The notes beneath the pieces were generated by a model. It did not search any database. It was not told the DNA's origin and saw only the letters and a program-made list of their open reading frames with translations. The translations under genes were made by a program, and so were the position numbers. From the NCBI GenBank assembly GCA_022432975.1, contig CM039503.1, forward strand, positions 49,765,259 through 49,829,258: a DNA stretch of 64,000 nucleotides. The letters run 5' to 3'. Within the stretch, counting starts at the first letter, position 1, and each line of letters begins with the position of its first letter. Shown piece after piece: positions 1 to 64,000 of the stretch. The stretch is from Begonia masoniana (lineage: Eukaryota; Streptophyta; Magnoliopsida; Cucurbitales; Begoniaceae).

Positions 1-61
1 AAATATTCTCAAACCCAAATCAAAGAAAAACTACAACCATTAAAATTCATTCACCACTCAC

Positions 62-252
62 TTTTTAAGCCCCTCATCTAGAGTCATCTGCTCATCAGCT
101 GTCCAATCCATGGAGATTCCAGGGTTGTGCTTCATAGCAGCCGCTGTGCCAGAACTATCCGGGACCGACACAGGAGTCGAATTCCCGTTGGTCGGATTCC
201 CTCCGTCGAAGGCATGGCCGGATTCTTGATGATTCCCCGATGGGTTTGCCAT
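62..252 (-). CDS. DUF3755 / MYB-like SANT protein, first coding exon
   Basis: The ATG is at 252-250 and the exon runs down to 62, where AA is followed by a GTGAGT donor (plus 56-61); the rest of the gene lies beyond the left edge. About 64 residues are visible: a Gly/Asn/Ser/Pro-rich N-terminus, then a block containing KHNPGISMDWTADEQ and LDEGLKK. That block matches the start of the SANT/MYB-like region in plant DUF3755 proteins, which usually read 'GIS-DWT-EEQ---EDGL-KYA'. These are small, poorly characterised, probably nuclear plant proteins. The family assignment rests on this one motif and on the exon ending exactly inside it, where the next residue (K) would be split by the intron. The partner exons cannot be seen. 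Confidence 0.72.
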
Positions 253-525
253 TCAGTCTCCTAATCTAAGAAATCAAAAAGCGAAAATCCAAGCTCCAAT
301 TCCCAATTCCTAAATTCGATAACAGCTTAACTCTTCACAGGTTCCCAATCAATCGTTTGTTCCCGCCAACTCCAGTAACCGCCACATGAAAACGGAGAAC
401 CAACAGCGAAAAAGACTTGGACGACAACAAAGCACGGAAAGAACAACAATTGGACCAACACAATTGAGACTGAATGGAGCTCTGCCAAAAACAAAAGAAG
501 AAGAAAAAACTAAGCAAAACGGCAA

Positions 526-529
<4 letters not shown>

Positions 530-566
<37 letters not shown>
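530..566. repeat. (GA)n microsatellite in the 5' region of the DUF3755 gene
   Basis: An uninterrupted GA run of about 18 units lies 280-310 bp upstream of the DUF3755 ATG. On the gene's strand it is a CT run, a common feature of plant 5' leaders and core promoters. Bases 253-650 otherwise hold the presumed 5' UTR and promoter of that gene; no second gene is evident. Confidence 0.85.
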
Positions 567-570
<4 letters not shown>

Positions 571-659
571 CTGTACGGAATGGAAGAGAGGGTTTGCAGT
601 TCGCAGTTGATGGTGCCGTACGCTGATTTGAGATACCGAACGACCAACTCATTAACTAT

Positions 660-1243
660 TTAAAGAGTAAAATTCAATTTATCCCTCTAAACTAGTGTGG
701 ATTGAATTTTAAACCAAATTCAAAGTTTTATTTTTAATTCCCTAGTCCTTTGAATTTGAAAAATTTAACGCATTAGCCACTGCTGAATGTTGACTCCCCA
801 TTCTAACACATTGGGCATCGTTCCCTGTCCCGTGCTTAAACGTACTGAATTAGCTGGACCATGGCCCGGCTCTAAAAGAACAAGGCCCCGTTCTTTTGAC
901 CACTCTCTAACGCGGAGGATCGTTTGAAAGAATGAGGCCTCGTTCCTCGTCTAGTGCGTAAAAAGCAATGGACACTTAAAGCGCAGGGCCTTGTTCTCAA
1001 CAAACGACCCCCCGTTCTTTCAAACGAGCCCCCGCACCAGAGAGGGTCGCCCCCCGATCCAGCTAATTTAGTGCATTTAAGCATTGGACGAGGAATGGGG
1101 CCATGATGTTTTAGAATGTGGGGGTCAGCATGAGTTAATGCGTTAAATTTTTCAAACTTTCAGAATTATGTTGTTAAAAACGAACTTTGAGGTTTGTTTG
1201 ACATTCAGCCCAAACTTTGATGGCTAAATGAATTTTACCCTTA
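660..1243. mobile_element. Fold-back element with long terminal inverted repeats
   Basis: The left end (from TTAAAGAGTAAAATTCA) and the reverse complement of the right end (TTAAGGGTAAAATTCA) align imperfectly for about 200 bp. Shared blocks include TTTGAAAAATTTAACGCATTA and a stretch ending TTAGCTGGA. The middle (870-1080) is GC-rich and repeats words such as CCCGTTCTTT. No coding capacity is seen. Flanking TTAA could be a target duplication but is too AT-rich to be sure. It resembles a large MITE or fold-back DNA transposon; the superfamily is not determined. Confidence 0.7.
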
Positions 1244-3390
1244 ATTTAATACGTAGTTTAATTTTAATTATTTGAAATTAAATACAATATAATTTTTGTA
1301 ATTGTAATTTTTAGGACAATTATCAAAGTAAACTCTAAAATAAATGAGTATTCTGAGTTGACACTTTAAACTTTCATTTTAGTCAATTGACACGTCATAG
1401 TATAAGTGTTAGCAATAAAGACCTTGTTGTTAACCTCTTTTAGATTTGCAAAACTAGTTTAAGTTAAATGCTATACTTTTATTTTATTTTATTTTAGTTC
1501 ATGATTAAAACTAATCAAATAATCAATTAATTTTGTGTCTTCAACAGTTGTATTTTTTAAAAAAATAAAGAAATAAATAAAGCGATGCTTTTTCGCAAAA
1601 ATGGCTTTTTCTAAAGCCCACTAAGCTGCTTTTCCAAGAGGAGGAATCTGCTGACCAAAAGACGATTCTGCCCTTTCCCATCTAAGGAATATTTCTACTT
1701 TTGAAGTTTGTAGCGGGAGGAAATGGACTAATCACATTCGCAACTAGCTTGTTTGTGGCCGCCCTTATTTCCAAATCAATTCATTATTTTATTTTGTTAA
1801 CTAATTATGTACGAGCAAGCGAGCTAGCTTGTTTATTTAAATGATAATGTTAAATTTTATTTTTTAAATGCAATGACCTAAACTAACTATTATTTGTCGT
1901 GACATATTCTCGCCAAATAACATATAAGTGCACGTGAATATTAACTTTTAAACTGAGGGGGAAGAGAGAGTCATTCGTTAAACTTTTACATTGTCGTTCT
2001 TCACTTTCTTCCCGTACTCTGCCTTAGTCCTCCTCTTCATCGTTCGACAATTCGTCATGAATCTATGTTTTGCCTAATTTCTAAAAATAAATTAATATGA
2101 ACTAATTAATGGAATTACTGAAAATAATAAAAGAAAAAAGAAAAAAAAAAAAAGGAATGGTTAAGACATGAACACCTAGTCCAATAACTTGGTCATTGGT
2201 GGGGAGAGACGTCTTATAAGTAGCCAAGTAGGAAGATGCCATTTTCTTCTTTTTTATTTATTTATTTTGTTTTTTTAAATTTATTGAATTATGAATTGAA
2301 TTTTAAGTTCATTGAATGTATTAATTGAGAAATATCTTTTATTTTGATGTTATTTCCATTATTAGGTACAAGTTTGAATCTTCTTAATTGTAATTTACTT
2401 GTTCGATTAATCCTAGTGATAATAATTTAGCGTGCGGACACGGACATCGTCGTTATCTCTCAGTTTGCTTCAATAATATTAATAATAATAATTTTTGGAT
2501 ATTAAATCCGAGAAAAATGTAATTTCTCTGTTGTAATAAATTAAGGTTAAATTAATTTTAATATTAATTGAAACATTGTATTTAAATAATTAAATCTTAT
2601 TATATGTTCCACTATATTCAATCCTCAACCATTATTAATATGTAAAAGGGGGGAGCTTTAAAGGTGGCAGCAAATGATGCAAGTTAACATAAATTGTTGA
2701 TTAAGTAATGACTTGCTTTCGATAGTTGAACACGAAAACTTAACTCGAGAATATATTTTATTCTTAATTAATTATAATTTTTTAGTAAATATTCTTTATT
2801 GTGTATGTTATAATATTAATAATTCATTCGTACAAGCGATATATTTACTCAATAAGTCATAGATGATCTATTGATGAGTAATAAAATTTACTCAATAAGT
2901 CATAGATGATCTATTGATGAGTAATAAAATATCGAACTTATTAATTAAGGGTGTCTAAAAAATTAAGAGTGTCGTAAAAAAACTAAAGGTTTTGTTGAAA
3001 AATCGAACGGTAAATGGAAGAAGAAAGAAGTGGAAACAACGATACCAACATTTATATGGAAAACCCTTACAGAAGAAATAGAAATTCACTATGATCAAAT
3101 CGAAGTTACAATGAATTTTGCGATTCAAACATCAATATATAAAAAAATAATAAATTTTTGAATATGAGTTCGACATGAACCAACGAGATATCGAGTCATA
3201 CTAAGCTTTAACAGGTTTAAATCGATAACAGTTTTAAACTACAAAGTTTACCCTAAAATTACCCTAAAATATTGGTTGAAGATTACCCAAAAATACAAGA
3301 TTTTTATTTGATAATTACCCTATTTTTTCACTCGGGCTATTTCAAAAAGATTGTTGTTTCAAAATTAGACATTATAATTTTTAAACTTCT
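1244..3390. other. A+T-rich intergenic stretch
   Basis: No ORF with recognisable content, no splice-signal series and no transposon end was found, apart from a 43-bp tandem duplication at 2844-2929. It is treated as spacer between the DUF3755 promoter and the palindrome array. Confidence 0.6.
2844..2929. repeat. 43-bp exact tandem duplication
   Basis: A 43-bp unit beginning TTTACTCAATAAGTCATAGA occurs at 2844-2886 and again at 2887-2929 without a mismatch. The unit contains the short inverted pair TTTACTCAATA / TATTGATGAGTAA. The perfect identity suggests a recent slippage or double-strand-break repair event. Confidence 0.9.
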
Positions 3391-6300
3391 TTTTTTGGGA
3401 AAAATGCAAAAAAAGGAAAGAGGTTTCGGAAATAGGCAAAAAAGGGACAAAGGTTTGGTTTTAGGCAAAATAAGGAAAGTTGTTTGAGAAATAGGTAAAA
3501 AAAGGAAAATCCGGCGGTTTTTTGATTTAGGCATGGCGGTTTTTTGATGGACCAGCCGGCCTCTAATTTTTTTTATTAAAATACAAAGGAGAGGCCGGCT
3601 GGTCGCAGACCAGCAGGCCTCTCACATTTTTTTTTATTAAAAAACAAAGGAGAGGCCGGCTGGTCGTCAGACCAGCCGGCCTCTCCATTTTTCTTTTATT
3701 AAAAAACTTCTAACACATATTTTTTATTTTAATATAGCGGATTAATTTTAAAAATATAGCAAACGATATTCAATTTACTTAATATTTTTACCACATGTTC
3801 ACCACAGTAGGAGATGATAATCTGGAAAGTTTCGTGATTTTTTGATCATCGTACGATTTATTATAATTTTATTTATTTATTTGATAAAACAATTATAATA
3901 AATCGTACAAGCGTTAAAAAATCACGAAACTTTTCAAATAATCTTCCCATAATGTGATGAACATGTGGTAAATATTTCAAGTATATTAAATATCGTTTGC
4001 TATTTGTTTTAAAATTAATTTATAAAATAAAGAAGATACTAAAAAATTTTAGGGAAAAATAGCAAACGATATTTAATATACTTGAAATGTTTACAACATG
4101 TTCATCACATTATGGGAAGATCATGTGAAAAGTTTCGTGATTTTTTAATACTTGTACGATTTATTATAATTGTTTTATCAAATAAATAAATTAAATTACA
4201 ATAAATCGTACGTGAGTCAAAAAATCACGAAACTTTCCAGATTATCGCCTCCTATTGTGGTGAACATGTGGTAAAAATATCAAATAAATAGAATATCGTT
4301 TGCTATTTTTTTAAAATTAATCCGCTATATTAAAATAAAAAATATGTGTTAAAATTTTTTTAATAAAAGAAAAATGGAGAGGCCGGCTGGTCGTCCTTTG
4401 TTTTTTAATAAAAAAAAATGGGAGAGGTCGGCTGGTCTGCGACCAGCTGGCCTCTTCTTTGTATCGGACCAGCCGGCCTCTCGCCGTGCTTAAAACAAAA
4501 AAACACCCAATTTTTCTTTTTTTTGCCTATTTCTCAAACAGTTTTCCCTCTTTTGCCTAAAACCAAACTTTTGTCTTTTTTTTTGCCTATTTTCTAAACG
4601 TTTTTCCTTTTTTTGCATTTTTCCCTCTTTTTTTGGGAAAAATGCAAAAAAGAGAAAAACGTTTAGGAAATAGGCAAAAAAAAGACAAAACTTTGGTTTT
4701 AGGCAAAAGAGGGAAAACTGTTTGAGAAATAGGCAAAAAAAGGAAAATTGGGTTGTTTTTGTTTTAGGCACGGCGAGAGGCCGGCTGGTCCGATGGACCA
4801 GCCGGCCTCTAATTTTTTTTATTAAAATACAAAGGAGAGGCCGGCTGGTGGCAGACCAGCCGGCCTCTCTTATTTTTTTTTTTATTAAAAAACACGACCA
4901 GCCGGCCTCTCCATTTTTCTTTTATTAAAAAAATTCTAACATATATTTTTTATTTTAATATAGCGGATTAATTTTTAAAAAATAGCAAACGATATTCAAT
5001 TTATTTGAAATTTTTACCACATGTTCACCACAGTAGGAGACGATAATCTGGAAAGTTTCGTGATTTTTTGACCATCGTACGATTTATTGTAATTTTATTT
5101 ATGTATTTGATAAAATAATTATAATAAATCGTACAAGCGTTAAAAAATCACGAAACTTTTCACATAATCTTCCCATAATGTGATGAACATGTAGTAAACA
5201 TTTCAAGTATATTAAATATCGTTTGCTATTTGTTTTAAAATTAATTTATAAAATAAAGAAGATACTAAAATTAATTTTAGGGAAAAATAGCAAACGATAT
5301 TTAATATACTTGAAATGTTTACAACATGTTCATCACATTATGGGAAGATTATGTGAAAAGTTTCGTGATTGTTTAACGCTTGTACGATTTATTATAATTG
5401 TTTTATCAAATAAATAAATAAAATTACAATAAATCGTACGATGGTCAAAAAATCACGAAACTTTCCAGATTATCGTCTCCTACTGTGGTAAACATGTGGT
5501 AAAAATTTCAAGTAAATTGAATATCGTTTGCTATTTTTTAAAATTAATTCGCTATATTAAAATAAAAAATATATGTTAGATTTTTTTTATAAAAGAAAAA
5601 TGGAGAGGCCGGCTGGTCTGACGACCAGCCGGCCTCTCATTTGTTTTTTAATAAAAAAAAAAATGAGAGAGGCCGGCTGGTCTGCCACCAGCCGGCCTCT
5701 CCTTTGTATTTTAATAAAAAAAAATTAGAAGGACCAGCCGGCCTCTCGCCGTGACTAAAACAAAAAACAACCAAATTTTCCTTTTTTTGCATTTTTCCCT
5801 CTTTTTTTGGGAAAAATGCAAAAAAGAGAAAAACGTTTAGGAAATAGGCAAAAAAAGACAAAACTTTGGTTTTAGGCAAAAGAGGGAAAACTGTTTGAGA
5901 AATAGGCAAAAAAGGAAAATTGGGTTGTTTTTTGTTTTAGGCACGGCGAGAGGCCGGCTGGTCCGATGGACCAGCCGGCCTCTAATTTTTTTTATTAAAA
6001 TACAAAGGAGAGGCCGGCTGGTGGCAGACCAGCCGGCCTCTCTTATTTTTTTTTTTTATTAAAAAACACGACCAGCCGGCCTCTCCATTTTTCTTTTATT
6101 AAAAAATTCTAACATATATTTTTTATTTTAATATAGCGGATTAATTTTAAAAATAGCAAACGATATTCAATTTATTTGAAATTTTTACCACATGTTCACC
6201 ACAGTAGGAGACGATAATCTGGAAAGTTTCGTGATTTTTTTGACCATCGTACGATTTATTGTAATTTTATTTATGTATTTGATAAAATAATTATAATAAA

Positions 6301-7070
6301 TCGTACAAGCGTTAAAAAATCACGAAACTTTTCACATAATCTTCCCATAATGTGATGAACATGTAGTAAACATTTCAAGTATATTAAATATCGTTTGCTA
6401 TTTGTTTTAAAATTAATTTATAAAATAAAGAAGATACTAAAATTAATTTTAGGGAAAAATAGCAAACGATATTTAATATACTTGAAATGTTTACAACATG
6501 TTCATCACATTATGGGAAGATTATGTGAAAAGTTTCGTGATTGTTTAACGCTTGTACGATTTATTATAATTGTTTTATCAAATAAATAAATAAAATTACA
6601 ATAAATCGTACGATGGTCAAAAAATCACGAAACTTTCCAGATTATCGTCTCCTACTGTGGTAAACATGTGGTAAAAATTTCAAGTAAATTGAATATCGTT
6701 TGCTATTTTTTTAAAATTAATTCGCTATATTAAAATAAAAAATATATGTTAGATTTTTTTTTATAAAAAGAAAATGGAGAGGCCGGCTGGTCTGACGACC
6801 AGCCGGCCTCTCATTTGTTTTTTAATAAAAAAAAAATGAGAGAGGCCGGCTGGTCTGCCACCAGCCGGCCTCTCCTTTGTATTTTAATAAAAAAAATTAG
6901 AAGGACCAGCCGGCCTCTCGCCGTGACTAAAACAAAAAACAACCAAATTTTCCTTTTTTTGCCTATTTCTCAAACAGTTTTCCCTCTTTTGCCTAAAACC
7001 AAAGTTTTGTCTTTTTTTTGCCTATTTCCTAAACGTTTTTCTCTTTTTTGCATTTTTCCCTTTTTTTTTT
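3391..7070. repeat. Three consecutive ~1.2-kb palindromes (fold-back array)
   Basis: Units run about 3391-4627, 4628-5807 and 5808-7070; each is a near-complete inverted repeat about its own centre (about 4030, 5270 and 6440). Arms go outside to inside. First comes a purine-rich module of repeated 'AGGCAAAAAAGG' words. Then come several inverted copies of GAGGCCGGCTGGTC / GACCAGCCGGCCTCTC. Innermost is an AT-rich module holding nested inverted copies of AAAAATCACGAAACTTT and AATAAATCGTAC. Adjacent units meet at a small palindrome, GCATTTTTCCCTC / GGGAAAAATGC (4615-4645 and 5789-5820). Units 2 and 3 are near identical over the core at 1,172 bp spacing. Unit 2 lacks part of its right outer arm. 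ORFs here are repeat artefacts. Confidence 0.88.
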
Positions 7071-8134
7071 GGTCATTTTCTTTTGAAGTCTCATGAAAGT
7101 CTTGCTTGACAGGGAAGGAGGAGAGGAGAGGGAGAGTGTATTTCGTCAAGATTCTTGCTCTTACTTGTCTTTGTTTCTCTAATTTTAAACATTATTTCTT
7201 ACGTGTCAATTTGAAAAATGGAAAAAATGGAGGAAAAATTGCGTGGAGAGTGGACAAAAAGATGACCAGAAGAAGAGAAGATGGAATGATAATAATAAAA
7301 GAGGGAGAGTGACGATGACTGCAGAAGCTACGACCAAAAAGCAGGTAAACTTGACCAGTAAGACGAGATTGTGTCGTTCACTGACTTGTAGAGAGAGAAA
7401 GAAACAGATGCTTTAGTTAGAATTCCGATGGATTTTCCCCACGTACTCCATTGCAGACGAATAACATGTCTAGAAATCTAAGGAGAGTAGTTATTTCGGA
7501 AGATCCAGGTGGGTTCAGTTAACGAAAGCCACCTCTCTCTCTCTCTCTCTAACTTTCTCTCTCTAACGAGGAAGAGTTTGACACGGTTTTGTTGCGTCAA
7601 GGGTCCTCTTCCTTTTCGTCAGTATTTATTCAAAGTTTGGGCTATTGAAAAAAATGGCCTCTTTACAGTTTGAAAAAAACGAGAATAAATGCAATGTTTC
7701 AGTCTTTCAGACGTGTTTGAAACTCCATTGTTGTGTCGAATGAGCTTCAATATTCAATCCAGACGTGGGTTTTGCTTTTCAAAATCCAGGAACTGTTAAA
7801 CATTTGAAAAAGGACCGGTTAAACTCGTTTCGCAGCTGCTGACAAGGCTTGATTTGAAGCTTCTATGAAGTTGATGCGTCTGTTTGATCGAGTCAAGAGC
7901 AAAGCTGCAAATTCTTAACTCCAGGTAAGCTCGTTTGTTTCCTTCTTCTGAAATACGGATTCCGCCATTGATAACCTTCGTGTTCTAAATGTTCAGTGTA
8001 AAGTGTTCTTGAAGAAACTGGATTTATATTACGTCTGGGTTTCTCTTTTTCATAATTCTTCAAAACTTTTGAGGTTCTTTCTTGTCTCCCAAGTCTGTAA
8101 GATTATGTTTTTCTGTTTCTTGCAATGGAGTCAT

Positions 8135-8168
<34 letters not shown>

Positions 8169-8209
8169 GCTGAACAAATTCTGATGTCAACTTGCTTGAA
8201 GGGATTCAA
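7071..8209 (+). promoter_or_regulatory. Promoter and 5' UTR region of the tweety-like gene
   Basis: Between the palindrome array and the ATG at 8210 there is no coding ORF of note. A CT run (7533-7550) and a second one (8136-8167) are typical of plant leaders. CCAG/GTAAGC at about 7922 and TTGAAG/GG just before the ATG could bound a 5' UTR intron. No TATA box is assigned. Confidence 0.45.
8136..8167. repeat. (CT)n run; further CT runs in introns of the same gene
   Basis: Similar CT runs occur at 7533-7550 (5' region), 8569-8588 (just after the donor of exon 2) and 9286-9304 (just after the donor of exon 4). Four separate CT tracts in one transcription unit, two of them immediately downstream of donors, is more than the rest of the window shows. 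Confidence 0.85.
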
Positions 8210-11200
8210 ATGGTCTCCAAAAATGGCAGAGGTAGACAGACGCTGATTCCAACACTTTCTATGCTCATAATATTTTCCTTCACTTTCCGGGAAACTGAAG
8301 GACAGAGATTCTCATCTCCGGCTTCAGCTCTGACTCGTGACTGCTCTGAACATTGTTTAATTTTTTCTTACGTGACGTTCATCTGAATTCGGAATTATTA
8401 ATTTTCTTAATTTTGGATTCAGGGAATAATTTGATTGAAACAAACAATGTTTCCAACTTGGAAGCATCTACACAATCAGATTACACTGTCAGAGTTGATC
8501 CTTTGAATCATTTCAAGAAATACAGAGGAGGATATAACATCACCAACATACATTATTGGGCTGTAAATCTCTCTCTCTCTCTCTCTCTTCGTTTCTCTCT
8601 CCTAAAATGGAAAACCAACTTGGTTGACTGTTGAATTCTTATTTGTGCAGTCAACTATATATACAGGAGTGGCTGGGTACGCCATGGGAGCTCTCTGGCT
8701 TTTCTTTGGAATCGCTTTTGGAGCAACTCTTATAGCAACCAACATTTCCTTCCACCATAAAAAGAGAGCAAATCTAACCCAAAAATCACGTCTTCATGAC
8801 CAGTTCTACCTGCATTCAACGCTTTCTGCCATTTTTCTTGCAATCCTAGCCATGTAAGCTCGCTCTTGTCCATCGTTTCTGGCCTCCAATCTGTAAAAAA
8901 AACATTACCCCATAACTGGTAATGAGAAATTTGGTTTCTCAAGAACAGTTTTTGAAAACAGTTTTTAGTAGAGTGTGATGAAATTGAAATGTGCAGAGTT
9001 GGATGTGGATTAGTGTTGGGAGGGAATCAGAGATTTCATTCAGAGGCAAAATCTGTGGTGAACATTGTAATGGAGACAGCTAATGAGGCATCAAAAACCG
9101 TACATAACACCACAAGAGCAATGAAAGATGTGAGAAAAAACTTAGAAGAATCTCAAGCAAATATCGAGGCTTCTACTTTTCTATCTTCGACTTCCAAGAA
9201 ACTAGATGTTCAAGCTGCAGATATCGCGCGGCAGTCGAAGAAGAAAAGGCGACTTATCGACAAGGGACTAAAGATTTTGTAAGAATCTCTCTCTCTCTCT
9301 CTCTCCTCCCATTTTCTCTCTAATGCTATCTATTTCACTGAAGAAAACTTCTCTTTTGAAGGTATATAATAATTGCAGTTGCCATATCCTTGATCCTAGT
9401 TGCTGTGCTTGCTCTGTCGGGTAAGAACGGTTGTATACTAGAATATTTTAAATCAAGTAATATGAATTTGAGAGCAAGGAAGTCGATAAACTATAACTAG
9501 GGTACACTACACTTTAGACTCTGAACTTTGAGATCATTTACGGTAGACACTTCGAACTATTTCTTTAAACAAAAATGACCTTAACGTATAGATTGTGAGC
9601 AAATAACCCCCTAACGTTAGTGAAGCCGTTTAATCCTTCACGTGCAATGCAGGTGAATAACTTTTCTTCTAGAAAAACCGCTCCATAGAACTGTGTTGCA
9701 TTGTAATCTTCCTTTTCTGAAAGTTTCCCAGTAATCTGGTAGTCATCTGCACTAATCGATAAGAAAACAACACAAATAACAGCAACACACCCACACAGCA
9801 CCACAAGTCTGGAAATCCACAAGCTCGGAAATCTTCTATCCTCTTGATAGACAATAACATAACGGTTTCTTTAATAAAATATTTGATCTCCCTCTTGGCC
9901 CTTACCCCTCCTATATATAAACTTTCTCTTCCTCTAACCATCTAAGACTCCTCACTATCTACTTGTCAGTAAATCATTACCCACTAAAAGAATTCACCAC
10001 TAACATAATAATAAATTGCTCTTCCTATTGCCCATGAAAAATTTAACGTCTTCACTAACGACAGGGGGCTATTTGCTCATAACTCAGTCATTATGATTTA
10101 CTTTGTTCAAAAAAATAGTTCAAAGTATTCGCTATAAATGACCATTAAGGTCGGAGTCTCAACTACACTTTACCCTTATAACTATTATCATGTTTGCTTA
10201 TATCAATCTATATATTACTGCAGCATCAGGAGTATTAAAGCTACACCGACAAGTGATTTTCACGTAAGAATCTGCGATTTATAGATAGAAAAAGCACAAT
10301 TTTCATAGGAAATAAGTCGATTACCGAGCCGTTGAAAGCCGATACTTTTTCCTGCAGGTTCATCATAATCTGTTGGTTTCTAACTGTGCTGTGTTGGATT
10401 TTGTTCGGAATGTATTTCTTCCTGAGCAAGTAAGTTAAGAGAGAAAGAGAGGTTAATTGAAATAGATAGAGATAGAAAGAGAAAGTAAATCCCATTTTCA
10501 AGCTATTCCCCCTCTATTCACTTTCAGTTTTTCAAGTGACACATGCACTGCTCTGGACAGTTTTCAACAAAATCCATACAACAGTAGCTTGAGTTCTGTT
10601 CTTCCCTGCAAAGAACTTCTCTCTGCAAAGTCAGTACTCACCGACTTCGGTGCAGGGATTTACAACCTCGTAAATACGGTAAGATTGCATTTTCAGATCA
10701 ATAGTTCTATCTACATATATCTACGGATCGAGTCAAACTTTGAAATATATTCTCAAAATAAAGCAAATAAAAAATTGTTCCAATGAAACCTTATCTTCCA
10801 CCTCTACCGGAGATTGGGCCATTGATACACGATCCAAGCCATTATTCATTTATTTCTATTCATTATATCTTTATTGTTATTACCAAATCAAATTATTGGA
10901 GATAGGTAAGAGGATGAATCTAGTCTAACAAGTTAAAAAATCCTAGAAATGATTGTTTTGATATACCTTTTAAATTCTTTGAAGCACAAAAATCAAATAA
11001 TTCTCCGTAATGGAACAAAATATCTCTAATTTCTAGTATCGAATGAGTCGATCATTATTGGTAATATAAGAATAGTCTTCTTTTATCTGTCGAATTTAAA
11101 GAATGGTTAGACAAAATTTGGATTAAAATGAAGAAAAAGAACTAAAACGAGATTGAACAAAGGGATATCAGAATATGCTTTTGGTTGTGTAATTTATGAT

Positions 11201-11836
11201 TTGGATTAAACTTTTGATGTAACATATGCATTTTGTTGTGTAATTTATAGGTGAACAAAGAGATATTAGAATCATACTCGAATATTGCTCTTGTCTGCAA
11301 TCCTTTCTCGGATCCACCATTTTTCCGATACGATCCCGATAACTGTACTGCGAATGCTGTCAGAATAGGAGACATCCCGGAGGTAAGGAATAAAACAGAC
11401 GAGAGCTTTCTTCTTACGTCTCAGCTGCCATTTTTGTGTCTGACCCACATCTTTTTCGAAGGTTTTGAAATCATTGACCTGTTCTGGCAAAACCAGTGAA
11501 GAATGTCAAAATACAACATTAATATCCAACACAAATATCAAAACTGTAGAAGCATACTCCAGTTCGATACAAGACATCCTCAATGTGTATCCAGACATGG
11601 AAGATCTCGTAGAATGCCAATCAGTGAAAAATGCCATTTCTAAGATCCTACAAGATCACTGTAAGCCGTTGAAGGCATACATACACATGGTTTGGGGAGG
11701 TATGGTGTTTCTGTCTGTGATTATGGTGTTATTGGTTCTGATATGGGCGTCTAAAGTTTATCATGAGGAGAAACACCATTTCTCAGATGGTTCTGTTAAT
11801 CCGACAACAGCTAGTAGACTTGAAAATGGCCAATAA
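8210..11836 (+). CDS. Tweety-like plant membrane protein, ten exons
   Basis: Exons: 8210-8336 (alternative donor 8354), 8423-8562, 8651-8853, 8997-9278, 9362-9420, 10224-10263, 10358-10429, 10528-10678, 11251-11382 and 11462-11836. All junctions are GT-AG with matching phases, giving about 526 residues. The protein has an N-terminal signal-type segment, a glycosylation sequon (YNIT), and two hydrophobic spans (about 94-118 and 141-168). A charged helical loop rich in coiled-coil-like heptads (about 170-250) follows, then two more spans (about 251-275 and 283-308). A Cys- and NXT/S-rich presumed extracellular domain and a final span (about 473-498) precede a short polar tail. This five-span layout and motifs such as [11 protein letters not shown] and [15 protein letters not shown] fit the plant family distantly related to animal tweety proteins (the Arabidopsis AT2G12400/AT2G25270 group). 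Molecular function in plants is not established. The 8210 ATG is the first that opens into the signal segment; the ATG at 8184 hits an early stop. Confidence 0.85.
9500..10176. mobile_element. TIR element inside intron 5 of the tweety-like gene
   Basis: The left end (GGGTACACTACACTTTAGAC) and the inverted right end (AGGGTAAAGTGTAGTTGAGA) pair over roughly 150 bp, including GAGCAAATA and CGTTAGTGAAG blocks. TATAACTA flanks both sides (9492-9499 and 10177-10184), an 8-bp target duplication, which suggests a hAT- or Mutator-type non-autonomous element. The unique centre (about 9660-9960) holds a minus-strand ORF described separately. Confidence 0.78.
9565..9822 (-). CDS. Hypothetical small secreted-type ORF within the intronic TIR element
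   Basis: 85 codons, starting at an ATG at 9822. Residues 1-25 form a hydrophobic leader ([20 protein letters not shown]) followed by SADDY, a plausible signal peptide with cleavage after a small residue. About 30 further unique residues follow, including a NAT sequon; the C-terminal 25 or so are simply translated inverted repeat. A TATATATA sequence about 90 bp upstream (minus strand, about 9911-9919) could serve as a TATA box. The unique part may be a captured gene fragment; I do not recognise a family. It may equally be non-coding. Confidence 0.25.
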   Translation of the reverse strand: MWISRLVVLCGCVAVICVVFLSISADDYQITGKLSEKEDYNATQFYGAVFLEEKLFTCIAREGLNGFTNVRGLFAHNLYVKVIFV

Positions 11837-14800
11837 AAGTAGAAAATATTTCACAATAAACAATGGAGATGACTGCAAAAGCAGATTCCAGAGTTCAAAA
11901 GTGTACATATGTGTAAACAAGCCAGATTGATCATACATGAAGCCTGTAGGAGAAGAATGCAAAAAGCTCTTCAGGAATTTTTTTAATTTTTTCTAGTTTT
12001 TTATATCAGATTTGTAGAAATTCAAAGAAGGGGAGCAATCCAAGAAATAAATGCAATGAAATTTGTGAAAGAAGATACAATCACTCAGCTGGGTTTTCAT
12101 AATTTTCAAAACCGGAGCCCGATAATTCAAAAGGCTTGAATTTGAGAAATTTTATCGCTCATTGAGTAGCACCACCGCTCTTTCTTTCCACCATTCTGCA
12201 AACGAGATGCCAGGGACCGGATGGATGACAATACAACCGAGAAAATCATGTCGATATCGATTCTGAGGGAGCAGACTGCAGCGAGAAATAAGAGCAGCTT
12301 TCGTTAATGATTCTCTTGGGATAATTCAAAAATGGTGGAAATGTGGTTGTGGCTCCGACGCAAATCCTAATGTTTCTGCAACAACACTCCGAGGCCGAGG
12401 AGCACTAATGGTTCTGGAAAAAGCTCCAAGACTCGGCCGTTGATGAATTCGAGCTCTGAGAAAGGGAAATTTGGATAGCGTCGACGAAATTAGAGCGATG
12501 GCGATAGAGGGGGACGACAACTGGAGTTCTACCACATCTCTTAGGATCACTGTTTCTCTTTTCCAGTTAAACTCTGTGAACGCCGGCCGCTCCTGTCGAA
12601 ACCAGTCCACGATAAAGCCAATCAGTAGATGGCAAAAAGAAGAAATGGGCCCAACATAAATGTCCAGCGCAAGATTAAGAGATGAGCACAGCAGCGAAGG
12701 GCTGGTTATGAGAGGTGGGCTCGGCCGCGATTCAATATGTCCATGAGCTGGGCTAACTGAAAAGGTGAAAGTCGAAACTGAGTCTGGAGCGAGCTGCTTG
12801 TAGTGAGAGTGGGTTGGGTAATGGGTATTGTGGGTTCAGGTCGGGTCGGTTTAACTAGAAAGATTTTGGGTCAACCCACGGTTCAGCATTCGAACGGTTT
12901 TGCCGGGTTTTGACATTAAAGACCATTGACCAAAATTGTGGACCGTAGATTTCGGGCTTTAGGAACGTTTCCGAACCGTGACATTGGCAGAACCGATCTG
13001 GACCAGTTCTACCTACCCCAACTCTGAGCATTCAATTGAGTGGTGGGCTTCCTACTTTTTCAATGGGTTGGGTAATTGGTTCACAGTTGTGGCTTTTCCC
13101 GTGAGTGAGATTCATAGAGTGCTACTGCCCGGATAGACTTGAGTTAGCTTGGTTTGGCTTCACTGTCCACAATTGCCCCGTGCCTCGTGCTTTATATCTT
13201 GACGTGTCAAATATCAATTGAGCTATTAATGCTCATTTAATTATTAACGTCAAATATCAAATTATTGACACTAGATTTATTTTTTTGTTCGTGGTTTTCT
13301 CTCTCATGGGTATATTTTGATTCTGACTCTTTTGATTTTTTTTTTTTTTTTTTAATATATTGTTAGAGAAAAAAATGTGAAACACCCTTTATTAAATAAT
13401 GTCATTTTGTTTGTTTTCCATTGAATTTTGAACTATTTCTAGCCATCTCTCATTACATCTGAGTAAATGGTGGCTCATTTGACCTGGAGAATATGGCTGG
13501 TTCAATGTTGTGTTAATTTAATTAGTGTTCTCTTGCTAATAATTTACTGTGTTGTAAACATAAGGTTTATGTTCTAATTTTTTTTAGCTATTATTTGTTG
13601 TGTCTATTTTTATAATTTCTAATATTAATGATTGGTTATGCAGGGAATATATGAATGCAAGATAAAACATGTGCTAATTTTTTATTTTTATTTTTATTTT
13701 AAGCATAACAACTTTTTTGAGTGTGCACATAACCATGTTTTATCAACATCAAGCTAGAATGACACAATTAAATAATCAATATTTTACGGATGTTTGATTA
13801 CTATTTACTTATTTTTCTCGTTTCCATTATCATATTGAAGAAATATTCCTTTCCTTTGGGGCAATGAGGGTAATATTTCTTGATTATCAAACTTATATCT
13901 GGCCGAATTCATCTCATGTTGATGTTCCAAGCTTAAAATAACGACATCTTGCTTTTGATTATTCTCTCTGAAAAGTTGATGTAACATCTCAAAGCTTGAA
14001 TAGTTTTCCACAAGGTATAATACAAGCTAAATTCGAGTCAGAGTTAAGGCCTCTATGGTCAACCAGTAATTCAATATCAAAAGTTAGCTCTTGATCTCTT
14101 TTACTGGTCTATAAGTGTAAGGTTCTTACTTTGTCAAAGTCTTTTTTTTTTTTTTTTTTTTGACTTGTTGATTATCAAAATAGAAGGTAACAATTATCAC
14201 AATCACAGTTTGCTAGCAATTTCAATTGGAATCAAGCAAAAACATAATGTTGATGTCATTGTTTGAAAAGTTTGTATTTGTATTATGTGATATTAATCAT
14301 ACTTGTAAGCTATTCCTTGCCTAAAGGTTCTCACTTTGGCAAAGTTTTGTTTTTTGTTTTACTTGTTGATTATCAAAATACATGATAACAATTATCACAA
14401 TCACAGTTTGCTAGCGATTTTAGTTGGAATCAAGCAAAAACATAATGTTGATGTCATTGTTCGAAAGGTTTGTACTTGTATTATATGGTATTGATCGAAC
14501 TTGTAAGCCGTTATTCCTTGCCAAACTTCAATAATTCAGTTATTTATTACTCTTTTTGCCTTATGATGGTAATGTAGATGAATGATGAGATCTTACATGG
14601 AGTACCCTGGCCATGCATATAATTGGTCAAAATCAAACAAAATGGCAAGGATTGCACAAATTCGATCTCTTTCATTTTAGGTCATTTTACTGATATATTT
14701 TTCAAGTGTTGTTAATTTTCAGACCAAAAACATTAGATGTTGGGGCATCGGATGTGATAAAAATAGGATTGTCGGTTGTCTTACCCTTAGTTTTAGGTTC

Positions 14801-15888
14801 ATTGATGTTTGCCGTCAAAATCTGGCTGATAAAAGGGTTGCTATGTTTGAGGGTGCTCCATAGAGTATGTGACAATGTATAGGATGTTTCCATGACAGAA
14901 TTAATTATTCAAGTTTGCATGTATTGGATGTTTCCACGTCATAATCATGAAGATAAGATTGAAATTATTTTGTTCAAGTTTGCATGTATACGATGTTTCC
15001 ATAACAAAATAGTTGAATTTTCAAGCTTAATTAATTATTGTTAGCCAGTCTTTCTTTTTAGTGAGGATTTTCATACTGATTCCTGTATGATTAAGCTATT
15101 TTCTTTTGAGGATAGATATTAAACTGATTGATAGAGCTCGTTTTTAATTTATACTCATATTTTTCATGTTGTCATTCCAAATAGATACTTGTCTTAATTT
15201 GTTTAAAGGACCTCTTGTGTGATCGATCATTCTATAGAAGGAATGATCTTCCCCCAATTTTGTTTTATTGTACTATTGTTTTTTGTTTGCCCACTTTATT
15301 GATTTGGTTGGAAACATGACGATTTTGGAGCATTTGATCTTGTGTTTTGTCAATGAAGCTCCAATTTTAGGAGCTTGGAGTTGGACCAGTAGTCGTGATC
15401 TATGGATATGTTGTGATATTTGATTTCTTTAGATTCATGGGTTATTCCAATGTTGAAATTTTGCTCCACCGGTTGTTTGATAGAATTTCTCTTCTCAACT
15501 ATTTTCTCTAAGCACTAGTGTAAGTATGAAATTTTTTTTCGATTTAGAAATTAATTTTCTCATACTTTTTATTGACTCAAACTTAGGTTAGAATGCATAG
15601 CACAACTTAAAAAATGGTAAAATTCTCTCAAGATACATTCATTTTTTACCACCCAATCTTTGTCACGTTGTACTTTCAGTATCAGCATCATAATTTTTCC
15701 TTCTTTTTTGAATGCATCATATTGCTCTTGCATTCAATCATTGATAGAGCTTAGTGACCTGAACTATGTCTTTATCACTACGTTGAGAGTGTTGTTTTGG
15801 AACAAGGAAAGAAAATGATGCAGACAGCGGAATTAGAATAAGAATTATGGCTAAAAAAAAAAGGAAGAATAGAAGAAAGAGGAGAAGA
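11837..15888. other. Intergenic stretch, 3' flank of the tweety-like gene
   Basis: AATAAA-type signals lie at 11833 and about 12045. A minus-strand open frame at 12326-12610 lacks an ATG and a recognisable family. The segment 12770-13020 is a low-complexity GGGTCGGGT-rich tract. A 205-bp direct repeat lies at 14118-14525, and three short copies of a GTTTGCATGTAT-type block lie at about 14870-15005. No firm gene is seen. Confidence 0.5.
14118..14525. repeat. ~205-bp direct repeat, two copies
   Basis: Copy 1 is 14118-14322 and copy 2 is 14323-14525. They share long blocks such as GTTGATTATCAAAATA and AATCAAGCAAAAACATAATG and differ by scattered substitutions and a variable poly-T tract. This is an older tandem duplication in non-coding DNA. 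Confidence 0.8.
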
Positions 15889-16135
15889 GTTATAGCTGAG
15901 AAGAGAAGAAATGAGAGAGAAAGCTAGAGAGATGTAGGATTGGGAAAATAGCAAATCATTGCAATTCATTCATAATAATCATTAACTGTCCTTCTAGATT
16001 ATAATACTAACACTTAAATAGAAAACAATTAGGGTTAACCCTAACAGATGAGAAATAACCCTAAAAGAAGATAAATAGATTTTAATTAAAATAAAACATA
16101 TAAATAATATAACTAAAATGACGAGGATGTCCTCA
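15889..16135 (-). repeat. Element A 3' LTR
   Basis: It aligns with 41972-42231 from TTATAGCTGA to GACGAGGATGTC over about 245 bp. On the minus strand it begins TGAGGACATCC. The far (left) end diverges from the expected CCTACA terminus, so the last few bases may have been lost or altered. Confidence 0.82.
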
Positions 16136-16199
16136 TTAACTCACTCGGGGTAGAAGGAACACTCAGTCAGGTTGACGAAACCACAAGGCAGCAATCTGA

Positions 16200-16655
16200 T
16201 CAATCACCAAACCATAAGCTAAGCGGCTGAGCAACCTTCGTCCGACGTCCATAGACTTGTGTAACAGGAGGCCTGGGCCAAAAATCTTTCCGAGCTGAGC
16301 TGGAATCTGGCAAAGAAAGATCCTGATGACTCCGATAGAACTCCAAGAGGTCTGGATCTAAGTGCTGAAGTGTCTCTCTGGAAATCCACGTGTAATCACT
16401 ATCTGGTCGATCCACCCAACAAACCAAGAAGCACTGAAACACCCCTTCTTTAGTAAATACAATATGTTCATCTAAAATAGCATCAATTTTATCCTTATGT
16501 ATTGTGACATGAGGTGTTTGGGAAGTAGAGTTAGCAGGGGTGGGCTCAAAATCAATAGATGAAGGTATAAATGGATCAATAGACGGATTAAAATGGCCTT
16601 TATAGGCAATCAAGTCTTCAACATTAAAAGTAGAATGATAACCACTGAAATCGTG
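16200..16655 (-). pseudogene. Element A chromodomain (integrase C-terminal tail)
   Basis: The open frame ends at a stop at 16200. After a linker rich in Ser, Pro and Ile comes a chromodomain with the typical order: ILDEHI, a beta strand with FLVCW, the DYTWIS block (family consensus ---TWE---) and a closing helix LLEFYRSH. In chromoviruses this module binds modified histones and guides integration. It is separated from the rest of integrase by the insert at 16661-17829; the split falls upstream of the FSGYHSTFNVEDL motif common in these proteins. Confidence 0.85.
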
Positions 16656-16660
16656 ATTAG

Positions 16661-17829
16661 TTACGTTGGTGTCGTAACACTGATCGTGACACCAATAGTA
16701 AATAGCAATAATGGACAAAATAAAATGCGTAAAGTAAGGAGACACGAAATTGTTAACGCAGTTCGGCAACCAGCCTACGTCTGCGGGGCCACGCCCAGAA
16801 TTAAAAACATTTCAATGAGTTTACAAAATTGCAAGACAACCGGACTTATACAAATAAAGACTCCCTCTTATCTTTGTCGCCGTCTCTAGCCAACTTCCCC
16901 AAAGAAACTGTTTTTGCGAGATCCCCTCGACTTTAGAACGACCTCTCCCGAGATCTAGATAACAACAAGATCCCCTCGTTGTTGGTTCCTCCCGAAACCC
17001 GTGTTATGGCAAGATCCCCTCGCCCACGATCAAGAACGACAAGCTCCCCTTGTCAATAAATAGAACTCCTCCCGAGTTCCAGCACTGTCTCCTCCTGAGA
17101 TTGATCTTCAATGAAGAATAAAAAGGATTGCGCCTATGACACCGCTTGTGACACCAACCGTTATTATAGGACGCAACCAACCACCACACTCGTATAACAA
17201 TGAAATCCAACAGCAACAGAGGTAGAGTGTAGACAACAATCTCGCAGAGATCGAAACAACCAAAAACACACTCACTTGCTAAGGCAAGAGAGGAAAGAAA
17301 ACCGGCGGCTCATGACACAAGAAATATATGAGAGAATACTAATAATCCGCCTTGATATTCTGTGAAGAGTAGATGTTTAAATAAATTTGCAGCAGTATTT
17401 CGTTCCAGAACAGCATGCACAGCATAAGGAAACTCAATCAGAAAAATCAGACTCGTGACACTCTTCGCGACACATATAGAAAGTACCAAAGTAAAAATAT
17501 ATTTGAAACCCAGAATAGTAGGATCACGATTCTTGCTCTGTGTAATGATATCCAGAATTCATAAATTTTAAATCAACCTTCCACAGATAAATATAATTGA
17601 TAACTTGATTTTCAAATAACTTTCCAAATAACCAACTTTCCTTATTTTTCAAGGTTACCAAAAACAAATATTCTGCATAGTTTTGGTAACATAATTTCCA
17701 ATAAATCTGTCTGCTTTGCAACTGAATAATATAGCAATCTATATTTAATTTCAAGATAAATTAAACACCCACTTTAATTAATTTTGCCAAACAAATATAT
17801 GCCAACACAAATATACATTAACAACCACA
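16661..17829 (-). mobile_element. Unclassified 1.17-kb insert in element A
   Basis: It is flanked by ATTAG on both sides (16656-16660 and 17830-17834), an exact 5-bp duplication; removing the insert rejoins the integrase frame. On the minus strand it starts TGTGGTTGTTAATG. An internal block resembling a primer site (TTGGTGTCACAAGC, about 17145-17160) is followed by a second GTGTCA-rich block near its other end. It has no ORF of note. It may be a truncated small LTR element; no family is recognised. Confidence 0.6.
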
Positions 17830-17834
17830 ATTAG

Positions 17835-18003
17835 GTAGAAGATCAACTACATATGCATTTGGGACGATTCGCTTTAAAATTTTAAAAGGACCAACACTAC
17901 GAGCTTGCAATTTAGAACCAGATCTGGATGAATGCCGCTTAGGGCGAACTCGAACCATAACATAATCTCCAATATTAAATTCGACGTGTCGTTTGTGTGA
18001 ATC
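17835..18003 (-). pseudogene. Element A integrase C-terminal segment
   Basis: It encodes a basic beta-rich segment with FNIGDYVMVRVRPKR and a VGPFKILKRI block, the GPF-type motif at the C-terminus of Ty3/gypsy integrases. It is bounded on one side by the solo LTR's GAATC duplication and on the other by the ATTAG insert, so integrase is broken into three pieces here. Confidence 0.85.
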
Positions 18004-20598
18004 TGTAACACCCCCAAACCCATCCCGGCTCGGTGCGCTACTTTGCTCACACTTACCACAATTAAAACAGAATTTAAAATAATTTTTGATAAAATTTTTA
18101 CTCGATTTTTGAGTTTTTTGAACCCTCGAAAATGATTGGAAACGGTGCTTAAAATACGTGTCAAACGTGTTAAAAAAGATCGGGTCAAAACATATTTGAA
18201 GTAAGAAAAATTTTAAAAAATTTTGGGTTGGCACACTATGGGCGCTGCGCGCTCGCATTGGGTGCGCGCATCGCACAAGCAGCGCGCCGCGCGCTCGCAC
18301 TGGGTGCGCGCGTCCCCCAGGCAGCGCGCCAAGCACGTGAGATGCCGATCGATCGGCGTACAGCGCCGATCGATCGACAACCTCTTGAGTTGCCAGATCG
18401 GGGAATAGTAATTCTGCCGATCGATTGGTGCTGGGCGCCACGCGCGCCCCGCCTGGCGCCAGCGCCCCTCAGCGCACACCATCTCCGTCCACAGCGCACC
18501 ACCTCGACTCCAATTCAATTTTCTTCAAAGCACACACCACCAAAACACCTAAAACTTACCTCAAAACTTTCCCGACATTTCCCACTTCCCAACACGTAAA
18601 AATCCCAGAAAACACGACTCTCAAGCTTTATCGAAAACGTGAAAATGGGTTAAAATGAACGTCGTTTACTTTAATAAAAACCGGGCAGCATAACGACTAA
18701 ATTTTCTAAAACCAAAAACCTGAAAATCAAATAATTATACCATAACTCCCCAAAACAATATTCACAAGAGTTATAAAATCATTATCATTTACACAAACCA
18801 AGTTCAAACAAACTACCTATATACAATCAAAATACCGACCACACACTTCCCCCAGAAGACCATGGTCGAGACGCCCCGACAACTGCCCGCACCGGCATGC
18901 CCCGTGCGTTGCCGACTGCTCCCTAATCCTGGTCTCCCTCATTCAGCTCACCTGTATACACGTCGTCACCTACACCACATAACACAAAACATAAACATAA
19001 TGCTTAGCAAGTAAGGATTAATGCATACAACAAAACACAATGCAGACACATCTCCTAGCATATGCAGTTTTTAACTCTCCGTTTTGCTCATTTCATTTTT
19101 ATTGCATTAATCTTTTCATAAGCCGTGTAGATCGAGTAGGCATACATCCCATAACTGTCTAAGACGGCCACACCTTGATCCAACAGAGCAAAATCGGATG
19201 ATACACATCCCATAACTGTCTAGGATGGCTATACACGATCCCCCCCCCACATCGATCGTAGAATCCTATAACTGTCTAGGAGTTCATACTCACGATGCCT
19301 TAAGTATTTTAGCCATACATCTCTCATAGAGTCCCCTCGGGGTGCTACACCCCAGCACTCTTTCCCGACGAGGCAGCTCTATTTAAGACCAAGTTTACAG
19401 TTCTTTCATCTTATTACATTTTACGCTCACATTTCAAAACATGCATAAAACTCGTTTTCGTAGCTTAAAACATGATGCATGACACTCACACAATACTTAA
19501 ACACACACCAAACAATAAACCCTACCATTCCATGGTGTAGGCCCGAAGGCAACAAAACACGCATTCCACTACTTATTTGAGTTCCCGGCACGTGTTTGCT
19601 CACTTCGACTACGCTAAATGGTCGCTCGTCAACCTAACAATTATAGGAAAAATTCACTCAGTCCAATTCTAAGAATTCCAAAGAATACTTAAACTAAACC
19701 AACCACAAAATTTAAACTAACTTTAAACATAACACCTAAAACCTGAAATTCTCACAATTTCTATCATCCAACTTCAATCGGCCATAACTTACTCATTTTT
19801 CAACAGATTTAGACGTTCCACCCATTCCGTAAACCTCTACACATCTATTATCCATTGAAACAATCAAATTTAAAAACCAAACAACTTGGCCAATTTGAAA
19901 ATCACAAAACAGAACCGGTGAACATTGTTTCCAAAACCGGTTTTTCACCAACACTCCCCAATTCTCTAATCTAATTACCTAAACATCCTAAACCAACCTA
20001 TCCTAAGTTTAAACCATCAAAATAGGAAGAAAACTAGCCAATGAAATAGAAAATTCGGACCCCTCAATTAGGGTTTCCCAAACCCTAACCAAACTCCACC
20101 AAAACACCCATAAAACACCAAAAACTACCTCTCCATTGCATATAACATAAAACCCATTCAAAACATACCTAAAATCCTTGCCAAATTGTGGTGGAGAACC
20201 CTAGCATTGAAGGCTGCCTTCGTAGGAGAAAGGAGGAAGAAGACACAATTTGTCTTCCACTCCCTCCACTTATCTCTTTTTTAAAACCAATTTTTCCCAC
20301 CTTTTTTATTTTTCCACCAACCCTTAGCTTGTTATAAAAATTTCCCCACCCTCCATGCCACACTCAATTCAACGTGAGCTCTCAATTCTTTCCCCCCTTT
20401 TTATCACTTAAATTTTCTTTTATAACAATTTCAACTCAACTCAATTCCTAACCACCCAATCCTAGGGTTTTTTCTCAAACCCCTCTTCTAATTTCACTTT
20501 CCCTTCAATAACCTAGGAGAACACTAGGATAATGTTAAATTCTCAAGACATACCCTAACTAGGGCTATGTACGTTATAGAAAATTTTCGGGTATTACA
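18004..20598 (-). mobile_element. Solo LTR (2.6 kb) in element A integrase
   Basis: On the minus strand it runs TGTAATACCCG to GGGTGTTACA. An exact GAATC duplication flanks it (17999-18003 and 20599-20603). The TGTAACACCC-type end is typical of large plant gypsy LTRs (Tekay/Del-like). Inside are a GC-rich doublet of a GGGTGCGCGC repeat (about 18240-18330), CGATCGATCGG palindromes (18341-18430) and, at 18923-18969, the same terminal-exon-like block as in the other LTRs here (GVGDDVYTGELNEGDQD-stop if translated). The upstream donor reads ATAAGT instead of GTAAGT, so that gene is probably dead in this copy. No internal region remains. Confidence 0.88.
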
Positions 20599-20603
20599 GA
20601 ATC

Positions 20604-21410
20604 AGCTCGTAATTTATATGATGCATTATTAGCCTCTATTCGTTTATTGATCTCGATATGAAAATCATGAAGACTTTGCGCAAAATTTTCAGCCGACAAG
20701 CATGCGGTGACATATGGAGGAGGTCTAAGGGCTTTCTAGGTTTAAAACCATGAACAACTTCAAAAGGATTTATACCTATGGAACGATTCACGGAACTCTT
20801 ATATGCAATATGGGCAGTGGGGAGAATTATATCTCAATTCCTAAGATTTTCTTTGACCAAACATCGTAATAAGTTTCCCAAACTTCGATTAACAATTTCA
20901 GTTTGACCATTAGTTTGAGGATGGTAAGCAGTAAAAAATTTTAGTGTTGTGCCTACCATATGCTATAGAGTTCTCAAAAAATGACCAATGAAACGCACAT
21001 CCCTATCTGAAACAATAGTTTTAGGGAGACCAATCTCATTAAAATACAATCGAACCACCTTAGATGCATCAGACGTTTTATTGCAAGGAATAAAATGGGT
21101 CATTTTTTAGAAACGATCAACAACAATCAAAATAGAATCATGTTTTTTAAGAGTGCGCAGAAGTCCAAGCACAAAATCCATACTAACATCCTCCCAAGGA
21201 CGATTGGGGACAGGTAGAGGTGTGTAAAGTCTAGTGTCTTGACGTCTTTATTTAGCTACTTGACAATCTCTGCAAGTGCTTACTATTTTGCTCATATCTT
21301 TCTTTAAGCCGGGCCAAAAAAATTGACTCTCAACTTCTTCAATCTTCTTATCACGTCCAAAATGACTAGCTAATCCTCCTGCATGAATTTCCCAAATGAT
21401 GAACTCTCTA
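20604..21410 (-). pseudogene. Element A integrase zinc-binding and catalytic region
   Basis: Reading the minus strand with stops ignored, a His-His-Cys-Cys zinc motif appears ([10 protein letters not shown], then STCRDC). The catalytic core follows with SMDFV, the SDRDVRF aspartate block and a [10 protein letters not shown] block, in the order expected of retroviral-type integrase. Several in-frame stops and a missing region make it non-functional. It continues into 17835-18003 once the solo LTR is ignored. Confidence 0.82.
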
Positions 21411-21770
21411 ACTGAAGTTTGAGGAATGCATAACTTGTTAATTTTAAAAAGATAACCGTCCTTGATATGAAAGTCACTGTTGTCGTCGACTTCTCTATTT
21501 TTGAGGCGAGGACAATATCTTGAAAGTTAGGATAAGACTCATAATCCTCTTTGAGTCTTTCGAAACCAATGATTTTAGCACTCATGACGCTTAAAAGAGA
21601 TATATAACGACTTAATGCATCAGCTGCTTGATTTTCTACCCACTTTTTGTGTTTCAAGATGAACGAGTATGCTTGCAATGAGAATATCATGACGCTTCGA
21701 TGTTGATCTAAAGTTTGACTAAAAATGAGAATATCATCAAAGTAGACAACCATAAAATTTCTCATAAAAG
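21411..21770 (-). pseudogene. Element A RT catalytic box fused to RNase H tail by deletion
   Basis: The RT catalytic motif VVYFDD is encoded at about 21733-21750. Soon after it the frame passes directly to [17 protein letters not shown], which normally ends the RNase H domain. The RT thumb and almost all of RNase H are therefore deleted, with the frame kept open into the linker before integrase. Confidence 0.8.
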
Positions 21771-23695
21771 GTCTAAGAGCATGAGTCATTACTCTCATAA
21801 AGGTGCTTGGGGCATTAGAGAGTTCAAATGGCATGACAAACCACTCGTAAAGACCATCCTTTGTCTTAAATACGGTCTTCCATTTGTCTCCAAGGTGAAT
21901 CTTTATTTGGTGATACCCACTTCTCATGTCAATTTTTGAGAAGACCTTAGCATGAGCCATTAAGTCCAACAAGTCATCTAGGCTAAGGATGGGAAAGCGA
22001 TATTTTACGGTAATCTTGTTGATGACCCGACTATCAATGCACATTCTCTAAGAGCATGAGTCATTACTCTCATAAAGGTGCTTGGGGCGTTAGAGAGTTC
22101 AAATGGCATGACAAACCACTCGTAAAGACCATCATTTGTCTTAAATATGGTCTTTCATTCGTTTCCAAGGCGAATCCTTATTTGGTGATACCCACTTCTC
22201 ATGTCAATTTTTGAGAAGACCTTAGCATGAGCCATTAAGTCCAACAAGTCATCTAGTCTAGGGATGGGAAAACGATATTTTACGGTAATCTTGTTGATGA
22301 CCCGACTATCAATGCACATTCTCTAAGAGCATGAGTCATTACTCTCATAAAGGTGCTTGGGGCATTAGAGAGTTCAAATGGCATGACAAACCACTCGTAA
22401 AGACCATCCTTTGTCTTAAATACGGTCTTCCATTTGTCTCCAAGGTGAATCTTTATTTGGTGATACCCACTTCTCATGTCAATTTTTGAGAAGACCTTAG
22501 CATGAGCCATTAAGTCCAACAAGTCATCTAGTCTAGGGATGGGAAAACGATATTTTACGGTAATCTTGTTGATGACCCGACTATCAATGCACATTCTCTA
22601 AGAGCATGAGTCATTACTCTCATAAAGGTGCTTGGGGCATTAGAGAGTTCAAATGGCATGACAAACCACTCGTAAAGACCATCCTTTGTCTTAAATACGG
22701 TCTTCCATTTGTCTCCAAGGTGAATCTTTATTTGGTGATACCCACTTCTCATGTCAATTTTTGAGAAGACCTTAGCATGAGCCATTAAGTCCAACAAGTC
22801 ATCTAGGCTAAGGATGGGAAAGCGATATTTTACGGTAATCTTGTTGATGACCCGACTATCAATGCACATTCTCTAAGAGCATGAGTCATTACTCTCATAA
22901 AGGTGCTTGGGGCATTAGAGAGTTCAAATGGCATGACAAACCACTCGTAAAGACCATCCTTTGTCTTAAATATGGTCTTTCATTCGTTTCCAAGGCGAAT
23001 CCTTATTTGGTGATACCCACTTCTCATGTCAATTTTTGAGAAGACCTTAGCATGAGCCATTAAGTCCAACAAGTCATCTAGGCTAAGGATGGGAAAGCGA
23101 TATTTTACGGTAATCTTGTTGATGACCCGACTATCAATGCACATTCTCTAAGAGCATGAGTCATTACTCTCATAAAGGTGCTTGGGGCATTAGAGAGTTC
23201 AAATGGCATGACAAACCACTCGTAAAGACCATCCTTTGTCTTAAATACGGTCTTCCATTTGTCTCCAAGGTGAATCTTTATTTGGTGATACCCACTTCTC
23301 ATGTCAATTTTTGAGAAGACCTTAGCATGAGCCATTAAGTCCAACAAGTCATCTAGGCTAAGGATGGGAAAGCGATATTTTACGGTAATCTTGTTGATGA
23401 CCCGACTATCAATGCACATTCTCTAAGAGCATGAGTCATTACTCTCATAAAGGTGCTTGGGGCGTTAGAGAGTTCAAATGGCATGACAAACCACTCGTAA
23501 AGACCATCATTTGTCTTAAATATGGTCTTTCATTCGTTTCCAAGGCGAATCCTTATTTGGTGATACCCACTTCTCATGTCAATTTTTGAGAAGACCTTAG
23601 CATGAGCCATTAAGTCCAACAAGTCATCTAGTCTAGGGATGGGAAAACGATATTTTACGGTAATCTTGTTGATGACCCGACTATCAATGCACATT
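21771..23695 (-). repeat. Seven tandem copies of a 275-bp RT segment
   Basis: Copies start at 21771, 22046, 22321, 22596, 22871, 23146 and 23421; the spacing is exactly 275 bp. Each encodes the RT palm N-terminal motifs ([37 protein letters not shown]). Because 275 is not a multiple of three, each copy starts in a new frame and the array cannot be one protein. Copies fall into two sequence types that differ at a linked set of sites, plus recombinants between them. The array ends at 23696-23709, where the RT sequence upstream of MCIDSR is missing. Copy 1 is the one joined to the YFDD box. Confidence 0.95.
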
Positions 23696-23709
23696 CTCTA
23701 AGAGCATGA

Positions 23710-24234
23710 GCATGCTCTCATTCTGTAGTGAGGTAGGTTCATAAGGTATGCCCTAGGGATGAATTCAATTTCGTGTTGAATATTTCGTAATGGGGGTAAC
23801 TGGTTAGGAAGGTCTTCAGAAAAAATAACCTTAAATTCGTTGATGATTGACTGGGTTTCCACAGAGATTATGAATGGAGAATATGATCCACTTTCTACTA
23901 CCAATATGACAAAAACAACTGAATCGCTTTTAAGCGAACGCTCAAACTCCGTAGGAGTGATGATATTTAATCCTTTAAGTTCAACAATTTTCTTCGTTTG
24001 AAGAGTTTCTAGTGGTTTTGGGTTTAGGGGCAGGGGATTAAGATGAATTTTCTTTTTCTTGAATTCAAAAGAACAAGAATTTGATCGTCCGTGAATAGTG
24101 ACATCCAAATCAAGCAACCAAGGACGACCGAGGATGACATGGCTGACATCCATAGGAATGACATCGCACAAAAGTGGTTCTTTGTATTCAAGGAACTGAA
24201 TCGGAACCAAACAACTTTCTTTCACAGATATGGA
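23710..24234 (-). pseudogene. Element A protease C-terminal half and PR-RT linker
   Basis: It contains the protease motif [12 protein letters not shown] (family: D-ILG-PW) and a Lys/Pro-rich linker leading to [15 protein letters not shown], the segment just before RT. The N-terminal half of the protease lies at 26781-26930, beyond the solo LTR inserted at 24240. The frame then runs into the truncated, tandemly repeated RT. Confidence 0.82.
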
Positions 24235-24239
24235 GGAAG

Positions 24240-26775
24240 TGTAATATTCGGCCTGTACGGAAATTTATACTATAATATATATTGACATTTTTGTATATAT
24301 GTCAAATCAAACTCGTTCTACGAAAAGAAAGCGCCATTATGATCCTAATTATTAATTGGAATTTTAAAAAATTTATGGGATTTTTCGGAGTAATAACGCT
24401 ATATTTCGAGAAATTACGTTTCTCGTAATATAAATAACGTTTTGATAAAAATAGTAAACGAGGTCCGAATTTCAAACGGATAGTTTTAATAAATCCCAAA
24501 TAATAAGTTGGAGTTATTGGTGAAATAATGAGATTTGGAGAAACCGAATCGTTAGACAACTAATAAAACAAAGACGAAACAAATAGAAAACAAAGGAAGG
24601 GCGAAACGGTAATTTACCAAGTCAATTTTTATTAAAATTGAATTGTCTTCTTCTTCTTCTCCACGCGAACTTCTCTCTCCCTGCGACTTCTCCTCCCTCC
24701 TTGGCGATTCACGGCGATTCTCACTTCCAACCTCCGTTCGTCCTCCAATCGTTCCGTTTTCTTCGCGCTTTCTCCTCCATTCGACGCTCTAGGTATGATT
24801 CTAAAGTTTTAGAGTGTTAGTTTTCGGTTTTCGCAAAGTTATACGTTTAGGGTTTCGATTAGGGTTTTGTTAAAAATCGAGATTTAGGATTTGAAACCGA
24901 TAGATTGTTGTAGATTACGCATGTATAGGACATATTGAACGTTATTGGATGAAGTTAGAGTGATTTGTGAGAAATGTTAAAATTGGAGAATTTTTGGGTT
25001 TTTAGGAAAACTCGTTAATTGGAATTTTAAACTATCGAGCGTTAATCGTTGTTTAAATACTTCAATTAGTTAGGTTGAGATTTTAAGAAATTCCTTAGAT
25101 AAGGTTTTGGTTAAATTTGGACGTTTAGAAGTTTAAACTCGTTTTAACGATAAACGTTGTGTTTTGCTTCAGACAAACAACGCTCGTGGACGAAGCTTGA
25201 ACTGCTTTGGACACGAGGTAAGTTCTCGTGATCTTCTCTGGCCGATTGGCCTACATCGTACGTCGAGGTCGTCTCGAGGAGTTTTGGAGACGTGCTTATT
25301 TAATTGTTTTGGTTGGGTAGTTAGGTTGCTTTGTTTTATAGTTGTGCATTTACAGTCTTGATGGTACACATGATTGTTTATTTATGTTTATATTGAACTG
25401 TTCATGCATCACGTGTTTTAAAAGAACATAGAAAATGAATTTTCGCACGATGTTTTAAAGAAAATGGTAATGCGGCTTGGAGAGGGCTATTGATCTATTG
25501 TGTAGGCACAAAGGGGTCTGTCACAATACCGTATTTAACACATACTCATACAGTTTACAGTTACAGGTCATGCGAGATGGGGCTCAGGCACGGCTGTACG
25601 CGTTGTAAGCGTGTACCCCCCTCTTCTAGCTGGAAAGAGTAGTCCGACCGCTGGATGTGCTCTCTCCGGTTAGGAGGCTGAGATCTCGGTGACACCCACA
25701 GAGTAAAGAAAATGCTGCATGATTTCTGAACTCATATGCACGGCATGCATTTTACATTTACGATAGCTTGCTGAGATTTTTATCTCATAGATGTCTGTAT
25801 GGTGTAGGTGATTACGAGGAAACAGGTGAGGACGAGGTTCCTCCTCCTGAGGCATGAGTCTAGTTGATGGAGGATGGCTGCGGTGGTGTGCTGGCGCGGT
25901 CGACGCTTACCTGACCCGTGGGGATGTACGTATAGGTTTTTGGGTTTTTGGGATGTTTTGGATTGATGATTGTATAGACAGTTTAGGATGTTTGGATCTG
26001 ATAGTGGATAGGTTTACTTTTGAGGTTTTTTTTTAAACGTTTTGAAAACTGGTTTATAAACTGATTTGGTAAAGTTTTATTTGAATTGTAAGTGATTTCA
26101 AAAACAGGTGGATTTGTTTAGGTTTTAAACATATCTACGCAGTTCGTTTTCATGAAAATGTACTTCGTGTTAATTGTATTTTGAATCAGTTTTGAGTGGA
26201 GTTACGAGAGCGTATGAGTGTTGAGTTTTGGTTGAGTTTAAGTTTTTTATGATGACTGTAGTGTTAGTTGATATTGAATTGTGAGGTGTATAAGTTTGGC
26301 GCAGGAGAAAAGGAAAGCAAAGAGGAAAGAAACAGAGGCGGTGGCGATTGATCGCCCAGGGGTGGGGATCAATCGCCCCTTGGTCGCCGCTCTCTGGAGA
26401 AATCCAGAGAGCATGGCGATCCATCGCCACAAATTGTGGCTATTGATCGCCACAGGCGATTCGCAACAGGTGAATGGTCGCCTGTTGCAATCGCCGAAGG
26501 GGCGATCAGTCGCCCCTTTATGGGCGACTGATCGCCACTACATATAGGGATGAAATTCCTTTTTTGCCATGATTGCCGATTGTATTTTATTTTAATGTTT
26601 TATTTAATTGTTTTAATTACTTTTAGTTATGTTTTAAGTGATTTAAAGATTAGATTTCAATTCCGATTTCGATTCTGGTTTCGATTTCGGTTTAAGTTCC
26701 GCTTAGAGTTTATTTAAAGTATAGGGATAAAAAAAAATAGTGTGGAAAATTGGGTACAGTATTAGGGTCGTGACA
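24240..26775 (+). mobile_element. Solo LTR 1 (2.5 kb) in element A protease
   Basis: It runs TGTAATATTCGG to GGGTCGTGACA with an exact GGAAG duplication (24235-24239 and 26776-26780). It shares blocks with element C's LTR, for example GTAAGTTCTCGTGATCTTCT followed by GGCCGATTGGCC at 25218-25251. Near its 3' side is a palindrome-rich cluster of GATCGCC/GGCGATC words (26335-26546). It carries the best-preserved copy of the LTR-internal spliced ORF, listed separately. Confidence 0.9.
24643..25857 (+). CDS. Putative LTR-internal spliced ORF, solo LTR 1
   Basis: Proposed exons are about 24643-24792 (ends CTCTAG/GTATGA), 25173-25217 (after GCTTCAG; ends CACGAG/GTAAGT) and 25808-25857 (after GGTGTAG; TGA at 25855-25857). 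The phase-consistent frame is open throughout. Exon 2 reads KQRSWTKLELLWTR and the terminal exon reads GDYEETGEDEVPPPEA-stop. The same arrangement and similar peptides occur in three other LTRs here, with mostly third-position changes between them. It is a short acidic-tailed product of unknown role. No ATG is present in this frame of exon 1, so initiation is unexplained; the block could instead be a conserved spliced leader. No known family is recognised. Confidence 0.4.
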
Positions 26776-26780
26776 GGAAG

Positions 26781-27324
26781 TGTCAAACCAAGAAACATTA
26801 TAAGGTCGAACATGAAGAACGGGCTGCAACCCCAAGCGGGTTACAGCAGCTACAGATACTGTATTAATACAACTACCATTATCGACAATAATTTTGCTGC
26901 CTTTGTTATTGACCTTAATATATGTGTGGAAGATAGAATGACAACGTCAATCTTCAATGTCCTTAAGTTGGGTAAGCATACATCTCACGACGTTCAGCCG
27001 AGGTGAATCATGGGAGTAAACATAGTGATGGGTCGGATACATCCTAAAAAATTATCATTGTCCACATTTTTGAATTCCTCAAGGTTAGGTTCATAGACTT
27101 GTTCTTCACTTGTATCCCCGACTGCATCTTCACATTCTTGTAAGACTAAGTTTCAGCTTGGGCAATTAGAAAAAATGTGGTCAAAACCCTTACAATTGGA
27201 ACATTGTAAACGTGACGAGCTTCGCAAATTGTCTACACTTTTTCCTTTGTTTTCCCTTGCCAAAGGGGTATTTGATGGAGGAAGTCTTAGGAGAGACTCA
27301 GGAGCAACAGGGGTCGGGACTGAG
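26781..27324 (-). pseudogene. Element A gag C-terminus with zinc knuckle, and protease N-terminal half
   Basis: On the minus strand a CCHC knuckle (CSNCKGFDHIFSNC, about 27160-27205) follows a Pro-rich linker. The protease start comes next, with the active-site block read as IIVDNGS at about 26870-26890 in place of the usual D-[ST/G]-G. Stops interrupt the region between knuckle and protease. It joins gag (40124 upward) when Cassandra is removed, and the rest of protease when solo LTR 1 is removed; both joins stay in frame. Confidence 0.8.
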
Positions 27325-27440
27325 GGAGGTGTGATGACCCGGATATGTACGTATGAGTACGACTGCGGAGCAAACCAGGTTGCGGGGTGGATTCCGGACT
27401 CGAGTATAGGCGAATCCCGGGTCGTAAAGAGGGGGTCGTC

Positions 27441-27691
27441 TGTAACACCCGGGTATTTTTCTTTAAAGGAAAAATTGGAGAGAAAAATAAAAGAACAATA
27501 AAATAGGTTATTTAAAAGAAGAGTGAAAAAATTTGGTTAAACTAATTGGTTAATTAATTTGTGTTCGGATATTCTAATTGGAGAACTTAAGCCGTGTATA
27601 ATGCGAGGGTTAATTTACGAAAATTTATAATTTAAGAACGAGATTTAACGGAGTTTTCGGTAGGGCAAAATGGTAATGTTATTGTTATAAA

Positions 27692-27725
<34 letters not shown>

Positions 27726-29847
27726 AAATAAAAAATAAAAACAAAACAACAGAATGGCCGAAGCCATTCTGTTGTTCGCGAGTGCCTGACGGCCGAGAGG
27801 AGAACAGGGGAGAGGAGGAGGCGATGCGGCGCCGTTCACCGGCGATTTTCGACGGTCTCCGGCCAGACGACGGCGGCGAACCTTGGGCTAGCGTTTCCGG
27901 CCGACTCCGCGCACGAACCGACCGGGTAAGTTGGTTTTTTGCTCCGTTTTGTGTTCGATCTGGGCTGGGGATCACCGAGCTGCTAGAGCTCCGATCGCCG
28001 GTCGTTTTTGACTGCCCTTAGCTTCTGATTACCGAGCTCAACGCCGGCAAAGATTGCCGAGCAACAGGGAGCTCAGATTGAGCCAAAATCTGAGAACCCT
28101 TTTTTTTGAGCTTCGGGTTTCTTGTTTGAAACCTTGATTTTTCGTTAGATTATGTTAATTTGATGTTAGGGTAGTTGATTGGTGAGGAATTAGATGATAA
28201 TTGATGAAAAACTAGAAAGGGGGAAATTTCGGGTTAAGGGGCAGTTTGGGTTTTTGCCATTTTGACCTAGCCACGGTCGTTTGTTTTGAAATTCCTTTTG
28301 ACAGGTTAAAATAGGTTATTAGAGGAGTACGTGGCCGCTGGAATCGTTTGATTCCGATATCCGACGCAAAAGTTACGCGCGTTCAAAGTTTCGGGTGGGT
28401 TTTACCGAACCCAAATTAATGGCCCGTTTAGTTAGGTTTTAGTTTGATTAGGCTAGAAATAGTAGTTTTAGAGTAAATTGGTGAATGTAGGCGTGATTTT
28501 TAATGAAGCTTGAATGTTTGTTATAGGTCGAGCCATAGGCTACGAGATGTGCCAAAACCAGCGAACTACGGACGACAAGTAAGTTCTCGTGATCTTCTTT
28601 AGCCGATTGGCCTACACCGTATGTCAAATGTTGTCTCGAGGAGTTTTGGAGATGCGTTTGTTTAATTGTACTTGGTTTGGGTAGCTAGGTTTTAGGGGTT
28701 TATAGTTTACGCTTTACAGTCTTGATGGTACACGTTATTGTTTGTTTACTTTAAGATATTGAACTGTTCACGCATCACTTGTTTTAAAGAAAAGCATGAA
28801 AATGAACTTCTGCACAGAGTTTTAAAGATAACGTAAAGCATAGCATTGGCCGAAAGGCTTATTGGCCGAAAGGCGTATTGGCCGAAAGGCGTATTGGTCA
28901 CGCGAGGTGGGGCTCAGGCACGGCTGTACGTGTTGTAAGCGTGCACCCCCCGCTTCTAGCTGGAAAGAGTAGTCCGCCCGCTAGATGAGCTCTCTCCGGT
29001 TAGAATGATAGGATCTCGGTGACACTTATTGAGCATTGTATAGTAAAGAAAATAAAGCATGATTTATCGAACTCATACGCACAGCATGCATTGCCTTTAC
29101 GTAGAGCTTACTGGGATTTCATCTCATAGTGTATTGTATGGTGTAGATGACCTAGACATCGCGGCAGGTGAGAACGATGTCCCTCCTTCTGAGGCATGAG
29201 TCCAGTTGACGATGGATGCTCGCGGCAGTGTGTTGGCGCAGTCGATGCTCAACCGACCCGTGGGGAAGTATGTATAGATTTTGAGGGTTTGGGACATTTT
29301 GGGTTGATGTTTGTATAGAAATTATAGGATGTTTGGTACTGATAGTTGATAGGTTTTATGTTTAATGTTTTAAATGTTTTGGCAAACTGTATATAGAAAA
29401 TGTTTTGGTTTTAACTGTAAATTAAACGTTTTGGAACTGTTTTGTGATTTTAAAACAGGAGGATATGTTAAACTTTCAAACGGAACCACGCAGTTTATTT
29501 TCGTGAAAATGTACTTTGTTATAGTTGTGTTTCGAGTCGGTTTTGTTGTGGTATTTCGGAAGACGTATGAGTATCGGGTACTTGATGTTAAGTTGTATTG
29601 TGAAGTGTATGTTCGTGAGGTGGATAGTAATTGTGGTATAGATAGAATTGTTTTAGTGAAATGGTGAGGTTGTATTTTGTAGGTGTTTGGGTACGTATTA
29701 TTTTAAATAATTGTTTTGTAATTGCTTTAAACGTTTTATTCAATTGATTTTAAATTGTTTTCAAATTGTTTTCCGCATAAACGCTAAGGATAAAAGAAAA
29801 AGAATAATTTCGTACGGGAAATTAGGAATAGTATGAGGGACGTTACA
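27441..29847 (+). repeat. Element C 5' LTR
   Basis: 2,407 bp. Landmarks: a TTA microsatellite (27697-27723), an inverted pair AATGGCCGAAGCCATT (27752-27767), GC-rich GACGG-containing leader sequence, a GACAAGTAAGTTCTCGTGATC block (28577), and three copies of a GTATTGGCCGAAAGGC-type repeat near 28850-28895. The block at 29147-29199 reads DLDIAAGENDVPPSEA-stop, the terminal-exon homologue. Here the 45-nt exon is not clearly preserved. Confidence 0.92.
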
Positions 29848-29849
29848 AT

Positions 29850-29868
29850 TATGGTATCAGAGCCCCCG
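29850..29868 (+). other. Element C primer-binding site
   Basis: ATGGTATCAGAGCCCCCGG lies two bases after the 5' LTR. It is complementary to the 3' end of initiator tRNA-Met, the standard primer of plant Ty3/gypsy elements. Confidence 0.88.
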
Positions 29869-30028
29869 GGTTTTAAAATCGGTTCTGTAGACTGCTCAAC
29901 TGCACAGCCACTACGCGGACATTCTTCATCAATTGTAAGTATGTTTATAGTTTTATTTGATTTTAGTTTCTTAGGATTATTTGTTTTAACTTTCATAGGA
30001 GTTATTTATAAATATAGTGCGTCCAGGG

Positions 30029-30445
30029 AATGATCGAGACGACCGAGACGATACGATAGATCACCTTAAGGATTTCATTGCCCAATAATCCCAACTCATT
30101 GACCGACAAGCGCAGCTTATAGATAGACAATCTCGTCAGCTCGCGATGTTGACGAACCGAGAAAACCATAGGATCCAAGGACTAGTCACTCCCAATAACC
30201 ACGGCACGAAGAGGGTGGGCAAGGAAGAAATCAAACAAAGCCGCCGAAACGGCGTACAAGGAACTTCTCGGGGACCTCTGTGTCCTGAATGTCAGAAGGA
30301 ACACTATGACAATTGTAGATTAGGCACAGAAAGGTGCTTTAGATGTGGAGTGATTGGCCACTACGTCAAGGAGTACCCGAGACCTGGTAGGGATAAGAAG
30401 AAGGATTACATCGAGGATAATTGCCCAGAACAAAGACGAGGATAA
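30029..30445 (+). pseudogene. Element C gag remnant with zinc knuckles
   Basis: A charged, helical N-terminal part (LIDRQAQLIDRQSRQL, a coiled-coil-like repeat) passes straight into a basic linker. Two Cys/His knuckles follow: CPECQKEHYDNC and CFRCGVIGHYVKEY, the second with its last Cys replaced by Tyr. The main capsid domain of gag is absent. The early frame has a stop (30087). The layout matches the gag remnant of element B at 56044-56477, so the deletion predates the split of B and C. Confidence 0.78.
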
Positions 30446-33400
30446 CGGCCAACCCTCAGTTGTTTCGGGTATAGTTTTATTTCGGCAGTTAATGGAATAA
30501 AGAATATTAGAGTGGGGATTTCGTGTAGAGTTTAAATTTTGGGAAGATAATGGTGTGAAAGGTTGGCGTAACATAGACTTCGAATATAGGAGGGATAGAG
30601 TTGTGCGTTAAAGTTCATGACACAGCATAACCGTGGGAATTGAACAATTGAGATTCAATTACCATGAGAGGGGTACAATTTATGGGATACAAGATTTAAA
30701 TAAATGAGAACTAGACCCTAATTGACAGACCCCTAGAGTTTAAAATGAAATCAATAGAGGAGAAATTTGGAGTTTAGATGTAAGGCTTACTAGAGAATGT
30801 TCTAGATTGTCAAGATATTGTTAGTTCGTACAAGTAGATAAGAAAATATAGCAGGAATTTAAATAACTTAGATCCACGAGAAATTAGGAGTACCTAGACT
30901 AGGTGACGCTCAAAAAGTCAGCTTGTGTATATTGTTGAAGGGATGATAGGATGATTCAAAGTTGAAGACGCGATTACGAAGGGGTGTTCGTATTGACCCG
31001 CATCGATGAAGAGGATAAGGGTGATTACTCGGGGTTGGAAGATTAACGAAATTAGAGACAATAAATGATTAAAGTTATACAAAAGGTACTACTCGAGATA
31101 CGAAGTTTGACCAAAAGGTACTACTCGAGATACGAAGTTTGACCGACCTTAGGTATTGTATGAAAGGACTAGTAAATTGAGGACGATTGTTGATTAGTGA
31201 AAAAGATTTCGACCGACTTACTATAAGGGGGATACGTAGTAAAATTAAGAGTAATTGGTGAGTAGTAGAGGTAGTGTTGAGTGGGGGTTATGAAACAAAA
31301 AGCCTAGGAACTAAGAAGGACTTAAGAACTCGAAAGTGATAACAATTTGAACGAAAAGTTTAGCACCGAGGTTTAAAGCAATTAGTAGGACTGGAGTTAG
31401 GTCATGGTTGATACGGTTTGAGGCTTACCTCCGAGAAGGAAGTAAGAACATCAGTGTACGAGGAAATTAAAAGAGTAAGATTTGGGGTTAGAGAAGATTG
31501 GAATCACAGGCGTAAACTTATCTACAACAAGTTTGCTAACAAGAAGATCGAAGGATAGATCGTTGCACGAGAACAAAGTAGAATATTTAGAGCCGACTAG
31601 GAGGAACGAAACAGGGTAAGGTCATTCATTAACGTCAAGGTAATCTTCGTGCAATATTAAGGATAGGTGAAGGAGATTATCGAATTCAATGAGAGGTTAA
31701 GATTTGAAGCTAGAATAAAGAGAAGGACGATTTTCATAGAAACCATTTAAGTAAACCTAAGTAAAAAGATGATTTTCAGTGGTTTGACTCGTATTTGACA
31801 AGTCGAGCCCAATGGATACATAGATAACTCAAAGCTAGAAGGAATAGTTTAGAACAAATTCATAATGAGACTTAGGGACTTGACTGTGCTCAAGGTTAAC
31901 GAAGAGTTAAGTTAGACGAATAAGCACATTGAAGATAGAACAAACGTTTCGATTAGAACATAATGAAGGAACTCCTTAACGTGACGTAGAATGAAATGTG
32001 AGATTTATAGAATCGCATCGGAACAGGGATCGTGGTCGGTGAGTTACCCGAGGGAGAATATGACGTAGGATATCATTGATGGGTACCTTGCGAAACATTG
32101 AGAATAAAATTTTAGTTGAGAAGCTCACATTGAAATAGTTATTAAGACCTGTGAAGTGTCCAAGGAAGGATGCAATTTGGATACTATCGACGCAGAAGTC
32201 ATGTGGGAACATTATTAGAGAAATGTATGCTCGGATGACTAAGGTAAAGGCCAATGAATTTTTACACAAGTTCAGTTTACAGCTCCGATATATATATATA
32301 TATAGAAATTTTTATACCCGATAGATGGATAAGGTAATAGTATAATTGAGATTTAGCGTTGGAATAAGTAATTTAAGAGGCTTTGAGGGCGTAAAGTGCT
32401 TAGGTGCATATTTGATGGACATGGAACTAAAGGAACTCAATTCGGGGAATTTAAGTTAAATAAAGGGGAGTTTGGATTACAAGCTGGATGTTGTTGGGAA
32501 TCCTTGAACGGTAGTTAACCCAAATGACATTGGAAGTTGATGTTATTTCGAGGATTGAGGATAAGAGACAATCTTTAGCAGAGACCAATTAGTAAGTTAA
32601 AGTGAGTTTAACGTTTTGGGTGACTAAATGCAAACCAACACGTGCTCGAGACGTTAAGTGTCGAGTACCCAGTTAGAGATCGCTCGATTGAGGACTTAGG
32701 AAATTTTGTAAGACTCGATACGTAAGCAAGGACACGTGTAGGCCAATTAAAAGTGAGGAATACGATTACGAAGTTAATATAGAAATTGAGTTGGTGTGTA
32801 TCCCGACTGGAGACAGAGTTGATGAAACTATGTTTAAGTTTGGATTACAGCCCAAGAGTGGGAAAAGATTTTTAGATGATATTCGATCTAACTGATGTTA
32901 GGAAATTTGGACGTAGATGTGATATAAAGTAATAGCTGAGAGAAACTTCGATGGGAGAAGATTTTGAGGTTGCTTCGTTAGAGAATTGAGGACTTGAATT
33001 AGGCTTAGATCGGGGAAGCCTGAACATAAGGTCAAGTCAGAACAATAAGGAAGTTTAACTTATGGACGATTAAGTGGAAACTAACGTGTGTGTAAATTAT
33101 TTACGTGCATATCAGTGCAGTTGGGTTATTAAAAATTTAAGACGTGAGGATTACTAGCACGTGGTGCACAATCGAAGACTTAGTTAATCAAATCAAACGC
33201 AGTAGGTATGGTTAGGAGGTTAATGATGCGTCATCTGGTTTTAGGGATTCTAGTTTAGAACCATTGAGATTGACCCTAAGTATGGGCTAGAATCGAAGCC
33301 CTTGTGTGGGAGTTCAGAATTTTAGAGGGTTGGAGAAAGGTGACTCGAAAAGAACGGAGTGATTGTAAATCATTGTATAAGGCCGCAAGACATGAGACGG

Positions 33401-33464
33401 TAATGCCAATGACTGCAAGCTAAGTCAAATTTTGAGGACAAAATTTTAATTAAGGTGGGTGGAT
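30446..33464 (+). other. Element C non-coding internal domain
   Basis: About 3 kb of purine-rich sequence with no long ORF in any frame. It aligns in blocks with the reverse complement of element B's interior, for example around 31590 (GGAGGAACGAAA) and 33255-33460, ending in the same AATTAAGGTGG purine tract. This is a LARD-type conserved non-coding interior. A 40-bp exact tandem duplication (AAAAGGTACTACTCGAGATA start) lies at 31079-31144, and a TA run at 32290-32303. Confidence 0.75.
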
Positions 33465-33513
33465 TGTAACACCCGGGTATTTTTCTTTAAAGGAAAAATT
33501 GGAGAGAAAAATA
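33465..33513 (+). repeat. Orphan copy of the LTR 5' end (duplicated purine tract plus LTR start)
   Basis: The sequence TGTAACACCCGGGTATTTTT onward matches the first 49 bp of element C's LTR. It is preceded by the same purine tract that precedes the true 3' LTR at 36298, then joins back to internal sequence at ATGCGTCAT. The roughly 290-bp segment 33225-33513 is thus a direct duplication of the internal 3' end. Confidence 0.88.
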
Positions 33514-33719
33514 ATGCGTCATTTGTGTAACACCCGACATTTCGGCCAGGTGAATTTTTCTGACCATTCTAATTGTTACCCTTATTTAACCTTTATGATT
33601 AAATTTAACGTTGAGGCAAATTCATTACAAGTTGAGTAAAACTAGGTTGAGTGGCAATTTTGTAATAAAGATTGAAGGATTAGGTATAAATAGAAAATGG
33701 AAACCTTAAATCTCATTTA

Positions 33720-34850
33720 AAACCTCACTGCAGCCGACATTTCCTCTCGGCGACTCCCTTCTTCTCTGGAGCCTTTTTCCTCCCCAGCAACTGGTTTTTC
33801 AGCCTCCACTCCGATAACCCGCATTCTAGGTAAGATTTTGACAATGTAGATGCCGGGTAGTCACTTAGAACTCTGTTTTCAGTTGAACTTGTACTTTCGG
33901 GCTCTTCGATGGCTGAGTCAGTTGGTTATCGTTCTTTATCTTCATTTGGTAATGTCACCCTTAAATCGATTCTGGACCTTTTATATAACCGACCCCGTTT
34001 AATCGATAGCTATATCTAGCTGTTTCGGTTTTGGATTTCAGACTGCACAGAGAACCTTAGCTGTTAGATTCTAGGATGACTTTCGATTAGAACTTTTAGG
34101 ACTTTATTTTAACTACTGTAATGTGGAATGTTTTAGGTGAAGAAGTTGAAGAGAAAGTGATTCAAGTTGCTAAGGATCCAGGTAAGTGAATGTATTAAGT
34201 TTCCGGCCAATAGGGCCCTACATCAAAGGATTAAGTTAGATTTAGTGAACATTGCCTGCTATATGTTTGATGAAATGTCGGTGGATATGGTTCTGTTATT
34301 CTGATGTTCTCCCCTGTCTTAGTTCGATGATTAAGTGCATTTATGTTATGCATCATGTTTTACTTCTCAAGCATATGAAAATGTTTTGAAATATGTTTTC
34401 TCATGAATAAAATAAGAAGATAAAACTTATGCAACGTGGTTAAGTGAGGGTTGGGGGTGGTTCGGCGTATGTCACAGTCCGCAGTAGGACATATGAATAC
34501 GACCCGCAGTAGGGACCATGATCAAACTCACTGTCGAACCCCCTTTACCGGCACAAATCCTCCCTTAAACCACATAATGTAATGAAGAATATGAATGATG
34601 AAAGGAATGATGAATATGAGCATGTCTACGAATGATGATTATGAACAATGAATACGAGATACGATTATGAATGATGATTAAGATAAGTACATGAAAAGAA
34701 AAGACTTATGAGCATGTTTTTCTCCAAGTTATGCATTCATGAACTCATAATAGTTTGCATTCCTTACTAAGCCTTAGGCTTACAGTTACACCTTATGATG
34801 TAGGTGAAGAAATATCAGGTGAGGAATTCAAAGTTGATGAAAATGTCTAA
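33720..34850 (+). CDS. Putative LTR-internal spliced ORF, solo LTR 2
   Basis: Proposed exons are about 33720-33829 (ends TTCTAG/GTAAGA), 34137-34181 (45 nt; after TTTTAG; ends CCAG/GTAAGT) and 34804-34850 (after GATGTAG; TAA at 34848-34850). In the matching frame exon 2 reads EEVEEKVIQVAKDP and the tail reads GEEISGEEFKVDENV-stop. Exon lengths and phases equal those of solo LTR 1 although the DNA is strongly diverged, which argues that the frame was maintained. No ATG is visible in exon 1. Function is unknown. Confidence 0.38.
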
Positions 34851-35204
34851 GCTCGGTTGCTGGAGGTGATCAGTGTGAAATCTGTGGCTGGGTGGCGAAT
34901 GAGGAATTCTGGTTAAAGCTCGTATAAGTTTTAATGAAGTTTTTAAGAAGCCAAGTCAAGTAGGTTCGGATTATTTAACAATTTGGGATTTTAGAAACTG
35001 CCTGTCTTAATTTCAGAGTCCGAAGATATAGCTATAGTTATCAAATGAACTATTTTAATTAAGTCTTCCGCTGTGTGAGTTTGAATGAGTTCACGATTTA
35101 TTCTGATGAGTTTTGGCCATTAAGATTTAAGATATGAGGTTTACATTTATCTAGATAGAAGTCAAAAAAAAAGGGGGGATGTCTGATGCCAAGGGATGAT
35201 GGAG

Positions 35205-35745
35205 GAAATGAGTCTGTCTTCCGGAGGACGTCATCGGAAGAGGAAAAGTATTTGTCTTCCGGCTGACGTCATCGGCAGGAGGGTTGTGATGGGAGTCGGG
35301 TAAATTTGACTTCCGGAGGACGTCATCGGAAGAGGAAAAGTATTTGTCTTCCGGCTGACGTCATCGGCAGGAGAGTTGTGATGGGAGTCGGGTAAGTTTG
35401 ACTTCCGGAGAACGTCATCGGAAGAGGAAGAGTATTTGTCTTCCGGCTGACGTCACCGGCAGATAAGGGGTATTTGCCATCGGCAGATGAGAGCCTCGCT
35501 TATGGTTCTCTCATCGGCAGACATGGGACGTTTCATCGGCAGATGGTGAGTTAATCTGTCGGAAGATGTAGTTGTCTTAAGCCATCGGCAGATGACGACA
35601 ATGTCTGTTATCTGGCGATCGGTATGAGTAGTGAGTTAAGTTACCGGAAGATGTGATGCCACGTCATCGGCAGATATAGAGTATTTGCCATCGGCAGATG
35701 AGAGCATCGTCTATTGTTCTCTCATCGGCAGATGTAGGTGACTTC
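35205..35745. repeat. CTTCCGG / TGACGTCATCGG repeat array
   Basis: A unit of about 110 bp (TTCCGGAGGACGTCATCGGA ... TCTTCCGGCTGACGTCATCG ...) is repeated three times at 35215-35470. It is followed by at least seven spaced copies of CATCGGCAGAT up to 35745. The TGACGTCA core is a classic bZIP (TGA/CREB-type) binding palindrome. Confidence 0.85.
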
Positions 35746-36297
35746 CGTTGTATAATTGAACGGTGTTTTTATTGGTCACACGAGTTGCACGTGACTGTCG
35801 GCAGATGCAAATATGTGTGCCTGCCGATAGATGTTTAATGAATCATGTGAGATGCACGTGCTGACCGGTAGAACAACTAGATGTTTGTCGTTTAGCGATC
35901 GGCAGGAGTGAAAGCTAAACGCGGTTATTCAGCGAATTTAAGTTAAGATGAGATATGATATAAGTCTGAGAAAAAAAAATATATACACCGATTACAGAGG
36001 TATAAAAGTACGGATAAGTTTAAAGGAAAGTCATGACACGTGATGATCCTCCTCGGGTCGTTACAATTTGGTTTTAGGGATTCTAGTTTAGAACCATTGA
36101 GATTGACCCTAAGTATGGGCTAGAATCGAAGCCCTTGTGTGGGAGTTCAGAATTTTAGAGGGTTGGAGAAAGGTGACTCGAAAAGAACGGAGCGATTGTA
36201 AATCATAGTATAAGGTCGCAAGACATGAGACGGTAATGCCAATGACTGCAAGCTAAGTCAAATTTTGAGGACAAAATTTTAATTAAGGTGGGTGGAT

Positions 36298-36550
36298 TGT
36301 AACACCCGGGTATTTTTCTTTAAAGGAAAAATTGGAGAGAAAAATAAAAGAACAATAAAATAGGTTATTTAAAAGAAGAGTGAATAAATTTGGTTAAACT
36401 AATTGGTTAATTAATTTGTGTTCGGATATTCTAATTGGAGAACTTAAGCCGTGTATAATGCGAGGGTTAATTTACAAAAATTTATAATTTAAGAACGGGA
36501 TTTAACGGAGTTTTCGGTAGGACAAAATGGTAATGTTATTGTTATAAATG

Positions 36551-36585
<35 letters not shown>

Positions 36586-38724
36586 AAATAAAAAAATAAA
36601 AACAAAACAACAGAATGGCCGAAGCCATTCTGTTGTTCACGAGTGCCCGACGGCCGAGAGGAGAACAGGGGAGAGGAGGAGGCAACGCGGCGCCGTTCAC
36701 CGGCGATTTCCGACGGTCTCCGGCCAGACGACGGCGACGAACCCTGGGCTAGCGTTTCCGGCCGACTCCGCGCACGAACCGACCCGGTAAGTTGGTTTTT
36801 TGCTTCGTTTTGTGTTCAGTCTGGGCTGGGGATCACCGAGCTGCTAGAGCTCCGATCGCCGGTCGTTTTTGACTGCCCTTAGCGTCTGATTACCGAGCTC
36901 AACGCCGGCAAAGATTGCCGAGCAACAGGGAGCTCGGATTGAGCCAAAATCTGAGAACCCTTTTCTTTGAGCTTCGGGTTTCTTGTTTGAAACCTTGATT
37001 TTTCGTTAGATTATGTTAATTGGATGTTAGGGTAGTTGATTGGTGAGAAATTGGATGATAATTGATGAAAAACTAGAAAGGGGGAAATTCCGGGTTAAGG
37101 GGCAGTTTGGGTTTTTGCCATTTTGACCTGGCCACGGCAGTTTGTTTTAAAATTTCTTTTGGCAGGTTAAAATAGGTTATTAGAGGAGTACGTGGCCGTT
37201 GGAATCGTTTGATTCCGATATCCGACGCAAAAGTTACGCGCGTTCAAAGTTTCGGGTGAGTTTTACCGAACCCAAATTAATGGCCCGTTTATTTAGGTTT
37301 TAGTTTGATTAGGCTAGAAATAGTAGTTTTAGAGTAAATTGGTGAATGTAGGCGTGATTTTTAATGAAGCTTGAATGTTTATTATAGGTCGAGCCATAGG
37401 CTACGAGATGTGCCAAAACCAACGAACTACAGACGACAAGTAAGTTCTCGTGATCTTCTTTGGCCGATTGGCCTACACCGTACGTCGAATGTCGTCTCGA
37501 GGAGTTTTGGAGATGCGTTTGTTTAATTGTACTTGGTTTGGGTAGCTAGGTTTTAGGGGTTTATAGTTTACGCTTTACAGTCTTGATGGTACACGTTATT
37601 GTTTGTTTACTTTAAGATATTGAACTGTTCACGCATCACTTGTTTTAAAGAAAAACATGAAAATGAACTTCCGCACAGAGTTTTAAAGATAACGTAAAGC
37701 ATAGCATTGGCCGAAAGGCTTATTGGCCGAAAGGCGTATTGGCCGAAAGGCGTATTGGCCGAAAGGCGTATTGGTCACGCGAGGTGGGGCTCAGGCACGA
37801 CTGTACGTGTTGTAAGCGTGCACCCCTCGCTTCTAGCTGGAAAGAGTAGTCCGCCCGCTGGATGAGCTCTCTCCGGTTAGAGGGATAGGATCTCGGTGAC
37901 ACCTATTGAGCATTGCATAGTAAAGAAAATAAAGCATGATTTATCGAACTCATACGCATAGCATGCATTGCATTTACGTAGAGCTTACTAGGATTTCATC
38001 TCATAGTGTATTGTATGGTGTAGGTGACCTAGACATCGAGGCAGGTGAGGACGATGTCCCTCCTCCTGAGGCATGAGTCCAGTTGACGATGGATGCTCGC
38101 GGCAGTGTGTTGGCGCAGTCGATGCTCAACCGACCCGTGGGGAAGTATGTATAGATTTTGAGGGTTTGGGACATTTTGGGTTGATGTTTGTATAGAAATT
38201 ATAGGATGTTTGGTACTGATAGTTGATAGGTTTTATGTTTAATGTTTTAAATGTTTTGGCAAACTGTATATAGAAAATGTTTTGGTTTTAACTGTAAATT
38301 AAACGTTTTGGAACTGTTTTGTGATTTTAAAACAGGAGGATATGTTAAACTTTCAAACGGAACCACGCAGTTTATTTTCGTGAAAATGTACTTTGTTATA
38401 GTTGTGTTTCGAGTCGGTTTTGTGGTGGTATTTCAGAAGACGTATGAGTATCGGGTACTTGATGTTAAGTTGTATTGTGAAGTGTATGTTCGTGAGGTGG
38501 ATAGTAATTGTGGTATAGATAGAATTGTGTTAGTAAAATGGTGAGGTTGTATTTTGTAGATGTTTGGGTACGTATTGTTTTAAATAATTGTTTTGTAATT
38601 GTTTTAAACGTTTTATTCAATTGATTTTAAATTGTTTTCAAATTTTTTTCCGCATAAACGCTAAGGATAAAAGAAAAAGAATAATTTCGTACGGGAAATT
38701 AGGAATAGTATGAGGGACGTTACA
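36298..38724 (+). repeat. Element C 3' LTR
   Basis: 2,427 bp, near identical to the 5' LTR; visible differences are scattered substitutions and one extra GTATTGGCCGAAAGGC-type repeat (about 37706-37772). It is preceded by AATTAAGGTGGGTGGAT, the purine-rich second-strand primer site. The terminal-exon homologue is at 38024-38076 (DLDIEAGEDDVPPPEA-stop). Confidence 0.92.
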
Positions 38725-38826
38725 TCGTCACAATCTCACATCGCTTGGGGAAATATATGGAAATAAAACATATATAAGAAAACTTTCCCAAGATAGTAAG
38801 ACGCGTTTTGGAGTACAATTGGCAAC

Positions 38827-38907
38827 GGATCCCGTAAGAACTCCGAAGTTAAAAGTGCTTCGGCGAGAGTAGTACCAGGTTAGGTGACCTACTGAGAAGC
38901 CCTCGCC
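38827..38907 (+). ncRNA. 5S rRNA-like segment of Cassandra LTR 1
   Basis: It contains GGATCCCGTAAGAACTCCGA, then AGTTAAAAGTGCTT and GGCGAGAGTAGTACCAGG, followed by GTGACC, closely following the 3' two thirds of plant 5S rRNA, including the internal Pol III box A and box C regions. It is not a functional rRNA gene; the first part of 5S is missing. In Cassandra it is thought to recruit Pol III factors. Confidence 0.9.
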
Positions 38908-39273
38908 AAACAAAGCTGTGAGGAGAGGATATTAGGTTACGGCCCAATCTTCAGAGCGGACAATATCTTACTGGAAAAAAGTGGTCGTTACAAATTGTAT
39001 CAGAGCCTGTACCCAATTGGAAATGGGGCCAACGGGGTCGTTTGGCCCCTGAGAGGGGGTGATTGTGATGATCCAGATGTGTACGTATAAGTACGACTGT
39101 GGGGCAAACCTCGGGTTGCGGGGTGGATCCCGGACTCGAGTATAGGCAAATCTCGGGTCGTAAAGAGGGGATCGTCACAATCCCACATTGCTTGGGATAA
39201 TATATGAAAATAAAACATATATAAAGAAACTCTCCCAAGATAGTAAGACTCGTTTTGGAGTACAATAGGCAAC

Positions 39274-39354
39274 GGATCCCGTAAGAACTCTGAAGTTAAA
39301 AGTGCTTCGGCGAGAGTAGTACCAGGTTAGGTGACCGACTGAGAAGCCATCGCC
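39274..39354 (+). ncRNA. 5S rRNA-like segment of Cassandra LTR 2
   Basis: Same segment as at 38827, with small differences (AACTCTGAAG, GACCGACTG, GCCATCGCC). It lies in the complete middle LTR (39064-39439). Confidence 0.9.
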
Positions 39355-39719
39355 AAACAAAGCCGTGAGGGAAGGATATTGGGTTACGGCCCAATCCCCA
39401 GAGCGGACAATATCTTACCGGGAAAAAGGGGCCATTACAAATGGTATCAGAGTCTGTACCTAACCGGTAATGTGGCCAACGGGTCGTTGGGCCCCCGAAG
39501 AGGGGTGATTATGATGACCCGAATGTGTACGTATAAGTACGACTGCGAGGCAAATCTCGGGTTGTGGGGTGGATCCCGGACTCGAGTATAAGCAAATCCC
39601 GGGTCGTAAAGAGGGGGTCGTCACAATCCCACATCGCTTGGGGAAGTATATGAAAATGAAACATATGTAAGGAAACTCTCCTAAGATAGTAAGACGCGTT
39701 TTGGAGCACAATTTGCAAC

Positions 39720-39800
39720 GGATCCCATAAGAACTCCAAAGTTAAAAGTGCTTCGGCGAGAGTAGTACCAGGTTGGATGACCGACTGGGAAGCCCTCGCC
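39720..39800 (+). ncRNA. 5S rRNA-like segment of Cassandra LTR 3
   Basis: Same segment with CCCATAAGAACTCCAAAG and GGTTGGATGACC, the latter slightly closer to the 5S box C than in the other two copies. The three copies are diverged from one another. Confidence 0.9.
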
Positions 39801-39894
39801 AAACAAAGCCGTGATGGGAGGATATTGGTTTACGATCCAATCCCCAGAGCGGACAATATCTTATTAGGAAAAAGGAGTCGTCAGCGCCTTTTTT

Positions 39895-40117
39895 GTAAGG
39901 ACCCACAGCCTTTTTTCTTGGCTGGGCCCGGAGTAGCTCAAGTGGTACCATTGATGGGGAACTTATGGTCATAACCCCTGGAGACCCAGGTTCAAATCAC
40001 TGGGAAAGCAAAAACTCCTACCCCAGGGATGGAGAAGTCCATGAGTTTAGGCTGGGCCGATGGCGGTGCGTCCGCAGGCTCCGGGCCCAGCCAAGAAAAA
40101 AGGTTGGGGGTCCTTAC
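39895..40117 (+). mobile_element. tRNA-type SINE-like body with 39-bp terminal inverted repeats
   Basis: The ends GTAAGGACCCACAGCC (39895) and its inverted partner GGTTGGGGGTCCTTAC (to 40117) pair over 39 bp, including CTTGGCTGGGCCCGGAG. Just inside the left repeat lies TAGCTCAAGTGG (39934-39945), a box A match, and 43 bp further on GGTTCAAATC (39989-39998), a box B match. The spacing is right for a tRNA-type internal Pol III promoter on the plus strand. It sits near the end of Cassandra LTR 3. It could be a SINE whose copy gained inverted ends, or a MITE that carries a tRNA promoter. No target duplication is certain. Confidence 0.68.
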
Positions 40118-40123
40118 ATGAGG

Positions 40124-41005
40124 TCTATTGTTGCTTCGTTTCCCATAAGGCATTTTTGTCACTAGCTCATAATCTCGAACTAATGAATATGCATGATCTA
40201 GAGAATTGACACCTCGCAGGATAAGCTTCCGTCGTAGATCATCTTTTAAACCTTGTCGAAATCTGCTTAAAGTCATGGCCTCATCTTCCATAACTTGACT
40301 TCTCATTCGAAACTCATCGAACTGGTTAACGTATTCGGTAACTGGTTGGTTACCCTGGACAAGGGTATTCCATTGGTCCAACAAATAGTCCCGGTAGGAT
40401 TGGGGTACATACTTTAAATGAAGCCGCCGTTTCATTTCTTCCCAACTGTCAACACGAGACACACCACGTCTTACCTGGAGATCTTCGACACTCTCCCAAA
40501 ATAGTTGGGTCGTACAAGATAATTTGAAACTGGCAAATTGAACTCGTCGATTTTCTTGCACTCTATACCACCTAAAAAAATTATCTATATCTTTTATCCA
40601 CTGAATAAAGATACGAGGGTCTAAACTTCCATTGAAAGTAGGCACATCAAGCTTGATACAGCTAAATAGTTTATCATCATAGCAATTGGTAGAATGAGAA
40701 TCTCATCGATTATAATATTGACCACCATCTCGAACGTAATCCCTATATCTACGGTTATGATCAAAATGTTGTCGAGTGTCTTTCCGATGACATTGACGCT
40801 TGTCATTAGATACTACAGAATTGTCTGTATTCGAGGAATGATGATTTTGTCCTACGTTGATTAACCTATTTTGTAAGTCTTTGTGTGCCTCGCGAGTACT
40901 AACCAATTCAGTATGGAAGGTATCTAATCACTCTCGAAACTGTTGTTGATCGTTAAGTATTTGCGTTAATTTTCAGGAAATGTTAACTAATTGGGACGGT
41001 TCCAT
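40124..41005 (-). pseudogene. Element A gag (capsid region)
   Basis: An ATG at 41005-41003 opens a frame with an early stop and frameshifts. The well-kept part (about 40650-40124) contains PTFNGSLDPRIFIQWI, YVPQSYRDYLLDQW, EYVNQFDEF and RFRQGLKDDLRRKL, the standard order of the Retrotrans_gag domain of Ty3/gypsy elements. It is interrupted at 40123 by Cassandra and resumes at 27324. Confidence 0.85.
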
Positions 41006-41950
41006 ATCTAAAGCACAAGAATTAGATGAGACCTAACGACCGCTACGTAACTGCATGCAATATTACTAATGAAGGATCTTTAATGCTTAGGATCTTGAAT
41101 GAATTGCAAATTAAGATCAATAAACAAATAGTGCTTGTAATGAATAATATCCACTACGACCAACTACCACAATTGATTTTATTTATCTAATATTGAGATT
41201 ATGTTATTTTTAATAAAGCAAACAACTAGAATTGATATTTCAAAATAACAAAGCGAAGGCCCAAAAACATACCAGAAAATCACCGTTAATTTGATTATCA
41301 GAACGAACAATTAATTGGGTGATGGCAAAATAATCAGCAGAGGTTATATCAAGGAATAGTTTAATGAAAAGTATGAAATAATCAACAGAGATTAAATCAC
41401 ATGGCAGTTTAAATTAGATGGCATTTAGGTAGCTAAATAGTTTGGTTTAATATGGTGACAGGTCACGAAGATTGATATGCATATGAATCAGAGGCATGGA
41501 TAAGTCACAACACAAGAACAAAATCAACGCAAAATTTAAAAATAACAGTATCGAGAAATTAATAAAAGTTTGGAACAGAAAACTCCCTGTATCGATAAGT
41601 TTACTCGAAGATAAGCGATGTTTGATGAATGGACCTCCAGATCAACAGCGATCAGCCCAATGGATCCAATCACACAAGTAATTATGTTCACTAAAACCGA
41701 AAGCTCCCAAAATGTGATTTTATAAATAGGGACTGCAAGGCAGGGAACTATTAGGGCAGATGCTTGATGGGTACAAAAAGTTTCAAGCAAAACTTCAGAT
41801 TTTCGGATAAACAGTAACTCTGGTCGATGAACAGTACCACGATGAACATTAACTCCGGTTGATGAACAATACCCCAAACGATGAACAGTAGCAGAACGCG
41901 AAAAATCAAGGTATTAAATCAAGATTTTATTGTTTGAGAAAACAATAAAA

Positions 41951-41966
41951 CCTGCTTTGATACCAA
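41951..41966 (-). other. Element A primer-binding site
   Basis: The minus strand reads TTGGTATCAAAGCAGG a few bases inside the 5' LTR; it matches the initiator tRNA-Met 3' end apart from one change (TATCAAAGC for TATCAGAGC). The segment 41006-41950 is element A's untranslated leader, with no convincing gene. Confidence 0.85.
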
Positions 41967-41971
41967 TTTGA

Positions 41972-42231
41972 TGTAGGTTATAGCTGAAAAGAGAAGAAAT
42001 GAGAGAGAAAGCTAGAGAGAGGTAGGGTCAAGAAAATAGCAAATCATTGCAATTCATTCATAATAATCATCAACTGTACTTCTAGGTTACAATACTAGCA
42101 CTTAAATAGAAAACAATTAGGATTAACCCTAACGAATGAGAAATAATCTTAAAAAAAGATAAATAGACTTTAATTGAAATAAATAAATAAAATATATAAA
42201 TAATATAATTAAAATGACGAGGATGTCATCA
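41972..42231 (-). repeat. Element A 5' LTR
   Basis: 260 bp, TGATGACATCC to AACCTACA on the minus strand, and homologous to 15889-16135. The short LTR and the adjacent primer site fix the orientation of the whole element. Confidence 0.85.
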
Positions 42232-44330
42232 TCTGAAAAGTTGGGAAATTACTTTCTTTAATATTATATTCCCATAAAACTGTAAATTTTGTTATTTTTT
42301 CTTCTTTGGGAATGAAGGTTTGGTAGAGTCATCATGTCTTTAATCCATACTAAATGAGTTATTCAGTATACTTTCCACTAACAGAGCAAGGCTCTTTGAT
42401 ATGGACTTGAATTTTGTCTTCAACTCTCATCTCTTCTAAATAACCATTAGATATAGCTTTGGTTTTCGAATTTTTTTAGAGTTTCATTGTTATTATTTTT
42501 GGATAATTCACCATCTACTCTTTCTACGTTTCTTGTTGCAAGTCGAGGAGTGGTTATTGAGAACTCTTGATTTATCAAAACTTTAGTTAATTTTTTCATT
42601 CTGATGGATTATGTTGTTATTTTTTTATTAATAGATGATGTTTTTGTTTAGATGCTTAATTTTGTGCAGTTCTTCAACTCATAATAGAATATCAATAACA
42701 TGGTTTGTTAAAAGATATATGTAACAAAGCAAATCTACTAATTTGTTGTTTATGTGAGGGATTGTGGGTGGACGACAAAATTTAGTAGAATGATGATATG
42801 ACTTCTTCAATATGGAGGAGCATGCCTAGTTGATGAATGTCTTTTTGTTATCAGACAACAAAAAGGAGTCTAATTTTCATTGGAATGAAGCACTATCAAG
42901 ATTTCATGTCTTGGTTTACATGTGAAAATAGATTAAGTTTTTACGTGTCTAAATTTTTCTAACAAAGTTTTAATATTTTTTCTTATTCTCACAAGATGAT
43001 CTATCCTTTTTAAAATTTCTAGGACTCCAAACAAGTCTGCAATCCATTGTAACACTTCTCCCTAAAGTTCTGGGTATGGTCATAACATCGAAAGCAGCTT
43101 TCATTACGTATGTCTTCTTTTTTTATAGAAATTCAAATGACATAATTTCATTATTCACATAATTATATCTTTTTAATTAATTTTTTTTTATGTGCTCAAA
43201 AATTAGGTTGTGAATCACATTAAAAAAATATATGAACTTGACGCATACTTGTATTGCACGTACTGAAAACTAGTATTTTTACGTAAATGGAGTAATTCTC
43301 TACTTTTTTAAAAATGTCATTTATTATCATGATTAGTAATTTTTTTAAATAATCCAATGTAATTCATATAAATAAACTATATGTAGATATATAGTATATG
43401 CTTTGATTATCTTGTGGATGTGACATCTTTTTTTTATTGATCTGACAAACCATTACCTTGATCCTACCACAAAGCACATGCACCCAATAATAAAATAATT
43501 TATATATTTCAAATCCAATTAAATTAATCAACAAATGCATGAGTTATACTTAAACACATATTCCATGTTGTTTATATATTATAGTTAAAATCTGTACAAC
43601 AATAGTGGTGGGTGCGGGTTCGGTTCGTCCCGTTCTACTCTGGAACCAGAATTAGAACCGTGGATTCTAGTTCTGTTCTTTTTTCTTTGAATTATTTATA
43701 TATTTTTGTTGTTTTAGGTCATATTTTCGTAGTTTAGTTTTGGTTTGGGCCGACTTCTGGTATGAGCCGTTTTTTAAGATTTTGAGTTGAGTTTTAATCG
43801 ATGTTCGGGTTGAATATTTGACCCACGGTTCGGTTTTCACGATTCTTGACAATGTAGAACCGGAACCAAGATCGAACCACGCGGTTTTTGAAAACGTTGA
43901 GTAGGAATAGTGAGTAAGTAGAACCAGCCCAAATCAGAATTGAACCACATGGTTCCCAGTTGGACTTTTCCACCCCTGTGTAACCATGAAATTGATCATG
44001 TAATATATTTTGATGAAGATTTAAAAAAAAAATGATATTTTTACCTTTAAAAAAATATAAAAATGGAATTTTCCCAGGGATGTGTTGTCTAGTAATAATA
44101 ATATATTTAAATTAAAATACAATTCTTGCATAGTCTGTTTCTGTAATTTTTTCAATAAAGTTCTAGTAATTAATTCTTGATAAGTACGGAAATAACTAAG
44201 ATTACATCGAATCTCTTAATTTTTTTTCTAAGATTACGAGATTAATATCTGTTAATAAAATGAGGTCTTCGTTTAATCCCTTGAAAGTCAACCAGTAAAT
44301 CGAAAAGAATTGCACAGGACGCCGGAAGAA
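42232..44330. other. A+T-rich intergenic stretch with a decayed hAT-like element
   Basis: Most of this stretch holds nothing I can name. At about 43605-43978, GGTGGGTGCGGGTTCGGTTC on the left and CCACCCCTGTG on the right enclose a GGTTC/GAACC-rich segment, resembling a degenerate copy of the hAT-like element at 56543-57490. No ORF is supported. Confidence 0.45.
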
Positions 44331-45156
44331 CTGTTTGATTCGGGTCAAGCAATGGCTTCTTCAACGGCAATTCTGTCTGAAATGTGAAAACTGGAGGTGG
44401 GTCAATCCTAATTTATGTTTTAGATGCATGTGTTTTTGTGGGTGTTCGATTCAGACACTGACAGCTCTGTGTTTTACTCTATCGAACATGGAATTTTCCT
44501 CAATTATTCCCTCGATCTTCTCTGCTCCTGCAATTATTCAGCGACTCCCATGTTCAGTGAAGGCGCTTTCTCATCCGTTTTCCCCTTTATCTTTATGTGA
44601 AGAATCAAAAGTTTCTTTCTCCTGTTTGGATTTTCTCCTCAGCCTGTGAAAACCCAACCAAAAGTTTCGATTCTTTTTGTTGTTTTTCACATTATTTGAG
44701 GTTACAGAGATGGGGTTTTATTTGCAGAAAGTGACAAATGCTTTTGTGGTATAAAGTCGTTTTCTCTTTTGGTGAAATAGCTCCCTCTCTTGTTTTCTGA
44801 GCTACCTCGTTTGTTTCGCGGGTTTGTGTTTTTTTTGTTCTTTGTTTCATTTTTCGTGATTAATTTCTTCTGGGTTTCGATGAAGATTTGTTGTTTTTTG
44901 CTCCTAGAATGTTCTCTCTCCGCCATTGTTGAAACCCTCAAGCTCAACCCAGCCAAATCTGAATCTAATGGCGTCCATTTTTCTCTCTGATTGGAGATTT
45001 TTTTGCTTAGTTTAACCTGTTTTTGGTAATTAACACCCTCTGGGTCTAAAGCTCTTCCCAAATTTTCCATCTCTGCAAACTCCATATCGATTGATCTTTA
45101 ATTCTTTTCATCTGGGTTTCTCTTTTCAGAGGGATGCATATTGAGGGTCCGCAAAA

Positions 45157-48100
45157 ATGGCGAATCTCGTCCCTGGTGTGCTCCTCAAGCTTCTTCAACA
45201 CATGAATACAGACGTGAAAGTTGCAGGGGAGCATAGGTCGTCTCTTTTGCAGGTCGTCAGTATCGTCCCAGCTCTTGCCGGAAGTGAGCTTTTTCCAAAC
45301 CAAGGTTTTTATCTAAAAGTCTCTGATTCTTCTCACGCCACATACGTTTCACTTCCCGATGAACACGACGATCTAATTCTCAGCGATAAAATCCAATTGG
45401 GTCAGTTCATTCACGTCGAACGGCTGGAATCGGCTTCTCCAGTCCCAATTCTTCACGGTTTTCGGCCGATTCCAGGCCGACACCCTTGTGTGGGAAGCCC
45501 GGAAGATATTGTCGCGACTCATTCTCTTAATTTTCTCAGTAGTTCTTCTGTGAGTTCTAAGACCGGGGAAAAGGTGAAATCGGGTTCAAAGGAGAAATCT
45601 TCAAATCTAAGATTGAACAGGATTAGTGTCAAGGAAGAACAATCCGAGAAGAAAGTGCCGTCTTTTAGTCGATCTAAATCGAATTTATACAAATCTGCAC
45701 TGAATTTGGACGTCAAAAGGGAATCATTGACTAGACTTAAGTCTTCCAAGTCGATCCCTTCGTCTCCGACGAGTTGTTATTCGTTGCCAAGTTCGTTCGA
45801 AAAATTTTCCAGTGGGATCAAGCAACAAGAAGCAAAGATCAAGGGGCCAGAGAAAGGAACAGCTCGGGCGGGGCTACCAGAAAAGTCTGCCTCTGTTCGA
45901 TCTGCCAGTCCGACTGTAAGGAAAGCTTCGATGGTTAATCCAATAAGAAATTTGGTTCAGGGTATTGAGCTGGGGGCTAAGGCTTTGAGGAAGAGTTGGG
46001 AAGGGAATATGGAGGTAAAGAATAAAGATAACTCAAAATTTAGAGCTACCAAGCTCGAGCCAAAGCCCGATCTCCTGAATTCTGTGAGTTCATTCATTCT
46101 TGTCGTCGAATATTCATAATCTTCGTTGTGAATATTTGATGTATTTGTACTTAAAATCGTATGTTTTCGTCATGTTATTCATGCTACCAGCCATTTTAAC
46201 GGTTTATCAAAACATGAAACTTGCGTAAATTATCATACATTTTATTATCGAAAAATGATCAAGAGTTCTTATTCATCACACTTATATGTAAAAATCAGTC
46301 AACACGTTTCTAATACGTTCGACATGTATTTGCCAGGCTCCTAGAAAAAGTACGTCGAGCGAAAAGATGCAATCGAAAGAGGAGAACAAGGTTCAGCTAT
46401 CCACGAAGTCGACAAAAGAGGAGAACAAAGTTCAGACCTCAAAGAAATCTGCAGCAAACGGAGACATGGAGGGGGAGAACTCAAATAAGAAAAGAACTTC
46501 AGCTGGAAAGAAATTGCCAAATGATTCAGCTCATAAAGGGCCTCTGGGAAATTTGGTAAAGATCCCGTTGAATAATAGAAGATTGGCAGACAGTCATCTG
46601 TCGTGGGCGTCCCTCCCACCATCGCTTGCCAAGCTCGGAAAGGTACAATGCCTAACCCTGTAAAATGCCAAACCAAACTGAAACATCATATTTTTTTGTT
46701 TTGCTATTTCAATCTCTCATCTTCACCAGCAATCTGAATTTTTTCTCCTTAAAATTTACAAATATGTTATGGTTTTTTATCACGGCAGGAAGTTTTGAAG
46801 CACAGAGATGCAGCTCAAACAGCTGCAGTAGAGGCAATGCAAGAAGCTTCTGTGGCAGAGAGCATACTTCGATGTTTAAGGTATAATTCAACGCTATTTT
46901 CTTAAAAGTGGCATGTTTTGTAGTTTTATGGGGAGATTGTGTTCTTGAGAAATAATTATCGAACTTGACGCTGTTATGTTAGGTTTATCTAATAATATGC
47001 GAATTTTTCTTTGATAGTTTCAACATGAGTTGAACTTCTTTCTTCTGCAGCACATATTCTGAGCTAACCATTTCTGCCAAAGATGACAACCCACAACCTA
47101 CAGTAGAGCAGTTTTTGTCCCTCCATGCTAGCTTGACCCGTGCTCGTACCATCACCGACTCGCTATTTAAAACTATTCCCTCCGAATCATCACTCGAAGG
47201 TGAAGAGGCGCCATCGGAAGAAGCCGTAAAACTCACTTCAGACAGAAGAAAATTAGCAACTTTATGGATCCAAGCCGCTTTGGTCTCGAATCTATCGACT
47301 TTTTCGGTATACAGCAAGGAACCTAATTTGTTTCCGGCTCCATTTCAGAAAAACTCCGGGAGTCAACCTCTACTGGTTCTTGAAAATTCGTCCAAAAACT
47401 CTTCATCGAAACCCATATCCAAAACTCGCCAGGCGCTCGGATGGAAGTCTGTATCCACGATGACATCTCGTCGTGTAGGTGATGGACCAACTGTTAATCA
47501 AAAGCCTCATGTTCAACCTTTGCCGGAATGGGTTAGAGGTAAACATTCATATAAGTAGTAGGATTTTATCATTTTTCTAGCATATTTTGGAATTTATTTA
47601 GGATTTCTGTCCATTGATATTTTGTTGTCACAGACAATTGAGACCCTAAATTATTTCTTCTCTAACAAAACCATCCTTCTACTTTGGATCATTAACAAAA
47701 CAAAAAAATATCTTGATAACATTTGTAAAATGTATTACATTTTTCGCTGGTTATTGTCATTTTAACTTACCTTAGTTATTTAATTCAGTCGATTTGAAGC
47801 ACACACTCAATTTATTGCAATGTTTTATATTCTTCGAAATCGATTGTGATATCGAGTATGTGCGATAAATCAACTAAGTCAAGATAACTATGGTAAGTTA
47901 AAATTACCATTACAAGTAAAAAACTTGAAATATTTTACGAATTTTATAAAAAACATGAGTCAATTTTATAATGCAATTTTGCTAAAAAAATAATTTAGTG
48001 TGTCAGTTGTCTATGATCCTGAAGTTCAGCTTAAGTTGTAATTTACCCTTTTTGTTTATTTGAATATCTTGGAGGTTTATCACTTAGTTTCATTCACTTA

Positions 48101-48501
48101 ATTTCTCTCCCAAGTTCATAGTTCTATGTTCTATAACAGGCAATGGCCTCAATGAAGCCGTTGAATTGGCAGACATATTACGGACTCAATTGCAAGACTG
48201 GTTTCTCGGGTTTGTGGAGAGATTCCTTGACGCAGAAGTGGACACATCGGTTTTGTCAGATAACAGTCAAGTACCTGGGATTTTGACCCAGCTCAAGAGC
48301 GTAAATGATTGGCTGGACGAGATTGGATCGACCAAAGACGAAGTAGAAACCACGCACGTTTCTTCCGAGACAATAGACAGGCTACGGAAGAAGATTTACG
48401 AGTATCTTCTCACACACGTCGAATCTGCAGCTGCTGCGCTTGGGACTGGATCTCAACCGCCATCTCAGGTCGATAAAAACGAACAGAAAGTACGAAGATG
48501 A
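45157..48501 (+). CDS. DUF936 protein (CORD family, microtubule-associated), five exons
   Basis: Exons: 45157-46083, 46337-46642, 46789-46880, 47051-47538 and 48140-48501, all GT-AG with consistent phases, giving 724 residues. The N-terminal DUF936 block covers residues 1 to about 125 ([63 protein letters not shown]). A long Ser/Lys-rich disordered middle follows (about 130-410). The conserved helical C-terminus starts with [18 protein letters not shown] and ends with [20 protein letters not shown]. Known members of this plant family (Arabidopsis CORD1) bind cortical microtubules and affect secondary wall patterning; a like role here is inference. AG at about 45129 suggests a 5' UTR intron ending 28 bp before the ATG. 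The gene appears intact. Confidence 0.9.
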
Positions 48502-50690
48502 CAGTAAATATACAGTTTGGTTCTTCCATGTTTCATTATTTTTTAAGCAGTCAAATGTAACCAAAGCCATGAAAATCACCTCCAGTTATGATTGGCTTCG
48601 AAGTGCACATAGGATGGCGGCCATTTTCGACCGAGGTAAATCCCGGATTACCTCAGAGTCCGTTGGGAGATGTTTATAGACTGTTTGTGAAGATTTGTTC
48701 GTGAAAAATAGACAAGAAATGGAAACAAGATTTGTTTTTTTTTTAAAACTTGCTCTGTTTGAAGGAAGTGTATTGTTTTTCAGAATTATTCAATGAAAAC
48801 ACTGATTGGTTCCCATTTGTTTCCTCTCGAAAAGATGAACAGCTTTTCGAAACATTACTCAGATTGGCCGTCCTTTTGGCTCGCCGGAATCCGGCAACCG
48901 AGTTTGTATAAATTCCAAAGGATATGAAGACTTTGCTTGTACTCTGAATTTATGTTTAGTGCATAGGATGAATTTCTCTCTTTGCTTTGGTTAATTTGTT
49001 ACTAATTATAAAGTTTAATTTATTATTTTGAGGTTAATTTAATCATTTATTATATTTTATTTTAATAGATTCTAAGAAAGTTAAGTGATTGTGAGATTAA
49101 ATTCAAGTTTTCTTTAATTTATAAATAACTTTGAAAATTATGAAAATGAGTTATAATTTGAATTTTATTTGTGCATTATAGATCTTAGTTATGGTTTTGT
49201 TATCTCTTTAAATTTACATAAGCTATAACGGCAAAATTCGCAGTTGTAGTTCGAATTTCATAGTGATAATTTATTGGTCATTGTTTTTTTTTTCATACGA
49301 GTTTTTCTACGTAAATTTAATTTCCCGAATTTATTTTTTATTTTTTTAGTTGTCGTTTTAGTTTTAGCACTTGTAAAGTAAATAAAACGAGAGGACAAAT
49401 TACATAATATTTTCTCTAGTTTCCCATGGTAAAAAGTCTAAAACACTATTTTCTTCAAATTTCTTAAATTTCTCAAAATTCCATTTTAAAATAAAATTTA
49501 ATTATCAAAATATTGAAAAAAAAAAGAGTCATACATGACACTGCAGACTCATTAAGAGTGATACAGGAGTTTGTTTCCGATTTTGTCTTCTTTCAAGCTT
49601 GCATCATTTGCCACGCTACTAGTCAACTTAATTTTTCGATAAAAATTTACCCTTTGATGGTTTTTTGTTTTTGATTTTTGAAAACAGTTTATAAGTTGAA
49701 ATTAAGGGTAAAATCCAATTTCACCCTCAAACTATTATTATTATTTTTTTTTTTTTTAAAAAAAAACCCTTAAAGTATTAACTATAACAAATCAAACCTT
49801 AAACTATCTAAAATCTAACAATTCAACCTCTGGCGGTCGACCGATAATCTCATGTTCTGCATTTTACACACAGAATAGGAGACTGTTCTTAAAGCGCGAC
49901 CCCCCATTCTGTCGGAGATTTAATTACACGTCCCTCGCGCATGCACAACGGGGGACCGATCTAAAAAGAACGGCCCCCATTCTATCCGGGGTCGATGCGG
50001 GGTTGTAGAACCCCCCCCCCCCCCCCCCTGCGCAGTGCGTTGAAATGGGGAGCCACGCTTCAGAACACTGCCCTTCGTGTGTTGAACACGGGGGGCCTGA
50101 ACGGGGGGAGTTCCCCCTCAAACAGGGGGCCGATCCCCCGTTAGTATATATAACATTGGTCCCTTATGCACTCTCCATCGTCTGAAATCAAGAGAAATAT
50201 CATTGAATCCGTAATTTTTGTCACCAAAAAATCCTCAAATCTCAACCCTCGTCGTCGAAAATCTCAAAATCTAAAGCCTCATATTCGAGAACCCAAACCC
50301 AAGGTGTCCAATGTCAAAATTCTGAAACTAGACCCTCCTAATCGGCAAAAAACCAAAACCCGAGCCTCCTAATTGCCGAAAATCTCTAACCAGAGCCTCC
50401 TCATCGCCGAAAATCTTCTAATTCGACCCACATTTTTTTGAAAATCCTCAAACTCGATACCATTTTTGTGAAAATCCCCAAACTCGATCCTATTTTACTG
50501 AAAATGGCCAAAAATCGAAACCCTAATTTTTGAAATGGCCCCCAATTTTTTTTTTTAAAACGAAAGGCTCCCCCCGACACAAGCCGACCCATCAAATTGG
50601 GCACCTTCGCCACAAGGTCTCTGGATCAAGTACCGCGGCCACCGTCTGGTTATTTGTTGATAGAATTTTGAAACCAGGGATGTCTACAAC
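48502..50690. other. Intergenic stretch with GC-rich repeats and a poly-C tract
   Basis: The first 300-450 bp are the 3' flank of the DUF936 gene. 49020-49700 is featureless AT-rich DNA. At 49700-49745 AAGGGTAAAATCCAATTTCACCC resembles the inverted-repeat ends of the element at 660-1243, and 49850-50140 is GC-rich with similar CCCCCATTCT words and a run of about 22 C at 50009-50030. TATATATAAC lies at 50143. 50210-50520 is an irregular series of 'CCTCCTAATCGCCGAAAATC'-type repeats. Confidence 0.5.
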
Positions 50691-50704
50691 AGTTTGAGCT
50701 GGAT

Positions 50705-51311
50705 ATGTCAATGCGCTCGATTATTTATAGGAAGACTGTCAACTTTAGCGGTTGGGAGTCTTTGGACATCAAAGAGATGCTTGACTGCATCTCCTTGCAC
50801 GAGGTGTACAACATGTGGGGAGACAGCTGTGACAAAATTGTTCGCTTATTTTACGCAAACTTGGCTGTTATTGGGAGGCAGGGGTGCTTGAAGACGTACC
50901 TATTCGGTACAGATATTGTCGTAACTGCAGGTGATTCAATGAATTGCCCGAATTTGCCGCATAAGACAAGAGTGTGATTTTGTCAGATTGGCAAATGGAC
51001 TGCAATTCCTTAGGCAAATCCACTGCAATTCGGATATTGCATCATTCATGAAACTGAAATCGAAGGACTTGAACGTCAAAACTTGGGTTATTCACAACCC
51101 GATCAGCCACACCGTGTTGCTGAAGGATGGACATAGAAATCTCATGAGCTGGATGAATCTCTATGTTATGAAAAAAACTCTATAGGGGCACAATGTTTGA
51201 CCCGGGGTACATGATTTTAGGTCTTATAGAAGAGATCGGGCGAACACGCAACAAGAATCTGACGTACGGGACATTGATTTGGAAGATCGTGGAGCGATCT
51301 CAGGTAAAGCT
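50705..51311 (+). pseudogene. Transposon-type ORF, 5' part (interrupted by element B)
   Basis: The open frame 50705-50977 (about 90 residues, with IVRLFYANLAVIG) and a second frame with LNVKTWVIHNPISHTVLLK resemble the 'putative plant transposon protein' type of ORF common near gypsy-like elements. A third piece, FDPGYMILGLIEEIGRTRN, continues to 51311. Element B inserted here with AAGCT / TAGCT flanks; the frame resumes at 59389. The gene was already decayed (frameshifts at about 50978 and 51185). The family call is tentative. Confidence 0.45.
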
Positions 51312-53569
51312 TGTAACGACTCTAATTCTTTACCCTTAATTTTTCGTAAAATTTTTTCTTTTTAAACCTCTAAATCAATTAAAACATCCTCAAAACCATT
51401 TAAAGAAAATATAATAAAATAGAAGAATCAATCAGCCAAAAGAACCGAGGGCAAAAAGGGCAACTGCCTGAAATTTGCATGGCCGATCGATCGGCCATTT
51501 CAGTCGATCGATCGCCCCTTTTCTTCTCTTCATAGCCGATCGATCGCCCGTTTTGGCGATCAATTGGCATACTCTCTGGAATTTGTTCCAGAGAGTTGCC
51601 TCAATTCTTTTCTCCTTCTTTCCCCTGCACACTTCATCACTTCTTTACCCTTTCCTTCAACTCCAACGCCAAACAACATACTAAAACATACTAAACACTT
51701 CAACCAAACTTACTCACACATCCTTCATAGTCTCACTCAAAAACCGACTCAAAACATATTTAAAACGTAATCAAATTTCATAAAAACAAACCGCGTAGTT
51801 CTGTTTAAAAATTGAACAATTCCCTCTGTTTGAAAATATCAAAAACACAACAAAATACTATACATTATCTATCCAGACACCAAACATCCTAATATGATTC
51901 CACTATATAATTTTCCTACGTTTCTATCTATCAAAATCCCAAAAACATTTACTTACATCTCCCCGAGTCAAAATTCGCACCGACTGCCAGCGCACTCCCA
52001 CGGGCCATCCTCCATCAACGTGTTCATACTTCGGGTGGAAGAACGTCGTCCTCACCTGTCTCGAAATCACCTACACCATAGAATTAAACTATGAGCTAAA
52101 GGCTCGGTAAGTCTACGTGAATGCACGTGAATGCTATGCATGTGCGGTTCGTAAAACATGCATCCTACCTTTCTGCTATTCATTTCATTTAAAACGTCAC
52201 CGGGGCTTCGTTCTCAGTAGATAGAAGCGGCACATCCGACGATTGGATAGCCCCTTGTATCTATCCGGGGGGAAAACATACTTCATCCGACAGCCATGTC
52301 TGAACCACCGCCACCAACGTGACCATCAATACATACTTTTTACCTTTTCTTTAACCTTTTCCATTTCATGAAAATATCCATAGAAATTCTTTTTTTTTCA
52401 TGCCTTTCAAAAACCATGATGCGTGAACATGTACTATGCCATAAACGAAATCGAGACAAACAAACAATGAACTTAAACAATCAACAACTTAACCAAACCT
52501 AAAACTACTACCCAACCTATTTACCCAACACATTCTACATCGCCAATTTCCTCAATCAATATAAATCTTATGGTGTAGGCCAATCGGCCAAACGAGTCAC
52601 GAAGACTTACCTCGCGTCCGTTGCAATTCAAGCTCCGTCCGCGAGCGTTGTTCACCTATGGCAATTCCAAACAATTGTCATTAAAACTGAGTTTAAACTG
52701 TTAAACTTCCAAACTAACGAAACCCTTAACTATAGAAATCTCCTAAAACTTTAATTTAACTCATTGAGGCATTTCGTCGAGCAATTCACGCTCACAAATC
52801 CTAAACCTCCATTAATGGAGTTTTCCAAAACTTCACATACCCGATTTTCAACCAAAACGCTAAATACATTTATTATTTCGCCCAATAAAGCTCAATAATC
52901 ACAAATAGGGCGATATCCAACCATTTCTAACATAACCCGACTAATTCATCAAAAACCTAACGAAACCCTAACTGTATTTAACCCTTAAAATCGAGAACTA
53001 ACGGACTAAAACTATAGAATCGTACCTAGGAAGCAAAGACGGAGAAGAAACGTGAAGAACCGGAGCCGATCGGAGGAAGAATCGCCGGCGTTGAGGAGGG
53101 CGTCGTCTGAAAATGGAGAGAAACTTCTCTTTGGAGAAGTTTCTTCACGAATGAAGAAACTGATAGGGGGGGGGGGGGGATTTAATATGTTTTAAATTTT
53201 AAGTTGACAATTTACTCTTTTGCCCTTTTCACTTAGTTTTCCATTTATTTCATTATTTAACTATCGATTTGGTTTCTCCTAACTTTCTTTATTTCTCCAT
53301 ATATTCCAATTTGCTCATAGGAACTTTCCGTTCGTAAAACGGACTTAATTTGCTATTTTTACGAATTAAAACGCCATAGGGTTAAAACGGAAACTTGGGC
53401 GTTACCCCACCGATTTGGATTCCTGAAGTTTCCATATTTCTCCTAAAATCCATATAAATCATCGAGGTTCTAATAAAGCTCTCCATTCACAAAACGGACA
53501 TATTTCACTTATTTACAAAAATGCCATTGTGTATCGAAAATTCAAAAACCCGTAAAACCGGGTGTTACA
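51312..53569 (-). repeat. Element B 3' LTR (2.26 kb, complete)
   Basis: On the minus strand it runs TGTAACACCCGG to TCGTTACA. Landmarks: a poly-G run (53166-53179) near the start of the proposed exon 1, the GACGCGAGGTAAGTCTTCGT block (52600-52615), and GCCGATCGATCGGC-type palindromes at 51480-51565. The purine tract AATTAAGGTGGATGAAA lies just before it on the minus strand (53570-53586). Confidence 0.92.
52024..53180 (-). CDS. Putative LTR-internal spliced ORF, element B 3' LTR
   Basis: Proposed exons on the minus strand are about 53180-53026 (ends TCCTAG/GTACGA), 52655-52611 (45 nt; after CATAG; ends GCGAG/GTAAGT) and 52070-52024 (after GGTGTAG; TGA at 52026-52024). Exon 2 reads EQRSRTELELQRTR and the tail reads GDFETGEDDVLPPEV-stop. 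Compared with solo LTRs 1 and 3 the differences are largely third-position. Exon 1 is open in the matching frame (for example DDALLNAGDSSSDRLRFF) but has no ATG. The upstream frame of the terminal block has a stop six bases before GGTGTA, so the tail would need splicing to be reached. Confidence 0.42.
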
Positions 53570-56043
53570 TTTCATCCACCTTAATTAAAATTTTGTCCTC
53601 AAAATTTGCTTAGCTTATAGTCCTTGACATTAACGTCTCCTGTCCTACAGCCTAATTCTTCGATTTACTATTACTCTGTTCTTTCCGAGTGTCTCCTCTC
53701 CATCTCACAAATATTTTGAATTTCTCTTTTAGAACTTTGGTTTTATCTATACTTAGGGTCAACTTCTATGGTTCTAACCCAAAACTCCTGAACTCAATGA
53801 TGCAGCGCTAACTACGCTCCAGATTATGCATTACGTGTTATTAGATTCCTAAGTCTCCAATTCGTATAACCCCATTGCATATCCATGCACCTAAATAATT
53901 CACGCATGTGTTCATCACTCATAGGTTAAACCTTCTAACTCTTCTAATTTGGTCCTATTTTGGGTTTCCTCGATCAAAACTTACCACAATTCCTCGTATT
54001 CCTAATAAAACTAAACTTCCTAACATCAGCTAGATCGAATATCGTCCAAAGATTTCTACCAACCCCTGGGCTATAACCCAAACTTCTGCATAAATTCATG
54101 TGCTCTCTATCCGTAGTTGGAAAGCATGCCAATTCAAATTTCTACATTTTATCTAGTAATAATCCCTCATAAACTGTTTTATCTCTAGTACTCTGTGATC
54201 ATATGTTTTCTCGAGCAACTCGCCGATTGTCGATGACTATTTCGGTGTGGGCTTCTCAACTAAGCTCTCATTGCTATACTCCACATGCTATATCGTCAAA
54301 ATATCTCAGATTTTAACAAGTCCAACAGGGAGCCAAAATTGCCAATCTCTTAAGATCCTTATTCCTTTGTAATTAAGATCATATAAACATCATATTTCAA
54401 ATTAAAAATATTAACGAGCTCCCTCGTTATGCCATTAATTGAAATTCTCATATTATCTACATTACGCTTCATTTGTCTTACTTAGATCTTTATGAACTCC
54501 GAGTACCGTCAAGTCTCTAATTTCACCATTGATTTGCTCTAAACTATTAATTCTAGCTTTAGACCATTTATGTACTCATTGGTCTCGACTTGTTATATAC
54601 GAGTCGAACTTCTTAAATTTTCTAACTTAGCCTCACTTCTAAGTTTACTTAAATGATTCCTGTGCAAATCTCAATTCTCCCCATTCAATAAACCGAGAAT
54701 TTCACAAATCGCACAACGTTAAACAATTATCTAAATTTCTAATCTTAACCTCTCATTTACTCTAACAATCCCTTCCGCTTATCCCTAATATCGCACAAGG
54801 ATTTCTTCGAAGTTAATAAATGGCCTACCATCTTTCGTTCCTCCTACTCAGGCTCTAAATGTTCTACTTGGTTCCAGTGCAATGATTTATCCAACGATAT
54901 TCTTGTTTGAAAACTTGTTGTAGATAAGTTTACACTCTTACTCCAATTCTCCTCAAATTCTCAAATCTTGCCTTTTTTTATTTTCCAACAATTTAAAACA
55001 TTTCTTCATTAATGCTAACCTTCCTAGTTCCTCGAATATTGATGCTTCTACCTCCATCCTGGAGGTAGCCTCATGCTTGTGGCTCTTAACTTAAATTGTA
55101 CCAACTATAAATTCACAACTTAACTCTTATTTTTTTGCTTCATAATCTAATCAAGCAACACTAAATGCCTGACGTGTCTACAACTCTTTGATCACACTTA
55201 ATTTCATTAAATCTCCCCCTTATAGTATGTCGATCGAACTCTTTTCGTAATTAACAATCGTCCTCAATTGACTAGTCTTTTCAGACAATACTTATCTCCT
55301 AAAGATCGGCCAAACTTTGTATGTCGTGTATCAACTGTCGTATAACTTTAACCCTTTATTGTCTCAAATTTTGTTAACCTTCCAACTCCGAGTAAATACC
55401 CTTATCTTCTTCGTCGATATAGGTCGATACGAACACCCCTACGTAATCGCTCATATCTTACGTCTTCAACGTTGCATTGTTCCATCAGCCCTTTACAAAA
55501 GAAGTTGACGCATTGCATACCCCTTCCACAATCTACTTAAACTAAACTTTTGAGTGCCACCTTTGTCTAAATGCTCCCAACTTCTCGTGGATCTAGGTTA
55601 TTTAAATTTCTGCTATATTTTCTTATCCACTTGTACGTACAAATGATACCTCGACAATCTAATACATTCTCTAGTAAGTCTTACATCTAAACTTCAAATT
55701 TCTCCTCGATTGATCATATTCTAAACTCTAAGGGTTTGTCAATTAGGGTCTAGTTCCCATTTATTTAAACCTTATATCCCGTAAGTTGTACCCCTCATGG
55801 AAATTGAATCTTAAGTGCTCAATTCTCACAGTTATGCCGGGTCATGGACTTTAACGCATAACTCTATCCCTCCTTTATTCGAAGTCTATGTCGTCCCCTC
55901 TCTATTTTTTTAAGCTTACTTCAACCTATCACACAATTATCATCTCCATATATTCCAACTCTATACTACATCCCTACTCTAATATTCTCCATTCCATTAA
56001 CTGTTGAAATAAAACTATACCTGAAACGACTGAGGGTTGGGCG
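53570..56043 (-). other. Element B non-coding internal domain
   Basis: There is no ORF of note on either strand. Blocks align with element C, for example minus-strand GACCCTAAGTAT, GGAAAGAACAGAGTAATAGT and TTTTGAGGACAAAATTTTAA near 53585-53770, and GGAGGAACGAAAG near 54835-54850. Confidence 0.75.
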
Positions 56044-56477
56044 TTATCCTCGTCTTCGTTCGGGGCAATTATCCTCGGTGAAATTTCTTTCTTTTGGTTA
56101 GTAGCCTTCCTCGAGCAATTTAAGGCATAATGGCCCACCTCCCCTCATTTATAGCATTGGTCCGTACCCAATCTACACATACCCCAATGGTTCTTCTTAC
56201 ACTTTGAGCATCGAGGCATATGCTGAGATTCTTGTACGCGCTTTCATCGGCTTTGTTTGATTTCTTTCTTGCCCATCCTCTTCGTACCGTGGTTATTGGG
56301 AGCGACCACTCCTTGGATCCTAGGGTTTTCTCGGTTTGTCAACATCTCAAGCTGACAAGATTGCCTATCTATAAGTTGTGCTTGTCGGTCAATGTGTTGG
56401 GATTGTTGATCAATGAACTCCCTAAGTTGATCAACAGTGTCGCTCTTTTCATCTCTACCGTTTCCTCTACGTACCAT
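56044..56477 (-). pseudogene. Element B gag remnant with zinc knuckles
   Basis: The frame opens at 56477 and gives a charged helical segment (DQQSQHIDRQAQLIDRQS), then a linker parallel to that of element C. Further on are CSKCKKNHWGMC and, after an in-frame stop that replaces the first Cys of the second knuckle, GEVGHYALNC. The capsid domain is missing, as in C. Confidence 0.75.
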
Positions 56478-56542
56478 TTTGTAACCCTATAAAATTAAAG
56501 ACAACATATTTAAGTAATTAAAATAAAAGAAAGCATATAACG

Positions 56543-57490
56543 TAGGGGTGGGCAGAACCGGACCAGAACCGGTGGACCGATCTGGACCGTCAGTTCGGTC
56601 CGGTTCTTGGGTGGTTTTTTGAGTTATGGGACCGGTTCCCGGTTCCCAGACCCATGGGACCGGAACCGCGGTCCACGGTCCCGGTTCTGTTGATCACAGA
56701 ACCAGGAACCGTGGGAGAACGGACAAAATATTGTTCCATTGATCCAACCACCGTCAGCTTCTGCTCCTTCAGATCTGCTGCAATCGAATCGACCCCTGAA
56801 AATGGAAAATTAAACAAACCCAGAAAACATTAGTACGATGAATCTAGTTTCAGAAACTGTAAAACCAGAAAACCCAGGATGAAATACCGTAGATGTCTGC
56901 AGCTGCTTCTATGGCTCTCTGCTTTGTTTTCTCGTCGGTCATCGTCATCACCTTTAAAACCACCTTCTGCTCGAGAAATAGATAAATTATGAACAGGCTA
57001 AGAATGGAGGTGAAGAAGATTAGAAGATGAAGAAGAAGAAGATGTACCTGAGCCATTGGGAAGAAGGAAGAGGAAGTGTAAAGGTGAAGAATTGAAGGAG
57101 AAAGGTTGGTGGAGTTTTCTGAATTGGAAGTGCCTCGGTTTTAGGCAGCAAAAGAAAAAATTCATGATTTTCTGGTCTTGTAGCTTCATGACTTTGCCTT
57201 GCCTCTCTGCCCTTAACCTCTCATCAATTAATCAAATCCAAAATCTAAACGATAACCAATTGAGAGTCTTAATTGCATTTTTAACGAAAAAAAAATCAAA
57301 AAATAAAAATAAAAATTATTGGGAGGAACCGGTACCGAACCGGGAACCGGACCGTAAATTCGGTCCGATCTCGGTTCAGTACCGGTTCCTCATGGGACCG
57401 GTTCCGGTTCTAGAACCTAAAATACCGAATTGTCCGGTCTGGTCCGGTTCCAAGCGGGAACCGGACCGGACCGGACCGTGCCCACCCCTA
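56543..57490. mobile_element. hAT-like non-autonomous element carrying a captured gene fragment
   Basis: The ends TAGGGGTGGGCA (56543-56554) and TGCCCACCCCTA (57479-57490) are perfect 12-bp inverted repeats; subterminal regions are dense in GGTCCGGTTC / GAACCGGACC. ATAACGTA occurs on both sides (56537-56544 and 57491-57498), the 8-bp duplication expected of hAT elements. It encodes no transposase. The centre carries exons of a host-type gene (next entry). Confidence 0.88.
56735..57056 (-). pseudogene. Captured fragment of a heavy-metal-associated (HIPP-type) gene
   Basis: Minus-strand exons are 57056-57048 (MAQ, then GTACAT donor), 56966-56888 (after GAGCAG; KVVLKVMTMTDEKTKQRAIE..., ends TACG/GTATTT) and 56795 to about 56735 (after TTTCAG; VDSIAADLKEQKLTVVGSM). 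Phases match (0, then 1). The roughly 50 residues follow the first two thirds of the HMA domain of plant HIPP proteins of the type lacking the CXXC metal motif. The rest of the domain and the Pro-rich tail with CaaX box are absent; sequence then reverts to element subterminal repeats. Introns are retained, so capture was from genomic DNA. Confidence 0.8.
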
Positions 57491-57574
57491 ATAACGTACT
57501 TACAGTTGAAGAGGTATGTCCGTGTAGTGGCTGTGCAGTCGAACAGTCTACAGAACTGATTTTAAAACCCGGGG

Positions 57575-57586
57575 GTTCTGATACCA
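57575..57586 (-). other. Element B primer-binding site
   Basis: The minus strand reads TGGTATCAGAAC four bases inside the 5' LTR, one base away from the initiator tRNA-Met complement used by C. Confidence 0.85.
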
Positions 57587-57590
57587 TAAC

Positions 57591-59388
57591 TGTAACGACC
57601 CTAATTCTTTACCATTAATTTCCCGTAAAAAATTTTCTTTTTAAACCTCTAAATCAATTAAAACATCCTCAAAACCATTTAAAGAATATATAATAAAATA
57701 TGAGAATCAATCAGCCAAAGGAACCGAGGGCAAAAAGGGCAACTGCCCAAAATTTGCATGGCCTATCGATCGGCCATTTCAGCCGATCTATCGGTTATGG
57801 CGATTTCTCACAGGCAATCGATCGCCCCTTTTCTTCTCCTCATAGCCAATTGATCGCGCGTTTTGGCGATCGATCGGCATACTATCTGGAATTCGTTCCA
57901 GAGAGTTGCCTCAATTCTTTTCTCCTTCTTTCCCCTGCACACTTCATCACTTCTTTACCCTTTCCTTCAACTCCAATGCAAAACAACATACTAAAACATA
58001 CTAAACACTTCAACCAAACTTACTCACACATCCTTCATAGTCTCACTCAAAAACCGACTCAAAACATATTTAAAACGTAACCAAATTTCATAAAAACGAA
58101 CCGCGTGGTTCTGTTTAAAAATTGAACGATTCCCTTTGTTTGAAAATATCAAAAACACGACAAAATACTATACATTATCTATCCAGACTCCAAACATCCT
58201 AATATGGTTCCACTATACAATTTTCCTAAGTTTCTATCTATCAAAATCCCAAAAACATTTACTTACATCCCCACGGGTCAAAATTCGCACCGACTGCCAG
58301 CGCACTCCCACAGGCCATCCTCCATCAATGTGTTCATACTTCGGGTGGAGGAACGTCGTCCTCACCTGTCTCGAAATCACCTACACCATAGAATTAAACT
58401 ATGAGCTAAAGGCTCAGTAAGTCTACGTGAATGCACGTGAATGCTATGTATATGCAGTTCGTAAAACATGCATCCTACCTTTTTGCTATTCATTTCATTT
58501 AAAACGTCACCGGGGCTTCACTCTCAGTAGATAGAAGTGGCACATCCAACAATTGGATAGCCCCTTGTATCTACTCGGGAGGAAAACATGCTTTATCCGA
58601 CAGCGATGTCTAAACCACCGCCACCGACGTGACCATCAATACATACTTTTTACCTTTTCTTTTACCTTTTCCTTTTCATGAAAATATGTATAAAAATTCT
58701 TTTTTTTTCATGCCTTTCAAAAACCATGATGCGTGAACATGTACTATGCCATAAACGAAATCAAGACATACAAACAATGAACTTAAACAATCAACAACTT
58801 AACCAAACCTAAAACTACTACCCAACCTATTTACCCAACACATTCTACATCTCCAATTTCCTCAATCAACATAAATCTTATGAAGTAGGCCAATCAGTCA
58901 AACGAGTCACGAAGACTTACCTCGCGTCCGTTGCAATTCAAGCTCCGTCCACGAGCGTTGTTCACCTATGGCAATTTCAAACAACTGTCATTAAAACTGA
59001 GTTTAAACCGTTAAACTTCCAAACTAACGAAACTCTTAACTATAGAAATCTCTTAAACTATCGATTTAACGATCGATTTGGTTTCTCCGAACTTTTCTTA
59101 TTTCTCCATATATTCCAATTTGTTCATAGGGTTCCAATAAAACTTTCCGTTCGCAAAACGGACTTAATTTGCTATTTTTACGAATTAAAATGTCATAGGG
59201 TTAAAACGAAAACTTGGGCGTTACCCCACCGATTTGGATTCCTGAAGTTTCCATATTTCTCCTAAAATCCATATAAATCATCGGGGTTCTAATAAAGCTC
59301 TCTATTCACAAAACAAGCTTATTTCACTTATTTACAAAAATGCCATCGTGTATCAAAAATTCAAAAACTCGTAAAATCGGGTGTTACA
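57591..59388 (-). repeat. Element B 5' LTR (1.80 kb, internally deleted)
   Basis: It matches the 3' LTR closely but lacks about 0.47 kb corresponding to 52750-53260, the segment with the proposed exon 1. The 45-nt exon (58965-58921) and terminal exon (58380-58334) remain. GATCG palindromes lie at 57765-57875. Confidence 0.9.
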
Positions 59389-59534
59389 TAGCTGCCTACT
59401 GGAGAGCAGCGGAGAGCTTCAAGATCCGTCGATGTATTTGACAGACTTCGTTTGACTTGGATGAGCCTAGTCGAAGTTGCCGGGTCATGGATGCTGAAGG
59501 GAGATCCCGGGGACTCCACATCTCATGATGTTTC
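59389..59534 (+). pseudogene. Transposon-type ORF, continuation after element B
   Basis: The frame from 51311 resumes (LPTGEQRRASRS, FDRLRLTWMSLVEVAGSW) and stays open up to the point where the copia LTR begins at 59535. Confidence 0.4.
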
Positions 59535-60049
59535 TGTTAGCTTAAAATACGTTTAAGTCTAACTATATTTTTGATGATTGTAATTAACATGAAATATATA
59601 AATATAAAATGATTGAAAGAAATGAAAGTTATTAATAATTGCAGTTAATTTGAAATGCCCTTTAAAAAAGGTATTATGTTTTCTAACGATTTTGATTAAG
59701 TGCTGGTAGTCAAGACTGGTGCAAGCAAAGTCTGACGAAATCGACATCGACCGATTGCAGAACCAATTGATTAATCGATCGAAGTCGTCTGTAGTAATTA
59801 CATCTGTAACGAACTTTAATTAAACCCTTGTACTATTCCTAAAAATCCCATGAAATTTTAAACTTTTATTCGTATTTTGATCATGCATGCATAAGGGTGC
59901 TCAACCCCATTCAGCAGAAGACTATTCATGTGTGAAAATTTCCTCTCGGGTTCTATCACTTAATTTCTCTCGGAATCAATAATCACTTAGTTCTTCTCGG
60001 GTTTCATCAATTTAAGCAGTGGAGGAAGATGTTTCTCTCTATCGGGTTT

Positions 60050-60470
60050 GGACGATGGAAACAGAAGGAAATACCTCTCAGGTTTCATCAATTTAAACAG
60101 TGGAGGAAGATATTTCTCTCTATCGGGTTTGGACGACAAAAACTTTAGGAGGCGTGGACGACAAAAACTGTAAGCAGTGTGGACGACTGAAAACAGTAAT
60201 CAGTGTGGACGACTAAAAACTGTAGACAGTGTGGACGACTGAAAAACTGTAGGCAGTGTGGACGACTGAGTTTCTCTGCCAGAATACTTAACTAAACTTT
60301 ATCGTCCACAGACTTTGGACGATGACTTTCTTACATAATACTTAACTAAAAATTTATCGTCCACAGAGTTTGGACGATGACTTTCTTACAGAATACTTAA
60401 CTAAAATTTATCGTCCACATTCTTCCACGTGACTTATTCGTCCACGTGACTTACTTGTCCACAGGCTACT
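60050..60470. repeat. GTGGACGAC tandem repeats in solo LTR 3
   Basis: About five copies of a 26-28 bp unit (CAGTGTGGACGACTGAAAAC) lie at 60155-60270. A 54-bp unit containing TTTATCGTCCACAGA and GTTTGGACGATGACTTTCTT is repeated at 60300-60420. GTCCA/TGGAC words then alternate in both orientations, giving hairpin potential. Confidence 0.82.
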
Positions 60471-60904
60471 TAAACCCTATTCGTCCATGGGCTATTGCCC
60501 ACGGAACTTGGACAACGACCTTGGACGACATCCAGACTTATAAAATTCTGGCTCTAAACCATGCAATACCCGATCGATCGCCCCTTGCTGGTGATCGATC
60601 GGCTAGCTCTCTGGATTTTGTCCAGAGAGCTGCCTTCACATTATTTTCCCATGTACCTACACACCATTCACCCAGAATTTTCAGAAACATTAAACGTCAA
60701 AAATCATCTTCCATTTCATCGATTTAAATATCTACACTATCTAGACATCAAACACCCTAAAATGAGTTCTATACAATTCATATACTTTCCCCCATTAGCC
60801 AGACATAAACCCAAAATCCCTAAAACACTTACTTACATCCCCACGGGTCAAAATAAGCACCGATCGCCCAGCGCACTCCGACAGGCCAACCTTATTCAAC
60901 CTGC

Positions 60905-61760
60905 TTATTCCTCAGGTGGAGGGATCTCATCCTCACCTGTATCGAAATCACCTACACCATAGAATTAAACTATGAGCTAAAAGGCTTAGTAAACCTACGT
61001 AAATGCAGATGAATGCTATGCGTATGAAATGCTTAAAATCATGCAGTCATCCTACATTTTCGCTATTAATTTCATTTAAGATGTCACCGAGGTTTCGCTC
61101 TCAGTAGATAGAAGTGGCACATCCGACGATTGGATAGCCCCTCGTATCTACCCGGGGGGAAAACATGCTTCTTCTGACAGCCATGTCTGAACCATCACCC
61201 CGACGTGACCGTTATTACGTACATTTATACCTTTTCGTTATCATTTTTTATGAAAAACATACTTGAAAATTCTTCAAGTGGCCTAACTACCCAATCTAAT
61301 TACCTGAAACATGCTACATCTCTAATTCCTCAATTTCACATACTTTCTTATGGCGTAGGCCTAACCGGCCAAACAAATCACGAAGACTTACCTCGCGTCC
61401 GTTGCAATTCAAGCTCCTTCCACGAGCGTCGTTCACCTATTGCAATTCACAACATTCATCATTAAAATCGAGTCTAAACCATTGAGTTTCAAAAACTATT
61501 AACTCCTAGCTAAAAGAAATTTCCTAAAACTCTAATCCACGTTTTTGACAAAACCCTAACGAAACCCTAACCGTTTCCTAACCCTAAACCGGAAAGTAAA
61601 TCATCCATATCATAGAGCCTTACCTAGAGCTGCAATTTCGGAAGAAAACGGAGGAGAGTTTGGTTGTCGGAGCTTGGAGAAATCGCCGGCGTGAGGGAAC
61701 GGAAGAGAGGCGATGAAAATCGCCTGAAGAGTTTGAGAAAGGAGAGGTTTCGTGAAAATG
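60905..61760 (-). CDS. Putative LTR-internal spliced ORF, solo LTR 3
   Basis: Proposed minus-strand exons are about 61760-61624 (ends CTCTAG/GTAAGG), 61436-61392 (45 nt; after CAATAG; ends GCGAG/GTAAGT) and 60951-60905 (after GGTGTAG; TAA at 60907-60905). Exon 2 reads ERRSWKELELQRTR and the tail reads GDFDTGEDEIPPPEE-stop. Relative to element B there are many synonymous changes and a TGA-to-TAA stop change at the same position. In exon 1 a different frame has an ATG (61830) but ends in TAG exactly at the exon end; the conserved frame lacks one. Confidence 0.42.
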
Positions 61761-62669
61761 CTGAAGGGGGAGGGAGTTGTTTGATTTTTAATAAAATTTG
61801 ATTAGCCAAATTACCATATTGCCCCTCCATTGATTTTCTATTTTGTTTCTTTACTTATTCAGTTATTTATCCAACGATTCGGTTTCTCCAAATTTTCATA
61901 TTTCACCATAAATTCCAATATATTATTAAGGCTCCATTAAAACTTTTCGTTCGTAAAACGGACTTAATTTGACATATTTACAAAAATACCATATTATTAT
62001 TGGAATAATAAAATCCCATAAAATCGGGTGTTACAACATCGAACAGATTCAGAAGTCTACCAATGAACATCGAATGATGATAGAACCAGTTGATTATCGA
62101 CCGAAGTCATCCGTGGAAATCAAGTCGACCAGAGTATGACAACTACCGAAATCAACAACGTCCAAAACCAAGTCGACCAGATTTTGAAGTCATGCGGCAG
62201 ATATGTCTACCGAAAGCAATGTCGACCAAAACCAAGTATGACTCTGTAACAAAGTCAAGTCGACCAGATTAACATCATCTGAATTTAGAAGTCGTCCAAT
62301 ATGAGAATACTTCACAAGATCAACGTCGACTGAACAAAGACTTTGATAACATCTTTCATATCAAGAAGTCTTCTGTCGCGAGTGATATCAACTCCAGACC
62401 ACAACAGCTATATTTCTTCCTACAGACTCTTCACAACGGTCATATTTTTGTACGGAAACAAGGAGTCCTCCGAAAGTGAAGCAGATTACAGACAAGAGTA
62501 TATATAAAAGAACAGTAGCTCGAGAGAGGAACTTTTACCAATCTTTTGAACAGTCACTCAGAACTCCTACGAGCTCACGCGATAATCTTTGTTTACACCT
62601 CTCTACATCATAACTTGAGATTTAGCATTTGAGAGAGTGTAACTTTGTACTCAAAACTTTTCCATGTTG

Positions 62670-62800
62670 TAAAACCTGAAGGCAGTGGATTGACGCCCAT
62701 GAAGTTCAATCCAAAGTTGTAAGGCTGCAGATCGACGCCCATGAAGTTCGATCCAAAGTTGTAAGGCTGCAGATCGACGCCCATGAAGTTCGATCAAGTC
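62670..62800. repeat. 42-bp tandem repeat in the copia LTR
   Basis: About three copies of a unit reading GTAAGGCTGCAGATCGACGC plus CCATGAAGTTCGATCC; the last two are nearly exact. It lies about 250 bp before the LTR end, in the leader part of the LTR. Confidence 0.85.
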
Positions 62801-63056
62801 ATCTCGTTTGAGGAGAAGATAAGGATCTTCAAAGGGGAAAACTTTGAAGCGTGGACGTAAGCAAGTTTGGCCTAAAAAATTATCGGTGTCAAATCTCTTT
62901 CTCTCACTCTTACTTTAACTGTTCAGTATTGTGTGATGTTTTTAGTATAATATCACCAAAAGGTGAGAAGAAAAGATAAATCATTTGCATTTTTAAAAAC
63001 GACTAATTTTAGAAGTTTCTAATTCAACCCCCCTCTTAGACAATCACGATCCTACA

Positions 63057-63075
63057 ATTGATATCAGAGTCTAGG
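63057..63075 (+). other. Element D primer-binding site
   Basis: ATTGATATCAGAGTCTAGG directly follows the LTR end. It is two substitutions away from the usual TTGGTATCAGAGC initiator tRNA-Met complement. Confidence 0.82.
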
Positions 63076-63124
63076 TTAAATATTGTCATATTTGTGAATT
63101 AAAAAATATTGTGATACACTTATA

Positions 63125-64000
63125 ATGACATTCAACACCAACACTTCACACGTAGAGGGACAATCTACTTCTAGGCCACCTCTTTTTTATGGTAATGATT
63201 ATGTATATTGGAAAGCTAGGATGAGAATTTTTATTCAAGCTATGAATTATGATTTATGGAATGTTATTGAAAATGGTCCATTCATAGCAGTCAAAATTGA
63301 GAATGATGTTAGTATTCCCAAAACATCAAATGAACTAAGTGATTTAGATAAGAGGAATTTGAGTTTAAATGCTAAGGCAATTAACACCCTATACTGTGCA
63401 CTGAACAGAGACGAGTTTAACAGAGTTCAAGGGTGTGATAGTGCACAAGAAATATAGCACTTACTAGAGATTACAGATGAGGGAACTAACCAAGTTAGAG
63501 AGAGTAAATTGAGTATGCTTGTACATGAATATGAACTATTTTCAATGGAGAAGGATGAGACTATTTCCTCCATGTTTACTCGATTTACTAACATCACTAA
63601 TGGCTTAAAAGTTCTTGGTAAGACTTATTCAGGTGAAGAACTTATGAGAAAAATCCTTAGGTGCCTACCAAGAGCCTGGCAACCGAAACTAATAGCTATA
63701 CAAGAAGCTAGGGATCTCAAAGTTCTTAAACTTGAAGAACTCATTGGTTATCTAATGACTCATGAGATAACCATGAAAGCCAATGAGAAAGAAGATCTCA
63801 AAGACAAAGAGATCAACAAAAAGAAAGATATTGCGCTCAAAGCCTATTCAAGCAAACAAGAGGAGTCCGGGGAAGAAGATGATGAGGAGGATATAGCTCT
63901 CATCACGAGGAGGTTCAACAAATTCCTCCAACAAAAAAGGATACATGGGAAGAAATTCTCAAAGGGAGAAAAACCTCAAAATGAGAAAAAAAATCACATG
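63125..64000 (+). pseudogene. Element D gag (Ty1/copia, UBN2 type)
   Basis: The ATG at 63125 opens a frame with PPLFYGNDYVYWKARMRIFI (DUF4219-like start: F-G-NY-YW---M). It then has LWNVIENGP, an in-frame TAG at 63456-63458 where the family has Trp (EI-W-LLE), and TNQVRESKL, FTRFTNITNGL and LRCLPRAWQPKL of the UBN2 capsid-like domain. A Lys/Glu-rich tail runs off the window before any zinc knuckle. Apart from the single stop the frame is open to the edge, so the element is not very old. Confidence 0.85.

Follow-up and report, generated by a model that had tools for sequence, protein, structure and literature searches.

Tekay/Del chromoviruses are the described elements that share with ours a single gag-pol frame, the same domain order and long LTRs of the form TGTAACACC...GTTACA, and in the literature searched, mostly by listing, no description of introns or of a coding exon in Tekay/Del LTRs was recognised. 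In plants, conserved-peptide upstream ORFs, some with a non-AUG start, carry a conserved peptide end ahead of their stop in the leader, whereas in our elements the frame is not maintained through exons 1 and 2. A 2025 review describes introns as generally missing from plant LTR retrotransposons and names Ogre and EVADE as the exceptions (PMC12786077). Ogre (Tat) is likewise a plant Ty3/gypsy element with spliced RNA, but its intron lies between GAG-PROT and RT, whereas the introns here lie inside the LTR (PMC6317226). EVADE and BARE1 also offer a parallel in shGAG, a short Gag from spliced RNA whose stop follows closely on the junction; these are Ty1/copia elements and shGAG is described there as losing the protease part, whereas here the terminal exon of a putative short Gag would be in the LTR (PMC12786077). 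Finally, the accessory protein CERV of Cer1, a Ty3/gypsy element of C. elegans, is similarly made from a multi-exon spliced retrotransposon RNA whose first exons are in the gag frame, but it has 517 residues and a known export role, whereas here a 15-residue tail alone is visible (PMC10309623).

The window, meaning the whole stretch of DNA analysed, comprises 64,000 nt of Begonia masoniana (GCA_022432975.1, CM039503.1, 49,765,259-49,829,258, forward strand), and its features are collected in Table 1. The LTRs are those of Ty3/gypsy chromoviruses, probably Tekay/Del-like as judged from general features of that clade. L071, a complete element related to solo LTR 2 (98.7% LTR identity), has a single open gag-pol frame of 1484 codons, in five pieces of which Pfam finds gag, CCHC, protease, RT, RNase H, integrase and SH3, with the order PR-RT-RH-INT; the frame is open across PR and RT, with no Ogre-type intron, and the match to a chromodomain (PF00385) at its C-terminal end is weak (E 0.00067, 20.0 bits, below the 25.1 cut-off). 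LTR ends are TG...CA and 5-bp target-site copies flank solo LTR 2, element C and the divergent solo LTR solo0, and the flanks of element B, AAGCT and TAGCT, are one base apart.

Table 1. Coordinates of LTR features in the window (a slash marks a splice junction; tail peptides are followed by the stop).
Feature	Position	Strand	Remarks
Solo LTR 1	24240..26845	+	3' end by motif only; exon 1 end 24792
Solo LTR 1 exon 2	25173-25217	+	checked at base level
Solo LTR 1 exon 3 tail, GDYEETGEDEVPPPEA-stop	25808..25857	+	checked at base level
Element C	27441..38724	+	non-autonomous; target-site copy TCGTC
Element C LTRs	27441-29847 and 36298-38724	+	PBS-like TGGTATCAGAGC behind 5' LTR
Element C exon 2	28527..28578	+	52 nt, unlike other exons 2; in-frame TAG
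Element C 5' LTR exon 3 tail	29147..29199	+	checked at base level
Element C 3' LTR exon 3 tail	38024..38076	+	checked at base level
Solo LTR 2 (family S2), nested in element C	33526..36065	+	TGTAAC...GTTACA, flanks; target-site copy ATTTG
S2 putative leader exon 1	33730..33829	+	start approximate, behind TATAAATA; donor TCTAG/GTAAGA
S2 intron 1, 307 nt	33830..34136	+	absent from LTR in L130
S2 exon 2	34137..34181	+	45 nt in solo LTR 2
S2 exon 3 coding tail, GEEISGEEFKVDENV-stop	34804..34850	+	internal donor-like CAG/GTGAGG after 15 nt
Element B	51312..59388	-	non-autonomous; recognisable internal gag remnants
Element B LTRs	53569-51312 (3'), 59388-57591 (5')	-	5' LTR without exon-1 part
Element B 3' LTR exon 2	52611..52655	-	exon 1 end 53026
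Element B 3' LTR exon 3 tail, GDFETGEDDVLPPEV-stop	52024..52070	-	further donor-like GTAAGT at 51956
Element B 5' LTR exon 3 tail, GDFETGEDDVPPPEV-stop	58334..58380	-	from sequence
Solo LTR 3	59805..62035	-	exon 1 end 61624; exon 2 61436-61392
Solo LTR 3 exon 3 tail, GDFDTGEDEIPPPEE-stop	60905..60951	-	checked at base level
Solo0, divergent solo LTR	18004..20598	-	target-site copy GAATC; exon 1 end 20169
Solo0 exon 2	19633-19577	-	donor GT changed to AT
Solo0 exon 3 tail, GDDVYTGELNEGDQD-stop	18923..18969	-	from sequence
Solo0 intron-1 hairpin, TTTCAATGGAT...ATCTGTTGAAA	19798..19860	-	from sequence

The preliminary description had reported one layout in solo LTRs 1-3 and the 3' LTR of element B, and a base-level check bears this out: all four exon 2 and tail pairs are present, with their AG acceptors, GTAAGT donors, peptides and stops, exon 1 ends in CTAG/GTA in each, and the further tails reported for element C and solo0 were found as well. 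The terminal exon had been drawn as ending in the stop; the stop holds, and the exon need not end there, as donor-like sites lie further on (GG[GA]GAT/GTAAGT or GTACGT in solo LTR 1, solo LTR 3 and B). Exon 3 also has an internal donor-like CAG/GTGAG. The LTR group is large, and the transcribed part of the LTR is most likely a multi-exon leader, of which the loss of intron 1 is seen in one genomic LTR and the other splice sites are predicted. This LTR, L130, lacks the intron by an exact excision as in spliced RNA, leaving the join of exons 1 and 2 visible; intron 1 measures 307 nt in 29 of 30 rows and 0 in one, a few places being counted twice. Both ends of S2 intron 1 share TAGGT, so that a short-repeat deletion is a possible cause of the loss in L130. 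A retrocopied join of exons 2 and 3 occurred at 0 of 40 scored places, from 2521 candidates. The intron-1 loss is a single copy.

The unspliced leader of L071 contains 90 ATGs in 2495 nt, its predicted exons 1, 3a, 4 and 5 contain 0, as does its exon 2 sequence, and the long form of exon 3 contains 3. Per 1000 nt, we counted 3.2 ATGs in exon 1 (8.1 expected from base composition), 2.6 in exon 2 (18.3 expected) and 4.3 in exon 3a, the first 15-21 nt of exon 3 (20.9 expected), against 24.1 behind CAG/GTGAG (20.8 expected) and 38.2 past the stop (13.4 expected). Low ATG content in exons 1, 2 and 3a is as expected for a leader, and the missing AUG, which had been noted earlier as unexplained, is indeed absent and now forms part of this general scarcity.

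Exon 3 shows protein-coding constraint. Its acidic tail, about 15 residues long, follows the pattern G-[DE]-[DE]-x-hydrophobic-[TSAP]-G-E-...-[QE]-[DE]-stop, and a loose pattern for the exon 3 start gave 2418 matches in 795 Mb, above chance, with 0 for the reversed pattern. Among these matches 100 were listed, all on contig C1, and 40 of the 100 were fetched, the first 20 chosen for diverse starts and the next 20 distinct and all on the plus strand. The stop falls at nt 47 in 29 of the 40 fetched tails and is missing there in 11; the distance from acceptor to CAG is 15, 18 or 21 in 94 of the 100 matches listed, where the pattern permitted 11-21. In the 64 unique 18-nt starts from the matches listed, stops number 0 in frame, 10 in phase 0 and 64 in phase 1 (via the fixed TGA), and a hydrophobic residue, encoded by many codons, precedes [TSAP]-G-E in 56. 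In frame, the tail has a pN/pS of 0.61, against 0.94 and 1.12 in the other two frames, a result matched in 1 of 300 column permutations; the 27 nt past the stop give 0.84, 1.05 and 0.93, and a first, smaller set of tails gave a weaker result (0.76 and 0.88). Of 35 sequences whose start is 18 nt long (34 fetched, and solo0), the main set comprises 30, leaving out L078, L081, L089, L113 and L121, which have no stop at nt 45-47, and retaining L084, L086 and L090, the three with an earlier stop. Net charge is -4 to -7 in 29 of these 30 tails, and the codon at nt 45-47 is TAG in 26, TAA in 3 and TGA in 1; by family, it is TGA in B and TAA in S2 and solo LTR 3. A tail alignment of 26 sequences has no gaps ahead of the stop, partly by choice, because these were selected for an intact frame; the tail RNA has no conserved fold (4 weak pairs, 0 covarying). 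The peptide has no match in Pfam, a protein search with a 58-residue query returned no candidate, and in 9 LTRs the unspliced sequence upstream of exon 3 stays open over just 12-90 nt, with no start. An acidic tail with a fixed stop and no start of its own suggests that a spliced retrotransposon protein probably takes its last exon from the LTR.

We place a probability of about 0.42 on the whole explanation, namely a multi-exon leader in the 5' LTR and, in the 3' LTR, exon 3 as a terminal coding exon joined from gag. Exon 3 most likely serves as the final coding exon in a spliced RNA running from gag to an end in the 3' LTR; gag as its partner, with the donor, the product and its role, and the use of splice sites other than those of intron 1, is what we infer. 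In the 5' LTR, splicing would connect exons 1, 2 and 3a with exons close to the PBS and gag, and we propose that AUGs that would block gag are thereby removed. In the 3' LTR, a spliced RNA beginning at the gag AUG would jump into exon 3, which would add the acidic tail, and translation would stop there; the likeliest product would be a short Gag plus tail, from a donor right where the protease match begins, about 31 residues past the zinc knuckle. Only tentatively do we extend this to an entire group of plant chromoviruses as using one LTR exon twice, as a 5' leader exon and as a 3' terminal coding exon giving a spliced Gag or Gag-derived regulatory protein its acidic tail, stop and poly(A) site. 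If true, an LTR-intron leader would explain how single-frame elements with an AUG-rich 2.5-kb leader produce Gag and how genomic and messenger RNA are separated. An LTR-borne coding exon is duplicated at the two ends of the element, which would bring a single sequence under two kinds of selection, and it would place ready splice sites and a stop at thousands of genomic sites.

Exon 3 could instead be kept for splicing, through a branch point, acceptor, purine-rich enhancers and internal donor, with no protein made and the open frame a by-product. GA-rich sequence does give acidic peptides with few stops, the internal CAG/GTGAGG scores 9.2 as a donor (by a generic donor matrix), the scarcity of ATGs by itself shows a leader role, and phase 0 is likewise stop-free for 76 nt in 18 of the 40 fetched tails. 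We nevertheless consider this account unlikely, in view of a stop held at nt 47 while its codon differs between families, lengths that change in threes, a hydrophobic residue kept through many codons and the lower pN/pS in frame.

We regard it as quite unlikely that the spliced leader carries a conserved-peptide upstream ORF with a non-AUG start in exon 1 or 2 and its conserved stop in exon 3. A conserved C-terminus with a free N-terminus is typical of such ORFs, and of the 16 exon 2 sequences tabulated, 10 are open into exon 3 and 4 have lengths not divisible by three; in this frame, 6 of 10 copies of exon 1 are free of stops (B3, solo 1, solo 3, S2, C1el5 and solo0), with 4 and 7 for the other two frames. 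Against it, exon 1 is closed in C1el3 and in L106-L109 (single old copies), solo0 and L099 have two in-frame stops in common, and many ATGs follow the stop-bearing part. Among 38 rows from the S2 family and its near relatives (a few places are counted twice, 5 of the 38 being marked), 20 have an exon 2 of 46 nt, and 19 of these 20 keep the tail. The 46-nt length breaks the join, so the three-exon ORF drawn in the preliminary description is not supported: exon 2 is outside the coding frame of the tail, and neither a start codon nor a frame is kept across the leader exons. What survives of the conserved spliced ORF proposed there are the LTR introns, with one LTR lacking intron 1, and a coding tail with a fixed stop; codon constraint, proposed there for the joined exons, is found on the tail, and the exon 2 frame is not kept. 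A candidate for the suggested upstream ATG exon, within S2 intron 1 (MAESVGYRSLSSF), was rejected, the homologous stretch of L106 being closed by stops.

That exon 3 ends a different spliced product, reached from pol or from a short regulatory ORF (Rev- or CERV-like) and not from gag, appears very unlikely: the splice partner of the tail is itself only proposed, and in C. elegans the export factor CERV of Cer1 comes from a spliced RNA with five exons (PMC10309623), but the plus strand of L071 has no other open frame of at least 100 codons. Chance resemblance or an alignment artefact is hardly credible: the stretch is short and the copies are related by descent, yet the reversed pattern found nothing and the stops gather at one base.

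For the preferred entry from gag, L071, L009 and element B have a candidate phase-1 donor, CAG/GTA, close to where the protease match begins; in C it is CGG/GTA. Between L071 and L009, 6 of 16 phase-1 donor-like sites are aligned, versus 9 of 16 and 7 of 10 for the others, and they are no better kept (scored by a generic donor matrix). The candidate donor is represented by 4 sequences, 1 of which departs, and sits in a conserved protein motif.

The exon 3 tail, a short acidic peptide end followed by a stop codon, is real, widespread in the Begonia masoniana genome and constrained, and the leader and coding parts are now separated. We found 1149 + 1269 genomic matches to a loose pattern for the exon 3 start and no match to the same pattern reversed, and among the matches listed the distance from acceptor to CAG was 15, 18 or 21 nt in 94 of 100. 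Across 64 unique 18-nt starts, stops numbered 0 in the tail frame and 10 in phase 0, with phase 1 always containing one, and 56 of the starts encode F, Y, L, I or V just ahead of [TSAP]-G-E. Of the 40 fetched tails, 29 have the stop of the tail frame at nt 47; in the other 11 it falls at 23, 35, 41, 41, 53, 56 or 56, or is absent over 76 nt (4 tails); phase 0 is stop-free over 76 nt in 18 of the 40. Among 35 tails whose start is 18 nt long, 30 carry a stop codon at nt 45-47, and for these 30 pN/pS was 0.61 in frame versus 0.94 and 1.12 out of frame, an in-frame value equally low in 1 of 300 column permutations. The 27 nt past the stop of the same tails gave 0.84, 1.05 and 0.93. For the tail itself, a first, smaller set had given 0.76 (10 sequences) and 0.88 (7 sequences). 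No conserved RNA fold was detected in 26 aligned tails.

The preliminary description concerned four LTRs in which a short middle exon, joined in frame to a terminal exon, yields similar peptides; its coordinates and splice dinucleotides were reproduced, as were the peptides and stops. Its reading of exon 1, exon 2 and the tail as one spliced small ORF was not supported, as exon 2 is 46 nt long in 20 of 38 rows (the S2 family of solo LTR 2 and near relatives), 19 of which keep the tail. Exon 2 of element C, 52 nt, is unlike the others; a length divisible by three is seen in 12 of 16 exon-2 sequences, 10 of the 16 read through into the tail without a stop, and in exon 1 the tail-joined frame is not preferred. 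Exons 1 and 2 are therefore not frame-bound to the tail, so translation must come into it from another place or initiate at a non-AUG codon. Few ATG occur in exon 1 (3 in 950 nt, 10 copies), in exon 2 (2 in 761 nt, 15 copies) or in the part of exon 3 that ends at the internal CAG/GTGAG (3 in 702 nt, 40 copies, a value less free as the search pattern preset some letters), but they are common past CAG/GTGAG (28 in 1160 nt) and beyond the stop (45 in 1178 nt). Solo LTR 1 and element C are homologous from precisely the exon 2 donor onward; for the 5' LTR halves no match was obtained, as if LTR halves had been swapped at the splice site.

The first letters of the elements are TGTAACACC, slightly varied in some, and the last are GTTACA; 5-bp target-site copies accompany solo LTR 2, element C and solo0, another solo LTR. 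A copy elsewhere in the genome, L071, has LTRs 98.7% identical to solo LTR 2 and 99.8% alike between themselves, and a single open frame of 1484 codons in which Pfam places gag, zinc knuckle, protease, RT, RNase H, integrase and SH3, with a chromodomain match below threshold. Element B is related to a degenerate copy (L009/L010), in which inspection by eye and alignment to L071 identified gag, RT-like and chromodomain-like pieces. B and C are taken as non-autonomous because gag remnants are the only recognised content of their interiors. By their gag-pol and LTR features, these elements are probably Tekay/Del. The 3' part of the S2 LTR carries short repeats with TGACGTCA palindromes (CTTCCGGCTGACGTCATCGGCAG).

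Features of the window by position
Feature	Position	Remark
Direct and inverted repeat cluster	3388-7072	units ~1.2 kb
Intron 1 hairpin	19798-19860(-)	solo0-type LTR
Seven tandem copies	21772-23721	275-bp unit; adjoins RT fragment of another gypsy element
Start of homology, solo LTR 1	25218	
Start of homology, element C	28579	
Short repeats with palindromes	35211-35732	S2 LTR, 3' part
DUF936 plant gene exon	45145-46116	between retrotransposons

Gag-pol ends at its own stop upstream of the LTR. A candidate donor in the phase fitting exon 3 lies ~31 residues past the zinc knuckle, with the first 19 residues of the Pfam protease match preceding it, and reads CAG/GTA in L071, L009 and B and CGG/GTA in C; donor-like sites of this phase are kept no better than those of other phases. 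This site is a lead to a possible entry into exon 3. The spliced short Gag of EVADE and BARE1 (PMC12786077) and CERV of Cer1 (PMC10309623) are examples of such products in other elements.

From the presumed transcription start to the gag AUG, L071 has 2495 nt with 90 ATG, the final predicted acceptor lying 10 nt upstream of that AUG. In most families exon 1 is rich in pyrimidines; S2 and B have a TATA-like box ahead of it. With a joined-exon query, one of 40 scored places (G000:C10:46964942-46965086) matches exons 1 and 2 unbroken (query 1-144, 97%), and in the remaining 39 the match stops at query base 110, just beyond exon 1. This place, L130, proved to be an LTR in which U3 is followed by exon 1 fused to exon 2, then by intron 2 and the remainder; intron 1 measures 307 nt in 29 of 30 rows and 0 in L130 (a few places are counted twice). 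In a separate search the exon 2–exon 3 join was not found among 40 places scored of 2521 candidates, and retrocopy-type support is limited to the exon 1–exon 2 junction. Alternatively, L130 could have lost intron 1 through deletion between short repeats, in agreement with the TAGGT carried by both intron ends.

Solo0-type LTRs, in the window and in L107, L108 and L109, share an intron 1 hairpin with arms TTTCAATGGAT/ATCCATTGAAA and inner stem GACGTG/CACGTC, the latter altered on both sides in L107 (GACATG/CATGTC). Since it would be present in unspliced RNA only, this hairpin is a candidate packaging or dimer signal.
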